A stretch of DNA of 64,000 nucleotides. Origin: a virus. Position numbers and translations under genes: made by a program. Of the stretch, positions 1-64,000 are shown one piece after another. The stretch lies in the IMG/VR virus record IMGVR_UViG_3300033145_003233, positions 434,001-498,000 of that record. One strand, given 5' to 3'. The notes beneath the pieces are model-generated. The model had not been told where the DNA came from. It was given only the letters and a program-made list of their open reading frames with translations, and ran no database searches. Position 1 is the first letter of the stretch. Each line of letters starts with the position of its first letter.

Positions 1-1513
1 TAAAATCATAATAATTTCTTATCTCATTTACTGTCCTACTAAATTGATTGATAAAATCATGCATGTCCTCAAAAAGCATTGGTAGAATGACATAAAAATT
101 GGGTTTGATATAACCTTTATCTCCATATTTTAATTTTCCCTTTTCCCATTTCTTTCTATCATCATCGTGCAACCTACAAGCCCTTCCAAGATTCTGCAAT
201 AACTTTATTTTCTTACAATATCTAAAAAATAACACTCCAGTTAAAGCCGGAATATCTAACCCACAAGTCATGATGTCAATATGAAAAATAATAGCTCTAT
301 CCGATGATTCCAATCCCTTTATAGAATCCAGCATCCTTCCTTTACTTTTATTACTCACTTTTATATTCTCTTCTTCAGGCATGTCCACGCCCGTGAAAGA
401 GCTAATATAATATAATTTAATATCAGGATACTTTTTCCTCATTTTTTTCATCTCTTTGGAATCCCTTATCCCCTGCATCTCGGCACTGCCATTTGAAACA
501 ACTAACATCTTCGCTCCGATTTTATCAGGACAAAATGATTCTTCTTTTATCTTTTTTTCATGTTCTTCAAACGATTGAAAAATCACTTTAGTTTTTTCAT
601 CAAATTCTCTTTCCCTAATAGGGCTATTAATATCCACCCTATTTGCATTTAATATATCTCTATCAATATCATATGTTGTTAATTTAACATCTGTAGAAAC
701 AAAATGGACAAGAGGCTCTAATATAACCCCAAACTCAATCAAATCTCTTGGAGACATACGCCTACCAAAACCATTTTCATCTTTCTGCCCAAAAAGTTCA
801 TCACCATATATATCAGAATTATTCATTCCCCTACCCTTATATGTTTCTTTATCATCTACATTACCTAATTTTTCTGTGGCTGTCATAAATATCTTTTTCT
901 TGGCAATGATCTCTGTAGCAGAGAATAAGTCGTCTTTAGCCCTTTGAATACCTCGTGGGTCCTCTCTCCCAGGAAGATAATGAGCCTCATCAAAAATACA
1001 TAGGTCGAATTCTAATCCCGATTTTCTAACAACCCCATTAGAATGATATGTAGAAATGACAATAGTATTAACACCTATTCTTTTATTGTTCTCCGCAGTT
1101 TTCTTAATCAATCTAAAATCTAGAGTGCTGATTGGTTTATCCACCCCTGCCCCATTAATGCGATACAAAGCCTCTTCTATTTGATCCGTCATATTCCGAC
1201 TCATATTTTCTGAGCCAACAAAAATAAAATTGACAGGATTCGTCTGATTTTCAAAATATTTCACAAAATCAGATATCCACTGTTTATTAAGCATAAGTCT
1301 TGGAGTAAAGACTATCCCCAAAAACTGATTAAATTTATTTTCATAATTAGAAATTATTCTAAAAAAGACCTCTCTTCCAATCACCCCTTTTCCAGAACCT
1401 GTAGGAAGTATAATTTTACCCTTTTCAAAGTCATCTTTTAAAATACTTTCAACAAAAGATTCTTGGAAAGGATATAAAAAATCATTTTTACATCTATTTT
1501 TTCTTTTGGCCAC
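1..1513 (-). CDS. DEAH-box superfamily 2 helicase, 3' end cut by window edge
   Basis: Reading leftward from GTG at 1513 gives about 504 codons without a stop before the edge. Superfamily 2 motifs occur in order: a Q-like YPFQESF near residues 14-20, Walker A LPTGSGKG at 36-43, VFTPRLML (motif Ia) near 68-75, DEAH at 175-178, MTATE (motif III) near 210, CGLDIP (motif V), and QNLGRACR (motif VI) near residue 455. This is the ATP-driven DNA or RNA translocase core seen in restriction and repair helicases. The C-terminus lies outside the window. The start overlaps the end of the upstream PD-(D/E)XK nuclease gene by 20 bp and is preceded by a G-rich SD-like AAGGGGGG, so the two proteins are probably translated together and may work as a nuclease-helicase pair. 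Whether this serves restriction, replication or recombination cannot be told. The helicase call is firm; the substrate is unknown. Confidence 0.9.
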   Translation of the reverse strand, partial: MAKRKNRCKNDFLYPFQESFVESILKDDFEKGKIILPTGSGKGVIGREVFFRIISNYENKFNQFLGIVFTPRLMLNKQWISDFVKYFENQTNPVNFIFVGSENMSRNMTDQIEEALYRINGAGVDKPISTLDFRLIKKTAENNKRIGVNTIVISTYHSNGVVRKSGLEFDLCIFDEAHYLPGREDPRGIQRAKDDLFSATEIIAKKKIFMTATEKLGNVDDKETYKGRGMNNSDIYGDELFGQKDENGFGRRMSPRDLIEFGVILEPLVHFVSTDVKLTTYDIDRDILNANRVDINSPIREREFDEKTKVIFQSFEEHEKKIKEESFCPDKIGAKMLVVSNGSAEMQGIRDSKEMKKMRKKYPDIKLYYISSFTGVDMPEEENIKVSNKSKGRMLDSIKGLESSDRAIIFHIDIMTCGLDIPALTGVLFFRYCKKIKLLQNLGRACRLHDDDRKKWEKGKLKYGDKGYIKPNFYVILPMLFEDMHDFINQFSRTVNEIRNYYDF

Positions 1514-2183
1514 TATCCCCCCTTTTTCTCAACTGATTTTTCCACGATTCGGCAAAAGAATTCCAGAAAATCCCATTGTCATCTACCCTTCTCCGGATAT
1601 CGCTTCTATTAACCTCTCTGACATCGCTCAACATATGCTCTTTTACATCATAATGAATTTTTTTACCACAATGGATAATAGTCATATTACAAGTATCTTT
1701 AATTCTATCCCTGCCATTTTTTAATTGACATTTTTCGTTAGGGTCAACTCCAAAGCCACCAGCTTCTTTACTCATCGTTGAAAGAGATCTAAAATTAGTA
1801 AGATGGTCTTTATTCGCAGTCAACTCATAGTTAGCTTGGCGATATTTAATCTGTATGGTATGTATCTTACCATTAGTCCCCAATCCAACAGAGTCCACTC
1901 CATAATCATCTTCAGAATCTATAAGTTCATAAGATTCTGGATCAATGCCAATTAACATATCCCCACCAAAGATACGAACTAACATCTCTACAAATAATTC
2001 AAAACCATCCCCCTTATACTTATTTAATATATCATCATCTATCTCTCCATCTCCCCCTGTTGCCTTCTTAATAGCTTGTTTCTCAAGTCGATAGGCAAAA
2101 GTGCTGAATTTAGAACATTCCTTTAAAAGCCCTATAGGATCAATACATCTTCTTAAAAACGGATGAGTTAGTTTAACAATCAC
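1494..2183 (-). CDS. PD-(D/E)XK (Mrr/restriction-like) nuclease
   Basis: 229 residues, starting at GTG with SD GGAG about 7 nt upstream; an in-frame ATG just upstream is closed by a stop, so GTG is the best start. Candidate active-site residues follow the PD-(D/E)XK order: E62/E66 in FELFVE, D97 in DYGVDSVG, and Q111-I-K113 in the strand TIQIKYR. The Q-x-K variant is known in Mrr-like and other restriction-type nucleases. No other domain is recognised; the last 100 residues are basic. The gene has its own consensus promoter and a roughly 100-nt leader, and its end overlaps the helicase gene by 20 bp. It could be the cutting subunit of a two-gene restriction-like or superinfection-exclusion system, or a DNA-processing enzyme of the phage. 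The fold call rests on short motifs; the role is inference. Confidence 0.72.
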   Translation of the reverse strand: MIVKLTHPFLRRCIDPIGLLKECSKFSTFAYRLEKQAIKKATGGDGEIDDDILNKYKGDGFELFVEMLVRIFGGDMLIGIDPESYELIDSEDDYGVDSVGLGTNGKIHTIQIKYRQANYELTANKDHLTNFRSLSTMSKEAGGFGVDPNEKCQLKNGRDRIKDTCNMTIIHCGKKIHYDVKEHMLSDVREVNRSDIRRRVDDNGIFWNSFAESWKNQLRKRGDSGQKKK

Positions 2184-2200
2184 TTTATTACTCCATAAAT

Positions 2201-2213
2201 TAAGTATTACTTA
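2201..2213. promoter_or_regulatory. 13-bp palindrome in the nuclease gene leader, possible operator
   Basis: TAAGTA-T-TACTTA is a perfect palindrome with 6-bp arms. It lies in the untranslated leader about 20 bp before the GTG start of the nuclease gene and downstream of the promoter at 2290-2318. It contains AGTATTA, a core also present in the inverted repeat at 4897-4915, so both could be bound by the ribbon-helix-helix protein at 4986-5135. That link is inference; short AT-rich palindromes also arise by chance. Confidence 0.35.
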
Positions 2214-2289
2214 CCTCAACAATATTACTACTTTAACCCTTTTTCTATATTATAGTAAAAAAGCATTTGTCTGGAAAATTATTTACTGA

Positions 2290-2318
2290 ATTATAATCTA
2301 TTTTGAGGATTTTGTCAA
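2290..2318 (-). promoter_or_regulatory. Consensus sigma-70 promoter for nuclease-helicase genes
   Basis: On the minus strand the -35 box TTGACA (2313-2318) and the -10 box TATAAT (2290-2295) are both perfect and separated by exactly 17 bp. Transcription should begin near 2283, giving a leader of about 100 nt before the GTG at 2183. It sits in the 160-bp gap after the DUF4238 gene, so the nuclease and helicase can be expressed apart from the genes upstream. No terminator hairpin was found in the gap. Confidence 0.85.
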
Positions 2319-2343
2319 GAGGAATATTGAAATAAAAAATTAA

Positions 2344-3318
2344 CTACATAAATTTTACCCTACTGCGATCAATATCCCTTAATCTCTTATTATTTTTACA
2401 TATATTTTGCGCCCAAGAAAGACTATTTTCACTATTGCTATATATATCCTTGTATGATTTTTCTATCTGTAGATTGTTGGCTACCTCTACTTGCCTTGTC
2501 CCAAATGGATAAACCCTCCCGTCAAATACAGATAAATGCGAAGCCTCGGTCTCGATATATTCTTTACTGACTATAAGTAAAATACTTTTAGGAGATAAAG
2601 GAAAATGCAATTGCAATTTTTCGCTGGCCAATCCTTGTATCAAAGAATCTCCAAAAGCATCTACCACAGGGTTATCAGAAGTGTAAAAAGGCACATCAGC
2701 ACGATTAACTCCAAAAAACCAATAATACTTCTTTGAAGAAAAATTCTTACAAAAAATATCTGCCATATCAAAAATACTATACATGTGATTAAGTTTTATA
2801 TCATCATGATCTAAATTTAAATTACATTTTTCCATCCTCTTTTTTCCAACTATCTCCTCCACTCTATCCCTCATTCCATAAATAATATCTTCAAACTTCT
2901 TTTTTGATTCCTTGCCCCTGGTCCATTGGACTCCAAGATAAAAAGATATATCTCTCTTTATATTAAATGCTTCTTCCTCTCCATAAATAGATTTTAAACA
3001 TTTGATATTTTTATCAGTAAAAATCTCATCTATTTGTTTTACCCTACAAGCCATATTGCCTTCTATTTGAGACAGTAAATCTTCTACACAAAGAGAAGAT
3101 ATTAAAGAATAATTTTTTAAAAATTGCTCTGGCATAGTATAAAAATGCTTTTCTGTTATTTTATCTGAATCTGTAGATGTTTTTTTGATAATATCTTTTT
3201 CCTTATCATAATAAAAAATATCATATTGGTTAGGATTATATCTACTTTTTTTCGCCCATCTTTTTAAATACCAATTCGGGACAAGATGCTGATTTTTATT
3301 TCTATTACTATTGCTCAT
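2344..3318 (-). CDS. DUF4238 family protein
   Basis: 324 residues, ATG start with GGGAG about 8 nt upstream. The N-terminus carries the DUF4238 signature, K-x-QHLVPNWYLKRW near residues 8-20. Further in are FYTSDNPVV and HFPLSPKSILLI, which match the conserved TSDNP and P-L-SP blocks of the same family. Length is normal for the family. There is no signal peptide or membrane segment. Biochemical function of DUF4238 is unknown; members are scattered across bacteria and phages. The gene lies 48 bp after the zinc-ribbon nuclease gene and 160 bp before the PD-(D/E)XK nuclease gene, all in the same direction. A TATAAT-like sequence occurs in the short upstream gap but no good -35 box goes with it. 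Family assignment is strong, function open. Confidence 0.85.
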   Translation of the reverse strand: MSNSNRNKNQHLVPNWYLKRWAKKSRYNPNQYDIFYYDKEKDIIKKTSTDSDKITEKHFYTMPEQFLKNYSLISSLCVEDLLSQIEGNMACRVKQIDEIFTDKNIKCLKSIYGEEEAFNIKRDISFYLGVQWTRGKESKKKFEDIIYGMRDRVEEIVGKKRMEKCNLNLDHDDIKLNHMYSIFDMADIFCKNFSSKKYYWFFGVNRADVPFYTSDNPVVDAFGDSLIQGLASEKLQLHFPLSPKSILLIVSKEYIETEASHLSVFDGRVYPFGTRQVEVANNLQIEKSYKDIYSNSENSLSWAQNICKNNKRLRDIDRSRVKFM

Positions 3319-3366
3319 TAAGCTAACTCCCTATAAATACAACTCACTATATTATATATCGGCTTT

Positions 3367-4680
3367 TTAACCTATCTGTAATTGCAGCTTTTTAATAGAT
3401 TCTTCTTTATCTTCATTATATTTAATTCTATGAAGAACAACACTATTCTCCCTACAAAACACCCCATCTAATTTATCTTTTTTTTGTGTCCTTTTAAATA
3501 ATTTTTCTACTTTTACCCTATCCTTACAACCAAACCCTATAGGTTCAAAATGCTGTATCCCATCATATTCTACCATAACTTTAACATTATTTTTCTCCAT
3601 CCAAAAATCACAATATCTCTTATGGTTATAATCTCTATATTTATCCCATATTTTTTTATGGGAAATAATATCCCAATCTTTAAAATATTTTTCTAAAATT
3701 TCTTTTACTTTACCCTCATTTTTATATCTACAAGCAGGACAACCATCACCCCTTCCTGTTCTATTTCTAATAACGGCTTCCCATATATGCCCTTGAGAGC
3801 ATACCCACCAAGCTTTTCTTGAACTACCCCGAGTAACAGTATTAGGTGTTAAATCTTGATTTTTTTTATAATCCCATTCTTTAGCTATATCTGGAAACAA
3901 AGTTGCTAAACAATTATCTTTACAAGTCTTTTGTCCAGAACAATAAGGGCAATTAGTCCCAACGCTTCTGCTAAGCGTAGTCGCTTGCCATTCATGCCCT
4001 TTCTCACATATCCACCATACTTTCTTTTTGCTATTTCTTGCAGTTATATTTTTAGGAGTCAAACTTCCATTTTTAACAGAATGCCATTCTTTAGCAACTA
4101 TAGGATTGAGAGTAGCTAAACAATTATCTTTACAAATCTTTTGACCGGCGCAACAAGGACAATTAGTTCCGCTATGTGTTCTACTAGATATCTTAGCTTT
4201 CCACCCATGACCATAAAAACATATCCACCATACTTTCTTTCCGCTGCCATGCACCACAGTTTTAGGAGATTCTCTTTTATTTTTCTTATAATCCCATTCC
4301 TCTGCTATCCTTGGAAATCTATTTTCCAAACAATTATCGTTAGAGACCCTATGCCCAGCACAATAAGGGCAACCATTACCGCCATGAGTCACATTAGTTC
4401 GACAATTGATAGAAGCTTGCCATCTATGTTTTATATTAGAAGAACAAGTCCAGAATGCCTGTTTATGACTACCACTCGTTAATTTTTTAGGATCTAACCC
4501 TAATTTCTTATTCTTTTCACAATCCCATTCCGTTTCAATTAGTTTTTTATGTGTTTCATAAACTGATACTTTTTTAACCCCAACGTGATAAAAATACTTA
4601 GCACAACATTTATGAGAACAATATTTTTTTCTCAATTTTTCTAATTCCTTACCACACCATAAACATTTTTTATTCATCAT
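3367..4680 (-). CDS. Zinc-ribbon repeat protein (DUF4379-like) with C-terminal endonuclease-like domain
   Basis: About 437 residues from the MMNKKC start at 4680, which follows a G-run SD about 8 nt upstream; an ATG at 4710 would add ten residues but has no clear SD. The N-terminus has a treble-clef-like CxxC...CSHKCC knuckle. Four tandem units of about 65 residues follow, each with NC(L)xx..P.IAxEWD..KN...(T/S)P..V, a WW-C-x-GH-x-W core and a CPxC pair: the DUF4379 zinc-ribbon pattern. The last 110 residues contain CDFWM and VEYDGIQHF, resembling Vsr-like or DUF559/DUF2726-type restriction-fold nucleases. Such fusions are seen in phages and giant viruses and may be free-standing site-specific or homing-type endonucleases. 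The start overlaps the upstream small gene by 11 bp. DNA binding by the repeats is inferred. Confidence 0.82.
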   Translation of the reverse strand: MMNKKCLWCGKELEKLRKKYCSHKCCAKYFYHVGVKKVSVYETHKKLIETEWDCEKNKKLGLDPKKLTSGSHKQAFWTCSSNIKHRWQASINCRTNVTHGGNGCPYCAGHRVSNDNCLENRFPRIAEEWDYKKNKRESPKTVVHGSGKKVWWICFYGHGWKAKISSRTHSGTNCPCCAGQKICKDNCLATLNPIVAKEWHSVKNGSLTPKNITARNSKKKVWWICEKGHEWQATTLSRSVGTNCPYCSGQKTCKDNCLATLFPDIAKEWDYKKNQDLTPNTVTRGSSRKAWWVCSQGHIWEAVIRNRTGRGDGCPACRYKNEGKVKEILEKYFKDWDIISHKKIWDKYRDYNHKRYCDFWMEKNNVKVMVEYDGIQHFEPIGFGCKDRVKVEKLFKRTQKKDKLDGVFCRENSVVLHRIKYNEDKEESIKKLQLQIG

Positions 4681-4858
4681 CACGATTACACCCCCCATTA
4701 TATGCCACATCTTGCACTCTATTTATATCGACATGAATATTATCATTATATAATCTTCTAATTTCTCCCAAAATTTTATGATATGCCTCATCTGGATCTC
4801 TATAACTCAAAAATAAAGAGGCTAACAGACTAATTCTATCATTATTTTCTTTTAACAT
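4670..4858 (-). CDS. Small hypothetical protein, first gene of the leftward cassette operon
   Basis: About 62 residues if it starts at the ATG at 4858 (MLKENN). The SD GGAGAG (4865-4870) directly abuts an ATG at 4864 but sits at proper distance from the one at 4858, which decides the start; an upstream ATG at 4891 would fall at the promoter -10 box. The protein is charged, probably mostly helical, with no family recognised. It has no cysteine pair, signal peptide or membrane segment. Its stop overlaps the zinc-ribbon nuclease start, so the two are probably translated together. A role as a small regulator or leader peptide is possible but unsupported. Confidence 0.6.
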   Translation of the reverse strand: MLKENNDRISLLASLFLSYRDPDEAYHKILGEIRRLYNDNIHVDINRVQDVAYNGGCNRDDE

Positions 4859-4889
4859 TTCCATCTCTCCATATAAATATAATAGTATC

Positions 4890-4918
4890 ATTATAATAGT
4901 ATTATAATAATACTACAA
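4890..4918 (-). promoter_or_regulatory. Leftward promoter of the accessory cassette
   Basis: On the minus strand a perfect -10 TATAAT (4890-4895) lies 17 bp from TTGTAG (4913-4918), which matches the -35 consensus at its first three positions. Transcription would begin around 4883 and the first gene starts at 4858 with a good SD. The spacer is almost filled by an inverted repeat, so the promoter is probably repressed by a dimeric DNA-binding protein. Confidence 0.65.
4897..4915. promoter_or_regulatory. Inverted repeat in promoter spacer, probable operator
   Basis: TAGTATTA-TAA-TAATACTA is a perfect inverted repeat with 8-bp arms and 3-bp centre. A further half-site TAGTAT is at 4883-4888, 14 bp from the left arm. 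The repeat lies between the -35 and -10 boxes of the leftward promoter and in the shared gap with the rightward ribbon-helix-helix gene. Arc/CopG-type repressors bind such paired half-sites next to their own gene, so this is the likely binding site of the 4986-5135 product. Confidence 0.6.
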
Positions 4919-4960
4919 TATTCCTTCTTTATTTTTAAGAAAATATCAAAAAAATTACGA

Positions 4961-4980
4961 TATAATATAAATAATAGGAG
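4961..4980 (+). promoter_or_regulatory. -10 box and ribosome binding site of the ribbon-helix-helix gene
   Basis: TATAAT at 4961-4966 is followed by AGGAG ending at 4980, five bases before the ATG at 4986. No convincing -35 box is seen at 16-18 bp, so the promoter may be weak, need an activator, or lie elsewhere. A start this close to the ATG would leave a very short leader. Confidence 0.4.
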
Positions 4981-4985
4981 AAAAG

Positions 4986-5135
4986 ATGGCTAAAGAAAAA
5001 AAAGATAAGAATATAGTTGTAATGGTTTCTCAGTCTATGTATAAAGATTTTATAAAATCTTGCGAGAAAGATTATCTAACAATGAGCGAATATTTAAGAG
5101 CATGTATTAGAGAAAAAATAAAAGAAAAGAAATAG
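4986..5135 (+). CDS. Ribbon-helix-helix (Arc/CopG-like) transcription regulator
   Basis: 49 residues, the only rightward gene supported in the window. After a lysine-rich start comes a short strand NIVVMVSQ, a helix SMYKDFIKSCEKD, a turn, and a second helix beginning TMSEYLRACIRE. This strand-helix-turn-helix order with the S-E-Y/F-(I/L)-R start of helix two is the ribbon-helix-helix fold of Arc, CopG and MetJ; such proteins bind DNA as dimers with the strand in the major groove. The ATG has a strong SD. The gene diverges from the nuclease cassette, with a perfect inverted repeat in the cassette promoter, so it probably represses that operon and perhaps itself. It converges on the tail operon, 7 bp stop to stop. 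Fold likely, targets inferred. Confidence 0.75.
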   Translation: MAKEKKDKNIVVMVSQSMYKDFIKSCEKDYLTMSEYLRACIREKIKEKK

Positions 5136-5142
5136 ACTATTC

Positions 5143-8100
5143 TTAATTATTTGTAGCTGAAGTTATTGTGATAATGGGAGTAGTAATTGTTGTGCCAAAA
5201 TCCAAACTGTCATGAGGCAGAACCTCGGCCCGATACTGCTGACCCACAAGCACAATACTATTATCTATTGTAGATGTATGAGTTCCCAGACTGGTAGTAA
5301 TATGGCCTCTGTAATCTTCTACATTATATGTAGTTAATAAATTACCATCATGATCATTAAAAATATAAACTGGATCAGCAGGCCATTCTGTTTCTCCTGG
5401 ATTTTTTCTATACCATCTAATTTCTGTCTGGTCAAATTGTCCACTTTCATCCACGTCGCCAATAAAATTTACCTCAAAATCCAGAAAATACCATGTTAAT
5501 ATTACATCATTATGTTCATCATGAACATTGCGAATATAAGACACATTAGAAACAGTAGGAAGGGCATTTTGAACCACAACCACAGGGCTTGTAATAATAT
5601 CCCCTACAACATTACCTGTTTTTGGTATAACCTGAACAAATATAGAGTTAAGCATTCTAAGGCCATAATCCCTATAACTTTCTGTTCCCACTTCATTAGG
5701 CCAAATTTCATGAATCGGAGCTTGACCTACTCCCCTATCCTCTCCATATATTCCTCTCTTAAAGACTTCATCATTAACATACCATATAATCTCTGATTGG
5801 TTTTCTTGTCCATCAGAGAAAAATACTGTGTCTATAGGAGGATAAATAATGGCCTTTAAATCACCAGCTAACCTACTAGTGATCTGACCTTCATTATCAG
5901 ACATTACTGTTATTTGATCTAAAACAGGAGTGGATTCTACAACTTCTGCCATATTAGATTTTACCCTAGAGCTATATAATTCCCCATCGCTTACTTGTAT
6001 CTCAAAATAAATCCTATCTCCTGAATTCAGTATGGAATCAGATTGTTTTTTTATCCATGTCTCAATATCCTGGATATTAGTTAAATCGTCAGGATATGAT
6101 AAAGAAGTATTAACATAAATAGGATCCATTGGATCTGCTATGTCATTCCATTTGGTTAGATTTTCTAAATAATTTATAACGCTTCCATTAATAAACCACC
6201 GTATTCTCCTTTGAGATATATCTTCTTCTTCGAAATTAGAATCATAATACACATAAGAACTCTCAATAGTGCTAAATCTATTAGAAGTTTCATTTTCAAT
6301 AGCCACAGACTGAGCTTCAGGGGCTGCTTTGGCTAATGGTGGTAACAAATCTTTCCCAGTAGTATATAAATAACCAATACCATATATCTCTAATTCATCT
6401 AATTTAGTTTTATTGGTTAATTTCATACCTATTTTATATTCTCCCGCATTAATAATACCTATCTTATAATCTCCATCTTGATAGTCAGAAGATAATGCAT
6501 AATTTAACACTACTATCCCATCCCTAGGATATAATCTATAATAATTAGTTGGAACAACTTCATCTGATTTGTTATATAGAAGAACAGCAGAGAACGGGTC
6601 CCATGAACCGTATTCTGTTTTTAGTGTGAAGAGATCAACTTTTGCAAGAGGTTCTTGTTGAAACTCTGCTATATCTTGAGAGAATCTTATGGGAATTACT
6701 ACTTTTCCATTTTGATTTACTGCCGGTTGAGAATCAAGAGAATAATCGTTCCAGTTGTGGGAATCAGATTTAGCAACTCCGACATCAATCTGATGATCAT
6801 TAATTTCATTTGCGTCTACCGCTAAAGTTATTTGATATGGCTGAACATCTACTTCTTCTTTGTTGAGATATAAATAAGCTACCTTATAAGCATTATATGT
6901 AATTTGAACAGAAGTAAGAGCAGGAGAATCTGGAGTGGCATCAGATACATTATCATTAATACTAGTAATCAACACTATCTTAAATTTTATATATCTTGCC
7001 AATAAATTTTCAAAATCAACCGCATCTGCATAAGTGTAATTAGCATCTATAGCTGTAAAATTATAACCATCAACGCTCGTCTCAATAGCCCATGTAGCAT
7101 TAGAATCCGAAGAAGGGATAGTAAAAGATATTGCGATGTGATTTATTAACGCCTCTTCTCCCAAATCAGCTATAAATTCATATGTCCCATACCCTAGAGA
7201 TCCCACTGTCTCTCTGTAAAATATCCCTATAATATCATCTAGATAAGCTTCATCATTTACCGTAAGAGCTTGACCCCCAGTTAAAAATGATAATTTATTT
7301 ATATTTTTTGTATCAGAAGAGTTAGCCTTAACAGACAAAGTTACTGGCTCTACAATCGCCATATTAGATATCAATACAGGAACATTTTTATCTCCATCAA
7401 TGTCATTAACTTCTGTAATAGCATTATCAAGAGAAGAGATAGAAACATTAGACTCATTATCAGTAAACAAATAAATGGTCTTTCTCTTATCATCAACATC
7501 ATTGTCAGATAAAACTCTTGAAGCGACAACGATTGCATCATACATAGTTGAAGCGCCAAAAGGAGTAAAATTCTGAAGTTTATTTATCTCATCGATAATT
7601 GTTGAACTAGAGCTAGTATTGGTTCCCAAGACAGAACTAACAGATGGAACCCATTCAGAATCATTATAACAATCTATAATAATATTGCTATTTGTTCTTT
7701 TCTTTGTTTTTTGGAACAAAGAAGTTACATCATTAACTTCTTCTTCTTGAGGACTCGTTCCTCTATCAACTGTTCTATTATAAAAAGAACTTCCATTGAG
7801 AGAATAAACAGTTACCTCAATTGATAATTTATATGGACTCCTTATTACTCCTGCCTCTATTTTTATAACAACTGGTTCCTTATTAGTATCTGTAATCTGC
7901 TCATCGGTTCTAATACCTCCCTGAGAAACGATATTGATATTAGCCACAGTAGCTTCCTCTATAGATGATGTCTCTTCAAATAAATCTTCTGAACGAGGCA
8001 ATATAGTTATAACACATCTGCCACTATTTACAGGGATAGAGTCCGAAGTAAAAAGAACAGGATAAACAACGGTTTTGTCTTCCAATTGATTTAAAGTTTC

Positions 8101-8262
8101 TGTTTCTGTTGTTGAAGATTGATCTCTGAATTTTAGAAATCCCCTTACAACCACAGTTAATGGTTCTGTTACATATCTACCACCCTTTTTAATATCTATA
8201 GGTATAGAGACAGATTGTTTCCCATCTATCTTGCAACTGATTGTTTTATATTCATTTCCCAT
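5143..8262 (-). CDS. Tail-associated adhesin-like protein with degenerate vWA, discoidin-like and Ig-like domains
   Basis: 1039 residues, last gene of the tail operon. Residues near 190-350 look like a von Willebrand A domain: NIIIDCYNDS strand, then ASTMYDAIVVASRVL and TIYLFTDNESN, but the usual D-x-S-x-S metal site is not intact. Residues near 355-460 (ADLGEEALINHIAISF, ARYIKFKIVLI) resemble an F5/8 type C (discoidin) sandwich. The C-terminal half has three Ig-like units marked by I-x-W-(F/Y)-x-(N/K), for example RRIRWFINGS, EIIWYVNDE and EIRWYRKN, the same kind as in the protein at 28142-30247. There is no signal peptide or membrane segment, which fits a virion protein rather than a secreted one. 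No SD precedes the ATG, which lies 2 bp after the previous stop, so translation is probably coupled. Role in host binding is inferred from context. Confidence 0.7.
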   Translation of the reverse strand: MGNEYKTISCKIDGKQSVSIPIDIKKGGRYVTEPLTVVVRGFLKFRDQSSTTETETLNQLEDKTVVYPVLFTSDSIPVNSGRCVITILPRSEDLFEETSSIEEATVANINIVSQGGIRTDEQITDTNKEPVVIKIEAGVIRSPYKLSIEVTVYSLNGSSFYNRTVDRGTSPQEEEVNDVTSLFQKTKKRTNSNIIIDCYNDSEWVPSVSSVLGTNTSSSSTIIDEINKLQNFTPFGASTMYDAIVVASRVLSDNDVDDKRKTIYLFTDNESNVSISSLDNAITEVNDIDGDKNVPVLISNMAIVEPVTLSVKANSSDTKNINKLSFLTGGQALTVNDEAYLDDIIGIFYRETVGSLGYGTYEFIADLGEEALINHIAISFTIPSSDSNATWAIETSVDGYNFTAIDANYTYADAVDFENLLARYIKFKIVLITSINDNVSDATPDSPALTSVQITYNAYKVAYLYLNKEEVDVQPYQITLAVDANEINDHQIDVGVAKSDSHNWNDYSLDSQPAVNQNGKVVIPIRFSQDIAEFQQEPLAKVDLFTLKTEYGSWDPFSAVLLYNKSDEVVPTNYYRLYPRDGIVVLNYALSSDYQDGDYKIGIINAGEYKIGMKLTNKTKLDELEIYGIGYLYTTGKDLLPPLAKAAPEAQSVAIENETSNRFSTIESSYVYYDSNFEEEDISQRRIRWFINGSVINYLENLTKWNDIADPMDPIYVNTSLSYPDDLTNIQDIETWIKKQSDSILNSGDRIYFEIQVSDGELYSSRVKSNMAEVVESTPVLDQITVMSDNEGQITSRLAGDLKAIIYPPIDTVFFSDGQENQSEIIWYVNDEVFKRGIYGEDRGVGQAPIHEIWPNEVGTESYRDYGLRMLNSIFVQVIPKTGNVVGDIITSPVVVVQNALPTVSNVSYIRNVHDEHNDVILTWYFLDFEVNFIGDVDESGQFDQTEIRWYRKNPGETEWPADPVYIFNDHDGNLLTTYNVEDYRGHITTSLGTHTSTIDNSIVLVGQQYRAEVLPHDSLDFGTTITTPIITITSATNN

Positions 8263-8264
8263 TT

Positions 8265-11200
8265 TTATATATCAAATATAATATCTACAGTACTTTCCTC
8301 CCTAGCCGTAGTATATCCTCCCACCAAATAAATATAAGGAGTTCCTGTTACTCCAGAATAAACAGCACTAGCACCATGCTTTGCTTTCAATAAAGAAGCC
8401 ATGGCTAACGATGGATTATCATCGTAACTGCTTAGATAAGAAACAGTAGAACCTTGAATAGATATTTTTTCTAATATATCAAGACTTGAATCATCATCAT
8501 TAGCTCCTCCCATTATATAATAATCAGAAGTATCATATGTAGACGGATCAAGATCATATCTAACCATTGCTGATTGGAATTTAGGAATAGGAAAATCTCC
8601 GAGCAAACCACTTCCAAAATTAATCCATTCTCCTGAGGAAGGGACAGTAAAAGATTGTGCTATATTAATATAAAAATCTTCTATTGGATAAATAAACTGA
8701 TCATCAGATTCTATGGCCCCATTAAACACTATAATTTTATTATCATAAATTAAAGTTAAAGGGAATATTCTCTGATAAGTGTTTAATTCATTAGTTCTTA
8801 AAGCACCAGAATATTCCCAGCTATCATCACCTATAGAATATCTTAAAATTCTTTTATTATAATTACGTATGCTAAAATTACTTGAACTTATTACAGCATC
8901 CTGTATTCCACCTATAATATATATATAATTATTAGAGAGCACATCACAATATTGAGCAGCACCTAAAGCCACTCCTGTTTTTTCTTCCCATGCTCCTCCA
9001 TCACCAATAGATGGCATATCAGATAGCTGCTCCCAGGCCCCTGTATCAGTATGATAAACTTCAACCAGAGAGCTTACAGATATTTGACCACCCGAAGTAG
9101 AATCTGCACCTATCCCCCCTATTAAATATATATCATTATTTACAACAACAGACATACCTCCAAATCTATGAGATAACATAGGAGGACCAGTAGTCCATGT
9201 TTCTGTTAAAATATCATATATTTCATTCTTGTTAGACACATCTAAACTATTATTTTTCAACCCTCCCATAACATAAATCTTATTCCCTACCACACCAATA
9301 AATGAATCTCCTCTATTTTCCGACATACCAGGAACATGAACCCATTCATTATCAGAAATATTATATCTTGCCATAGTTGATGAAAATGGAGTTTCTTCTA
9401 TTATCTCAGCATCTTCATCAAGAACACTAGGTTCATCTACTAAATTAGGAAGAGTTACAATCTCATCTTTATAATCCAACGTAAGATTAAAAATAGCCCC
9501 GACATGCCTATCTGTTTTTTCATTTTCATCGTAAACAGAATATATTTCTAGATTCTCAGTTATACTATCTTCCTCTGGTATTTTTGTAGCGGCAACAGTC
9601 ACATCCACATAACTATATCCCTCATCTCCATCAGTTTGAGTATAATAAATACTACTGCCAGCTAAAAAGAAATTATTGCTAGAATTATTTCCCATAGCAG
9701 TATAAACAGGAGTGCCATCTGGAACAGGCTCTCCTTTCCATGATACTTGGACTCTAATATCTATATCAGAATTATGAAGCAACAAGGTATCATTATCTTC
9801 ATCTCGAAAACTATTATTACCTACCTCAGTCACAACTCCAACTAAATAATCATCATCTGGATCTCCATCAGATTCACTATAAAAATAATTAGTTACTCTT
9901 CTCCACCTCGCACTTATAGATAATGGTTCTGCCAAACAAATTGGACAAGGTGGGACTCCATTATAAAAAGTTCCTCCTCCAGATAGTACCAGCGGCTGAT
10001 CATTAACAAACAGAGTTGTTGTACCAGAAATATAAATAACCGGATTCCATTCAGGCAAATCGCAGTTCGTCAACATTCCACTATTTCGACCAAGACATAG
10101 ACAATCATTTATTTCCTTATCTCTATCACATTCCCCCTCTGGCACATATATTCTACCAGCACCAGGTACAAATTTATTAACCCTTATATAGATATAAGTG
10201 ATATCTGATTCTTCAGCATCATTTAATTCTATAAATGCGCTACCATTATCTATAAAACCATCATCGCCCACTGTCAAATAACGACTTCCTGTATATGAAT
10301 CTATTTCTTCATAAATCTCTCCATGCAATATCTCTACTTCATTGCCCCCTCCATTTATCTGCACAACCTGTCCAGAATTAAGCATTAATTCCTGCAAGTC
10401 ATCCTGAGTAGCACAGCTTCTAAAACAAGTAGCAGATGCAAAATCAGAAGAAAGAGCCACAGCTGGATTTCTACTAATTTTAATACGCTTATAATGAGAA
10501 CCATCTGCCCATAAAGGATTTTGATCGGCTATCATCCATCCACCACCACCCCATGTCTGAGTAAGCCCTGTTCCTCTCCACCCTCCATCTATCTCCATTA
10601 AAAACCTAGCTTTAAATTTATCATACTCAAGAGGATTATATCTTAATGACACAAGCTGTTTTGCACTAGCTGTCAATCCTTCATAAACTACAGTTACACT
10701 TATTTCATGAGTCTCATCCATCTCACTGTCACTTTTCGGAATAGGCCCTAGAAATACATTCCTAGCTACTCCGCTTCTGGTATAAGAATATACACCATTA
10801 GTAAGAGGGACATTATCAATAGAATAAATAGTTCTAACCTCTTGCCCTTGCAACTGAGAGATACCCCATTGAACAATAGTTTGATCAGAAGGATAAATAA
10901 TCAAAGAACGATCATAATCATTAGTCTCATAATTAGGGTAATCAGGATTAACAATAAATACTGTAGATCGTTGCTCAGACACATCTCTACCATCAACTTT
11001 AGGAACAGAAGCCTGAATATCCATTTTAAGAACACTTTGGAATAATATATATATATCTTTTATAGACGAATAACCTGCTTGAGATGCCTTTACAAACAAC
11101 CTAACTGCCTGAGGCATATCTGGAGCATACAAAGGGATATCAACATATGAAATAGGAGTTTGAACTATTGCCCCGCCATGCCCCACTTGCTCTTCAATTC

Positions 11201-14200
11201 CTTGTAAAATAGACATAACGTTGTCAGGAGGCGATACTGTTTGACTCACTTGTAACTTGTCCCCTTCAAGAGGAGAATTATTATCAGACCCTGCATTTCC
11301 ACACAAATTATCTGAAGCCGCATCCCAAACAGCTATCTGGACAGAACCAGACTCAATAGGCTCTCCTTTATATTTAACCTTCACCCTAGAAACAAAAGGA
11401 GCAGATGCTTTCATGTATATGCCATTAAAGCATTCATAATCAACACGTAACGTTTTCTCCTGTGTTACTTCATCAGTTGAATAATAATAGCATCTTTCGC
11501 ACACTGACTTATTATCTCTGTTCTCTAATTCTATTTCCCAAGGATTAGTAAAGCTTACTGTAATAGGTTTAGAATAATATTCAAATATATTGGAGCTACT
11601 AACCTCCTCAGTTTCTACCCCATCTATTTCATCTATGAGACCTTCAATAATACTAGCATATTCCTCTAATGCATTTGTTGGAGCGGCATCTGTATTAGGA
11701 GGAGTATATCCGTCCTTAGGAATAACCGCTTTCAACTGGATAGTAAAACTAGCACTTTGAATTTGAGAAATTATCCTATTATCAGAACTCATCTTCAAAG
11801 TAGCCTTCATAAAACCTTCATCTGTTCTAGTTACAAAGAAATCATAAGCATCTATATCATTAAAAGATATCAAGTTTCCTGAACCAAAAACATCATCAGC
11901 TTGAGATTCCCTAGTAATAGAAGCATTTATATACATTTTAATTAAGGTATCTTCTGATACAGGAGATCCAAATTCATCTGTAATGGAAGCATACAATAAT
12001 ATTGTTTGATCAAAATAAGCATCTATATCTTCTGGACTTTTAACAGGAGTTTTCCATCCTATGCTTATAGTGTTCTCATCAACTAACTCATAATTTAAAT
12101 TTTCAACTTCTACTAAGGGAATTGTTCCACCATTAGCCGAAGAGCTGGGAATACTAGCTGCATGTAAGAATTCCTCTACCTGCGTGCCCACAGAATTATA
12201 ATTAGAAGGTCGTCCATATTTGTCTATATTAACAATAGTATAATAAGCAGTTACATCATTAGTTAAATTTCTATGAACAAATTTTGTATCCGTAACAATC
12301 CCAGTAAAAACAAGTTGATTATCATTCCCTCCGTCCTTATCAACCACCGGATAATTAGAAGAAGAATAATAAATTTTAACCCTAGATATTCTAGAGTCTA
12401 CAGGAGAAGATTGAGACCATCTTAAATATATTTTTTTATTTCCTGGAGTTATTAATTGACCTACAGATGGCTCTTGTGGAGAAGGCAATGATGATGACAA
12501 CTCTACAAAATAATCTTCTATAATCGAAGGCGGAATTATTATTTCCAAAGACGGAGAATCAGATAGAAAACTCACATTACCTCTAGAGTTCTTAGAAAAT
12601 ATCCTATAATAATATTTTTCCCCAATTACGAAATCATCAGAATCTGAGACATAATGTTTCCCTAACAATACATTTTCTTGATATATGACCGTCCCATCTT
12701 CTTCCCAAGAAGGAACATGATTCTCATTTTTTAAAATTATAATTTCGCCATCTACATCATAATCCTGAGGCACTTCATATTCAAAAACTACTAATCTATC
12801 TCCATTATCTTCCTTAATCCCTATATCTTCAATATCTACTTCTACTCCATCATCATCAAAGATCGGATTAGAAAGAATCTGAGTTGAGATATATGTTGCG
12901 CCCCTAACAACATTATGAATACTAAGCTCTGTTATTTTTCCACGAAAATAATTATTTATACCAGATGTTAACCTATGAGCACCAATAGTAAAATAATAAT
13001 TGCCATCAGTCGCCAATGTACCTGTATCTGTCGAAGTACTTACTTGTTCTACTGCATCGATATAAAAAGTAGCAGCATTACTAAGCCCTGCCGCCTGATT
13101 CATAGCAACACAAACATGCTGCCATTTATAAAGCTCAACATTCCCAGTTGTCGTCCAATATCTCCCCTGTTGAGTCGGAGAAAAATTTCTATCTGCATAT
13201 AAGTTATTGCCTTCTACCCAAAAAGAAAAATTTTCTCTCTCTCCATTTGAAGAACTAACAATCACCATCTCATCAGTTGAATAAGGATAAATCCAAGCCA
13301 TTATGGTAAGAGTAGGTTGATCTCCATCAAAATCTCTATAGAGATTAGTTTCCCCATTAATAAAAGCATAATCATTCTCTCCATCAAAAAATAAACCAGA
13401 AGTTCCTGACGGAACGAATTGAGAAGAATACCATGTAGGATCTTCTTTATTAAAAACAGGAGTATTCCCGCCATCACTGAAATCGTATAAGTTTCTCCCC
13501 TCGCCTTCATCCATATGCCACAGAGCTATAATATTTTCATCTCTATTAACTCCGCTTCCAGTAAGAGGAATCCCCTTAGTTAAATCATCAGAATCTACAA
13601 TTGTTCTAAAAACTGATATTCCTCTTGGAACAACCCTTCCCTTAGGAACAACCTTTATTCTCACCCCTTCACTGAATCGCAAATCCTTATCATAAGTATA
13701 AACAGTATAATAATATGTTTGACCTTCTGTTAGATTCTCATCAAGAACCTTACTAATAAAACTATCTTGCACTAATTCTCCATCAACCACGGATGTTGGA
13801 TAACGACTGTTATTTCTGATAACTCTGATACCATCATAATTAGCATTATCATCCGCAAAGAACATGGCACTTAATGTATCAATATCATAAGGATTAATGC
13901 CCTCTTCTTCTATAATTCCAAAAAATAAAACATTAACAAAATTAGCCCCATATTCTACTAAATTATATGTTATATCCCCAGGATAGTTTATATCTATCTT
14001 CCTAATTAGATCTTTAGCTATTGTGTGTCTAAAACCATTACTATCATTCCATGTCATACTTCCGCTTTGATCTATAACAATTGTTACTATTCTATCTTCT
14101 AGCTCTAACTCTATACGTTCTGTCCCGTCATCTTCAGAAATAATTCTTGTATTATTTATCTTCTGATTTTCCTTATCGGAAAAAACATTAATAATCTCAG

Positions 14201-14372
14201 TTTCTGCATTTGAAGGAGGAAGGACCATCTTATTAGTATATTCATCAAAAGCATCAAAATCACTAGAGACACTAAAAGCGTGTCTTTTATCATAATTCAT
14301 ATGCCAGACATTTCTCTGTAAGGATGATTCCCCATTTAATATCTTATAATATTCTAATAAATTTAATGGCAT
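8265..14372 (-). CDS. Giant multidomain tail adhesin: vWA, LamG-like, Fn3 and C-terminal Kelch propeller
   Basis: 2035 residues. Near the N-terminus VTIVIDQSGSM (metal site DQSGS at 101-105) opens a vWA domain. LWHMDEGEG through ITELSIHN (about 280-490) is a LamG/concanavalin-like jelly roll. Several Fn3-like units follow (YYYRIFSKN, AYYTIVNIDKYG). The middle has long beta-rich Ig-like stretches with cysteine clusters (CERC; CDRDKEINDCLC; CPIC) that could bind metal or form disulfides. The last 330 or so residues contain Kelch repeats such as NKIYVMGGL, NDIYLIGGI, NYIYIIGGI and PYIYLVGGY, a probable six-bladed propeller. The only SD-like sequence is AAGAAAAG before the ATG. Such surface domains bind glycans or proteins, so this is a likely receptor-contacting appendage of the phage tail. 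Domain calls are from motifs by eye. Confidence 0.8.
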   Translation of the reverse strand: MPLNLLEYYKILNGESSLQRNVWHMNYDKRHAFSVSSDFDAFDEYTNKMVLPPSNAETEIINVFSDKENQKINNTRIISEDDGTERIELELEDRIVTIVIDQSGSMTWNDSNGFRHTIAKDLIRKIDINYPGDITYNLVEYGANFVNVLFFGIIEEEGINPYDIDTLSAMFFADDNANYDGIRVIRNNSRYPTSVVDGELVQDSFISKVLDENLTEGQTYYYTVYTYDKDLRFSEGVRIKVVPKGRVVPRGISVFRTIVDSDDLTKGIPLTGSGVNRDENIIALWHMDEGEGRNLYDFSDGGNTPVFNKEDPTWYSSQFVPSGTSGLFFDGENDYAFINGETNLYRDFDGDQPTLTIMAWIYPYSTDEMVIVSSSNGERENFSFWVEGNNLYADRNFSPTQQGRYWTTTGNVELYKWQHVCVAMNQAAGLSNAATFYIDAVEQVSTSTDTGTLATDGNYYFTIGAHRLTSGINNYFRGKITELSIHNVVRGATYISTQILSNPIFDDDGVEVDIEDIGIKEDNGDRLVVFEYEVPQDYDVDGEIIILKNENHVPSWEEDGTVIYQENVLLGKHYVSDSDDFVIGEKYYYRIFSKNSRGNVSFLSDSPSLEIIIPPSIIEDYFVELSSSLPSPQEPSVGQLITPGNKKIYLRWSQSSPVDSRISRVKIYYSSSNYPVVDKDGGNDNQLVFTGIVTDTKFVHRNLTNDVTAYYTIVNIDKYGRPSNYNSVGTQVEEFLHAASIPSSSANGGTIPLVEVENLNYELVDENTISIGWKTPVKSPEDIDAYFDQTILLYASITDEFGSPVSEDTLIKMYINASITRESQADDVFGSGNLISFNDIDAYDFFVTRTDEGFMKATLKMSSDNRIISQIQSASFTIQLKAVIPKDGYTPPNTDAAPTNALEEYASIIEGLIDEIDGVETEEVSSSNIFEYYSKPITVSFTNPWEIELENRDNKSVCERCYYYSTDEVTQEKTLRVDYECFNGIYMKASAPFVSRVKVKYKGEPIESGSVQIAVWDAASDNLCGNAGSDNNSPLEGDKLQVSQTVSPPDNVMSILQGIEEQVGHGGAIVQTPISYVDIPLYAPDMPQAVRLFVKASQAGYSSIKDIYILFQSVLKMDIQASVPKVDGRDVSEQRSTVFIVNPDYPNYETNDYDRSLIIYPSDQTIVQWGISQLQGQEVRTIYSIDNVPLTNGVYSYTRSGVARNVFLGPIPKSDSEMDETHEISVTVVYEGLTASAKQLVSLRYNPLEYDKFKARFLMEIDGGWRGTGLTQTWGGGGWMIADQNPLWADGSHYKRIKISRNPAVALSSDFASATCFRSCATQDDLQELMLNSGQVVQINGGGNEVEILHGEIYEEIDSYTGSRYLTVGDDGFIDNGSAFIELNDAEESDITYIYIRVNKFVPGAGRIYVPEGECDRDKEINDCLCLGRNSGMLTNCDLPEWNPVIYISGTTTLFVNDQPLVLSGGGTFYNGVPPCPICLAEPLSISARWRRVTNYFYSESDGDPDDDYLVGVVTEVGNNSFRDEDNDTLLLHNSDIDIRVQVSWKGEPVPDGTPVYTAMGNNSSNNFFLAGSSIYYTQTDGDEGYSYVDVTVAATKIPEEDSITENLEIYSVYDENEKTDRHVGAIFNLTLDYKDEIVTLPNLVDEPSVLDEDAEIIEETPFSSTMARYNISDNEWVHVPGMSENRGDSFIGVVGNKIYVMGGLKNNSLDVSNKNEIYDILTETWTTGPPMLSHRFGGMSVVVNNDIYLIGGIGADSTSGGQISVSSLVEVYHTDTGAWEQLSDMPSIGDGGAWEEKTGVALGAAQYCDVLSNNYIYIIGGIQDAVISSSNFSIRNYNKRILRYSIGDDSWEYSGALRTNELNTYQRIFPLTLIYDNKIIVFNGAIESDDQFIYPIEDFYINIAQSFTVPSSGEWINFGSGLLGDFPIPKFQSAMVRYDLDPSTYDTSDYYIMGGANDDDSSLDILEKISIQGSTVSYLSSYDDNPSLAMASLLKAKHGASAVYSGVTGTPYIYLVGGYTTAREESTVDIIFDI

Positions 14373-14384
14373 TAATTTCTTTTC

Positions 14385-16322
14385 TTAAAATTTAATAGCT
14401 GATGGAGATATATTATATTCATCATTATCTACTAATTCCCATACTACAAAATTATCATGAGTAGATCCAGAAGAGGACATTACTAGATAATAACTCCCTT
14501 CAAAATCAGACATACTAGTATACCCATGATTATCATCTAATACCCTTATATCAAAATTATACCAATCATCTTGAACAACCTGAGTTATAGTATTTTTATA
14601 ATCATACATATAAAGAGAAGACACTGGTGCTTCTCCAGAATTATAAACTTGCATATGTATAGTTAAATAAGGACTGATAATATAATCTGGGCCTTCCCCA
14701 TAAGGAATAGTGCTATCTGCCTCTATATATAATTTATCTATAGCAGCCTCGTCCTCCTTTATTCTTATTCCCAGAACATGTTCTCTTGTGTCCGGCAGGA
14801 CTATCGTAGTATTCACCCATGCCCACTCTGGAATAGAAGGATTGTTTACAACTTGATCAATAGTTTTTGAAATCTCTCCATCTATTAAAATATCTGCTTT
14901 AAACCTCTCAGAGTTAGATGAAAGACATCTAATCCATAAATTATAAGTATCCGATTGAATAGCTCTTATCGGATAATTAATAACACTAAAATTAGAAAAA
15001 GAACTATCTTTCAATATCATATATCCGTTACCCGTAAAATCATCTAACTCATCAGAAAATATAACAATATTATCTTTAGAGGTAATAGTTAAAAAATTAG
15101 TAGCATCTATCACTGTTTTAGTTGTATTGTATATCCCCCAATAATCACTATTATTTTTTCCGACCCTTTTTAAATATACTGTTGCTTTAGATGGAAGGTA
15201 CTCTGCATTAACATCAAATTCCTGTGCCAATCTCAACCTAACAGGAGGGTCATCATATAAATATACTGCTCCAGCATTTGACGCTGCCTCATCATTATAA
15301 GCACCGCCTACAATCAAAAACCTACCCGAAATAGACACTGCATTGCCAAAATTATCTTCAGAAGAAGAATCGCCACCAGTTATTTTTTTAAGATGACCCC
15401 ATCCTCTCTTTTTATAAAAAACATCTGCAACTCCTATATTCCTAGCCGCTGGTGAACCGATGATAATATAATCACCATTTATATAAACTGACTCTCCAAA
15501 ATGATCTCCAGCAGGATTGTTTTCATCAATTCCAGATAATTTATCCACCTCATACCATGTAGTGGTATATTTATAAACATAAGCTGCCCCAGAATTAATA
15601 TCTCCAGAACTAGAATCCTTGTATCTCGCTCCAACTACAAAATAATTACCAGAAGCAGACACAGAAACTCCAAACTCGTCATTAATAGCACCATCTGATG
15701 CCAATATCGTTTGAGTTAATTCCCATAAATTAGTATCTGTATTTTTTATATATACGTATACCGCTCCTGTTTTCTGGTTGTCTCCTTTGGCCCCCACTAT
15801 AATAGAAGTGTCATTAGTAGTAACCGAACAACCAAAATAACCATTCTCTTCAGAGGCAGTAAGAGTAATAGGATTACCGGAATATGCCCCCCATATATCT
15901 GTCGCGGTTTTTTTATATATATATACAGACCCTTTATTAGAATCACTCTCGGAAGCTCCAATAATAAGATAATTCTCACTGATAGCCACCGAACCTCCAA
16001 ATCCAGGAATGCTAGCTTCTGCTTTTGTCTGTAAGGGATTATCCGCAGTAGTATTCTTATTATATATTTTAACCTCTCTCGAAACAGTATCTCCAACTAC
16101 AAGATAATCTCCATACATCGCCAAAGAATTTCCTCTCATACTTATCCCCCCAGGAATCATAGATTCCCATGTGCCGTTGATACTTCTTTTATATAAGTAT
16201 GTTTTAGTATTTGATGGCTCACCCACGGCCGCAAAATATCCATCAATCACTACAGATGTTCCGAAATTATAATCAGCACCTGATGATGGACTCATTTTCT
16301 TTTCTATTTGAGAATACGACAT
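14385..16322 (-). CDS. FG-GAP (integrin-like) beta-propeller tail protein
   Basis: 645 residues with SD AAGGAT well placed before ATG. Residues 1 to about 345 hold about seven repeats of roughly 50 residues, each with a V/I-S/N-x-x-Y/F-x-I/V-V/I-G start, a variable loop, then G-A/S-V/A-Y-V/I-Y-K: for example NYLIIGASESDSNKGSVYIYKK and RFLIVGGAYNDEAASNAGAVYLY. This is the FG-GAP pattern, normally closing as a seven-bladed propeller that may bind calcium in loops rich in D, N and S. The C-terminal 300 residues are beta-rich with no recognised family; LDDNHGYTSMSDFEG and AVVEL-like strands suggest a carbohydrate-binding-like sandwich. It lies 12 bp after the Kelch-protein start, within the operon. 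Probable host surface recognition, inferred from fold and context. Confidence 0.78.
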   Translation of the reverse strand: MSYSQIEKKMSPSSGADYNFGTSVVIDGYFAAVGEPSNTKTYLYKRSINGTWESMIPGGISMRGNSLAMYGDYLVVGDTVSREVKIYNKNTTADNPLQTKAEASIPGFGGSVAISENYLIIGASESDSNKGSVYIYKKTATDIWGAYSGNPITLTASEENGYFGCSVTTNDTSIIVGAKGDNQKTGAVYVYIKNTDTNLWELTQTILASDGAINDEFGVSVSASGNYFVVGARYKDSSSGDINSGAAYVYKYTTTWYEVDKLSGIDENNPAGDHFGESVYINGDYIIIGSPAARNIGVADVFYKKRGWGHLKKITGGDSSSEDNFGNAVSISGRFLIVGGAYNDEAASNAGAVYLYDDPPVRLRLAQEFDVNAEYLPSKATVYLKRVGKNNSDYWGIYNTTKTVIDATNFLTITSKDNIVIFSDELDDFTGNGYMILKDSSFSNFSVINYPIRAIQSDTYNLWIRCLSSNSERFKADILIDGEISKTIDQVVNNPSIPEWAWVNTTIVLPDTREHVLGIRIKEDEAAIDKLYIEADSTIPYGEGPDYIISPYLTIHMQVYNSGEAPVSSLYMYDYKNTITQVVQDDWYNFDIRVLDDNHGYTSMSDFEGSYYLVMSSSGSTHDNFVVWELVDNDEYNISPSAIKF

Positions 16323-16331
16323 TAAATATCC

Positions 16332-19300
16332 TTACATAGGAGCGCCCGTAGACAATTTAATAGGATAATCTAAAAAAGAAACCTTACAAGCGTCTTGACC
16401 AAAAAGCCATATATCGTCATTTATAATAATAATTTTGTGGATAGAATCCAAAGAAGTAGATTCTTTAATCTTCAACATGTCTTCTTGTATTACCCCATAA
16501 TCGCCATTGCTTACACCTATAATAATTTTATCTGTATTATTAGTAACTGTGTCATTTACAGTAGCAATAGTTGTAGAAGTTAAAAGTTCTCCCAAATCTA
16601 TCTCTTCTAATTTAGGAGATAAACTATTAAACGTACCATTATCGGAATATAATCCTTGGTTAGTTGAAATATAAGTAGTGGTATAGCCATATCTATTTAT
16701 ATTGGTTACATCTAAATCGGAACCAACTTCTGTATCAGTATAGGTAAATCCATTTGATGAGATATAGATCTTCTTATCTATGACAGAAAATAGAATGTTA
16801 GAACTATACATTACCGAGACCGGAGATGAAGAGTCCATAACTTTTTCCCAATCAATAGCATCGGAATCTGATAATTTTATATATATTCCATCCGATGCTC
16901 CTATTAAAAGATTGTTATGAAGAGATCCAATAGAATATAAATAGTTAGGCAAACCACTCCTATTATATTCCGACCAACTTACTCCATCATTTGTAGATAT
17001 AAAAATGTTCTTATCAGTCAAAATATAAATATTATCATTACTTTGAAAAATACTACGAACCATCTGATTAGCAATAGATCCAAAATTAACTTCATCTATC
17101 TCCAAAGTAGCCCTGTTAATAGAGATAACTCCTCCCCTGCCACCAACTAAAATATTATTAGTAGCTGAGATATATGCCACTGTAGATGGATAACTAATAG
17201 ATAAAGATAAATTTTCATTATATACTTCTTTTGTATAATTAATTGTGGAGTTCAAATTATCATACCACTCTTCATTTACAGGGATAATTGTATCCATCTG
17301 GAAAGGTGGGCTTAATACCGTTTGTTGACCAGGCCATTGAATTTCGCTGAATATCCCTAGCTTAACTAAATTAACTTGCTGAACTTGAGATAAATACGAA
17401 GAAGGACCGGAATAAGCGTATTCAAAACTGTCCTCTAATTCCCGATGAGAATACTCTCCAGCATTCTTAATAGTTGTATCGAGAATGTCTAATGTTAAAT
17501 TATCATATTTATCAAAAGGAAGGCCAAAAACAAACATCCCATCTACTACATTTATAGAGATAGAGTAATCAGTATTCCTTATATTATTAATAGAAGTATA
17601 AACCATGTCCTCGATTTCAGTTTCTACCCCGGAATTAGAAATACTTGTTCTCTTATTCACCAAATCTGTACTAATAGATGGCAAAATAAAATTAGAAGTA
17701 TTACCAGCCGAGTCTGTCACAACCCTAGCATCTTCATATAATTGAGAAAGAAATAATTCAAAATTAGCATAAATGTCTACAACTACATCCACTGCTTGAT
17801 TGCCTTCTATTTCTTCAATAGCTGCCAATTGATCTAAACTAGTTTGCAATTGTGCCTTATATATATCTGCCTGTGCTTCATGAGCATTATTATCAGTATA
17901 AGTCGGAATGACAACATCAATAAATTCTCCCATGTCTATTTCTATTTCATCTCTCGATTCTCCAAATTGAATATTATTCTGATAAACAACAAATTTAGCA
18001 TTATACTTATTATATACCCACCCCCCATATTCGGCTGTATATATATCATATTTATTTACAGCCTCCACAATATATTCATGGTTAACTACCTCATCAAAAC
18101 TAACGTTATGATTTGATCCGCTATTGTTATAATAATAACCTAACTTTTGCAAAACAGAATTGACATAAAAAGAAGGAACAGTAGTATTCTTCTGTTCATA
18201 TTGTAACCAGAATTTTCCGCTATCATCCAATAAATATAACTTTCTATCCATCCCTACAAAAAGATCATTATTTATTCCGTTGATAGCAGTTATTATAGCA
18301 GTATTATTATTTATATTAGCTAATGACCATATCCCCGCAAATTCAATACCAGTATCAATATAGATATTCGATGAAGTAGAAACCTTAGCCCCATTATCTG
18401 TATTAACATAAATATTACTATTAAATATTTCCATTTTTCTACTAATATTAACATCCAAATCAGCTATTTTAAGAAACACATCTGTACCAGTTTCTTCTCT
18501 ATATATCGCAGTATCTGACAACGCAAAAATATAATTATCATCTTTTATAAATTTTCTCACTTTTATTAATGATTCTAAATCAGATATATAGTTCCAGCTT
18601 CTCCCCTCATCAAGAGACTGAAGAAGACCTAATTCATTACTAACCAGAATTCTATTACTTGTTTCAATAGATCCTTCTATATAAGTTTCATCATATAATA
18701 TGGCATAGGTCTCTGAACTCCTAGGCCCAAAGAGAGAAAGTTTCTCCCACGTATCCTCTATGTAGGGAACATTTTCACTATTTAACCTAAAAACCCCCAA
18801 ATCAGTAGTAATATATAAATTACCCCTACTGTCTCCTGTGATATCTCTTATTACTTTAACATAATCCAGACCTGCCATTCTTCCCCATTGGCGAAAACTT
18901 GAACCTCCACTCTTATAAACTCCATAATTAGTAATAGCATAATAATCTCCAGCTGTCGATTTATACAATCTATGGACTGCTTCTGAAAAATCACTCACCT
19001 TATTCCAGTCATTACCATAATTATCACTCAGCCATATTCCATTACTAGTTGCAGATAATACTCTCTCTCCCTCAATAGATATAAAATCATAAAAAGTTAC
19101 AGCATCTCCCATTTCATTTCTATCAGCATCATCATAAACAGCAGCAATACTATATACAAAATTATCTAAAGTTTGCATAGGTAGACGTAGAGGCAACAAC
19201 CTCTCCCCTTTCCTACCTTCGTGATCCACAGCTGGCATCTGCGCCGAATTAAATTGACCACTTCTAAATTGAGTTGCACTAAGATCTCCTATATGAACAA

Positions 19301-22208
19301 CCGGCAAATAATTATCAACTTCAGAGACACCAAACAACTCTAAAGAAATAGTAGGAGATTGAGAATATGGGGCGACAAAAGAACCAGCAACAGAATACAA
19401 TGGCTCATTAAAAACAATCTTATTATTATCCGTATCAATCTCATACAGAACAGGAGATTCTCCAGCTTGTGCCTGTCTCAAACTAGCTACATCAACTTCA
19501 TTATTAGTCGTGAAATAATCCTCATTCAAAGTGCCAGAAATATGTAAGATATAACTAGATGCTCCTTCGATATCTTCTTCTGTAGAATAAACTTGATAAT
19601 CATTTGTAGCCCATTCTGATACATGAACATTAGAACGCAATTCTATTCTTTTATCTACTCCTTCATCATTAGTATGATGATGAACTTCTATCGCTGCATT
19701 TGTTTTGGTAGTAAGAGGATCTACAAAATTCTCCAAGTTAACCACATTAGACACATCTATACTAACAGTATTAGTACCATTACTAGTTGTGACCTTCCCA
19801 ATAAAAACAGAAGCAGATGGAGCTATTGCTGAACTAGTTACACTAATATTCGTTTCGCTTTTATATTTTCTTACTAAATAATAATAATTTTCCCCGTTCT
19901 TTAATGCGGAATCTGTATCTATATAAGTTATTTGGGAAATTGGAACATAATCTATTACAACAAAAGAATAATTATTCCCAATAGATTTTAATATTTCGTA
20001 TCCATCAAAAAATCCGCTGCTAGCATCCCAAGACAACTCCACGTCCGAATTATTACTATTTACATCAGCAGTCAAACCAGCAGGTGGAGATAGTGATAAA
20101 CCCTCAGATGGTGTGGCAGATATTAACCCAGATGGCATATAATTATCAGCTATCGGATTAACTGATTCATTCCCATAGATATCAACAGCAGTAACAAAAT
20201 ATGTATATGTTATTTCATTAGAAACAGAATAATCTGTAAAATCATTTCTAACAGAAGACATCGTTGCTAATAAAGAAAAATCTGAAGGACGTAAATAAAA
20301 CTGAAATGTTGCCCTATAGACCTTATAAAACTCTAATTCTTGTGCTTCTGACGTATCCGGATCCCACCTTAAATTAAGCTGAGTATCTCCTGTAAATAAT
20401 TCTAGCCCCCCTGGAGACGAAGGCAACAACCTTCCCTCTTCAGCAATAAATTGCTGAAAAGTCTCATACCCTTCACCAATAGACCCAAAAACATCATAAG
20501 AAACAATATTTATATTATATCTATAACTAACATTAAAAGATTCAGAAGAGATAGTAAATGTATTAGATTTATCTATCCTTAAATTTTCCACGTAAGCAGT
20601 GCCATCAATATCTTGACTACTTAAATCTACGATAGAAATAGTAATTAGATTATGAGAAAAATATGATTCTGTAGGGTTCGTCCAACTTAAAAATATACTA
20701 TTATCTGCCTTCCTCTCTATACTAAAATTTTGAACAGCAGGAACTGGTTCGCTAATAATAGTACGACTAATTCTAGTAACTACTCCATTGCTTAAATTAC
20801 CATCTTCATCTTCTGTCTGAATAAGAATCAGATAAGGAGTATATTGTTTAATTGATTCATATTGCAAATCATCATTAACAATGTACGGAATATATTTAAT
20901 ATGAGAACTATAACATATACCATCCCCATCATTATCATCAGGACATCCATATAATCTAGAAATAGATTCTAATATCTCGATAGGTTCAGAAAATCTTGAA
21001 CCAGACTCTATAAATGTAATAATAAATTTATAAGCATAAGAGAGATAAGGATCTGATTGATCATACCTCCAAACAATATCCGTTTCTATCCCAACATTTT
21101 CAAAAGAACTTATGCTAAATTCCACATCTATATTATTAATTTCTCCTGCACCAGGATTATATGATAGAAAAGTTCTAACAGATATCCCCTCTGAAAAAAC
21201 ACTAGAGATACTTACAGAATAAACAGTAACTTCATAATTTCTGTTATTTTCCATATTCTCGAAAATAATATAGGTTGAACCAAAATCTGAATCCGAAGAT
21301 TCAGATACATCCGCTACAGTAGGATTCCCTACAGATACATAATTATCATCTTGCAACTGAACTGATACCCTATATGCTAAAATATTATCACTAGCAGAGT
21401 TATCCCATATCACTTCTAATGTCTGATCACTAGGAAATGCCTGCACAAAAATAGGGGGCATAGGAATTCTATCATCTATAGCGGTAGAGATGTCTATATC
21501 TGATGAATCACTTTCATTCCCGCTTAAATCTACAGTTATAACTTGGTAAGAATATTCTCGATTCTGCTCTAATTCGATATCCACATAAATAGTTTCTGTA
21601 GTAGTCCCTAATATAGTTATATCACTACCATCAATACGGATTACTTTATAATGACTAAAATCAGGTTCACTATTAGCACTCCAGCTAAAAGCTATTTCCT
21701 TATACGATAACAACTCTACACTTGCGTCCTCTTCCCCTCTCCCCATTAACCTTCTCAAATAAGTGAGAAAATCAGCATCATAAGAACTCAAAGAAGATAA
21801 ATAGTTAGAGATGCTACTTTCCTGTTGCAAACCAGATGGAGATGATGGGGCTATCGAATCTATTCCTTCCACATTAGCCATATTAGAATTACCGCTAGTT
21901 CCCCCTACTTCTCCTTCTTTAGCCAACATATAAATATAATGAATAGCATTGCTAGATAGACTAATTTCAAAACCACCGAAAGACTGAATAACTCTTCTGT
22001 CTATTAAGCCCATGCCAGGAGATATAGATACAGTCCCATCCTCATTATTAGAAATATCCCATCCTGTAATAATACCATCTCCAACCATGTCAGATAAAAA
22101 CGCTAATTGATTATCGATGATAGTGAATCTTCTCTCATCTGACCTAGAGGAGTAAATTTCGCCCCATTTAAAGGCTTCTAAATTATAATGTTTCGTATAA
22201 AAAGGCAT
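16332..22208 (-). CDS. Giant tail fibre-like protein: shared N-terminal docking module, Fn3 repeats, BNR/Asp-box propellers
   Basis: 1958 residues. The first 100 residues (YNLEAFKWGE, RRFTIIDNQL, GDGIITGWDI, SISPGMGLI) match the N-terminus of the protein at 41614-44850, suggesting a common attachment to the tail. Residues 160-900 carry Fn3-like domains (DFSHYKVIRID, YSYQVITVD, LNLRWDPD) and a calcium-type loop DDNDGDGIC. After a His-rich HHH stretch near 850 and a fibre-type SGQFNSAQMPAVDH motif, the C-terminal half has Asp-box blades: SDNYGNDW, SLDEGRSW, DDSGKFW and STNDGVSW, typical of BNR/sialidase or Ycf48-like propellers. An alpha-helical insert (about 1470-1560, SLDQLAAIEE) interrupts them. 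No sialidase catalytic set was identified, so it is probably a binding structure. It starts 1 bp after the upstream stop with no SD. Confidence 0.8.
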   Translation of the reverse strand: MPFYTKHYNLEAFKWGEIYSSRSDERRFTIIDNQLAFLSDMVGDGIITGWDISNNEDGTVSISPGMGLIDRRVIQSFGGFEISLSSNAIHYIYMLAKEGEVGGTSGNSNMANVEGIDSIAPSSPSGLQQESSISNYLSSLSSYDADFLTYLRRLMGRGEEDASVELLSYKEIAFSWSANSEPDFSHYKVIRIDGSDITILGTTTETIYVDIELEQNREYSYQVITVDLSGNESDSSDIDISTAIDDRIPMPPIFVQAFPSDQTLEVIWDNSASDNILAYRVSVQLQDDNYVSVGNPTVADVSESSDSDFGSTYIIFENMENNRNYEVTVYSVSISSVFSEGISVRTFLSYNPGAGEINNIDVEFSISSFENVGIETDIVWRYDQSDPYLSYAYKFIITFIESGSRFSEPIEILESISRLYGCPDDNDGDGICYSSHIKYIPYIVNDDLQYESIKQYTPYLILIQTEDEDGNLSNGVVTRISRTIISEPVPAVQNFSIERKADNSIFLSWTNPTESYFSHNLITISIVDLSSQDIDGTAYVENLRIDKSNTFTISSESFNVSYRYNINIVSYDVFGSIGEGYETFQQFIAEEGRLLPSSPGGLELFTGDTQLNLRWDPDTSEAQELEFYKVYRATFQFYLRPSDFSLLATMSSVRNDFTDYSVSNEITYTYFVTAVDIYGNESVNPIADNYMPSGLISATPSEGLSLSPPAGLTADVNSNNSDVELSWDASSGFFDGYEILKSIGNNYSFVVIDYVPISQITYIDTDSALKNGENYYYLVRKYKSETNISVTSSAIAPSASVFIGKVTTSNGTNTVSIDVSNVVNLENFVDPLTTKTNAAIEVHHHTNDEGVDKRIELRSNVHVSEWATNDYQVYSTEEDIEGASSYILHISGTLNEDYFTTNNEVDVASLRQAQAGESPVLYEIDTDNNKIVFNEPLYSVAGSFVAPYSQSPTISLELFGVSEVDNYLPVVHIGDLSATQFRSGQFNSAQMPAVDHEGRKGERLLPLRLPMQTLDNFVYSIAAVYDDADRNEMGDAVTFYDFISIEGERVLSATSNGIWLSDNYGNDWNKVSDFSEAVHRLYKSTAGDYYAITNYGVYKSGGSSFRQWGRMAGLDYVKVIRDITGDSRGNLYITTDLGVFRLNSENVPYIEDTWEKLSLFGPRSSETYAILYDETYIEGSIETSNRILVSNELGLLQSLDEGRSWNYISDLESLIKVRKFIKDDNYIFALSDTAIYREETGTDVFLKIADLDVNISRKMEIFNSNIYVNTDNGAKVSTSSNIYIDTGIEFAGIWSLANINNNTAIITAINGINNDLFVGMDRKLYLLDDSGKFWLQYEQKNTTVPSFYVNSVLQKLGYYYNNSGSNHNVSFDEVVNHEYIVEAVNKYDIYTAEYGGWVYNKYNAKFVVYQNNIQFGESRDEIEIDMGEFIDVVIPTYTDNNAHEAQADIYKAQLQTSLDQLAAIEEIEGNQAVDVVVDIYANFELFLSQLYEDARVVTDSAGNTSNFILPSISTDLVNKRTSISNSGVETEIEDMVYTSINNIRNTDYSISINVVDGMFVFGLPFDKYDNLTLDILDTTIKNAGEYSHRELEDSFEYAYSGPSSYLSQVQQVNLVKLGIFSEIQWPGQQTVLSPPFQMDTIIPVNEEWYDNLNSTINYTKEVYNENLSLSISYPSTVAYISATNNILVGGRGGVISINRATLEIDEVNFGSIANQMVRSIFQSNDNIYILTDKNIFISTNDGVSWSEYNRSGLPNYLYSIGSLHNNLLIGASDGIYIKLSDSDAIDWEKVMDSSSPVSVMYSSNILFSVIDKKIYISSNGFTYTDTEVGSDLDVTNINRYGYTTTYISTNQGLYSDNGTFNSLSPKLEEIDLGELLTSTTIATVNDTVTNNTDKIIIGVSNGDYGVIQEDMLKIKESTSLDSIHKIIIINDDIWLFGQDACKVSFLDYPIKLSTGAPM

Positions 22209-22209
22209 G

Positions 22210-25200
22210 TTAAATATTTAAAGTTACAAATTCGTTATTATCTAATTCTACCATAATGCCAAAATTATTTACGATAGGAACATCCTCATAACCACCGCAA
22301 GACTCCGTACTCTGAATATCTCTTACCTGGAAAGTATATGAATTAGAAGCAAAGACATAATCCCCTCCATCATGAGCTTCTATAGTAAGATAATATATTG
22401 TCCCCACAGTGAAATCTGTAGGAGTAGGCCTATATACTACATTTACTGATTCTCCAGCAGAAACCGAAGAACCATCTTCTGGAATCTGGACATCCTCCAC
22501 AAACCAGCCACTTCTATCGTTACCACTGAAAACAGTCAAATATTCGCTAGTTCTCTCCAAATCTTGATAAAACTTTATTCTAAAATGATAATAATTAGAT
22601 GTACCTTCATTATTGGTAAAATTAAAATCTACAGTATCAATAAATGAAGCAGTGCAACTAGCAATGAATGAATCATCATTAGAAAGAACTACAAATTCTG
22701 AATCATAAATATACTCTATTTTCACAAAATAATATGTATTACAAACTATGTTAGCAAATCCAGGCACAGCAAATAACATATCCTCTGCTGCCCCATGCCC
22801 TATCACAACTCCCTCCTCAGGTATAGCAATACTATTTACGCTAAAACCTTCTGAACTATCAAGAGAATATGCAGAAAATACCGGATTCAATAAGGCAGCA
22901 TCCTCATAAAGAGTAATCCTAAAATGATAACTATTAGTAGTACCAGTATTATTCTCAAGAGAAAAATCAATAGTATTAACAAATAAATTAGAATTATATG
23001 GCCCATATTCATCAAATTCTACTGGCTCAATTAATGAGCGATTTGGACTAATTAATTTAATACCTACCCTTAAATTAGTTCCCGTTTGAGTTACATTGAA
23101 TATTCTATTCTCGTCCACTGGCTGATATTCTGTCCAATCAATGGAATTAGTAGTATTTATCCCAAAAACGATATCAGCAGAAACGGGGATTACCTTACGA
23201 CTGGTAATAATTCCCCTTTCAATTCTGCTAGGCATTGTAAAATTAGTAGTAAAGAAATGAATGGATTCACTAGTTATAGCTCTAATACTTGCCCTATGGA
23301 AAGAAGGAGTTATTCCCTTTTCTGTACTAATTAAAACAACTTTAAATTGGATAAATTGTCCAACCAAATGACTTATATCTACCCCTGATGATTGATAGTT
23401 ATAAAATGGCCCAACCCAATCCGCTATTAAAATATCATTTTGAGAAGTGGAGCTTCTAATATATACTATCGCCTGAGTATTAAATAATTCCGTTGCCTGC
23501 CATGAAATAGTTTCCCATTTAACCAAATCATTTGTTCCATCAAAAATTTCACTAAGATATTCTCCTCTTTCCTCATCAATTTTATCCGCAGAATAAAATT
23601 TATTATCACCAGTTAAAGTATAAGACGTATTGCCAAGTTCATCTAACTCTAATATTTTATTTTCATTCACGAAATCAACAAGGTCCGAGATAGATATACT
23701 ATCTATAAACTTGTTAGTTACAGTTAAATCAGAACCTAGAATAGTCTCATTTCCTGCCCTATCTATAAGCTTTAAATAAATAGTTTTATTCTGTAACAAG
23801 GGATCAAGCTTAGTGATTCCAGTATCAGAGATAACATATAACGTATTTTTATTTTGAGAATCATTAAAAGCTATATCAATTATATCTTCATTATGAGTAT
23901 ATTTCCAAGTCCAAGAACCAGCTTCTGACAAATAATAAAGAGTATTACCAACCGCCGCATACACTGATGAGTAACTAGAAATAGTTGTTCCAGAAACAAC
24001 CACTGGGAATACTTTAATAGAATTTATACTTGCCGGTGCGGTTCTAAAAGATATATCATAAGTATTATTCCCAGCTACTGACCTACGAACCGTGCCATTT
24101 ATCAACCCACCTACAAAAACGTTACCTTCTCTATCAAGATAAGAAATAGATGTCAATGATTCAGTAGAATTATACACTATAAAAGCGGCTTCATTCTCAA
24201 TATCAATTTCATATATATATCCTTCTGGCCCAGTTGCCGCCAATAAATTAGAGCTACCAGCAACACTAGTTAAAGAATAAACATTCTCATCTATCTCTTC
24301 AACTACTTTACTTAAACTAGGATCAATATTTTGAGCCGTCCCATCATTAAATAAATAAACTGCCCCTGTCTGACCTGCCCCTTCTGCATATTCATTGCCA
24401 CTTCCTATTCCTGAACCGATATAAAACTTACCATCTAATTCATGAAAACAATATGCTCTTGATTCAAAAACAGTTAGCATATCAAATTCAACCAACTCTG
24501 TTCCTAAATAATTATAGATATAAATTTTAGCTGGTTCTATATCGTGACCAATACTTACAAGTAACTTATCATTGTATTTAGCTATAAAATCAACAAGCCC
24601 ATCATCATCATAAGTGAAGAGACTTTCCCATGCTTCCGTAACCCAGTTATATTTATATACTATTGCCGGATTAGAAGTAGCTCCATATAATTCATTCTCA
24701 GGAGAAATATAAGTAACTACAGTCCCCATGCCTCGAGGAAAAGTAATTTCTTTAGTAATGGATTCTAAAGAAATACCCAGATCATGATTAAGAGAAGTCG
24801 AAAATGGAACTGACGATTGAGAAGTGACCCCATCAGTTGTAAAATTATCATAATTCGAAACAATCATTCTATCTATGCCAGAACCTTCAACTAAAATATC
24901 ACCAGTAGAAACATCCCCATCTAGGACATTATCAGTAGCACCATTAATAAGAACCTTTACAATACTTCTATCAACTTGCCTATCTATTGTTATACCATCA
25001 ACATCAGTTGGAAAGGAAGGAGGAAGAGTATCTAGATGAATTTTATCAAATGGCAATACACTAGAGCTATCATTAACCTTAACTTCATTATCATTTCCTG
25101 TTGTGGCGACATAGATATCCGAACCATCAAATTCTATATCTGTTATTCTTATTAAATTACCGCCCATATTCTCTTTCTCTATTTGAGTTTGAGCGAAACT

Positions 25201-28125
25201 TGCTATTTCTTCCAAATCTGATCTAACGACAGCTTCTACTACATCATCATTGTTAAGAGGCATTCTAAATTTAATTAATTTAGCTACATCATCATTATAA
25301 CTAAGATTATAACCATAATTAATTCTATTCCCATTAATATAAACTTCAACGATAGAGTCATTAGAAATAGATACCCCTTCGTCCAGAACATAGTAAACAC
25401 TAAAGTCATCACCATCAGCAGTTATAGAAGAAGGCCTATAAAAAAGAGTTGAATAAGTATCTTCATCATCATTAACAATTATCTGATTTATAGCGGACAT
25501 ACTACCAGCAAAAAGAATATTAGGGTCCTTCCATACTATACTTTTTACATTGTTATTCCAGATAGTATCATCTTTAGAAGAAATAGTATTATCAAAATTA
25601 AACCCAACCATTTTATTAATCCCGCTAGAAGTAGCTATATATCTAATTGCCGTATTCCTAATAGCTATATCATTTATTATATTAGAAGATAAACCATTTG
25701 TAGTAGTAACCTGTATAAAGTTATCTTTATAAAATCTATATAAGCCATTCTCTTTTGTTCCAATCCATACACAATTATTCTCATCTACTCTTAAACATGT
25801 AATATATTCCCCATTACAAGCAGGATTAGTATATGTAGTAGAAATAGCAATAATCCCTAATGCAGGTGGGATAGTTCCAACAACATCCTCTACCACAACA
25901 TTATCATAAATATACAACCCAGAATCAGTACCAACAAACATTTTATTATCTTTATCAAAGACAATAGAAGTAACAACTTCTGATGATATTCCTGGCAAAA
26001 CTAAACTTTTAAAACCATTAATATGGTCGGTGCCATATCTTACAACGCCCTCTCTCCCACCTATATACATATTATTATTCTTATCAAAAGCTATAGCTCT
26101 TAATTTTTGCAACCCTTCCTCATCATCAGCTTGTTGATCTCCGCTCGCATTTACAAAACCAGGTAAATCATGACCCTCTCCAACAGAAACAAGTCTATTT
26201 TGCCTATTGATATAATAAAACATCCCGCAAGGACCGAGCAACCATACATCTCCATAATTATTAACTATAGCATCATGAGCAGATAAGGAATTAACATCAA
26301 GGGTATTAACTCCCAATTCTTTAATGGCATAAGGCTCTACAGCATCATTCAAATAATATTTTATTTCTTTAAAAACATAATGAGCATTTAACACATCAGA
26401 AAAATCGCCAAATCTTATCTCTTTTGTAAAAATACTTTTATTTAATGTATAATCGCGATCCCTATTTCCGAAAGAAGGAGAATTAGGATCTACACCTATA
26501 TCTACACCATAATTGATAGATATAGTAGAACTATCTCGAGATAAATTATAAAAAGCACACTTAGCTTTTAAGAGTCTATCCTGAGAAAATACAAACTTAT
26601 TTTCGCTCGTCAAATAAGATTCGTACACGATAGGTAATTCCCCATTAAAAAATGTCGGAATCCCAGGAGAATATGCATTTCTATCATCATTAAAAACCAA
26701 CATAACACTAGAATTAAAAGAATCATTCTCATAAACAGCCACAAAAAGAGCAGAACTAGATGGCCTATTTTCTTGAAGAGTTGTATCAAAATAGGGATCT
26801 GATGGATTAGTAACTAAATTGAACTCCCGGTAATCCCCAGTCTTAAAATCTTGCCAAACTATATATATATTTCCAGTTGAAAGTTGTTCAGAAAGGACAG
26901 GGTACATAGCCCCTCCACGACCATCAATGGTAGTAGAACCACCTGAAATCATATCTAGAGAAGGAGTCAAGATAGCAGTAAAAATTTGATATTCCCCATA
27001 AGCATTATCATGCCACACTACAAAAATCTTACCCTCCACGTTAGCCAATATACTAGAATGATCTGCTTTCCCTAATATATTCTCTTGATTATACGAATCT
27101 GATACGATAACTGGAGAAACTTTAACTGCGCTAATAGCATTATATTTAATTACTTCTATATATGAACTATTATTTTGCTTTTTAGCAGTCCATGATATAA
27201 ATAAATCGTCCATATAAGAAGCTATAGAAGGACGAAAAGAACCATATGTATTTGTAGATATCTCTTCTTCTCCTCTCCATTTATTTTCATTGATTATAAA
27301 AATATCTATATATGTTTCCGGATGAGTTTGTCTGCTATCTTCCCAAACAACACAAATATTAGATTGACTATCAAAAATAGGTTTAGGATACTTGCAATAT
27401 CCTATATCTTGACCAGTATAATAAGGATCACTCCATCCTATATCATTTTTATATACTATCCCTATTACGCTACCTTCTGTTTGTTTTGACTCAAAAACTA
27501 CATATATATTCTCATTACTGTCCGCCATAATAGAAGGAAACTGAATACCATTATCTGACACAACAATTACTTCTGGTTCAGACCATACTGTTCCGTTAAA
27601 TTTAGAATAGAATAAAGAACCAACATTATTACCATCATCCCACCATGAAGCATGTAAATTACCACTAACGTCTTCAAAAATAACTGGATTCAGAGCATTG
27701 CCACTTACCGTTGCCTTTTCAGAAAAATTAGCATTAAGCAACTCTGAATAAGATGAAGAATCAGACGATTTAGCATATAATTTTAAATTATCTCCTTTGC
27801 CAATAATGCGATAATCATTTTCAGCAGTAGCATCATAAATAACTGACTGATTAGCATTGGATAAAATTATTTCTTGAGTTAAAAAGTTAATTGTTTCTTG
27901 TCGAGTTCCATCATTAACATATAATCCTATTCCATTCCCCTTCTTATTTTCATCAGCAAACCATTCACTATTCTGCACATCAGACACCCTTAAATTAAGA
28001 TCAATAGTCCACCCTTTTTTATTATCCGCATTATTGAACCACTCTGTCCCAAATCTATTTTGAGTATAATAGCACACCCCTCCTTTTTGTGCCCCATATT
28101 CGTCTATTATACTTGGATTAGCCAT
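22210..28125 (-). CDS. Giant beta-propeller tail protein with two C-terminal FHFR/FY-D modules
   Basis: 1971 residues; AGGGG lies 5 nt before ATG. The N-terminal 130 residues resemble a LamG/ConA sandwich (GWTIDLNLRV). A first propeller (about 150-480) repeats the pattern NIYVVF/CVVWEDSR/FVVWHDNA/YIVWQDFKTGD. A second (about 600-860) has regulator-propeller blades such as NNMYIGGREGVVRY, NKMFVGTDSGLYIY and NCVWIGTKENGLYRF with a NGLSSNIINDIAI link, as in two-component regulator propellers. A third beta-propeller-like block follows (about 1130-1430). The end has two similar units of about 110 residues, each with Y-HFRI-x-(F/L)-Y-x-D, a Ser-rich WF or F turn, IPE-(D/E)-G and a cysteine- or Tyr-rich strand; related units occur at 33789-36488 and 36499-40494. 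Host attachment is inferred; no catalytic site recognised. Confidence 0.78.
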   Translation of the reverse strand: MANPSIIDEYGAQKGGVCYYTQNRFGTEWFNNADNKKGWTIDLNLRVSDVQNSEWFADENKKGNGIGLYVNDGTRQETINFLTQEIILSNANQSVIYDATAENDYRIIGKGDNLKLYAKSSDSSSYSELLNANFSEKATVSGNALNPVIFEDVSGNLHASWWDDGNNVGSLFYSKFNGTVWSEPEVIVVSDNGIQFPSIMADSNENIYVVFESKQTEGSVIGIVYKNDIGWSDPYYTGQDIGYCKYPKPIFDSQSNICVVWEDSRQTHPETYIDIFIINENKWRGEEEISTNTYGSFRPSIASYMDDLFISWTAKKQNNSSYIEVIKYNAISAVKVSPVIVSDSYNQENILGKADHSSILANVEGKIFVVWHDNAYGEYQIFTAILTPSLDMISGGSTTIDGRGGAMYPVLSEQLSTGNIYIVWQDFKTGDYREFNLVTNPSDPYFDTTLQENRPSSSALFVAVYENDSFNSSVMLVFNDDRNAYSPGIPTFFNGELPIVYESYLTSENKFVFSQDRLLKAKCAFYNLSRDSSTISINYGVDIGVDPNSPSFGNRDRDYTLNKSIFTKEIRFGDFSDVLNAHYVFKEIKYYLNDAVEPYAIKELGVNTLDVNSLSAHDAIVNNYGDVWLLGPCGMFYYINRQNRLVSVGEGHDLPGFVNASGDQQADDEEGLQKLRAIAFDKNNNMYIGGREGVVRYGTDHINGFKSLVLPGISSEVVTSIVFDKDNKMFVGTDSGLYIYDNVVVEDVVGTIPPALGIIAISTTYTNPACNGEYITCLRVDENNCVWIGTKENGLYRFYKDNFIQVTTTNGLSSNIINDIAIRNTAIRYIATSSGINKMVGFNFDNTISSKDDTIWNNNVKSIVWKDPNILFAGSMSAINQIIVNDDEDTYSTLFYRPSSITADGDDFSVYYVLDEGVSISNDSIVEVYINGNRINYGYNLSYNDDVAKLIKFRMPLNNDDVVEAVVRSDLEEIASFAQTQIEKENMGGNLIRITDIEFDGSDIYVATTGNDNEVKVNDSSSVLPFDKIHLDTLPPSFPTDVDGITIDRQVDRSIVKVLINGATDNVLDGDVSTGDILVEGSGIDRMIVSNYDNFTTDGVTSQSSVPFSTSLNHDLGISLESITKEITFPRGMGTVVTYISPENELYGATSNPAIVYKYNWVTEAWESLFTYDDDGLVDFIAKYNDKLLVSIGHDIEPAKIYIYNYLGTELVEFDMLTVFESRAYCFHELDGKFYIGSGIGSGNEYAEGAGQTGAVYLFNDGTAQNIDPSLSKVVEEIDENVYSLTSVAGSSNLLAATGPEGYIYEIDIENEAAFIVYNSTESLTSISYLDREGNVFVGGLINGTVRRSVAGNNTYDISFRTAPASINSIKVFPVVVSGTTISSYSSVYAAVGNTLYYLSEAGSWTWKYTHNEDIIDIAFNDSQNKNTLYVISDTGITKLDPLLQNKTIYLKLIDRAGNETILGSDLTVTNKFIDSISISDLVDFVNENKILELDELGNTSYTLTGDNKFYSADKIDEERGEYLSEIFDGTNDLVKWETISWQATELFNTQAIVYIRSSTSQNDILIADWVGPFYNYQSSGVDISHLVGQFIQFKVVLISTEKGITPSFHRASIRAITSESIHFFTTNFTMPSRIERGIITSRKVIPVSADIVFGINTTNSIDWTEYQPVDENRIFNVTQTGTNLRVGIKLISPNRSLIEPVEFDEYGPYNSNLFVNTIDFSLENNTGTTNSYHFRITLYEDAALLNPVFSAYSLDSSEGFSVNSIAIPEEGVVIGHGAAEDMLFAVPGFANIVCNTYYFVKIEYIYDSEFVVLSNDDSFIASCTASFIDTVDFNFTNNEGTSNYYHFRIKFYQDLERTSEYLTVFSGNDRSGWFVEDVQIPEDGSSVSAGESVNVVYRPTPTDFTVGTIYYLTIEAHDGGDYVFASNSYTFQVRDIQSTESCGGYEDVPIVNNFGIMVELDNNEFVTLNI

Positions 28126-28141
28126 ATTTCCCCTGCCTTAT

Positions 28142-30247
28142 TTAACTTAAAGTATTTATATTAAAACCATCATCATCAAAATAAATTGGATCAAAATCAA
28201 CATTCTTAACTATCTCCCAATTCTGACTAGTTGGGAGAGTGGAGTCACGATCTCCATTTTCATCTATAAAAATTAACTCATGATTAAATTGATTTATCAA
28301 ATAACCAGTTATAATAGTTACCCCCTTAGCATGAGCACAAACAACCATCTTTTCATCAGGAGATTTATTAATTTTATTGATCGGGAAAAAAGTTCTTGGA
28401 ACAGTACTTCTCATTGCTGGATTTCCAGATCCTATAGCTAGAATAGTGCTACTTTCATTCGTATTATCCGGATTTAACCCGAACATATATTTACCGTTAA
28501 CATATCCCCTTAATGATACAATTTCATTGTCCCCAAATTCCATAAAATCATGAAATTGCATATTAGCATATTCGCTAGAAACCCCCGGCAAGAAATAACC
28601 AGAAACAGTATAAGATAAATATTTGTAATGAATAGCAAAAGCATTAGCAGCATATGATGCCATTTCTAACTTCTTTATACTAGATTCTTGTGTAAAGATT
28701 CCTGCTCCGTCAATCACTAACTCTCTATTTAAATATATCTTTATATCATTATTCTTGCCAGCTGCTGTTAATACGCTAGCAACTGTAGTAGTAACTTCAT
28801 AATCTATCTGAGAACCAGAAATTAATCTTATCTTGCCATTATATAATCTTATCTCCGCAAATCTATCTCCATCATTAATCCTAATAACATGATAATCAGT
28901 TACATTCCCACTTTGATCATCGTTATTGCTATTAGTAGATGGAACTAGAAACAATGTCTCTAATGTCCACCCAGTAGAGTTAGAAACCCCTTCCTCCCAT
29001 CTACTTCCAGTAGTTCTAAAATGTATAGATGAATATTTATCAAAAGACTGGATATCGCTTACAGCAACAGATATATAATAATCCCTTCCTCTTTGCAACA
29101 AATTAGGAGGTATTGTAAATGAGTCCCTATTATAATTAATAACAGTAGAATAGACATTATCTGATTCATAAAATGTGCCTATCTTTATAGATACATAATT
29201 AATCTCTTTGCCATCAGGAACGTATGACTTCCATTTAACTAGTGGAGTAATAGACGATATTTTTAATGGATTTTGACCCCCATCTACAACCATATTAAAA
29301 ACAATAAAATCGCTAGCTACTATAGTTTCTATTTCTGAAGAGGTATAAGAACCACCATCTTCATGTTTTACTTCAAATCTAATTGTGTCTCCCACAATTA
29401 TATCTGGTCTAATATATTGTTGATTATTTAAACTTACAATAAGCAAATCATTAATATACCAACGTATTAAAACATTTTCTTGTTCTATTTCATTACTAGC
29501 AAGATAATCGGCCTTTAAAAAATCATTAGGATTAGGATTCTTTGGTAAAATTTTAAGATTAGAAACAGTAACAGCAGTTTTGCTAACTTTAACATGTGGA
29601 GAAGTAACTCTAGAACCGCATTCATAACCATCTGAAGGATAAATATCTACATTCCATAAATCTCCATTCTGTAAAAAATATGACTGAATAGCAACGGCAT
29701 TGTCAAATTGCCTTTGATATACACCATTTTTAAACCATCTTATTATAGTTCCGCTTTCGATATCCCCATCATCATCATTAAATACATAATTTAACTCTAA
29801 ATCATCTGTAGCAGAAGGAGTTGAAGGAACAATACTAGCATTCGTAACATATGGTAATGAATTATATACAAAAGAGAACGTTACCCATCCACTAGTTTTA
29901 TTAGTTTCATCAGTTACTTGAATTTGACCATAATAAGCTTCTCCTCTTTCTATCGGAACCCCAGAATACTCCCAGAAATGCTCTTGGCTAGTCACCTCTC
30001 CAGTTTGAACTCTATTCCCGACAAAAGAATCTCTTCCTATATTGATACTAGATGCCGATATCCTAATCTCATAAGTTTCTTGAGGATATTCCCCGATAGT
30101 AGTGATAATACCATCATCATCAACTAAAACCTTGTCCACTAACTCAAAGTCCCAACTTAAAGTTGGATATTCCTCCGCAATCTTAACAGGTGTTTCATAA
30201 CTAGTAATAGATTGATTACTTACTTTTAATGATAAATCTATAGCCAT
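28142..30247 (-). CDS. Ig-like and LamG-like tail protein
   Basis: 701 residues, AAGG about 8 nt before the ATG, which sits 1 bp after the upstream stop. The N-terminal third looks like an Fn3/Ig-like domain (PTLSWDFELVD, GEAYYGQIQVTD). Two Ig/PKD-like units follow, each with a RW(F/Y)-x-N core (IIRWFKNGV; LIRWYINDLL) and a psDG-type end, the same module as in the terminal gene at 5143-8262. From about residue 420 a LamG/ConA-like sandwich is likely (GWTLETLFLV, IRLYNGKIRLI, IKIYLNREL). The last 150 residues are unclassified. No catalytic residues recognised. Adjacent genes encode other sandwiches and propellers, so this is probably part of the same appendage complex. Confidence 0.7.
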   Translation of the reverse strand: MAIDLSLKVSNQSITSYETPVKIAEEYPTLSWDFELVDKVLVDDDGIITTIGEYPQETYEIRISASSINIGRDSFVGNRVQTGEVTSQEHFWEYSGVPIERGEAYYGQIQVTDETNKTSGWVTFSFVYNSLPYVTNASIVPSTPSATDDLELNYVFNDDDGDIESGTIIRWFKNGVYQRQFDNAVAIQSYFLQNGDLWNVDIYPSDGYECGSRVTSPHVKVSKTAVTVSNLKILPKNPNPNDFLKADYLASNEIEQENVLIRWYINDLLIVSLNNQQYIRPDIIVGDTIRFEVKHEDGGSYTSSEIETIVASDFIVFNMVVDGGQNPLKISSITPLVKWKSYVPDGKEINYVSIKIGTFYESDNVYSTVINYNRDSFTIPPNLLQRGRDYYISVAVSDIQSFDKYSSIHFRTTGSRWEEGVSNSTGWTLETLFLVPSTNSNNDDQSGNVTDYHVIRINDGDRFAEIRLYNGKIRLISGSQIDYEVTTTVASVLTAAGKNNDIKIYLNRELVIDGAGIFTQESSIKKLEMASYAANAFAIHYKYLSYTVSGYFLPGVSSEYANMQFHDFMEFGDNEIVSLRGYVNGKYMFGLNPDNTNESSTILAIGSGNPAMRSTVPRTFFPINKINKSPDEKMVVCAHAKGVTIITGYLINQFNHELIFIDENGDRDSTLPTSQNWEIVKNVDFDPIYFDDDGFNINTLS

Positions 30248-30248
30248 T

Positions 30249-31226
30249 TTATAACCTTATAGTTTTATTCCTAAGCTCTAAAAATCCGTTTTCGATAGAA
30301 CTGTCCCCTACCGACAAGTCCAATACATCTTCTTCATTAGGATCAGAAAAAATTCTTCTATTCTCCCATAATAAAGGAGACCCTCTCAATATTTTTCCAT
30401 CATTTCTCCCCAAATAAACATAACTCATATCATCTATAGATGTAGTAACAGTTATAGTATCAGGATTGTTAAAATATATGCTAAATTTTTCTATGTACGT
30501 GTCGGTATATGTATCATTCACTACATATATTATACCATCATTAATTGCTCTTTGTATATCTGCCTCATTCCTATCAGTTACATTAAGAACAAATATATCT
30601 GAGATATAGCCATAATTTTTTGCCACATTATAAGCATAGCCGTCCAAACTATGATTTATATATAAGTCTAGAGAAGAACCATTTATAGTTGCTGGTAACG
30701 ATCCAGATACTCTCTGAAGAATTTGAAGCTTCCCATCAATATAAATATACAAAGCACTTCCATTATAAGTAATCCAGAAATAATGCCACATACCAGGAGC
30801 ATAATCCTCGGACGATCCCGAATAAACCTCATTATTAAACAACACTGTAAGATAATTGTATCCATCTGAAGTCGTAGTTTCTGTTAGTTTTATAATAGAT
30901 ACATTAGCACTACTTGTGTCATTAAAATTAAGCAATGGCATAGTAACAGAAAAAGGATCTCCCGTATCCTCATGAGGAACTAGTCCAGGATTAACTGGGT
31001 ACAGCCAAAAACCTAATGTAAAAGCATTACTTATATCCATAGGATAACCCGCAAGGGCAAGACCTTCGCCTAATAAATATTGGTCGTCCCTCATTGCATA
31101 CCCACCGCCATCTAATATTTGTGCAGAAATATTTGTGCCCTGTGGGGCCATATATGTCTGACTTACCTCCTCATAAAATGACGAAGTTTGAAATCTTAAT
31201 AATAATTTAGCAGAATCTATAAACAT
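30249..31226 (-). CDS. LamG/concanavalin A-like jelly-roll tail protein
   Basis: About 325 residues from ATG at 31226, chosen because it follows the upstream stop as TAA-A-ATG, a junction repeated elsewhere in this operon; a GTG at 31235 would add three residues, overlap the upstream gene by 8 bp and lacks an SD. One LamG-3-type domain fills the middle: FTLGFWLYPV near 75, MWHYFWITYNGSALYIYIDG near 150-170, and a YISDIFVLNVTDRNEADI end. This family binds sugars or sulfated glycans in other proteins. The remaining C-terminal 110 residues are beta-rich and unassigned. Short for this operon, it may be an accessory or tip protein. Confidence 0.75.
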   Translation of the reverse strand: MFIDSAKLLLRFQTSSFYEEVSQTYMAPQGTNISAQILDGGGYAMRDDQYLLGEGLALAGYPMDISNAFTLGFWLYPVNPGLVPHEDTGDPFSVTMPLLNFNDTSSANVSIIKLTETTTSDGYNYLTVLFNNEVYSGSSEDYAPGMWHYFWITYNGSALYIYIDGKLQILQRVSGSLPATINGSSLDLYINHSLDGYAYNVAKNYGYISDIFVLNVTDRNEADIQRAINDGIIYVVNDTYTDTYIEKFSIYFNNPDTITVTTSIDDMSYVYLGRNDGKILRGSPLLWENRRIFSDPNEEDVLDLSVGDSSIENGFLELRNKTIRL

Positions 31227-31227
31227 T

Positions 31228-32232
31228 TTACTCACTCACGCTATATTTAATATCCAATGTAATATCATCAATATTAAAAGCTTCAGCCCCTTTTTCCAAA
31301 GTTCTTTCAAGCCATATATAAACTACATCATTAACACCCAAATCACTAACAACAGGAAAACTACCCTCAGAAGCGAATCTAACTGGGGATGTCTCAGTTG
31401 GAGAACTAAACGGCAAAACATCATTACCAGTAGTAATTGGAGAAACAGTCCCAGTTTTAATCCTTTGAGCAGGAGCAGAATAAACCTCATAAGACACATT
31501 AGTAGTATAATCATAACTAGCAGATAAAGAGCTATAAAAAGTAAAAGTTCCAGTTACATTATCAAAACTACTAATTATTTTTCCCTGACCTGTTGCTCCT
31601 CCACTCAATATTTTTAAATAAGCTTCTTGAAAATAATTATCCGAATACAACCCTATAAGAGAAGTATCTATTACTTGCATCGTGCTCCAACTTGTAGATG
31701 TGCTTAACAAATACTGATTTGACGGTCTTTCCAATGCTATTTTAATATTAGCATCAGGACCCCTACTATTCTGTTTTAAATATATTGAAATATTATAAGC
31801 AGTTCTCTCCCAAGACGGATCAGAAGATGAAACATTTTTAGCAACAAGACATCTATATTGCTTATGATCATCATTAAAAACGTTGTTAAATATTTCTTTT
31901 GCAGATGAAGCCATAACTAAATCATTTTCTATATGCATATTAATTATGCCATTATATCCTCTTTCAACTACTGAAACAGAACCATTAGAAATAGGAGAAA
32001 CCCTAATAACCTCATTCCCTATATTGATATATTCTATATTTTGCCACTCTATCCAGTTCCCAGAAGATGGAGTAGATAAATTTATAGAAGTATCATATAA
32101 ACCTATAGTAGAAGCTAATTCGGTTTCTGGATACAACAAAGAATCGCTAGCATATCCTCCGATGGATTGAGAATAAATCGTCTGAGACATATTAGGCTCC
32201 AAACTAGTCAAATATAATTTAATAGTTGCCAT
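31228..32232 (-). CDS. Tail protein with phage IGxE/RGxxG domain
   Basis: 334 residues. Residues 45-110 have a module common in phage minor tail and baseplate proteins: a strand-turn ending INIGNEVIRV, a short hairpin, then VVERGYNGIINMHIENDLV with the RG..G.....H..(G/N)..V ending. This supports that the surrounding beta-rich genes belong to a tail rather than to a cell envelope. The rest is beta-sandwich-like without family match (about 120-334; YNISIYLKQN, KILSGGATGQGK). It begins 1 bp after the upstream stop. The SD is weak (GGGA). Likely a connector or short fibre component, inferred. Confidence 0.68.
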   Translation of the reverse strand: MATIKLYLTSLEPNMSQTIYSQSIGGYASDSLLYPETELASTIGLYDTSINLSTPSSGNWIEWQNIEYINIGNEVIRVSPISNGSVSVVERGYNGIINMHIENDLVMASSAKEIFNNVFNDDHKQYRCLVAKNVSSSDPSWERTAYNISIYLKQNSRGPDANIKIALERPSNQYLLSTSTSWSTMQVIDTSLIGLYSDNYFQEAYLKILSGGATGQGKIISSFDNVTGTFTFYSSLSASYDYTTNVSYEVYSAPAQRIKTGTVSPITTGNDVLPFSSPTETSPVRFASEGSFPVVSDLGVNDVVYIWLERTLEKGAEAFNIDDITLDIKYSVSE

Positions 32233-32233
32233 T

Positions 32234-33778
32234 TTAATTTCCCGTATCTATCATAGTAAAAGTATAATTGCTACTAGCATCTTTGTCCATAACCATAATT
32301 TCAGATGAATTACTAAAGAATATATATAGAACATTTCCATCAGTTTTTATCTTATAAATATTTCTAGCATTCAAATATGAGCTATGTTCTGTAGAAATAG
32401 TAGATCCACCAAAGCTCAATAATATACCATTTTCTAAACCTAGAAATAACTTATTATCAAATACTTCCATAGAGTTAATAACAGAATCCGAAAAATATAA
32501 TGAATTTAAAGTAGCATTATCGGCATCTAAATATTGACTATCATTATCCGCTACCGATTCTACTTCCGAGACATTAAATCTCTGCAAGATACCTTTATTA
32601 TCACTATCTTTTATCGCTATATATAACATACTATTATAAAATTTTAATGAAGTAGCATCTCCATCTAAAGTAGATAATAATGTTAAATTTTTATACAATT
32701 GAGCATTAGCAGTAGAACTCAAAGCAAACGCCATATATAAATCACCATCAATATTATCATACAACAAAGATGTTACTTCTCTATCTCCTAAATTTTTATA
32801 AGTTCTAAAATAATTAGCATTAGGATCATTATAAATCATATTCCCGGCATAATCTTTAAATCTTACTTTAATCAATTTAACTCCATCATCTCCAGAGACA
32901 TCCCATGTAGACCACGAAGTTACATCCGCAAAGTCACCAGACTCTGGCTGCTCCTCTACCCCTACATCTTCTTGTTCAATTCTAAATTCCTTAACCGCGC
33001 TTGTTTTATCATAAAAATTCAAATTAACGATAAGATTTCTTTCCTTAATATATTCAGTATTGTCTGATATTTTAATAGTTCCTTTAGGTGGGGTAGTATC
33101 AATAAGAAAATAATTTATATTATTAATAATCAAATCACTTATAAAAACAGGAGATGACACATTTATATCATCTACCAACTCTATCTTTAGAGAATAGTCA
33201 GAAGCCGTAGAAAAACCGCTAACATCTAAATCAAATGGATCTGAACCAACCATAATATTGCTACGAAGCAAGGTCCAGTCTATGCCTAGACTTTCTGAAC
33301 TATAGTAAATTTGATAAAAAGATCTCTGAGAACATCTGCCCAGAATAGAACTATGATCAAATACAATAGGGATATACGAATAATAAGTAGCTCTCTGTTG
33401 AGGCTCAACCATAGATGGAGATGGCAATTCTTTATTAATAATGGCAAAATCAGCAGCAGAAAAAGATACTTTACTCCTCAATCCCTCATGATTAACCGCC
33501 CTGATACCAACTCGACACTGATTACCCTTAAGATTTTTATGTATGTTATAGGAATAAGAGGAATTTCCATATGGAATAGTAGCTATATGTAATAACTCCG
33601 GTTTTTTGTCGGCATCGTAAAAATCTGTAATAAATATTTCGTACCATAACATTTCCGAAGAAGGGACATTAGACGGTTCTATCCATTGAATACTTGCAAC
33701 TCCATCTGCCAATATCTCTCCACCATTAGGATATATAATCGTAGGAGCATCAGTTAATATGTTAAAAAGAACAGCCAT
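32234..33778 (-). CDS. Ig/Fn3-like tail protein with C-terminal propeller-like region
   Basis: 514 residues with SD AAGGTGAT before the ATG. The N-terminus (TIIYPNGGEILADGVASIQW) is the PNGGE...G...I.W form of a Kre9/Knh1-like Ig sandwich. An Ig-like domain of the DTTPPKGTIKI type begins near 255 with NLNFYDKTSAVKEFRI. From about 345 short repeats such as DGDLYMAFAL, NSMLYIAIKDSD, DNKLFLGLENG and GNVLYIFFSN look like an incomplete beta-propeller. No signal peptide. The protein is of a kind with its neighbours and probably a tail appendage; function not known. Confidence 0.68.
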   Translation of the reverse strand: MAVLFNILTDAPTIIYPNGGEILADGVASIQWIEPSNVPSSEMLWYEIFITDFYDADKKPELLHIATIPYGNSSYSYNIHKNLKGNQCRVGIRAVNHEGLRSKVSFSAADFAIINKELPSPSMVEPQQRATYYSYIPIVFDHSSILGRCSQRSFYQIYYSSESLGIDWTLLRSNIMVGSDPFDLDVSGFSTASDYSLKIELVDDINVSSPVFISDLIINNINYFLIDTTPPKGTIKISDNTEYIKERNLIVNLNFYDKTSAVKEFRIEQEDVGVEEQPESGDFADVTSWSTWDVSGDDGVKLIKVRFKDYAGNMIYNDPNANYFRTYKNLGDREVTSLLYDNIDGDLYMAFALSSTANAQLYKNLTLLSTLDGDATSLKFYNSMLYIAIKDSDNKGILQRFNVSEVESVADNDSQYLDADNATLNSLYFSDSVINSMEVFDNKLFLGLENGILLSFGGSTISTEHSSYLNARNIYKIKTDGNVLYIFFSNSSEIMVMDKDASSNYTFTMIDTGN

Positions 33779-33788
33779 TCATATCACC

Positions 33789-36488
33789 TTATAAATTTTT
33801 AAAATATAATGGATTCCCAAATTTAAAATTATTATCATCCTGATCATAATATTGTTTAAATCCATCTATATTTAATACCTTAGATATTCTAGAAGTTTTA
33901 TATTTTTCATAAATCTCCTCAGGAGTCAAATCCTTGTTAGTAGCTATCTCACTATCACTAACCATCAAATTATAAAGATCAGAAGAATCGGGAAGACAAC
34001 CTTCCTGCCTAAGAGAATCTGGAAAAATAAGATCCACAAAAGCAGTTCCATCTTTATTAAATACTCCATCTTCTTCCGAGATAGTAAAAGAACCTGTAAA
34101 TGTTTTATGGTCTCCACTATTAATAAGAGTTTCTCCCCATTTATCATTGATACCCTGTTGCACAACATTAAATTTAATTGGATTAGTATCGCTATATGGA
34201 ATATGAGGAGTAACACTTTCATTATAATAAATAGGTTCGCTAAATATAACTTCAAACTCTATTGTAGATATAATAGTATTATCACTATCTCTTTTCAAAG
34301 ATAACACATATTGCCCATTATACATAGGAAATTCATATCTTTCAGAACCTATGCTATAATAAAATCTAAACACATGCTGAACAATATCAAAATTAACAAA
34401 AATTTCTAAACAGAAAGTATTAGTAATACCATACATCGTTAATACTTGACAACATATTCTTCTTATACCATTAACCTTATCTATCTTCCAAGGAACAATA
34501 AATCTAGAATTATCTATCCTATATGCATCATATAATATATCTTCATCCGTGATGTCATCTGTAACATCAGTAGGAGTATTGGGATTATAATATAAATTAT
34601 TATCAATATTAATCCACCCTCCCCAATTCTGATCATTAATATTCCTTAATCTAATAGCATAAGCCCCCTGAATGCCATCTATATCTAATCTTATCGACTG
34701 TTTAACTACAACAGGAACCACTTTATCATCATTAATTACTAATGATTTATCTACATCTTCTTCATATACTCTTACCTTGATTGTGTCATAAGAACTATCC
34801 AGATAAGTAATTAAGCCAGGATTGCATAAGCTCTCAAACGAAGCTGTTGGGCTATCAGTTGTTACCACTCCCTCCAAACTAATCGGTAAAGGACAAGCAT
34901 TGTACAATATTCGGTCTATTACGCTCCCCGCAATATAAAAGTTATTAGACTGATCGGTAATTACAATAGGATTATTAACAGAACTATTGTCCTTAATATA
35001 TAATTTGTCATACATCCCTTGGCCTGAAGAATATAACAAATCCTGAGAAGAGTCCCACATCGATCCATATATGCCTCCAACGCTGTTTCTTCTGCTCTGC
35101 CATATTATTTGAAAAATACCGAATATATTAGAAGATACATCCGAGAAAACAGATTGATCAGAACTATCAGTAACTTTTAAATCAGCCTTACCCTGACCAC
35201 TACTCAACCAATTATTAGCATCTTTATTATAACTCCATGAATATAAATCAACATCCTCACAATCTAAAATAAGAGAAATCGTCTCTAAAAAATTAAGATT
35301 TTGTTCTACAACATCATAAATTTCTACATCTATATAATATTGATTACCACAAATCAAAGGTGTCTCAAATATATCACTATTATTTATACGATGTGTCTTT
35401 TGAATTTCCGTAAATTGATGAGGTAATATTTCTGGATCATAAACAATATTCATTGTTGTTCCAGTATCAATCGTAACTCCGCTAGGAGGTATCTGTACAA
35501 AACTGCCATTATCATAAAACCATCTCTTATTATCAAGTAACGATGATGCCGAATATATTAAATCATTTTTAGAAGAATCAGAATAAAAATTAGCTCTAAA
35601 ATGAAAAAGAGTGCTAGACGAAGAATTACTACAACCAAACGAAACAATATTATCTTGATATGTCTCAGACGGACAATAGAACAAGGAGACATTGGCCGTT
35701 TCATAAGCTGGGATAGGTTCAAAAACGACAGTTACAGCCCTGTCTATAGACATATTAACAGTTAACAATACTCCGTGTTCTGAAATCCCGCTATCTAAAT
35801 CATATTGCCATTCTTTAAAATAATATCCATTAGCAGGAATAGGATTCAAATTCAAAATAAAATAATCACAATATTCTCCAGATGGTGGAGACACCGATCC
35901 CTTACCAACTATATTAACAACAAGATCATTAGTTGTACAAGGTCCAGTTGGTGTAAAATTAACTACAATTCTTCTTGATGAATATCCTATTAATGTAAAA
36001 TCTACATAAGCAGCAGTCGTCCCTAAATCAACTCCATCTAATTCCCAACTATCTATCTCCCATTCATCCGATGGTGTAGCAGAAACCCTAACCTGAGTAG
36101 CAACTAATAAAATACTGCCGCCTGCACAATTCACTGTGTAACCAGTAGGACTTGACAATTCTATACAACCATTACCGCTACCCACTTCTAATATTAAGTT
36201 AACATCCGGATGTTTAAATGAAACTGTCACATCTACATCTTGAGAAGGCATTAATATGGTTACAACATCTTGACCAGCAGTAGGTGTTGTGAAAACACCA
36301 TCAACAGTGCTATCCCAATCATCTACTTCCCATCCACTATCAGGCTGTGCTTTTAATTCAATAAAAACACCTTCTGTATAATTTGTAGCACATGATTCGC
36401 CTGGGGCCTTCCATGCATAACTACACCCAGGTTGCTGAATAGATCCCAGCCCCTCATCCACACTAGTTATTAAACAATATTCTGCCAT
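33789..36488 (-). CDS. Tail adhesin with three InlB-type B repeats
   Basis: 899 residues, AAAGGA before ATG. The first 255 residues hold three divergent InlB B-repeat-like units, each ending in a W-E/K-x-D/E-x-W and a V-x-(V/F)-x-F-x-P strand: GWEVDDWDS/VDVTVSFKHP, EWEIDSWELDG/RRIVVNFTP, YYFKEWQYDL/AVTVVFEP. Cysteine pairs in these units may form disulfides. A unit near 260-410 (LFHFRANFYSD...WF...IPPSG...DTGTTMNIVYDP) belongs to the module shared with 22210-28125 and 36499-40494. An IIWQSRRNSVGG stretch resembles propeller blades elsewhere in the operon. The C-terminal 400 residues are beta-rich and unassigned. InlB B-repeats are usual in bacterial cell-surface proteins, so they are an unusual choice for a phage tail; adhesion is inferred. 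Confidence 0.75.
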   Translation of the reverse strand: MAEYCLITSVDEGLGSIQQPGCSYAWKAPGESCATNYTEGVFIELKAQPDSGWEVDDWDSTVDGVFTTPTAGQDVVTILMPSQDVDVTVSFKHPDVNLILEVGSGNGCIELSSPTGYTVNCAGGSILLVATQVRVSATPSDEWEIDSWELDGVDLGTTAAYVDFTLIGYSSRRIVVNFTPTGPCTTNDLVVNIVGKGSVSPPSGEYCDYFILNLNPIPANGYYFKEWQYDLDSGISEHGVLLTVNMSIDRAVTVVFEPIPAYETANVSLFYCPSETYQDNIVSFGCSNSSSSTLFHFRANFYSDSSKNDLIYSASSLLDNKRWFYDNGSFVQIPPSGVTIDTGTTMNIVYDPEILPHQFTEIQKTHRINNSDIFETPLICGNQYYIDVEIYDVVEQNLNFLETISLILDCEDVDLYSWSYNKDANNWLSSGQGKADLKVTDSSDQSVFSDVSSNIFGIFQIIWQSRRNSVGGIYGSMWDSSQDLLYSSGQGMYDKLYIKDNSSVNNPIVITDQSNNFYIAGSVIDRILYNACPLPISLEGVVTTDSPTASFESLCNPGLITYLDSSYDTIKVRVYEEDVDKSLVINDDKVVPVVVKQSIRLDIDGIQGAYAIRLRNINDQNWGGWINIDNNLYYNPNTPTDVTDDITDEDILYDAYRIDNSRFIVPWKIDKVNGIRRICCQVLTMYGITNTFCLEIFVNFDIVQHVFRFYYSIGSERYEFPMYNGQYVLSLKRDSDNTIISTIEFEVIFSEPIYYNESVTPHIPYSDTNPIKFNVVQQGINDKWGETLINSGDHKTFTGSFTISEEDGVFNKDGTAFVDLIFPDSLRQEGCLPDSSDLYNLMVSDSEIATNKDLTPEEIYEKYKTSRISKVLNIDGFKQYYDQDDNNFKFGNPLYFKNL

Positions 36489-36498
36489 TAACTATCCT

Positions 36499-39400
36499 TT
36501 AAGTAACCGAATATAATAATTTAGCATAAAGAACCATATCAAAAATCTCATCATCTTTATGCGGCCTATAAGAAATAGACACAGTGTCCCCATTATTTAA
36601 AACCACCCCTAGAAGATTATCATCTGCATCATATGATAAACTCATAGAATCACCGTTAAGAAACCACCTATTTTCTGCTCCCTCAATTGATATAGTCTTA
36701 TACAAATTAGTAAGAGAGCTATCATGATAAAATTCTATTGAAAAGTTATAAGCACCACTCAAATCTACTTCAAATTCAAACGACACAAGACATTCAACAA
36801 TATAATCTTTAAATGCATCCAGCATCTTTCTTTCGCATTTATCCTCATCGCATGAGTAGCCACTTAAAGAACGAGCAGCATAAATATTATAATTTCCATC
36901 TCGATCATCATGCCATGTTATCATTCTAGAACCATTCCTATTTACCGAAACAGATGGTCTCAAACTATTACTCTCAGTGTTAGTTATCTTAGTGTCATAT
37001 CTAAACGGAGAAAGCTTATCAACAGAATTAGTATAAAATATATTCCAATATCTGTCCCTATTAGATTGCCAAGATAGATGAAGATCATTACATGTCCCCC
37101 CACTTACATCAACCGATTGATTAATACCCTCTATAGTAATAGGCACTTGCAGAAAACCATTATTAGAATATATTTTCTTAAAGTAAACAATGAAAGACCA
37201 GCTGCTATCATCTCCTCCAGATTCAACAGTCACGCTAATAATATCATATGATATTATATCTACATCAAAATTAAACCCCTGAGAAACAACCGGAGTAGAT
37301 ATAAACCCAGTATCATATAGAACAGTGCTACCAGCAGCTATAATTATTCTATCAGCTATGCTCGCCGCATCAAATTCTACACTAATTTTATCTATATCTT
37401 CGACATCATAAACAGAGTAAAAATTATTTCCAGCTAAGTCATACGATGACGCATAAGAAACAATATCCTCTTCTGCTCTAAAATTCAAACTTAACAGATT
37501 ATTAGATGGATTATAACGAGTTGTATTATCGGGGAGATTAATAGATGACTCATCGATTACTCTTAATTCCGTACTGTCCTGAACAGAAACAGGCAAATTG
37601 ATAATAGCACTATTATGAGCGAAAGTAGGAGAAGTAATCCGAACATCATTAATCTCCAAATTCATAGAGACGTTTTCAAAAACACCAAATTTGCTCGGAG
37701 ACATCTTATCGGCAACATAATAACCGCCATACGGAACCCCAAATCCCAAATCAAAATAATTATAATCATCAGACAATGTAGAAATAAAAGATTGAGAAAA
37801 CTTAGGAGCATCATCTATCAACAAAGTAATCGTGCCTATAAATTTATTATTATAAGTTCTGTCATAAGTATCTAAAACATTAGCAACCTCGTCTGAACCT
37901 ATACTTTTATAATTAAGAATAATAGTATAAGATGATAACTCATTAATTTCTAATATCTCTGGAAATTCTCTTACTATGATATAATCAGATCTCTCATCAC
38001 TTATATCTTCTGTTTTTATAAGGACCACTAATTTTGCCCTACCAGTAAAAATAACTTCTGTTTCTTCTGGAGTATAAGGATCTCCGTAACCACGGTCATA
38101 ATAAGCAGAAGGTGTTTCTATATTAGTAGCTCTAAAATATGATTTCTCAAAAAGCAATCCTAAAGAAAAATCTTTAAGATTATTATCACTCTTTAAAATT
38201 TCTATCCTAAATCTCTCTGTAGACGGATCTGGAGTATCTTTATATGACCCGATTATAGGAATAATCCTATCAAAGATATTATCGCTTTTACCTATTACAA
38301 ATTTATTATTATTTTTCACATATACCGGCTGATTATCTACATTCTCATCAATAGAAACTGTAAAACCATCCTTCCATGAATCAAATAATTTATCTATTTC
38401 TTTCTCTTCAATAATTATTCCATTATAGTCATCATCAGAGACTATAGAATTTGATTGATTAACAGTTGCCGCTAGTTTAAAAGACATCTGATAATTAAAT
38501 TGAGAATATGGAAAAACACCGAGAACACTAGGGTTATCAACAGAAGTTACTATCTCAAGCGGAAGAAAGGCCATCGCCTCTTCATCCACAGGATTAACCG
38601 TAATTAAAAGATCATTTAAATCTCCCGAAGAAGATCTTTCTGTAACGCTACCTATTGTATCTTCCTCAATCGCCCAGGCAACGGGAACTAAATCACTCGT
38701 CTCATATTCAGGTATAGGATTAGAACCACTCCCAACTACCCTTTCCATGGACGGGATATCGATAGAACTAAATGATTTAGTATCAGTAGATGAAAATTCT
38801 GCATATTTATCCACATAAGAAGAAACAGAAGATGAGACCAAAGATGGAGAAGAAGGGCCTATAACTCCATAATATATTTGACATATATCTCCCCTATTAC
38901 TTTCCCAAACAATATGCAAGTTATTAATAGAATCTGTATATGCCCGTGGATTTTTATTATTCCCGGTATCTGTTAATTGTTCCCATCCATAATTTTCACT
39001 ATCAAATAAAGATGTTCTCCCAGCAGAAAAAGAATAGAAAAATAATTGACTCTTAGTTTCTGCAACAGCTTCAGCTATCAGATAAACATATGTTTCTTCT
39101 TCTAATCCCACATATTTACTATTAGAAGCAACGCTAATATTTATAGTTTGAAGGTAATTGCCGCTACCGTCCCTGATATAAGGAATAGTTATACCATCCA
39201 AATACAAAGATGGATATATCGAAGAGCGATAAAAAACAGCATTAACGCAAAATAACCAATTGCTTATTTTAACATTAGTATTACCAACTTCTCCGGTAAG
39301 AGTCCTGACCCCAGTATATTCATCTGTCGTTCTTTCTACAATCTTAATACGTTGAAATCCTATCATCGCATTAAACAAAACAACATAAATATCTGAAACC

Positions 39401-40494
39401 GACGGACTATCTATAATTTGTAAAGCATTCCATATATCATCAGACACATGAATTTGAAAATCCTCATATGGCTCTTTGGGAGCTATTACAACATCTTTAT
39501 TAGCTACAATGTAATTATCCAAAACCGTTTTTTGAGTAGCAACAAACACCTTATTTATATTAAACCTAGGATCTCCAGCATCCTCATAATTTTTATCTGG
39601 AGAAGTATAAGCATGTAACGCCATACCATTATTTAATAATGTTACAGAATTATGGAATATTTTACAAATCTTATCTGCATCCCCACCCAAACTAACAGAT
39701 GCTGTACTACCTTCAGCACAACGCATCGGCAAACCAACAGATGGAACCGATATTCCAATATCTATCTCTTCTGGAGCAACTGGGGCCTCAATACAATCCC
39801 CAGGTATACTCCATGCACCAGGGACCACATATGCTGGATCGGCTGGATTACACCTAGGGTCAATCGCCGCATGCATAGCTAGAGTTTGAGGTAAAACATT
39901 AAGATACAAATTAGTAAATTTTTTATTAGTATAATTATCTTCTTCGGAATATAAGTAAACAGGCATTTGCCTTACTGCACTTAGCTCATTACTGCCTACG
40001 ACATCTCTACCTTTAAAATTAATTGACCCTGTACCATTTTTATTAATAATAATTCTAAATAATTTGTCATTTATAGAAATAGTACTCTTACTATTTGGCT
40101 TACCCACGATATGAATAGAACATAATCCATCCATCCCAATAAAAGATGGAGTTATAGAAATTTTCTCACTAAATTCACTCGCCTCATCCTTTATGCTAAA
40201 AATGGAAGGACAAATTTGAGCAGTTTTGTAAGAACCATCTGATTGCTTTTCTTCTATATGGGCAAAAATAGAAATAGCAGCTTGAGACGAATGTTCTGGA
40301 ATATTAAGATTCATTACCCCCATACAGGATTTGTTATCCATACGCTGAAATGATCCAATATCAACCTTAACCCCATGCGTAGCATTTTCCATATTAATGC
40401 GAAATTGTTTTGCCCCAATTTCAGAAATCTCAAATTTCAAAGATTTAGCATCTTCTAATATTCCAGATGGAGGATATAATATAAGATTAGCCAT
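36499..40494 (-). CDS. Large beta-rich tail protein with propeller-type blades
   Basis: 1331 residues. The N-terminal 200 residues form Ig-like sandwiches. Blade-like motifs NNLHIVWESNRGD (near 515) and DLHLSWQSNRDRYWNIFY, RMITWHDDRDGNYNIYAAR (near 1165-1235) are the same W-x-(S/D)-x-R pattern as in the propeller of 22210-28125. The last 90 residues (FSIEFYHDSS...RWF...VSISYRP) are a divergent copy of the FHFR/FY-D module. A cysteine pair GYSCDEDKCERK separates the two. The start ATG lies inside the end of the glycosyltransferase gene (8-bp overlap) with a weak SD, so translation is coupled. No enzyme domain recognised. Probable fibre or appendage. Confidence 0.68.
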   Translation of the reverse strand: MANLILYPPSGILEDAKSLKFEISEIGAKQFRINMENATHGVKVDIGSFQRMDNKSCMGVMNLNIPEHSSQAAISIFAHIEEKQSDGSYKTAQICPSIFSIKDEASEFSEKISITPSFIGMDGLCSIHIVGKPNSKSTISINDKLFRIIINKNGTGSINFKGRDVVGSNELSAVRQMPVYLYSEEDNYTNKKFTNLYLNVLPQTLAMHAAIDPRCNPADPAYVVPGAWSIPGDCIEAPVAPEEIDIGISVPSVGLPMRCAEGSTASVSLGGDADKICKIFHNSVTLLNNGMALHAYTSPDKNYEDAGDPRFNINKVFVATQKTVLDNYIVANKDVVIAPKEPYEDFQIHVSDDIWNALQIIDSPSVSDIYVVLFNAMIGFQRIKIVERTTDEYTGVRTLTGEVGNTNVKISNWLFCVNAVFYRSSIYPSLYLDGITIPYIRDGSGNYLQTINISVASNSKYVGLEEETYVYLIAEAVAETKSQLFFYSFSAGRTSLFDSENYGWEQLTDTGNNKNPRAYTDSINNLHIVWESNRGDICQIYYGVIGPSSPSLVSSSVSSYVDKYAEFSSTDTKSFSSIDIPSMERVVGSGSNPIPEYETSDLVPVAWAIEEDTIGSVTERSSSGDLNDLLITVNPVDEEAMAFLPLEIVTSVDNPSVLGVFPYSQFNYQMSFKLAATVNQSNSIVSDDDYNGIIIEEKEIDKLFDSWKDGFTVSIDENVDNQPVYVKNNNKFVIGKSDNIFDRIIPIIGSYKDTPDPSTERFRIEILKSDNNLKDFSLGLLFEKSYFRATNIETPSAYYDRGYGDPYTPEETEVIFTGRAKLVVLIKTEDISDERSDYIIVREFPEILEINELSSYTIILNYKSIGSDEVANVLDTYDRTYNNKFIGTITLLIDDAPKFSQSFISTLSDDYNYFDLGFGVPYGGYYVADKMSPSKFGVFENVSMNLEINDVRITSPTFAHNSAIINLPVSVQDSTELRVIDESSINLPDNTTRYNPSNNLLSLNFRAEEDIVSYASSYDLAGNNFYSVYDVEDIDKISVEFDAASIADRIIIAAGSTVLYDTGFISTPVVSQGFNFDVDIISYDIISVTVESGGDDSSWSFIVYFKKIYSNNGFLQVPITIEGINQSVDVSGGTCNDLHLSWQSNRDRYWNIFYTNSVDKLSPFRYDTKITNTESNSLRPSVSVNRNGSRMITWHDDRDGNYNIYAARSLSGYSCDEDKCERKMLDAFKDYIVECLVSFEFEVDLSGAYNFSIEFYHDSSLTNLYKTISIEGAENRWFLNGDSMSLSYDADDNLLGVVLNNGDTVSISYRPHKDDEIFDMVLYAKLLYSVT

Positions 40495-41587
40495 ATAACT
40501 CTTTCACCATCCCCATAAACATATTGCTAATTTTTGAATAATTAAATCTTTCCCTCACATAAGAATATGCTCTATCAGTTTTAATTTTTATATAATCTTT
40601 GTGATTAATTACATATCTCATAGCTTTTTGTATTTTGTTTACCTCTATAAATGCCCATTTTTTATTTCTAAATTGTGGAATATTATCCATGTTATTATGA
40701 AGAATAAATCCGCTTGGCTCAATTAGAACGGCTGTATCTTCGTTAGCATAATCTTTACACCCAGCATAATTTGTTATAATAACAGGAATCCCCAATGCCA
40801 TACATTGAAGACCAGGATACCCGAATCCTTCTCCCATAGTAGGAGAGATCAAACAATCTACAGATTTTATAAAATTTGGCAAAACCTTTTCATTAAACAC
40901 TTTATTTTCAAAAATTATAGGGGCAAATCCTTTGTTTATTCCCAATTGACCCCTAAGCTTATTAAAATATTGCTCTGCCTTTTTAGGCTTGTCAGTTTTT
41001 ACTAATAATTGGACTCCATCAGTATCTTTAAATTCCCTACCCCATGCTTCCAACAATTGTTTATATCCCTTTCTTTCTTTCCAAATACCTATGAATAAAA
41101 AAGTATATTTATCAAAATTATCTAAAGGAACGATATCTCTATGATAAGTTTCAATATCTATACAATGTGGGATATAATAAAGCGGCTTTTTAATCGTCAT
41201 ATGTGAGAAAATCTTATAATTAAATTGAGAAGGAACTATGATAGCATCGTTTTCATTAAGGATATCCACCCAATGATCGGGAGGCTGAAATGTTTCAAAA
41301 GTAGCAAAACCTATACTTCTATGATGTTTCTTTTTTACCCTTTTTTGGATATTTGGGATACAATGATATATTAAAATTCTTTCAGGATTATCCTTCTTTT
41401 TTGCCATCCTCATAAAAAATTCATATTTTTCATCACTAATAGCTGGTTTAGATGGCCTACCCCCAAAAGTAGTAATTTTGATATCAAAATAACCAGTTTT
41501 TTCTAAAGAAAAAATATAATTTTGAGCTGCTTGGGAATAACCTGACTGATTTAGGAAACATATCCAATTAAGCTTGATTTTTTCCAT
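40487..41587 (-). CDS. GT-B family glycosyltransferase (GT4-like) inside the tail operon
   Basis: 366 residues, matching a typical GT4 length. The N-terminal half has a Rossmann-like start and DAIIVPSQFNYKIF; the C-terminal half has FLFIGIWKERKGYKQLLEAW (KG hinge), VQLLVKTDK, and SPTMGEGFGYPGLQCMALGIPVIIT, the nucleotide-sugar site. In the E-x7-E signature the first Glu is E253 but the second position is Gln (Q261), an uncommon change. No membrane segment is seen, so it should be soluble. It is the only evident enzyme between 5143 and 52449, is in the tail operon, and overlaps the next structural gene by 8 bp. Phage glycosyltransferases that decorate virion proteins are known in actinobacteriophages; modification of these tail proteins, or of host glycans or DNA, is inference. 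SD is weak. Confidence 0.85.
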   Translation of the reverse strand: MEKIKLNWICFLNQSGYSQAAQNYIFSLEKTGYFDIKITTFGGRPSKPAISDEKYEFFMRMAKKKDNPERILIYHCIPNIQKRVKKKHHRSIGFATFETFQPPDHWVDILNENDAIIVPSQFNYKIFSHMTIKKPLYYIPHCIDIETYHRDIVPLDNFDKYTFLFIGIWKERKGYKQLLEAWGREFKDTDGVQLLVKTDKPKKAEQYFNKLRGQLGINKGFAPIIFENKVFNEKVLPNFIKSVDCLISPTMGEGFGYPGLQCMALGIPVIITNYAGCKDYANEDTAVLIEPSGFILHNNMDNIPQFRNKKWAFIEVNKIQKAMRYVINHKDYIKIKTDRAYSYVRERFNYSKISNMFMGMVKELYG

Positions 41588-41613
41588 TTTCTTTCTTCTA
41601 ATAAATACATCTC

Positions 41614-44600
41614 TTATACGCTTACTATTAAACTATCGTCATTTAGCACCTTTGTATCATTAATTATATTAAATGTTCCGCTTCCATAATTCCAAGTTAT
41701 ATTCCCATAGCTATCTAATCTTATAAGGCGACCAGAAGCATCTGCGAAACTTGATTCTGAAATAATCATATCTCCATTACTATATCCGTCCACATCAGAA
41801 GGATACAGCCCATCAGGAGAAACATATAATACTTGTGTTTTATTATTAATTTTATCCAAAATAACCACTTTACCAATATAATTCTTTAAAGCATCAATAG
41901 CAGATGCCCTAAATAAAACTCCAGCAGGAGCACTAGCTGCTCCTCCATACTCACCAATCAGATCAGAACCACTAATACCAGTTAAAGTAGAAGTAGATTG
42001 TTCTATCCCAGAGATTATAAATCTACCATCTTCATATTCATAGATACCACCTAATGAATAATCTGAAAATTTAATATCACTAGACGAAATCTTGCTGTCT
42101 GTGTCCGCTGAATCAGTTGGATCAATTTCTATAACATCAGGAACATTAGCAGTTTCGCTATTGCTATCAACTACATAATGAACAGAAGAATTAGCAATAA
42201 TCCAATTATCCTCACTAGTCTCATTAATAAAAATAGGATGACTTATATTATCTATATAAGTGAAATCTCCAATAAAGCATGTTATCCCTCTTAAAGCACT
42301 AAAAATACTATTTCCTATAGTAGTCATGCCCGCGCTTATCGTAATATCTTCTGTAAATGCTCCGGCATCAAAATTAACTGACAAATCACTTGTAATCCCC
42401 ACAAGTCTCACTGAAGTATCATCATCTAGTTGAATTTCTAATACTTTATTTCCCGCCTTATTGCTATTAATAACCGTGTCATCCACTGTAAGAGAAAGTT
42501 TAGAAGAACCGATATAAAAAGCTATTTTAGTAATATCAGATACTACTGCTGATTTTGTAAAAACTAATGCCAGAACTTTTGTAACATTATTATATACAGC
42601 AGAGAGAGGATAAAAAGTACTATCGGTAGAATAGGTAGAACCAAAACCCCTTACTAAATTACCGATACTATCTACTTCCAATACCCTATTATTATTTGTG
42701 TCAGCCACTAAAAAATTATTATTAAACTTTCTTATAACTGAAGAAACTCTAGAAAAACCACGACTAGAATAAGCAGACCACTCCCTTGCTTGATTGGGAG
42801 AAACTGGCATTAAATTACCACTAAATCCATAAACACCTATATTATTATCATTCATCTCACTGACAGAGCCACCTTTGGCGAAATATCTTCCCCCAACATT
42901 AATAGGTGTTGAAATAGTTAAATGAGATTTTCCAGCCTCAACAGAATCCTCAACGCTAATATTGCTAGGAGTTCCCCTATCCCATTCTACTTCTGTATCA
43001 ATAACAAATCCTGTGAAGTCAGCACTAACCAGTATTCTTAGTTCTAAACTATTCAATGTAGGAGATAAAGCTCTACCATCATCACTAGTCATAACTATTT
43101 CTATTTCTGTATTAGTTCCAGTAGAAGCTATAACCCCACCAGAACTAAGAGGAAATGAATATGCCGACCTTGATAACAAGTCAGAAGAACTAGCCGTTTT
43201 AACCCTTACTGATAAAGAAGTTCCATCAGGCACATCAGCATTATAAAAAATAGAATGAAAAACAACACTTGCCTCTGTGCTATATCTAAATCTAATTGTT
43301 CCGCTTTCAGCAAGTAAATTAGTTTTTCTAACTTCTATATCGTCAATATCAAAAATAAAATCATCATCAGTATAAATCGCAATCTGGGTAACTTCAGTTA
43401 ACCCTAAATTAGAAATATCAAAAGACTTTTCTTCAAATGATGACATGCTTTCATCTTGTGCTAATAAAGTCCAAGAAGTGCTAGGTTTTTTTGTTCCCTC
43501 TATATCTCCAACTTCGATACTACCAAACTGACCATCACTATTAACATTAGAACCATTCACAACATACATATAAACAGGTCTATGTATCTCTTCGCTTGTC
43601 TTTACTTTAATAACTAATTCATCATATGTTCCATCCCAATTTTTTGCTTCTGTAAGATTTTTTCTATAAAAATAATTAAAAGTAGCTCCCCCGCCTAATC
43701 TACCTATCCTATTCCCCTCTTCTACCGTTACTGCTGCCTGAGTACTGTCATCTATGATAAGAGTCTCAGGAGTAAATCCTATAATATTATCGCTAAAATC
43801 TGCTATAGACTCTGTTATTTCAGAAGATCTATCTAAACTAACTGAATCATTCTCTATCAAAACATTATTAGTGAGATTAGCAGTATTAAATGAATATGTA
43901 TTATTCCAGTATACTGATGTAAAGATACCAGATTGAGCAGGCACTCCGCTTATACACTGATCGGGCAAACTAATATTAGCAGTACTAGCAGCAAAATCTA
44001 TAAAACTGTCAGGAGATACCCCAGGAATTAAAGCCAGCTCATTAATAAAATATTGATCTACATTAGCATAATTATATTTCCAGAATATGATCGACCTTAA
44101 TAAATTAACACTAGTAATCTCCCCTAGTAACTCTTTGTTATTTTGAGACATAGTTCTAACAAAAGAATCTAAAGCTGCATGTGTTAATAACCCATTATTC
44201 TCTAAATTATTATGATCTATTAATGGAATTCTATCTATATCAAATTGCCCAGTTACCACCTTAGAAGCATCTATCCCCTCTATCCTGGCCCCAGGTAATT
44301 GATTCTTAACTTCTTCCTCTAAATCTATCTTAGAAGGAGTTCCCCTATGTTGATGAGAATTAATCGCATCATCAATAATTTGTTCAAACCCTATCAAATC
44401 TCTTACAGTATTATCTATATATAGAATATCGCTAGCTCCTGTTGAAACTCTCGCTAGCCTAATGGAGTCGTTGCCAGATAATGTTATTGTAGAATAAATA
44501 AAATTAATAATTCTATCTAAGGAAGTTGTTCCTGATAAAGTAGCATAAATATCAATAATACTATTAGGTGGCAACCCATAAACAGAACCAGGCAAGGCTG

Positions 44601-44850
44601 TTTCAGATGCCATATAATTAATAACGCCGATTCCCTCAGCAATAGATATGGAAATTCCAAGACCCTCTTGAAAACCAGCATCACGAACTGTCCATCCCTC
44701 TATTACTCCATTCCCAAATACACTATAAAGACCATATAACTGTTTATCTATTACAACAAACCTATCTATCTCTTTTTGAACATTTATCCTAGTATCTAGT
44801 CTGTCCCCAAAATCAAAAAAAGCTAAATTATAATATCTAGTTTGTCCCAT
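41614..44850 (-). CDS. Tail fibre-like protein with N-terminal docking module and NHL-like segments
   Basis: 1078 residues with a strong SD AAGGGAG. Residues 1-100 (YYNLAFFDFGD, DRFVVIDKQL, GNGVIEGWTV, ISIAEGIGVI) align with the N-terminus of 16332-22208. A SHQHRGTPSKIDL stretch near 170 and IDASKVVTGQFDIDRIPLIDHNN near 200 are fibre-like linkers; the second also has a counterpart in 16332-22208. The middle is beta-sandwich. Near residue 700 NNNFLVADTNNNRVLEVDSIGN and the C-terminal RLIRLDSYGNITW look like NHL-type propeller blades. Its place right after the hub genes suggests it is the first fibre attached to the baseplate. Function inferred. Confidence 0.75.
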   Translation of the reverse strand: MGQTRYYNLAFFDFGDRLDTRINVQKEIDRFVVIDKQLYGLYSVFGNGVIEGWTVRDAGFQEGLGISISIAEGIGVINYMASETALPGSVYGLPPNSIIDIYATLSGTTSLDRIINFIYSTITLSGNDSIRLARVSTGASDILYIDNTVRDLIGFEQIIDDAINSHQHRGTPSKIDLEEEVKNQLPGARIEGIDASKVVTGQFDIDRIPLIDHNNLENNGLLTHAALDSFVRTMSQNNKELLGEITSVNLLRSIIFWKYNYANVDQYFINELALIPGVSPDSFIDFAASTANISLPDQCISGVPAQSGIFTSVYWNNTYSFNTANLTNNVLIENDSVSLDRSSEITESIADFSDNIIGFTPETLIIDDSTQAAVTVEEGNRIGRLGGGATFNYFYRKNLTEAKNWDGTYDELVIKVKTSEEIHRPVYMYVVNGSNVNSDGQFGSIEVGDIEGTKKPSTSWTLLAQDESMSSFEEKSFDISNLGLTEVTQIAIYTDDDFIFDIDDIEVRKTNLLAESGTIRFRYSTEASVVFHSIFYNADVPDGTSLSVRVKTASSSDLLSRSAYSFPLSSGGVIASTGTNTEIEIVMTSDDGRALSPTLNSLELRILVSADFTGFVIDTEVEWDRGTPSNISVEDSVEAGKSHLTISTPINVGGRYFAKGGSVSEMNDNNIGVYGFSGNLMPVSPNQAREWSAYSSRGFSRVSSVIRKFNNNFLVADTNNNRVLEVDSIGNLVRGFGSTYSTDSTFYPLSAVYNNVTKVLALVFTKSAVVSDITKIAFYIGSSKLSLTVDDTVINSNKAGNKVLEIQLDDDTSVRLVGITSDLSVNFDAGAFTEDITISAGMTTIGNSIFSALRGITCFIGDFTYIDNISHPIFINETSEDNWIIANSSVHYVVDSNSETANVPDVIEIDPTDSADTDSKISSSDIKFSDYSLGGIYEYEDGRFIISGIEQSTSTLTGISGSDLIGEYGGAASAPAGVLFRASAIDALKNYIGKVVILDKINNKTQVLYVSPDGLYPSDVDGYSNGDMIISESSFADASGRLIRLDSYGNITWNYGSGTFNIINDTKVLNDDSLIVSV

Positions 44851-44861
44851 TGTTAACTCCC

Positions 44862-45095
44862 TTATGCACCAACAACAGGAGAAGTCGTAGTAAATCCTAC
44901 TATGGCGAAATTACCCTCTCCTGTCAAATTTAGCATTTGTCTTGCTCCGAAATCTAGCATCCCGCCTCTTCTATATTTTGTATCTCTATGAGAGGGGGTT
45001 CCCAAACGATTTATTTCCTGATTAATATAATCTCTATTAACATTAAACATTTTTCTAACTGTATTATCTAAATCGTCATTATATGTTTGTCTCAT
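44862..45095 (-). CDS. Small tail-operon protein of unknown function
   Basis: 77 residues with the best SD of the operon (GAGAGGAG, 6 nt spacer), so it is clearly translated. The first half is probably helical (DLDNTVRKMFNVNRDYINQEINRL), then a basic GTPSHRDTKYRRGG turn and a hydrophobic beta-type end (FAIVGFTTTSPVVGA). The GTPS element also follows the HQH stretch of the neighbouring fibre-like protein, perhaps by chance. It sits between the hub and first fibre genes. It could be a connector, chaperone or plug; nothing in the sequence decides. Confidence 0.72.
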   Translation of the reverse strand: MRQTYNDDLDNTVRKMFNVNRDYINQEINRLGTPSHRDTKYRRGGMLDFGARQMLNLTGEGNFAIVGFTTTSPVVGA

Positions 45096-45116
45096 AAAAA
45101 ACTCCTCTCAAATCGT

Positions 45117-48100
45117 TTAAAGAACAGTAGTAGCTGCCTGAATAGGCTGATATCTCATACATTCTACATTCATCCACCATTCATTTTTTTCAGCATTAAT
45201 GCTATGAGTTACTTTTACCACCCTACAATCTTCATTATTAATTCTTATAATATCATTGGCCCTTAAAGGCAGACCATACGTTTCAAATTTTATATTTACT
45301 TTAGGTCTAAATGCAACCGAATATTTTCTTACTGTAGCGTTAACTGCCTCAATAGAACCAAACATCCCTTCTTGTTGGTACATCGTTTTTAAATAACCTA
45401 GAAAACCTTCTGTCTCTGGATTTTCCATGGCGCTCCAATTTAATTCATCCCTAATTAACAAATGCATATCCGGAGTATTGCTCATTATCTTAATATGATT
45501 ATATACACCAGAAACTTCATAGTTCCTCTCTACTTTATTAAAAACTAATTGTCCTGGATATTTTTCAGGATTAATAGTAAAATAGTACAAAGGAGCTAAA
45601 GGAACAAGACCTAGATAATCTTGTTCTATAATATCTTGGAAATCTTCATAATGAGCTATGCCAAATTGATCAAAAAAGAATACCTTAGCTGCTCTCTTAG
45701 CTATTTTAGATATCGCGTCCATATAGACATCGCCATCATCGAACTTAAAACTTGGCTGTTCTAATCTGTTATATCCGCTAGGAAGAGCATAAGGTTCCAT
45801 TTTAAATAATCTACCATCGAAGTGATGATAAAACACACCTGGACTCAAAGCATTGGCAGATGCGGATAAATTTCTTATCAAAGAACCTGGATCATATTTA
45901 TTTTCATCTCGGAAACCAGCTATTTGCATAATTTCATAAATAGCATTAATGTCCTTAACACCGTCAAACCACGGAGAGTTAAAAAACCTCGTTCCTTTCA
46001 ATACTGCTGTATAATCTTCTATTTTACAACTCATTATATTCTTACCATATTCATAGTCTATTTTTCCACCATGACACAGCCCTGTAAATAATTTATAAAA
46101 CCCAGTGACTCTAGAATATGCACAATTTTGATACCCCACCCATATCTCTACATAAAAAGTCTTATTTTGCAATGCTAATAAAAAATCGGTAACATTATTT
46201 TCTACCGGCATTTCTCTATTAAGATAAAAATGCAAAGTACCCGTATGTTCTATTTCTGAAAAACCACTTGATGACCAAGTATCTCCATAAGTTAAAACAT
46301 GTTCAGTAGCATCTACAAAATAAGGACTTTGAGCAACAAATGGATTAGGAGTTACCCCCTCAGCAGAAGATGTGTTGTCGTCCCATCTAGGAAGAGAACT
46401 GTGATCAGCTATAAGTCTCATAGATGTCAAAACAGGAGTTTTACAATCAGGTAAAAACCATTCGTCATCTGACAAAGTATCCAAAGTATTTTGATCTGTT
46501 CTCTCACTAACAACAGACGGTCTTTCTGCCGCTCCCACCTTAAATATATGATCTCCGGTCATCATGCCTAATATAACATCAAAAGCCTGATGCCTAGTCT
46601 TATCATCATTTCTATATCTGTACTTTCTAACTACAATATTAGAAGTTTTATAAATAGTATCATTACCCCCAACATCTGGAAATTCTTTAAGAGTCTCATC
46701 ATAAAAGAAACCCCCATAACGATAATTAGAATTTATCATGTTATTATTAGATTCATGATATTCTTTATAAAACTGAGAGTCCTGTACAAATAAAGGCTGA
46801 TTTAACAAAGGTTCTCCAACAGGAGCAACATGAGACCCTAAATCTTGCAAATAAATATCTGCTGATGAGAATAATATGTGATGATTACCCTGATACGGTA
46901 AAAAAAATGGCTGGCTGCTAAATGCCCCCTGCGACTCAGAGGAAGATATCGCCTCTGGCCTACCTTCTCTAAATGCCATTTCCATAGACTCATCTGCCAT
47001 CAGAGGACGAGGAGGATATACAAAAGAGATATATCTTTCTTGATACTGCAAAGGCCCAAATACGAAACCTGCCCTTAAATTCCCCCCCCACAAATGCATA
47101 GGGCCTCTAGGAACAAATAAGGTTCTCAATTTCTCTTTCAAAATTGGCTGTCTTGTATTAGGGTCCCAATCATACTCCCAATCCAATCTTTTAACTACCC
47201 ATGGAGGAACATCTATACCAGGACCACTAAATTGTATTACTAACGATCCTAGATGATTTCTAACTGTTATATCAAAATAATCTGCATTTATTAACTTACT
47301 TCCAACTGTTCCCTCAAAAGTAGAAAATTTCTTAGAAACAAATCCATCTTTTCCAGGCACTACATTAACAAATATAGGATTAGCTCTTTCAGTTATAATA
47401 ATAAAATAATGATCAGTTAAACCTGCTCCCAATTCTATAATATAATATCCTTGAGAACTAAAATCAAAACTTTTAAAATCTGGCGTTTGATTACCCACTG
47501 TAGGAGGCCTAACAGCATAATTAGTAGGAAGCTTAAAATCGCTATTATTAACCATTAAAACATCTTGATTAGCTGTTATATCTAAATAACTATATTTATT
47601 ATTATTAAAAGATGGAATATATTTTTCACTAGATTTAATTGTTGTTTTTTTTGCCTGTTTATAAAATCTTATAAAGAAATCCTCTCCCCTATAAAGAAAT
47701 GTCCTTTTCCCTAATCTCCAGTGATTGCCCTCACCTCTATCTCCGTGTACTTTTTTCTGAAGAGGCATCTGAACATGATAAGGCAATATAACAGGCACTT
47801 TCCCTGCTATTAGTCTCCCCTCATCATCTAAACTATTGTCGTATTCTTCATAAGTACTCTTGATATAATCATATGACAAATCAGAATATGTAACCTCGGA
47901 TTCAGAAACAGTTTGATCTAAATATGTCCATTCAGCAGATGTGCATTCATCAATACCTTCTAAGGTTGAATTATCATCGAAAACACTAGGCATTATAAAC
48001 CAGGACTGCTCTGCTTTATATCTTGTTTTATCAGCATTAGGAACAGGAGCAGTAACTCCTCCTCCATTCTGAGTTATCTCTTTAAAATAAGTTTCAAAAT

Positions 48101-48476
48101 TATCCCCAAAAAGAGATGGATCAGTAATCGGGGTATTACCATCCTGAGGTACGTATTTATAAATATAATTATTCCTAAACACATATTTCGGCTTAAAATG
48201 TATCCCATCAGTATTAGGAGTAACTGTTAAAACATTTTTATGACTATCGGGCAACCATGGTTTAATTCGTTCAAAAGTTCTATCATTAAAAACCAAACCA
48301 TCTTCTTTAACAGGAGACCCATAAAACGGACAAGTATTATTAATAAAACATCTCATCTCTACAGAACCAGAATACTGAGCTGGATCTCCGGAGCAAGGAT
48401 CTTTAAGAGGATACCCTCCCCACCTGTCTATAATTTCTAATACATTCTCTCTATATAATGACGGAACATCAGCCAA
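45117..48476 (-). CDS. Baseplate hub / tail-associated protein candidate, TTG start
   Basis: 1119 residues. The start is TTG at 48476, supported by GGAG 7 nt upstream and by the N-terminus ADVPSLYREN; the SD overlaps the TAG stop of the previous gene. The C-terminal third is hub-like: a YEYGKNIMSCKIEDYTAVLKG strand-rich block, a helix AISKIAKRAAKVFFFDQFG, and an end of LRANDIIRINNEDCRVVKVTHSI-type, as in gp27/Tal-fold hub proteins. The N-terminal 700 residues are long and beta-rich with no match, including PPWVVKRLDWEYDWDPN. Position two genes after the tape-measure candidate is the normal place for a hub. Large for this family, implying extra outward domains. No lysozyme or peptidase motif seen. 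Confidence 0.65.
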   Translation of the reverse strand: MADVPSLYRENVLEIIDRWGGYPLKDPCSGDPAQYSGSVEMRCFINNTCPFYGSPVKEDGLVFNDRTFERIKPWLPDSHKNVLTVTPNTDGIHFKPKYVFRNNYIYKYVPQDGNTPITDPSLFGDNFETYFKEITQNGGGVTAPVPNADKTRYKAEQSWFIMPSVFDDNSTLEGIDECTSAEWTYLDQTVSESEVTYSDLSYDYIKSTYEEYDNSLDDEGRLIAGKVPVILPYHVQMPLQKKVHGDRGEGNHWRLGKRTFLYRGEDFFIRFYKQAKKTTIKSSEKYIPSFNNNKYSYLDITANQDVLMVNNSDFKLPTNYAVRPPTVGNQTPDFKSFDFSSQGYYIIELGAGLTDHYFIIITERANPIFVNVVPGKDGFVSKKFSTFEGTVGSKLINADYFDITVRNHLGSLVIQFSGPGIDVPPWVVKRLDWEYDWDPNTRQPILKEKLRTLFVPRGPMHLWGGNLRAGFVFGPLQYQERYISFVYPPRPLMADESMEMAFREGRPEAISSSESQGAFSSQPFFLPYQGNHHILFSSADIYLQDLGSHVAPVGEPLLNQPLFVQDSQFYKEYHESNNNMINSNYRYGGFFYDETLKEFPDVGGNDTIYKTSNIVVRKYRYRNDDKTRHQAFDVILGMMTGDHIFKVGAAERPSVVSERTDQNTLDTLSDDEWFLPDCKTPVLTSMRLIADHSSLPRWDDNTSSAEGVTPNPFVAQSPYFVDATEHVLTYGDTWSSSGFSEIEHTGTLHFYLNREMPVENNVTDFLLALQNKTFYVEIWVGYQNCAYSRVTGFYKLFTGLCHGGKIDYEYGKNIMSCKIEDYTAVLKGTRFFNSPWFDGVKDINAIYEIMQIAGFRDENKYDPGSLIRNLSASANALSPGVFYHHFDGRLFKMEPYALPSGYNRLEQPSFKFDDGDVYMDAISKIAKRAAKVFFFDQFGIAHYEDFQDIIEQDYLGLVPLAPLYYFTINPEKYPGQLVFNKVERNYEVSGVYNHIKIMSNTPDMHLLIRDELNWSAMENPETEGFLGYLKTMYQQEGMFGSIEAVNATVRKYSVAFRPKVNIKFETYGLPLRANDIIRINNEDCRVVKVTHSINAEKNEWWMNVECMRYQPIQAATTVL

Positions 48477-48486
48477 TGTTCTTCTC

Positions 48487-51400
48487 CTATAATATATTCA
48501 TAACTTCTAAGGTAAGATTATCCAAACCATCTATTATTATTCCATTCAAATTGCCAAAACTATCTTTGTAAAATACTCTTATTAAACCATTCACAGTAGT
48601 ATAAGCATAAACCTGTGTGTCAGAATCTACTTCAAACCTCTCATCAAATCTTTCTAACATTTCTTTATCATATGGGAAACGAATAAATAGTGAAGAGTCA
48701 GAATCATTTATTCCATCATCTATTTCCCCAATTTTTACTCCCTTTATATTATCGGGGATTTTGCCAACTAAAAATATAGGTCTATGTACAGTATCTTCTG
48801 TAATCTTAAGATGTTCTCTCATCTGATCATCATATTTATTCCCGCTTGAATCATAATAAGGGAATAACAGATCAGAATAAAAATGCCGTATAAACAGCAT
48901 CCCATAATGAAAATATAATACTGATACTAAATTAGTATTATAATCGTTTCTAACTATTTGTATGTTCTGTATTTCTTCTGATAAACCTCTATTTAACTCA
49001 TCGTCAAGATAAGTCTTATGAATCACTTGTTCTTCTATATCATAGCTCCAAGTAAAATAATTATCACTTCTTTTAACAGATAATTTGCCTTCTTTTAACA
49101 TGAATAAACGAAGAATGCCTTCTCCATCTAAATAAACCGCGTACGGATTACCCTCAAAATCACCCTTCATCTCATTTGTATTTCCAGAAAATTCAAAACG
49201 AGGAATTTGTTTTTTATCAGTATCAAAAGTAGCAGGATTAGGTGGATCTTCATTATATATATTAATATTATCTCTAATCTCTATTTGATCCTTAAAATAC
49301 TCATCATCAAAATATCCATCAATAAAATAACTTGGAAAACGCCTAAGAGAAAGACCCTCCGTAGAATAATTCCCCCAATAAGCTCTCTCTGGATCATCTA
49401 GAGACTGGTCGTAATCCCCCACATCATAAGAAGAAGGAACTGCATATTCTACAAAAGCATCCTCTTCAACTAGTAAATTAGTATTAATCCTTTTATACAT
49501 CAAAAAAGAACCATTAAGAGTGTAAAAAAGATGAATATAATCAGAATTAACATCTTTGATAACAAAAGGCATACCAGCAAATTCTCCCTCAACCAGCCTA
49601 ATTAAATCCCTGTGAATTAACCATTCTTCTCCATCATTAAGAGAAGTAGCAACATCAATATTACCAGAAGTTGTATTCGCATAAAAAACTAACAACTCTC
49701 CCATCCCATCATATACAACTGCACTTTGACCAGATTTTATCTTATAACTGTCCAAATCAAGTTGCAGAGTACTATTGGGATTACTTACCCCTACAAATCT
49801 TCCATCTATTTTTGTTATATCTATTTTCTTCCAAAAAGCACCTAAGAATTGGACAGGACCACCATAATAATAATTAAAATCAACAATCATTTTGGTTGTT
49901 CCATCGATAGTAGCTCCAGACTTAAAAACCCTAAAATTACTTACAGAACTTTCTGTTTGCTCAAAATAAAAAGAAATATATTTTTCTTTCTCCGTCAATG
50001 TCTCATAATTAGCATAAGAAAATTCTATTTCCAATCTCTTAACATACCAATCAGATGGAATAATTAACTTAGGAGGATCATCATCAAAATCAAGATTAAA
50101 AGCAGAACCAGTTCCATCATACAATTCTTCTGTCCACCAAAAATCTCCCTCTTCTATATCCTCCATTCTACAAATATTAATAATATCATCTGCAACAGGA
50201 GAACCGTGGCTATAACTAGGTCTATCCCCCAATATTCTATTTTGACCTACTATTAAACTGCCATCATGATTATAGGCATCTTTTACATGACTTTTAGAAG
50301 TATCGATATGCAATGCTTGCAACTGACCCTCAAAAAAGTCATCATTTAATTTATGATATGACAAACCATAATTAACATTTTCATCATTAAATGCTAAAGT
50401 AGATGCCCCTATATAATTATTAGTATCTAAAGATATGTTATGGGGAACAAATGGCTGTGTATCAACATATATCCAGCTATAATTATCTAAAGAATTCCCT
50501 GCCATTTTTTCAATATATACCCTCGTTCTTCTTGTAAAATTTCCACAAAAATAAGGAGTTTCAGCTTTCCAGTAACTTTCTATTGAAGCCCCACTAGGTC
50601 TCCATTCAAAAACTTCATTCTCTATATGATCCACATCATACCAAGCCCCTGGACCTTCACTTTGAGCATCATAGTTTTGAGACCAATAATTATAAGAATG
50701 TATATGAAATGGCTCTTCACAAGAATAAGATTTTAATGGTTGGGCATTAGCTGTTTCAAAATCTATGAAAGATAAATCATAATATTTAAGATCTATAGAA
50801 GAACTCAAAGACATAATATCTAAATGGGAAATCCCGACCCCAGAAGTATCAGAATCATCACTATATGTGCTAACATTTTTCAAGGCTTCAGCAAATGGCC
50901 TATAATAGGGAATTTTTTCTCTATCGAATAACAAACTATTAGCAACTTCAGATATGTCAAATAAATACCCAGGCTCTCTATCTAAATCTATTCTGTTTTC
51001 TATGGATATATTTAAATCAGATGGCAGATAAGATCCATCAGTTCCTGAAGGATAAGTAAAATCTAAACCTTCCAAATAATCTGTAAACCAATCCTGATCT
51101 CTTATCTCAGATCGTGGAAGCATTACTGTGATATCTCCATCATCATATAATAATACTCCTCGATAATCCGCCGCCCAGAATTTCTTTACACTAGTAGAAA
51201 TAGATTCTGATAATCTCCATCCCTCTATTTCATCTGCCACATCAGTAAGATTAAAATCGTCTTCTTCTCTTTCTCTTCTTTTTATTGTAAAATAATTAGA
51301 TGAAGCAAGAACGTAATCGCTATCAGAAGAATAATAATCTTCTAATAAATCTATATTATATATAGTTAACCCAGTTGGTAATTTAGGAACTTTCCATGTC

Positions 51401-52449
51401 TTTATTTGATAATTCCAAGCATCTACATCACTAGCTATGGCCCCTATAAATCCTGAGATACCAATAGTATTGCCCTGACCTATCTTGCCCAGATGAGATA
51501 AGTTCTGCCTAAGATGCCTATTAGAGGCAACTGAATAAGTAATATAAATAGTTTCCCCTATAACTAAATCAGAAACATCTATTCTAATTTGTTTATCTGT
51601 AGCATCTATACCAGCTACTCCGCTCAATTTATAAGGATATGCTTTACCTCCAGAGGCATCATAATTATCTCCGCGAAACTTTAATTTTCTTTCATCTCTC
51701 ACTACCTTTATAAATAGCTGTTCTTGATCCTCATATTTAACATCTTCAAATTTTACCTCTTCATCTCCAGCTCCTCCGAACAACCCATCACTATCTGTAG
51801 CCCCATCTATCCTTTTTCTCCTTGACCCCCTCCATGTTCCATCACTATATTTTCCCAATATATCTAATTGCTCAGGAGTGAAAGGAAGACCAACCACCCT
51901 ATCAACATTATTTTCATCTTCTTCTTCTGTAATTATATGCCTCTTTACTATACCGAAGACAGAAAGGGGATAACTATTTAAAGAAATGATTCCAGTATCT
52001 AATATTTGTTGATTGACTTTGATTGGATAATTTATTTTAGTTTCTGCATCAAGTAAGTGTAAGGTTATATATGTCAACCCAGATGTTACCCCCCCAAATC
52101 CCATAGATGGTAATGCAAAATTACCTATCAAACCCATCATAGGAATAAAAGAAAGAGCACCAGGAGATATGGGATTCCGAACTGCGCTTTTCATTACCTT
52201 ACTAAAATCTATTTCAACTTTTATTTTACTGGCCGGTAATAATTTCTTTCTTTCTACTACTTTGATAATATTACCATCTTCATCCCTATCAACTATATAA
52301 ACAGTTCCTTTAGGAGGATTTTTTAATCTGTTAATATTGAATGTATCAACAGGAACATATTCTTTATTGATAGATGTTTTTATATAGCCATCTCTAATTA
52401 AATCGCTATTATCATAACAAAGATATGTTCTTCTATTATTAAAAGCCAT
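48487..52449 (-). CDS. Large distal-tail-region protein with C-terminal propeller-like domain
   Basis: 1320 residues, ATG 18 bp after the tape-measure stop, no SD visible. Its position between tape measure and hub is that of a distal tail protein, but it is several times longer than usual. A hydrophobic, glycine-rich stretch near 90-130 (GALSFIPMMGLIGNFALP) may be buried or membrane-active. The middle is unassigned (TRRTRVYIEKMAGN, HIHSYNYWSQNY). From about 880 to 1300 blades such as GELLVFYANTTSGN, SLNDGEEW (an Asp-box) and SVLYFHYGMLFIRHFY suggest a BNR-type propeller. The stop is TAG, one of few here. Probably a baseplate component; function inferred from order only. Confidence 0.6.
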   Translation of the reverse strand: MAFNNRRTYLCYDNSDLIRDGYIKTSINKEYVPVDTFNINRLKNPPKGTVYIVDRDEDGNIIKVVERKKLLPASKIKVEIDFSKVMKSAVRNPISPGALSFIPMMGLIGNFALPSMGFGGVTSGLTYITLHLLDAETKINYPIKVNQQILDTGIISLNSYPLSVFGIVKRHIITEEEDENNVDRVVGLPFTPEQLDILGKYSDGTWRGSRRKRIDGATDSDGLFGGAGDEEVKFEDVKYEDQEQLFIKVVRDERKLKFRGDNYDASGGKAYPYKLSGVAGIDATDKQIRIDVSDLVIGETIYITYSVASNRHLRQNLSHLGKIGQGNTIGISGFIGAIASDVDAWNYQIKTWKVPKLPTGLTIYNIDLLEDYYSSDSDYVLASSNYFTIKRREREEDDFNLTDVADEIEGWRLSESISTSVKKFWAADYRGVLLYDDGDITVMLPRSEIRDQDWFTDYLEGLDFTYPSGTDGSYLPSDLNISIENRIDLDREPGYLFDISEVANSLLFDREKIPYYRPFAEALKNVSTYSDDSDTSGVGISHLDIMSLSSSIDLKYYDLSFIDFETANAQPLKSYSCEEPFHIHSYNYWSQNYDAQSEGPGAWYDVDHIENEVFEWRPSGASIESYWKAETPYFCGNFTRRTRVYIEKMAGNSLDNYSWIYVDTQPFVPHNISLDTNNYIGASTLAFNDENVNYGLSYHKLNDDFFEGQLQALHIDTSKSHVKDAYNHDGSLIVGQNRILGDRPSYSHGSPVADDIINICRMEDIEEGDFWWTEELYDGTGSAFNLDFDDDPPKLIIPSDWYVKRLEIEFSYANYETLTEKEKYISFYFEQTESSVSNFRVFKSGATIDGTTKMIVDFNYYYGGPVQFLGAFWKKIDITKIDGRFVGVSNPNSTLQLDLDSYKIKSGQSAVVYDGMGELLVFYANTTSGNIDVATSLNDGEEWLIHRDLIRLVEGEFAGMPFVIKDVNSDYIHLFYTLNGSFLMYKRINTNLLVEEDAFVEYAVPSSYDVGDYDQSLDDPERAYWGNYSTEGLSLRRFPSYFIDGYFDDEYFKDQIEIRDNINIYNEDPPNPATFDTDKKQIPRFEFSGNTNEMKGDFEGNPYAVYLDGEGILRLFMLKEGKLSVKRSDNYFTWSYDIEEQVIHKTYLDDELNRGLSEEIQNIQIVRNDYNTNLVSVLYFHYGMLFIRHFYSDLLFPYYDSSGNKYDDQMREHLKITEDTVHRPIFLVGKIPDNIKGVKIGEIDDGINDSDSSLFIRFPYDKEMLERFDERFEVDSDTQVYAYTTVNGLIRVFYKDSFGNLNGIIIDGLDNLTLEVMNIL

Positions 52450-52467
52450 AAGAATATATTTTCATAA

Positions 52468-55400
52468 TTAGGCAGAATATGTACCTAGGGTCTCACTCAT
52501 CATACCAGGAACTGCTTCATGCAAAGCAGTATTTATTCCCTTTGCCACCTTAGTAGAAAGGTCATTTAAACCAGATATATTTATATCAAATCGTGCATTC
52601 TCTAAAACAACAGTAACAGTATTAGCTGAAGTAGGAGCAGATATTAACCCCTTCTCTGCTTCTGAGAAAACAGGTTTTGTGGGATCAGTACCATAAACAC
52701 TTTCTGTAGGTATTAATAATTGTTGACCTCTTGCCGAAACCTCAGAAGTTACCCCTTCCCTACCAGGACGACCAACTAAATCAGCCCCCACTTTAACTTC
52801 TTGAAGAGCTTCTCTCTCAATAGCTACCTTAACTTCTTGAGGAGCTTCTCTCCCAACAGCTACCTTAACTTCTTGAGGAGCTTCTCTCCCAACAGCTACC
52901 TTAACTTCTTGAGGAGCTTCTCTCCCAACAGCTACCTTAACTTCTTGAGGAGCTTCTCTCTCTCCTGGCATTGCCTCACCTGATCTGAGTAAGCCAAACA
53001 TTTTAGGGGGCATTAATTGCTCCCATCTCCCAAACTCCTCCTCTTCTCCTATTCTTGGAGGCATCCTGCGTGTCGGCCTTATTGTTCTCCCACCACCTCT
53101 TCTACCATCGTCCCTACTTAAGCGATGTTCCATTCTTCTTTCAGAACGACTAGGACGAGGTTGATATTCTCTCCCCATCATAATATCTAACCTAGTACGT
53201 CTGCCCTCCCCTGCTTCCCTGCCTCTTGCTCCCCTACGGCGAGAAACTTTAGGCCCGACTCCTCTTTTGGCAACAATCTTTTCTTGTTCCCTTTCCCTTC
53301 TTTTCTCCCAATCAACATATCCTTCTACTTCTCTAACTGCTCCTGGAGCAGCAGGAGCCTCTGGAGGTACAACAGCAATCCTTGCAGTGTCCTCAGATGG
53401 AACTATAATCGTCTGGGGAGCAGGCATGGTGGCCACTTCTGTTCTTCCAATTTTCTCTTGCTCTATCTGAAGACGCGAACGTTGAGCAAATAGTCCCTCA
53501 CGCTCACTGTAAACAGTTTCTAATTTTCTTTTTGTATCATCACGACCTGCTTCAGCGGCCTGAGCATATTGAAATGGTGGCTGATCTTTTAACCCCTCAA
53601 TTTTACTATCATAAACTCTCCTATTCTTTTCCCACTGTTCCCTATTCGCTGCCGCATCTGCTATTAATTCATCCGAGAGATTTTTAATTATGTCCCCAGA
53701 GGCCTCTCCCTCTTTAATAGTCTTTGCATGAACCTCTCTAGACCATTCCTTACCAACTCCAACCCCCGTTTCTCTTTCCATCCTAACCAATACCCCTTCA
53801 TCTTCATCTGATCCAGATTCCTCATACTGCTTAAATGCTTGAAGATACATATATGATGGAGTCTTCTTCTCTCGTTGTGTTTTTATCTTCTTTCTTCTGA
53901 TAGCCTTTAAACTAGGCGCTCCAATAGTAAACCCTGGAGGCACACCTTCATATTTTTCTATTTCTTTTTCTTCTCTAGGCTCCTCTCGTATCATTAATGC
54001 CACTTTATCAGCTTGCTCCCTGAGTGTCTGTATCTGTGCGGCAATTTTTGCTCCTTCATCGCGAACTTTTTGTCTAGCCGCTTCGCTCTTACCAGTTAAA
54101 TCTAATTTTCCCTCTAAGGTTATAATTCCAGTATCAGGAGCATAAAGAATATTTTCAAGATGTGTCATTTCTCTATTCTTAGTCTCTATAACTTTATCTA
54201 CATCTTGAATTTCCCTAGTTTTACGCTCATATGGAGCCTGTATCTCCTTAGCTTTATCAAGATATTCAGTTGATAATCCAGAAGCAACTAAACCAGGTTT
54301 ACCACCCTCTGCAATTATCTCTTCCTCCCTACCCATAGCAAATTTACGACCAGCACTCTTACTTACTTCTTGCTCTAACTGAACCGAGGCCAATGCCATA
54401 ACACTACCCTTCTGTTCACTAGCAGATTTTTTATATTGACTAAGGAATCTGGAAATTATATTACCAAGCTCATCATCAAAATCTTCTTGAGCTATTCCTA
54501 AATCTTTTTGAGCTTTTGCGACTACCCCATGGGCAACACGAATCTCTTTTATACTCATACTGCCACTACCCTTTAATCCATCATAAACATTTTTCATATC
54601 TGAAACATTATTGGTAGCTTCCTGAACTGTCTTCCCGAATTCTCCTAATCTATCAATAGCTCCATTCATTTGATCAAAATCAAAATCTGGAGAAGTATAA
54701 ATGCCTTCCCTAATTCTATTAATTTCCTCTTTCGATAAAATCCCATCAATAGACAACTCCTGTAAAAAACTAGATGTTTTTTCTGCCTTATTTATAAAAG
54801 CCTGGGTATTAGCTACTATATCTCTTGTTGAGCTATAGACATTCCCGAAATTAACCAGCAAATCTTTGAACCTAACATCCTTTGTTTCTATTTCCATAGC
54901 ATCAACAATTGATTTTAGCTCATTATAAATTCTATCATAATTCTTTTTCCCTATATCTAAAGTAATAACAGGAACCTTACCAACTCCCTCTACAATCTCT
55001 TCTGCACTAGTTGCAGTCCCTATAATGCTCTCTAAGAAATTAGAAATCGACACTCCTGTTTCTTCAGAAAAATCATTAACACTCCTATAAAATTCAGAAA
55101 AATATTTAACAAATTGTTGCTTGTCAAGATTTAAAGCTCTAGTAGCTTCATTAATTTCTACCTCAATATTGGGGAATAACCTTGCTAGCTTATCCATAGG
55201 CAATCCTATATCTATACTCTCTACTCCCTCAGGAATATGAATAGCCGACAACATCTTCTGAGGAGATCTAATATATGTCTCGAAATCTTGATGAAACTTA
55301 ATAAGACTGCTCATCAAGACTCCTTTATCAATCTTATCGGGATCAATAATTTCCTCAAAATCCACTCTTAATTCACTAATAGTTTCATTTATTAACTTAT

Positions 55401-58400
55401 CTACTTCAGAAAAGTTTAATATATATTTTGCTGTTTTGCCAATAACTCCTATATTCTCGGCATTAATTCCCAGCAAGGTTTTCTCAACTAAATCCAAAAC
55501 CCTGTTCTTGTATTCATCAATACGAGTCTCAACAAGCCCAAGTTTACCAACTGGTTCATAAATAGCCTGACTAATAGAATCAAAAATATCCTTTATAGAA
55601 GATGTGTTAATTTCTGTTCCAGCCTCATACTCTAAATATTTTTCTACATCTTTCAGAACTATCTCTGCCCTCTCTGGTCTATTTTTAACATCAACAGCAG
55701 CAGTAAATAAATGAGGCATTTCTTTAATTATCACTGTAACTATATCAGGAGGTAAACCATCTTGTATTTGCCCACTAATGCTTGATAATATTTTACTTGC
55801 AGAAAAAACCATTTGTTCTTTAAAATCATCAAATTTTTCTCTAGGGAGTTTTATATCAGCAAAAGAATCTTTAACAATTTTACCAAAATCGACATTTAGC
55901 TCAGGGGCCTTCTCTCCAGCAAATTTATTATATAAATCAGCTATATCGGAAATTGATATACCCATTTTAAGAGACATATTACTAGCGGCCGTATTTAATT
56001 CATCAAAACTATTTACAAATTTAGCCTTGTCTGAAGCATCAACAATCATCATAGATTCGGCAAGAGAATCTAATAAATCAGTCATTTCTCCAACTGGAGT
56101 CTGAACATCAGGTTGGACATAAGACTTAGCTATATTCTGAAGAATAATAGTTGGAGTATCTGTTATTTCTATATCCACTTCTTTAATTTTTTCATAAAAT
56201 TTTTGCAAATTACCCAGTACAGCAGTAGCTTTTTCTGCTGGCACATTCATCTTATCCATATTAAACAAAACAGCCAACTCCGGAGGTTCACCAATCGTCA
56301 CATCTTCTTTTCGATATAGCAATTTTATAGCTTCTACATATGCTTTGACTCCCTTCCAATCTAATTCTCTATCATCAATAGGAACCAATATAGCATCTGA
56401 CAATTCCTCAACCTCAAACTCCACCCTAGGAATACGCTTAGTAACACCCTGCATCGTAACTTCTTCAGGCATTCCTTGAAGTAAAATATCATATCTATAT
56501 TTTTTATCAAACTCATCTTTTGCTGTTAATTCTATAAATTCAGGAACATTCTTTGCTATTAACTCAAGAGCAGAAACATTATTGGGTAATGTTATATCTG
56601 CAAGGCCCTCAAATTTGGTTTTAAGGACATTAGAAATACGCTGTGCAGAATCAACTGCCGCCTCTTTTATTTTTATAATTTGAGTATCATCTAATCCCCA
56701 ACTCTTACCCACTCTTTTTAATCTATCATCTAGGGAACTACTAAATCTAATAGCTCTAGCTAATACATCATCAAATGGCTGGCTAGTAGCTAATGAAATA
56801 TCTGTTATCTTTCTATTTAAACCACCAAAATCCGTAAGAAGTTTAGTTGTGCTTATATTCATACTAGTAGCCATCATATTTAATTCTTTTGTAAGATCTG
56901 GAGTTGGTAATTCCACTTCAAAAACCTTATCAACATTAGTTATAAGAACACTAGGCCTCCTATCAGTTCCCTCTACATCTCCGACAACATGATATGCTTC
57001 TTCTGTTAAATCCAAAATAGTAGAAACATCAACTTCTTGAGGCAACTGAGCATTTAATAATATAGAATCAAGAACCTGAGGTAATTTAAAAACAACTTCA
57101 GTAGGAAGCTTAGACCAGTCAGCTAAAATACTAAACTCAGTAACCAAATTCTTAACATACGCCTCTGCTTCTAATCCTCTTAAATTCTGCTTATCAAGAT
57201 CAAGAGCTACTTCTCTAGGAACTTGACTTAAAATTGCCGTGACAGTAGGCACATCTATAGCTCTTAATCCTATTTTTTCAGGAGCATCCTCTACTACAGT
57301 TTTTACTTTTCTCTCTATGTTTTCAGGATCTCCATATAACTCTAAAACTTCTGGTATTGATTTTATAATTATCTGCCTATCTTCTGAGGATATATCATCA
57401 AATGTTTTCTCAAAAACTTTATCAACAACTTTATTTAACTGAGGATTTATCTCATTTATAGCCATAATATTATGACTAAACGCCTTCCCCAAAGAAATAT
57501 AAATGTCCTCCATCTTTATTTCAGATGCTCTTTTTATTTTATCAATTCTACGTTCATCAATATTGAAATCGGAAAAAATATTATCTATCTTATTAGGCCA
57601 AGATTTCATAGCATCAAATATTTCATCAACAGAACGACCCGTTGCCATAGACATCTCTTTGATACTATTAAATACTGGAGAAAAATCTGATTCAAACTCT
57701 ATTTCACTATCATATCCCAAATTCCTGGCCACAACAGGAAGCATATCAGGAATTCGGATATCAGCAGTAACTTTATAAACATCTTCAAGACTCTTAATAA
57801 TCACATGAGCCTCTTCTGGCTTCTCAATCACCTTAGTTTTTAAAAGAACTTTCTCTATTTTATCCGGAAATCTCAAAACAGCAGCAGAAGGCTCTCCCCT
57901 AACCTTAGTAGGCATTGCCACAATAAGCTCTGCTACATCATAATATGCCTCTGCTTCTATATCTCTTAAATTACCATCTTTAACAGGGACCTTTATAGTT
58001 TTCGCTATTTCTGTTAATGCAAATACTGCATCAGGCATTTTTTCTAATCTACCTTCTATTGTCCCAGGTAGCTTAGAAATATCCAAATCTACTATTTGCT
58101 CTGGCTTACTCTCTGCCAGCATAGAAACAACACTTGGCAGAGCCTCATATAAAACATCTATCTCTAGATTATTTAACCCTTGGATCTGTTTTTCTATAGA
58201 TCCGAAAATAGCAGTAGATTGTTTAAAAAGAGTAGCTTGAACTTTTTTAATACTATCAGGATCTACATCCCTTATCTCAATAGAAGAAATTGCTGTATCC
58301 AACTTATTGAATAAGTTATATACATCATCATCTGAAAATTGAAGGATAGGTATCCTAATATCTCCTTCTACTTTAGCAGGTATTTTTATAACTTCTTGTA

Positions 58401-61400
58401 ATAATTTATAATATGCTGTTACTTCTAAACCTCTCATCTCCCCTTCAACAATCGGAATTCTAACTGTCTCAGCAATATCGGTTAACGCTGTTTTAACAGG
58501 AGGAACCTCTGCTAGTTCAACAGGTAACTCTCCAGGAAATGAAGAAATATCTAATAATATTGGATCAGTAAGAGGAGTTTTAGCTGTCATCGCTATAGTA
58601 TGAGGCAAAGCCCTAAAAAGAACCTCTACATCACTGTCGTCCAGCGTCTCAATCTGATCTTTTATTGATTTAAAAATAATAGATGACTGTTCTTTAATCG
58701 TCTCTTGAATATTTTTAACTTCTTCTAGATTTACTTTAGGCACATAAGTAGAGGCGATAACATAATTTAATCTTTCAAAAATTCTCATCACATCTTCTTC
58801 TGGAAATCTCAATACAGTAGGATCAACTTGCCCCTGCACAACAACAGGCATATCTACAACCTGTTCAGCTATATTATAAAATGCCTCTATTTCTAAATCA
58901 GAGAAATTCTGTCTAGCAGGAATTTGGATAGATTTAGCTATCCCCTCTAATTTAACCATAGGTTCTTCTATCTTTTCTAATTTAGCCCTCACTTCATCTG
59001 GAAAATTAGAAATATCTAACTCCACAGGTTTAGTAGGATCTTCGCTTTTAGCCATCATAGAAATAATAGTAGGTAATGCCTCAAATATTACCTTAACATC
59101 CGTATCTTTTAATCCATCAATTTCCTCATGTAATGATTCAAATATAGCTGAAGAGTGCTTTTTAAAAGTATCTTGAACCTTCGCTAAATGTGCTGGATCT
59201 ACTTTAGGAACGTATACGGAAGTAATAAGAGTATTCAATCTATTAAATAAAGCCACTACATCATCTTCTGGAAATTGCAAAACAGATGGCTTTATGTCTC
59301 CCTCTATCTGAGTAGGTAATTTTATAATCTGTTCAGCTATATCATAATATGCCTTAACCTCCACACCACTTAAATCTCCCTCCTCAACAGGAACCCTGAT
59401 AATTCTTGCTATCTCTGTTAACTTTATTTCTGCCCTTGGTATATCTTGCAAGTCAGCAGCAATACCGTCAGGAAACGAAGAAATGTCCAGCTTAACTAGT
59501 GGAGTCGGTTCGCTTTCTACCATCATAGAAACTACTTCTGGCAAAGCCTTAAAAATTACTCTTACTTGCTCATCGTTTAACCCTTCTATTTGTTGCTCTA
59601 TAGATCTAAATATCTCAGCAGATTGCTTTCTAAGAGTATCTTCAATTGCTCTTATCCTTTGAGGATCTACTTTTGGAACATACACAGAAGTAATAAGATT
59701 ATTTAACTCTGTGAAAAGATTATATACATCTTGCTCTGGGAATTGTAAGATAGAAGGCTTAACCTCTCCCTCTACTATAGTTGGTATTTTTACAAATTGC
59801 TCTGCCACCTCATAATATGCTACTACTTCCAGCCCGCTGATATCCCCCTGTTTCACAGGAACCTTAATAGTTTCCGCTATCCCTGTCAACAGGATCTCTG
59901 CATCTGGTATCCCGAGAAGCTTAGCCTTTATTTCATCAGGGAATTTAGAAATATCCAAATCAACATCTTTTTCAGGCTCACTCTTAGCCAGCATAGATAC
60001 AACATCAGGCAAAGCATCGAATATAACCTGAATATCAACATTATCCAATGCCTCTATCTGTTTATTTATAGATTCAAAAATAGCTGATGATTGTCGAATA
60101 AGAGTAGCTTGCACCTTTTTAATACTACCAGCATCAACATCGGGAATACCAACAGATAAAATAATGTCATTTAATTGCCTAAAAGTATCAAAAACACTGT
60201 CGATAGATACATCAGCGCTATCAGAAATGTCCTCTATTATCTTATAGATAGGAGAATAATCCATTACAAATTGATCACTTCTAATCCCTAAATTACTAGC
60301 AGCAGCATTAATAGATTGTTGCAATCTAATAGCCACATCTGTAGTTGCCTCCTCAACTCGAGAAAATACCTTTACTAACACATCAAATGGATTCTCTTCT
60401 ATCTCTAATTCGCTCTTAAGAATATCTCTCCATCCTGTAAAAATTAAAGCAGATTTTTCTGGCGGAATATTTTCCTCAACAATTTTACTAACAAACTGAT
60501 CCCTCCATCCTGATAATTTCATTGCAACTTCTTCTGGAGGTAATATACCATATTTAACAAATTGATTGAAAGAATCAATAGCATCATATATCTTTGTGTG
60601 AAGATAAATAGGCGGAGCTTCTTTATATACAGCTTCCTGCCTAAATGAAGAAACATAATTTTCCACAAAAGTTTCAACTCTTTCTGGAGGAAGATCTTGA
60701 TATTGCACAGTTGATCTGAATTCTTTAATTATTTCCTGAATATAAGCAGGAATATTTTCAGGAGGAATTTCATCATAATAGATATGCTGAACAAATGATT
60801 TAATATAATCGCTAATAAGGCCAGGAACTTCTTCCTCAGGTAACTTAAGGTATGTGGCTCTTTGTGCGAAAGCTTCTATAGATCCGTCTAGAAATATTTG
60901 TGCTTCTTTAGGAAGATCAGGGTACATAGCATATTGGGTAAACGATTCTTTCAGCCGTCTTAATATAACCTCAAACCTAGTTTTTGGGACATCTTCGTAA
61001 GTAGCATATTGAGTCAAGTCCTCCATAACATTTCTTATCGAAGCTGGAATATTACGTGGAGGAACTTCCCTATAATCTACTACTTGCCTTAACGCCGACA
61101 TCGAATCCTTAATTATCCCTTTAATTATCTCTGGTGGGAAATCCTCGTATGTAACACGTTGCACGAATGCCGCTTTTGAACCTCTAATAAATGCCTGAAC
61201 TTCTTTAGGAACATCTTCCTGATAAATTGCCCATTGGTCAAATGCCGTTTCAAAATTATGCATCACACCGACTACACTACGAGGAGGCAATTCCCTATAA
61301 ATAACTGACTGTCTTAAATATTTTAAATATTGTTTTACAAACCCAGGAATCTGACTGTCAGGCAACTCGCTATATAAAATATTCTGAACAAAAGATTTTT

Positions 61401-64000
61401 GAGCGCCCGTTAGTATAGCGTCCATAGTCTCTGGTATTGCATCTTTATATTCTATTGACTGAGTGAACTCATCAATAGCCCCCTCTAAGAACAAACTTAC
61501 CTCTCTAGGAAGAGTTCTATAATCACCATATTGAGTAAACGAATCTATAACCTTCCTAACTACAACATCTATTTTATTCTCTGGTATATCTGCATAAGAA
61601 AAATATTGCTCGAATTGTGTAATAACTTCTTTGATAGAAGCTGGGATTATCTTGTCAGGAAGCTCAGTGTATCTAAGATGTTGATTATATAACTCAATCG
61701 CCCCCTGTATAAAAGCAGGGACTCTATATTTGGGAAGCTGCTCATATTTCATGTGCTGAACAAAACTTGATTTAGCATCTCTAACAAAAGTTAATATTTC
61801 TTCTGGAATATCTTGGATATATACAGCTTCTTGCTTGGTGAATTTTTTAACATTCTCTACAGCCATCGTTATTTTATCAGATATCTCCGTCTGATAATCA
61901 GCATGTTGTATCATAGATGAAATAACATCGCTAATAAAGAAATCAACTTCTATTGGGAAGTCTTTATATCTGGACTCCTGCTTATATTCTTGTATCACTC
62001 CTTTTATCGTAGCAGACACATCTTCAGGAGGTATCTCTTTATATTTAACCAATTGATTTATATCATTTATGAATCCGCTAATAAAAGAAGGTATATTTTC
62101 TTCTGGCAAATCAGAATAAACTAGTCTCTGCTGATAAAATCTTAGCGTGTCTTTAACAAAAGTGCGTATTTTCTCAGATGGCATCAACGGATAAACTGCT
62201 CTTTGAGTTATAGATTCCATCAAATCAGTTACAAAGAGTTGGACTTCATCTGACACAGGCTTGTATTCAGCCTTCTGTTTGAAATCTCTTATAATATTAA
62301 TTATTTCTGCATGAACCTTCTCATGTGGGAATTGCTCATCGTCATATTCAACATACTGTTTTAATCTATCTATTGCCCCACTCATATACCCAGGAATTTC
62401 TTCTGGAGGAACCTCTCCGTAAACTACCTTCTGATTCCAAGAATTAATAATATTAGTTAACCATGCATTAGCCTTAGCCGGAGGCTTAATAGGATAATAA
62501 GCAGTTTGGGTAAAATCTGCCATAACATCCCTCACAAAGAATTGAACCTCTTGAGAAATTTTTTCTGGATATTGAGCCTCCTGTCTATAAGATTCTATAA
62601 ATTTATCAACCTCCATATTGACTTTCTCTGGAGGGATAACAGTATAAGAAGCATATTGTTTTATATTATTAATAAAATCTGTGACATACGTTGGGATCTG
62701 AGCAGGTGGTAAATCTTTATATTCCATAGATTGAGCATAAGAAGTTATAGCTCTTTTTATAAAAGCAGGTATCTTTTCAGATGGCAAGGTAGTATAAGAA
62801 ACATATTGTAAAATAGATTCTTTTACCCCCTGCACCTCTCCACTTATTTGCTTAGGAATTTCATCTCCATAAAGAGTATATTGTATAAATGAGTCCTTAA
62901 TACCCCTAAGCATAACAGGGATTTTAGAAGGCGGAATATTAACATGCTCTAGATGTGGTCTAAACTTATTGATAATATTATCATACTGAACCTCTACCTC
63001 TTCCGGCATTTTTGTAACTTCTACAATATTCCTTGTAATCCTATCTTTAGCAGCAGTTTCTCCGCTATATGCCAAAAATAAATCATCCGTATTTAATCCG
63101 AATTCAATTACTTCTCTTTTTACAGCATCTACCCCAGATGTAATCCCCTCATAATTAATCAATAACTCTTCTAGAGACAATCCCTTATCGGTGGCATACC
63201 TTTGCAAAACTTTTGTATAACCCACAATAATCTCTTCAACCCTTTTAGGAGGTTGCTCTGTTAGTTCTGCCACCCTATATATTTCAGAAACAAATCCAGA
63301 AAATATCTCTGGAACCTTCTTAGAAGGTAAACCAACTTCATCAGCAAATCTTTTAATTTCTCTAGTAAAACCAGAATAACGAGTAATAACTTCCAGTGGA
63401 GGAAGATTTTGCTCTTTAGCCACTCTCATTATCTCTTTTGTGAAACCAGTATAATAAGTCAGAACCTTTTCTGGCGGTAAATTATATTCCTTAGAAATCC
63501 TAATAATTTCTTTAGTAATATTCTGATAATAGATTTTTAACGGATCTTTTACTATTTTTTCTTCTACTGCTCCCTCAATGCCATCCATTGATACTGCCAT
63601 GCCCTGAAATAATACTCTCATAAATCTAGCTTGCTGTTTAACTTCGTCTGTAATGTTCTTTTTAAATTGAGCTTCTTTTCTTTGCGAAGAAGAAATATCT
63701 CCCTGAATTTCTCTCTGACCAGCAAGTTGAGATTGTGCTAAAAATAATGCCTTTTTTCTATGAGCCACAATCTCTGTTTCAAGTTCAACTGCCTTAGATC
63801 TCCATTTGAAAGAATCTGCACCAGCTGTCCCTAATACTCTCATGCGCTCATTTAGAGTAGTTAACATGCCCTCTTTTAATGTTGCCGCTTTCAACTCATC
63901 GTATGCCATTATCTCTCTGGTTCGAGATATTAATTCTTGCATACGAACTTGATCGATAACTTCTACGCCAATCTTTTGAATAGCTTTAAAATATTTCTCC
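52468..64000 (-). CDS. Giant tape-measure-like tail protein, 5' end beyond window
   Basis: At least 3843 codons; the frame stays open from the Met at 63942 to the window edge and that Met lacks an SD, so the true start is outside. Visible layout: helical lead-in (about 1-140), some forty repeats of about 25 residues (140-1185), a link, five repeats of 156 residues (about 1265-2030), three more divergent units (to about 2700), charged helical and coiled segments (to about 3420), an Arg/Gly-rich basic stretch (RRRGARGREAGEGRR, about 3500), five 12-residue REAPQEVKVAVG-type repeats, and a short end with SANTVTVVLENARFDI. Length, helicity, repeats, and order before the hub fit a tape measure, which sets tail length. 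At about 0.15 nm per residue the tail would exceed 570 nm. No transmembrane segment or muralytic domain was spotted, which is unusual. Confidence 0.75.
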   Translation of the reverse strand, partial: EKYFKAIQKIGVEVIDQVRMQELISRTREIMAYDELKAATLKEGMLTTLNERMRVLGTAGADSFKWRSKAVELETEIVAHRKKALFLAQSQLAGQREIQGDISSSQRKEAQFKKNITDEVKQQARFMRVLFQGMAVSMDGIEGAVEEKIVKDPLKIYYQNITKEIIRISKEYNLPPEKVLTYYTGFTKEIMRVAKEQNLPPLEVITRYSGFTREIKRFADEVGLPSKKVPEIFSGFVSEIYRVAELTEQPPKRVEEIIVGYTKVLQRYATDKGLSLEELLINYEGITSGVDAVKREVIEFGLNTDDLFLAYSGETAAKDRITRNIVEVTKMPEEVEVQYDNIINKFRPHLEHVNIPPSKIPVMLRGIKDSFIQYTLYGDEIPKQISGEVQGVKESILQYVSYTTLPSEKIPAFIKRAITSYAQSMEYKDLPPAQIPTYVTDFINNIKQYASYTVIPPEKVNMEVDKFIESYRQEAQYPEKISQEVQFFVRDVMADFTQTAYYPIKPPAKANAWLTNIINSWNQKVVYGEVPPEEIPGYMSGAIDRLKQYVEYDDEQFPHEKVHAEIINIIRDFKQKAEYKPVSDEVQLFVTDLMESITQRAVYPLMPSEKIRTFVKDTLRFYQQRLVYSDLPEENIPSFISGFINDINQLVKYKEIPPEDVSATIKGVIQEYKQESRYKDFPIEVDFFISDVISSMIQHADYQTEISDKITMAVENVKKFTKQEAVYIQDIPEEILTFVRDAKSSFVQHMKYEQLPKYRVPAFIQGAIELYNQHLRYTELPDKIIPASIKEVITQFEQYFSYADIPENKIDVVVRKVIDSFTQYGDYRTLPREVSLFLEGAIDEFTQSIEYKDAIPETMDAILTGAQKSFVQNILYSELPDSQIPGFVKQYLKYLRQSVIYRELPPRSVVGVMHNFETAFDQWAIYQEDVPKEVQAFIRGSKAAFVQRVTYEDFPPEIIKGIIKDSMSALRQVVDYREVPPRNIPASIRNVMEDLTQYATYEDVPKTRFEVILRRLKESFTQYAMYPDLPKEAQIFLDGSIEAFAQRATYLKLPEEEVPGLISDYIKSFVQHIYYDEIPPENIPAYIQEIIKEFRSTVQYQDLPPERVETFVENYVSSFRQEAVYKEAPPIYLHTKIYDAIDSFNQFVKYGILPPEEVAMKLSGWRDQFVSKIVEENIPPEKSALIFTGWRDILKSELEIEENPFDVLVKVFSRVEEATTDVAIRLQQSINAAASNLGIRSDQFVMDYSPIYKIIEDISDSADVSIDSVFDTFRQLNDIILSVGIPDVDAGSIKKVQATLIRQSSAIFESINKQIEALDNVDIQVIFDALPDVVSMLAKSEPEKDVDLDISKFPDEIKAKLLGIPDAEILLTGIAETIKVPVKQGDISGLEVVAYYEVAEQFVKIPTIVEGEVKPSILQFPEQDVYNLFTELNNLITSVYVPKVDPQRIRAIEDTLRKQSAEIFRSIEQQIEGLNDEQVRVIFKALPEVVSMMVESEPTPLVKLDISSFPDGIAADLQDIPRAEIKLTEIARIIRVPVEEGDLSGVEVKAYYDIAEQIIKLPTQIEGDIKPSVLQFPEDDVVALFNRLNTLITSVYVPKVDPAHLAKVQDTFKKHSSAIFESLHEEIDGLKDTDVKVIFEALPTIISMMAKSEDPTKPVELDISNFPDEVRAKLEKIEEPMVKLEGIAKSIQIPARQNFSDLEIEAFYNIAEQVVDMPVVVQGQVDPTVLRFPEEDVMRIFERLNYVIASTYVPKVNLEEVKNIQETIKEQSSIIFKSIKDQIETLDDSDVEVLFRALPHTIAMTAKTPLTDPILLDISSFPGELPVELAEVPPVKTALTDIAETVRIPIVEGEMRGLEVTAYYKLLQEVIKIPAKVEGDIRIPILQFSDDDVYNLFNKLDTAISSIEIRDVDPDSIKKVQATLFKQSTAIFGSIEKQIQGLNNLEIDVLYEALPSVVSMLAESKPEQIVDLDISKLPGTIEGRLEKMPDAVFALTEIAKTIKVPVKDGNLRDIEAEAYYDVAELIVAMPTKVRGEPSAAVLRFPDKIEKVLLKTKVIEKPEEAHVIIKSLEDVYKVTADIRIPDMLPVVARNLGYDSEIEFESDFSPVFNSIKEMSMATGRSVDEIFDAMKSWPNKIDNIFSDFNIDERRIDKIKRASEIKMEDIYISLGKAFSHNIMAINEINPQLNKVVDKVFEKTFDDISSEDRQIIIKSIPEVLELYGDPENIERKVKTVVEDAPEKIGLRAIDVPTVTAILSQVPREVALDLDKQNLRGLEAEAYVKNLVTEFSILADWSKLPTEVVFKLPQVLDSILLNAQLPQEVDVSTILDLTEEAYHVVGDVEGTDRRPSVLITNVDKVFEVELPTPDLTKELNMMATSMNISTTKLLTDFGGLNRKITDISLATSQPFDDVLARAIRFSSSLDDRLKRVGKSWGLDDTQIIKIKEAAVDSAQRISNVLKTKFEGLADITLPNNVSALELIAKNVPEFIELTAKDEFDKKYRYDILLQGMPEEVTMQGVTKRIPRVEFEVEELSDAILVPIDDRELDWKGVKAYVEAIKLLYRKEDVTIGEPPELAVLFNMDKMNVPAEKATAVLGNLQKFYEKIKEVDIEITDTPTIILQNIAKSYVQPDVQTPVGEMTDLLDSLAESMMIVDASDKAKFVNSFDELNTAASNMSLKMGISISDIADLYNKFAGEKAPELNVDFGKIVKDSFADIKLPREKFDDFKEQMVFSASKILSSISGQIQDGLPPDIVTVIIKEMPHLFTAAVDVKNRPERAEIVLKDVEKYLEYEAGTEINTSSIKDIFDSISQAIYEPVGKLGLVETRIDEYKNRVLDLVEKTLLGINAENIGVIGKTAKYILNFSEVDKLINETISELRVDFEEIIDPDKIDKGVLMSSLIKFHQDFETYIRSPQKMLSAIHIPEGVESIDIGLPMDKLARLFPNIEVEINEATRALNLDKQQFVKYFSEFYRSVNDFSEETGVSISNFLESIIGTATSAEEIVEGVGKVPVITLDIGKKNYDRIYNELKSIVDAMEIETKDVRFKDLLVNFGNVYSSTRDIVANTQAFINKAEKTSSFLQELSIDGILSKEEINRIREGIYTSPDFDFDQMNGAIDRLGEFGKTVQEATNNVSDMKNVYDGLKGSGSMSIKEIRVAHGVVAKAQKDLGIAQEDFDDELGNIISRFLSQYKKSASEQKGSVMALASVQLEQEVSKSAGRKFAMGREEEIIAEGGKPGLVASGLSTEYLDKAKEIQAPYERKTREIQDVDKVIETKNREMTHLENILYAPDTGIITLEGKLDLTGKSEAARQKVRDEGAKIAAQIQTLREQADKVALMIREEPREEKEIEKYEGVPPGFTIGAPSLKAIRRKKIKTQREKKTPSYMYLQAFKQYEESGSDEDEGVLVRMERETGVGVGKEWSREVHAKTIKEGEASGDIIKNLSDELIADAAANREQWEKNRRVYDSKIEGLKDQPPFQYAQAAEAGRDDTKRKLETVYSEREGLFAQRSRLQIEQEKIGRTEVATMPAPQTIIVPSEDTARIAVVPPEAPAAPGAVREVEGYVDWEKRREREQEKIVAKRGVGPKVSRRRGARGREAGEGRRTRLDIMMGREYQPRPSRSERRMEHRLSRDDGRRGGGRTIRPTRRMPPRIGEEEEFGRWEQLMPPKMFGLLRSGEAMPGEREAPQEVKVAVGREAPQEVKVAVGREAPQEVKVAVGREAPQEVKVAIEREALQEVKVGADLVGRPGREGVTSEVSARGQQLLIPTESVYGTDPTKPVFSEAEKGLISAPTSANTVTVVLENARFDINISGLNDLSTKVAKGINTALHEAVPGMMSETLGTYSA
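52791..52960. repeat. 36-bp tandem repeat inside the tape-measure gene
   Basis: Nearly five units of 36 bp encode 12-residue repeats (APQEVKVAVGRE). The units at 52827-52862, 52863-52898 and 52899-52934 are identical; 52791-52826 differs at four bases; a fifth unit keeps the first 26 bases and then diverges. The period is a multiple of three, so copy changes keep the frame. The identity shows recent expansion and predicts length variation between strains. Confidence 0.95.
57850..60160 (-). repeat. Five tandem 156-residue repeats in the tape-measure protein
   Basis: Each unit runs (V/I)PKVDP...QSSAIFxSIxxQIEGL...ALPxVVSMxAxSEP...LDISxFP...EIAxxIxVPVxxGDLxGLEVxAYY...LQFPExDV. One unit measured from VPKVDPQRIR to the next VPKVDP is 156 residues (468 bp). 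The protein copies are similar but the DNA has diverged, so these are older than the 36-bp repeat. At least three more degraded copies seem to follow towards the C-terminus, recognisable by GLEAEAY or IPE/LPEV blocks. Confidence 0.85.
60390..63530 (-). repeat. About forty tandem 25-residue repeats in the tape-measure protein
   Basis: The unit is (L/I/V)PPE-x-(I/V)P-x-(F/Y)-(I/V)-x3-I-x-(S/E)-(F/Y)-x-Q-x3-Y-x-(D/E), 24-27 residues long. I counted about 40-42 units by eye. Nearly every unit keeps the PP or P start, the Gln and the final Tyr. Shorter 24-residue forms beginning PKEV or SDEV recur about every fourth unit. Mostly helical by composition with a Pro-marked break each 25 residues. Confidence 0.9.

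Follow-up and report, generated by a model that had tools for sequence, protein, structure and literature searches.

The 64,000-nucleotide stretch analyzed here (G000:C1:434001-498000, hereafter the window), part of a virus record of 547,943 bp, carries a block of genes that we interpret, with a probability of roughly 0.7, as the tail-tip adhesion complex of a huge phage with a probably non-contractile tail. Its parts would be a hub, a docking pair, a conserved scaffold, and N-terminal modules. We rate this complex as being of a known kind, with an unusual size and domain make-up. It provides a concrete and testable model of how an uncultured lineage of huge phages may meet its hosts, that is, with a conserved scaffold into which modules are plugged.

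On the minus strand, between positions 5143 and 40494, we counted 11 ORFs separated by gaps of −8 to +16 bp and encoding in sum 11,755 aa, or ~1,312 kDa (~1.31 MDa) per copy (table 1; proteins outside and inside this array are designated below by the first coordinate of their ORF). These counts agree with the initial annotation, which had described eleven adjacent genes for about 11,750 residues and over a megadalton, and its placing of the array in the same operon as the hub and the tape measure also holds, as all these genes form a single-strand run with near-zero gaps, in the same order in relatives. Across the operon, the intergenic gaps range from −8 to +26 bp, with the single exception of 266 bp between the hub and 41614 genes; because this gap contains a small ORF, a diverged counterpart of which (67–83 aa) is found at the same spot in eight other loci, it does not represent a real break in the gene run. 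Promoter and terminator scans gave signals at chance level. As also noted initially, none of the eleven proteins has a signal-peptide-like N-terminus: the highest hydropathy of any 10-residue segment among their first 40 residues does not exceed 1.8, whereas two signal-peptide-like proteins encoded by this genome reach 3.2–3.4.

Table 1. Features of the tail block, in gene order, with the two vWA halves at the end (window coordinates)
Feature	Coordinates	Strand	Length (aa)	Description	Basis
Tape-measure protein	52468..64000	−	3,843	C-terminal residues inside the window	Repeats, position, relatives
Dit-like/distal tail protein	48487..52449	−	1,320	Syntenic in relatives	Name from position alone
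Tail hub	45117..48476	−	1,119	gp27/VgrG-type fold in C-terminal ~400 aa	AlphaFold2 + Foldseek
Small ORF	44862..45095	−	77	Fills the 266-bp hub/41614 gap	Read from sequence
Adaptor-like protein	41614..44850	−	1,078	Best conserved; N-terminal core 1-331; C-terminal probable NHL-type propeller	Relatives; weak fold matches
Glycosyltransferase	40487..41587	−		Group 1, within operon	Pfam/PHROG; position kept in relatives
Array protein 1	36499..40494	−	1,331	No family	Homologs in relatives
Array protein 2	33789..36488	−	899	InlB-type repeats at N-terminus	Pfam Flg_new_2, 6e-18
Array protein 3	32234..33778	−	514		Homologs in relatives
Array protein 4	31228..32232	−	334		Homologs in relatives
Array protein 5	30249..31235	−	328	Weakly LamG-like	Pfam LamG_3, 1e-5, just under cut-off
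Array protein 6	28142..30247	−	701	Ig-like (Rha78A-type)	Pfam, 1.7e-11
Array protein 7	22210..28125	−	1,971	Regulator-type propeller; C-terminal anchor = residues 1621-1971	Pfam
Array protein 8	16332..22208	−	1,958	N-terminal domain in common with 41614; Fn3 repeats; C-terminal half propeller-like	Pfam + relatives
Array protein 9	14385..16322	−	645	Variable N-terminal FG-GAP slot (~15333-16250), conserved C-terminal domain (14388-15257)	FG-GAP_2, 6e-55
Array protein 10	8265..14372	−	2,035	vWA N-half, LamG, Kelch propeller	Pfam
Array protein 11	5143..8262	−	1,039	vWA C-half; rest Ig-like by eye, without Pfam match	Pfam + relatives
vWA N-half	13908..14135	−		DQSGS metal-site motif (codons 14058-14072)	Pfam, alignment
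vWA C-half	7210..7686	−		GAS (7549-7557) and TDNE (Asp 7459-7461) metal-site motifs	Pfam, alignment

Most of the domain types initially read from the array were confirmed by Pfam, namely LamG, Kelch, FG-GAP, Fn3, the regulator-type propeller (Reg_prop), Ig (Rha78A-type), and InlB-type repeats. The vWA domain of the same list corresponds to two sub-threshold halves located in two proteins (see below), the Asp-box is seen at the motif level only (one match, in the 16332-22208 protein), and the NHL-like propeller lies outside the eleven, in the neighboring 41614-44850 protein, where fold matches are weak. Two of the eleven array proteins reached no Pfam family, even at an E-value of 0.1. Some domains are shared between proteins: a C-terminal domain of ~90 aa in the 36499 protein resembles one in the 33789 and 22210 proteins, and ~110 aa at the N-terminus are common to the 41614 and 16332-22208 proteins.

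Upstream of the array, the AlphaFold2 model of the hub has a mean pLDDT of 52, which is poor overall. Foldseek comparison of this model with the PDB nevertheless returned T4 gp27, Mu gp44, the MuSo2 43 kDa protein, VgrG, and Tal (best E-value ~1e-7), nearly all matches at E ≤ 0.001 being hubs, VgrG, or Tal proteins, and phage hub and tail proteins were likewise matched in BFVD. These hub-type matches, obtained despite the low pLDDT, support the assignment of this protein as a tail hub, as first proposed. The fold shared with gp27, VgrG, and Tal most likely extends over the C-terminal ~400 aa; in contrast with these hubs, the protein is 1,119 aa long, has a large N-terminal part with jelly-roll-like fold matches, in which residues 183-477 probably form a ConA-like jelly roll, and shows no detectable sequence similarity to them. 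No sequence relative of the hub was found among isolate phages or in the PDB. Isolate phages also contained no relative of the 41614 and 22210 proteins, and only one Paenibacillus phage matched the 8265 protein, over a Kelch-region stretch. The AlphaFold model of the 41614 protein (mean pLDDT 48.5) gave only a weak NHL-type fold match. The Dit-like protein had no family match, and its profile found no match among PDB sequences; it aligns over its full length with its relatives (28–54% identity), except in G035, where matches are short.

The complete tape-measure ORF encodes 5,140 aa, from window position 52468 to coordinate 67887, beyond the window end, and contains internal repeats of 25 residues (~49) and of 156 residues (~5). 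It sits between two chaperone-like genes and the Dit-like and hub genes, and relatives carry segments homologous to its N-terminal and middle parts. Ahead of it in the operon are two small genes and a gene for a tail-tube-like protein (PHROG 290), which is similar to major tail proteins of Gordonia phages (E-value 6e-5, 26–27% identity over 60%) and has a weak PDB match. The sheath family PF04984, the sole sheath family searched, was absent from G000, G029, G030, and G031, and the tail is likely to be of the non-contractile, siphovirus type.

By using the tail-tube, 41614, and hub (or hub-alignment) sequences as queries, we identified seven relatives: G029 (102,984 bp), G030 (333,623 bp), G031 (350,866 bp), G032 (87,575 bp), G033 (219,188 bp), G034 (186,298 bp), and G035 (147,268 bp); a portal query also gave contigs. 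Scans of viral contigs with the hub or the Dit-like protein taken singly gave no matches because the pattern method requires exact peptides, and the search for a hub within the portal contigs was empty, which may result from these contigs being fragments. The block was present in six related contigs. In four other IMG/VR contigs (G029, G031, G032, and G033) it is complete, with the glycosyltransferase and in identical order; it is fused in G030 and reduced in G035, and G034, which stops shortly past the 41614 homolog, was not counted for the array. The gene order that recurs in these independent contigs is connector-like, tail-tube-like, tape measure, Dit-like, hub, 41614, glycosyltransferase, and array, and conserved tail and replication genes are found on both sides of the block as far as the contigs reach. 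The glycosyltransferase occupies the same place in G029, G030, G031, G032, G033, and L112, and is missing from G035. L112 is a 12.9-kb contig of a Patescibacteria metagenome-assembled genome (MAG), which contains the first portion of the block without anything bacterial.

These data bear on the origin of the genes. The domain types of the array are common on bacterial cell surfaces, as would be expected if host surface genes had been joined to a phage contig by misassembly, the condition under which the initial annotation would have fallen. We regard this possibility as negligible: independent contigs that come from different metagenome projects show the same gene order, flanked on either side by phage genes in synteny, the proteins lack signal peptides, and the only match in a bacterial genome is the 12.9-kb MAG contig, which consists entirely of the tail block. 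For practical purposes, synteny thus rules out misassembly. Nor is it at all probable that the proteins are made during infection and shown or used in the host cell rather than being virion parts: they have no secretion signals, and their genes are embedded in a tail operon.

The relatives also display fused, split, and reduced versions of the array, and so constitute a natural series for asking which parts are essential. In G030, homologs of 36499 and 33789, of 28142 and 22210, and of the C-terminal part of 14385, 8265, and 5143 are fused, and the 16332 homolog is split in two genes. G035 lacks everything from the glycosyltransferase through most of 22210. In this genome, 41614 is represented by its N-terminal part, which is linked to the C-terminal portion of 22210, 8265 and 5143 are fused, and 16332 is retained; the portions of 41614 and 22210 that persist are the N-terminal core and the anchor (1621-1971), respectively. 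The fusion of neighbors in both genomes suggests that the products of neighboring array genes sit, or act, side by side. The set kept in the reduced array (41614N, 22210C, 16332, 14385C, 8265, and 5143) suggests a core of the array, and the gene content of G035 shows that one lineage, at least, can do without the middle block. This family evidence comes mostly from five fairly close genomes.

In the five full arrays, the mean pairwise identity of 41614 and the eleven array proteins is 0.38–0.61, compared with 0.49 for the Dit-like protein (four arrays) and 0.44 for the hub. All insertions of at least 60 residues relative to the window are N-terminal, being placed after residue 2–7. The 33789 homologs have 243–311 extra residues at the N-terminus, the 32234 homolog of G031 has an additional N-terminal LamG domain, and the 22210 homologs have N-terminal additions consisting of a LamG domain in G031 and of a metallophosphatase in G032. 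Four genomes have an FG-GAP propeller as the N-terminal half of 14385, and G033 has a Ser-rich domain there; this half is absent from G030 and G035, in which its place is taken by a separate ORF, 575 aa long in G030 and 330 aa long in G035 (the latter looks like a beta-helix by eye and has no family match). Because the conservation of the array is close to that of the hub and Dit-like proteins, and because variability mainly concerns N-terminal modules and one slot, the array looks like an assembled scaffold with exchangeable recognition parts and not like a cassette of free fibers. The N-terminal modules and the 14385 slot are the segments most likely to set host range. The initial description of the eleven genes as a host-recognition apparatus can thus be kept in part: they belong to the tail operon, form a conserved unit, and encode domains typical of cell-surface adhesins, but the description is not supported for all eleven, as most of the mass seems scaffold-like and is about as conserved as the hub and Dit-like proteins.

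Alternatively, the eleven proteins may be separate receptor-binding fibers, each with a different ligand, which would confer a broad host range. The diversity of their adhesin-type domains would fit such a scenario, which also has a precedent in the Klebsiella jumbo phage phiKp24, described with fourteen putative, hyperbranched tail fibers (PMC9700779), so that the earlier statement that known tails usually use one to a few fibers was too strong. We nonetheless consider separate fibers unlikely, given the nearly even conservation along the proteins, the fusion of neighbors, and the strictly kept gene order. A location on the tail shaft or capsid, which the proteins would decorate, seems quite improbable: the predicted tail is very long in this genome, which encodes more LamG-type virion proteins at 533–539 kb, yet relatives with tape measures of 959–1,725 aa still keep the full or partial array, and the array sits directly behind the hub.

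The two last array proteins share a further feature. Positions 2-50 of the Pfam VWA_2 profile are matched in the 8265 protein and positions 52-106 in the 5143 protein, each below the curated cut-off. When the two halves from the window are joined, the PF13519 score, partly additive by construction, reaches 41.8 bits (cut-off, 27), and PF00092 is matched over positions 2-169 of 174. All seven joined sequences match VWA_2 at an E-value of 1 or better, the distant G030 weakly (16.1 bits), and the MIDAS-type residues D22, S24, S26, S122, and D152 are invariant in the seven genomes. Complementary halves are kept in all seven and, in G030 and G035, lie on a single chain encoded by the fused genes, ~1,900 residues apart. 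Against the PDB, the joined profile gave weak vWA matches only, and the C-half alone gave none. Given these weak matches and the partly additive score, the formation of a single vWA domain by proteins 10 and 11 stays a prediction. The apparent splitting of a vWA domain between adjacent proteins is a new observation and, if true, a two-product domain with a common metal site would be an unusual lock for a virion machine.

In the architecture that we propose, the gp27-type hub would close the tail tube, and the 41614 and 16332 proteins, with their common N-terminal domain, would probably dock at the hub region and bear the remainder. The eleven beta-rich proteins would not form as many independent fibers but would build a single large, conserved scaffold. 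Conserved C-terminal anchors would hold the N-terminal modules, which are exchangeable and would recognize glycans or surfaces through LamG, FG-GAP, and InlB repeats, with enzyme-like domains in relatives. Proteins 10 and 11 would probably each contribute half of a common metal-site vWA domain that clasps them together, and the glycosyltransferase of the operon may decorate array proteins. What we observe directly is which genes are present and in which order, how conserved they are, their fusions, the exchange of modules, the match of the hub fold, and the complementarity of the vWA halves; location in the virion, the order of docking, the binding of receptors, tail type, stoichiometry, the many arms of the initial reading, the role of the glycosyltransferase, and the function of the whole are inferred. 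The most specific form of the model, to which we give slightly less than even odds, is a conserved megadalton tail-tip scaffold locked by an inter-protein vWA (one metal site from two gene products), whose exchangeable N-terminal recognition or enzyme modules are borne by conserved C-terminal anchors, a polarity opposite to that usual in fibers.

We found no description of this block in the open-licence literature, and its novelty is provisional. As in the jumbo phage phiKp24 (PMC9700779), many adhesion proteins would be gathered at one end of the tail. However, the phiKp24 fibers are putative beta-helical depolymerases linked by T4 gp10-like domains (PMC9700779), whereas the domains encoded in the window are propellers or of the lectin-like, Ig, or vWA type, and the C-terminal parts are conserved; Pfam and PHROG detected no beta-helix depolymerase family in the eleven proteins and, at the level of sequence families, no T4 gp10-like docking domain in the window. 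Huge phages known from metagenomes and predicted to encode very large proteins also make up the clades of Al-Shayeb et al. (PMC7162821) and the moraphages (PMC12619734). The moraphages have several glycosyltransferases and encode a sheath, gp25, and gp6 (PMC12619734); a moraphage identity was dropped because their tails are contractile. The PF04984 sheath was not found here. The pilus-tip adhesins RrgA, GBS104, and Mfa5 (PMC7835359) likewise combine a vWA metal-site domain, insertions in this domain, and Ig-like domains. In comparison, the fused forms described here have an insertion of ~1,900 residues, and the predicted domain is divided between two genes in the window.

The tape-measure protein of the virus record (G000) comprises 5,140 aa versus 959-1,787 aa in its relatives, the extra length being partly made up of 25-residue and 156-residue repeats. 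By the usual tail-length rule of 1.5 A per tape-measure residue, this would predict a tail about 0.7-0.8 micrometre long. Between the tail hub gene and the gene at window 41614-44850 lies a small ORF, diverged counterparts of which (67-83 aa) occupy the equivalent position in eight other loci.

Coordinates of tail and portal features
Feature	Location	Strand	Remark
Tape-measure protein, 5,140 aa	window 52468-64000, continuing to 67887
77-aa ORF	window 44862-45095	minus	between hub and 41614
Lengthened portal gene	L027:2958-5243		also loci L036, L038, L039, L050, L061

A contig in a Patescibacteria MAG (JAIPJN010000018.1) consists wholly of phage tail genes of the kind described here, and was probably misbinned there. 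In the related contig G032, the homolog of the regulator-type propeller protein encoded at window 22210-28125 carries an N-terminal calcineurin-like phosphoesterase domain (L101:15186-16715). LamG, collagen-like and fibre-like virion proteins are also encoded far from the array, at G000 533-547 kb and 1.5-5.0 kb, and are further candidates for host binding.

In several relatives, the portal gene spans about 1 kb more than that of G000 for equal residues covered, as if it contained an intein or intron; by eye, a LAGLIDADG-like ORF was noted at G000 9782-10549. Actin/ParM-like features were likewise seen by eye in the protein of G000 507137-508162, which lies close to connector-like and tail-tube genes and shares 63-85% identity with relatives. 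Finally, 27 tRNA genes cluster at G000 ~171.7-183.6 kb (L019).
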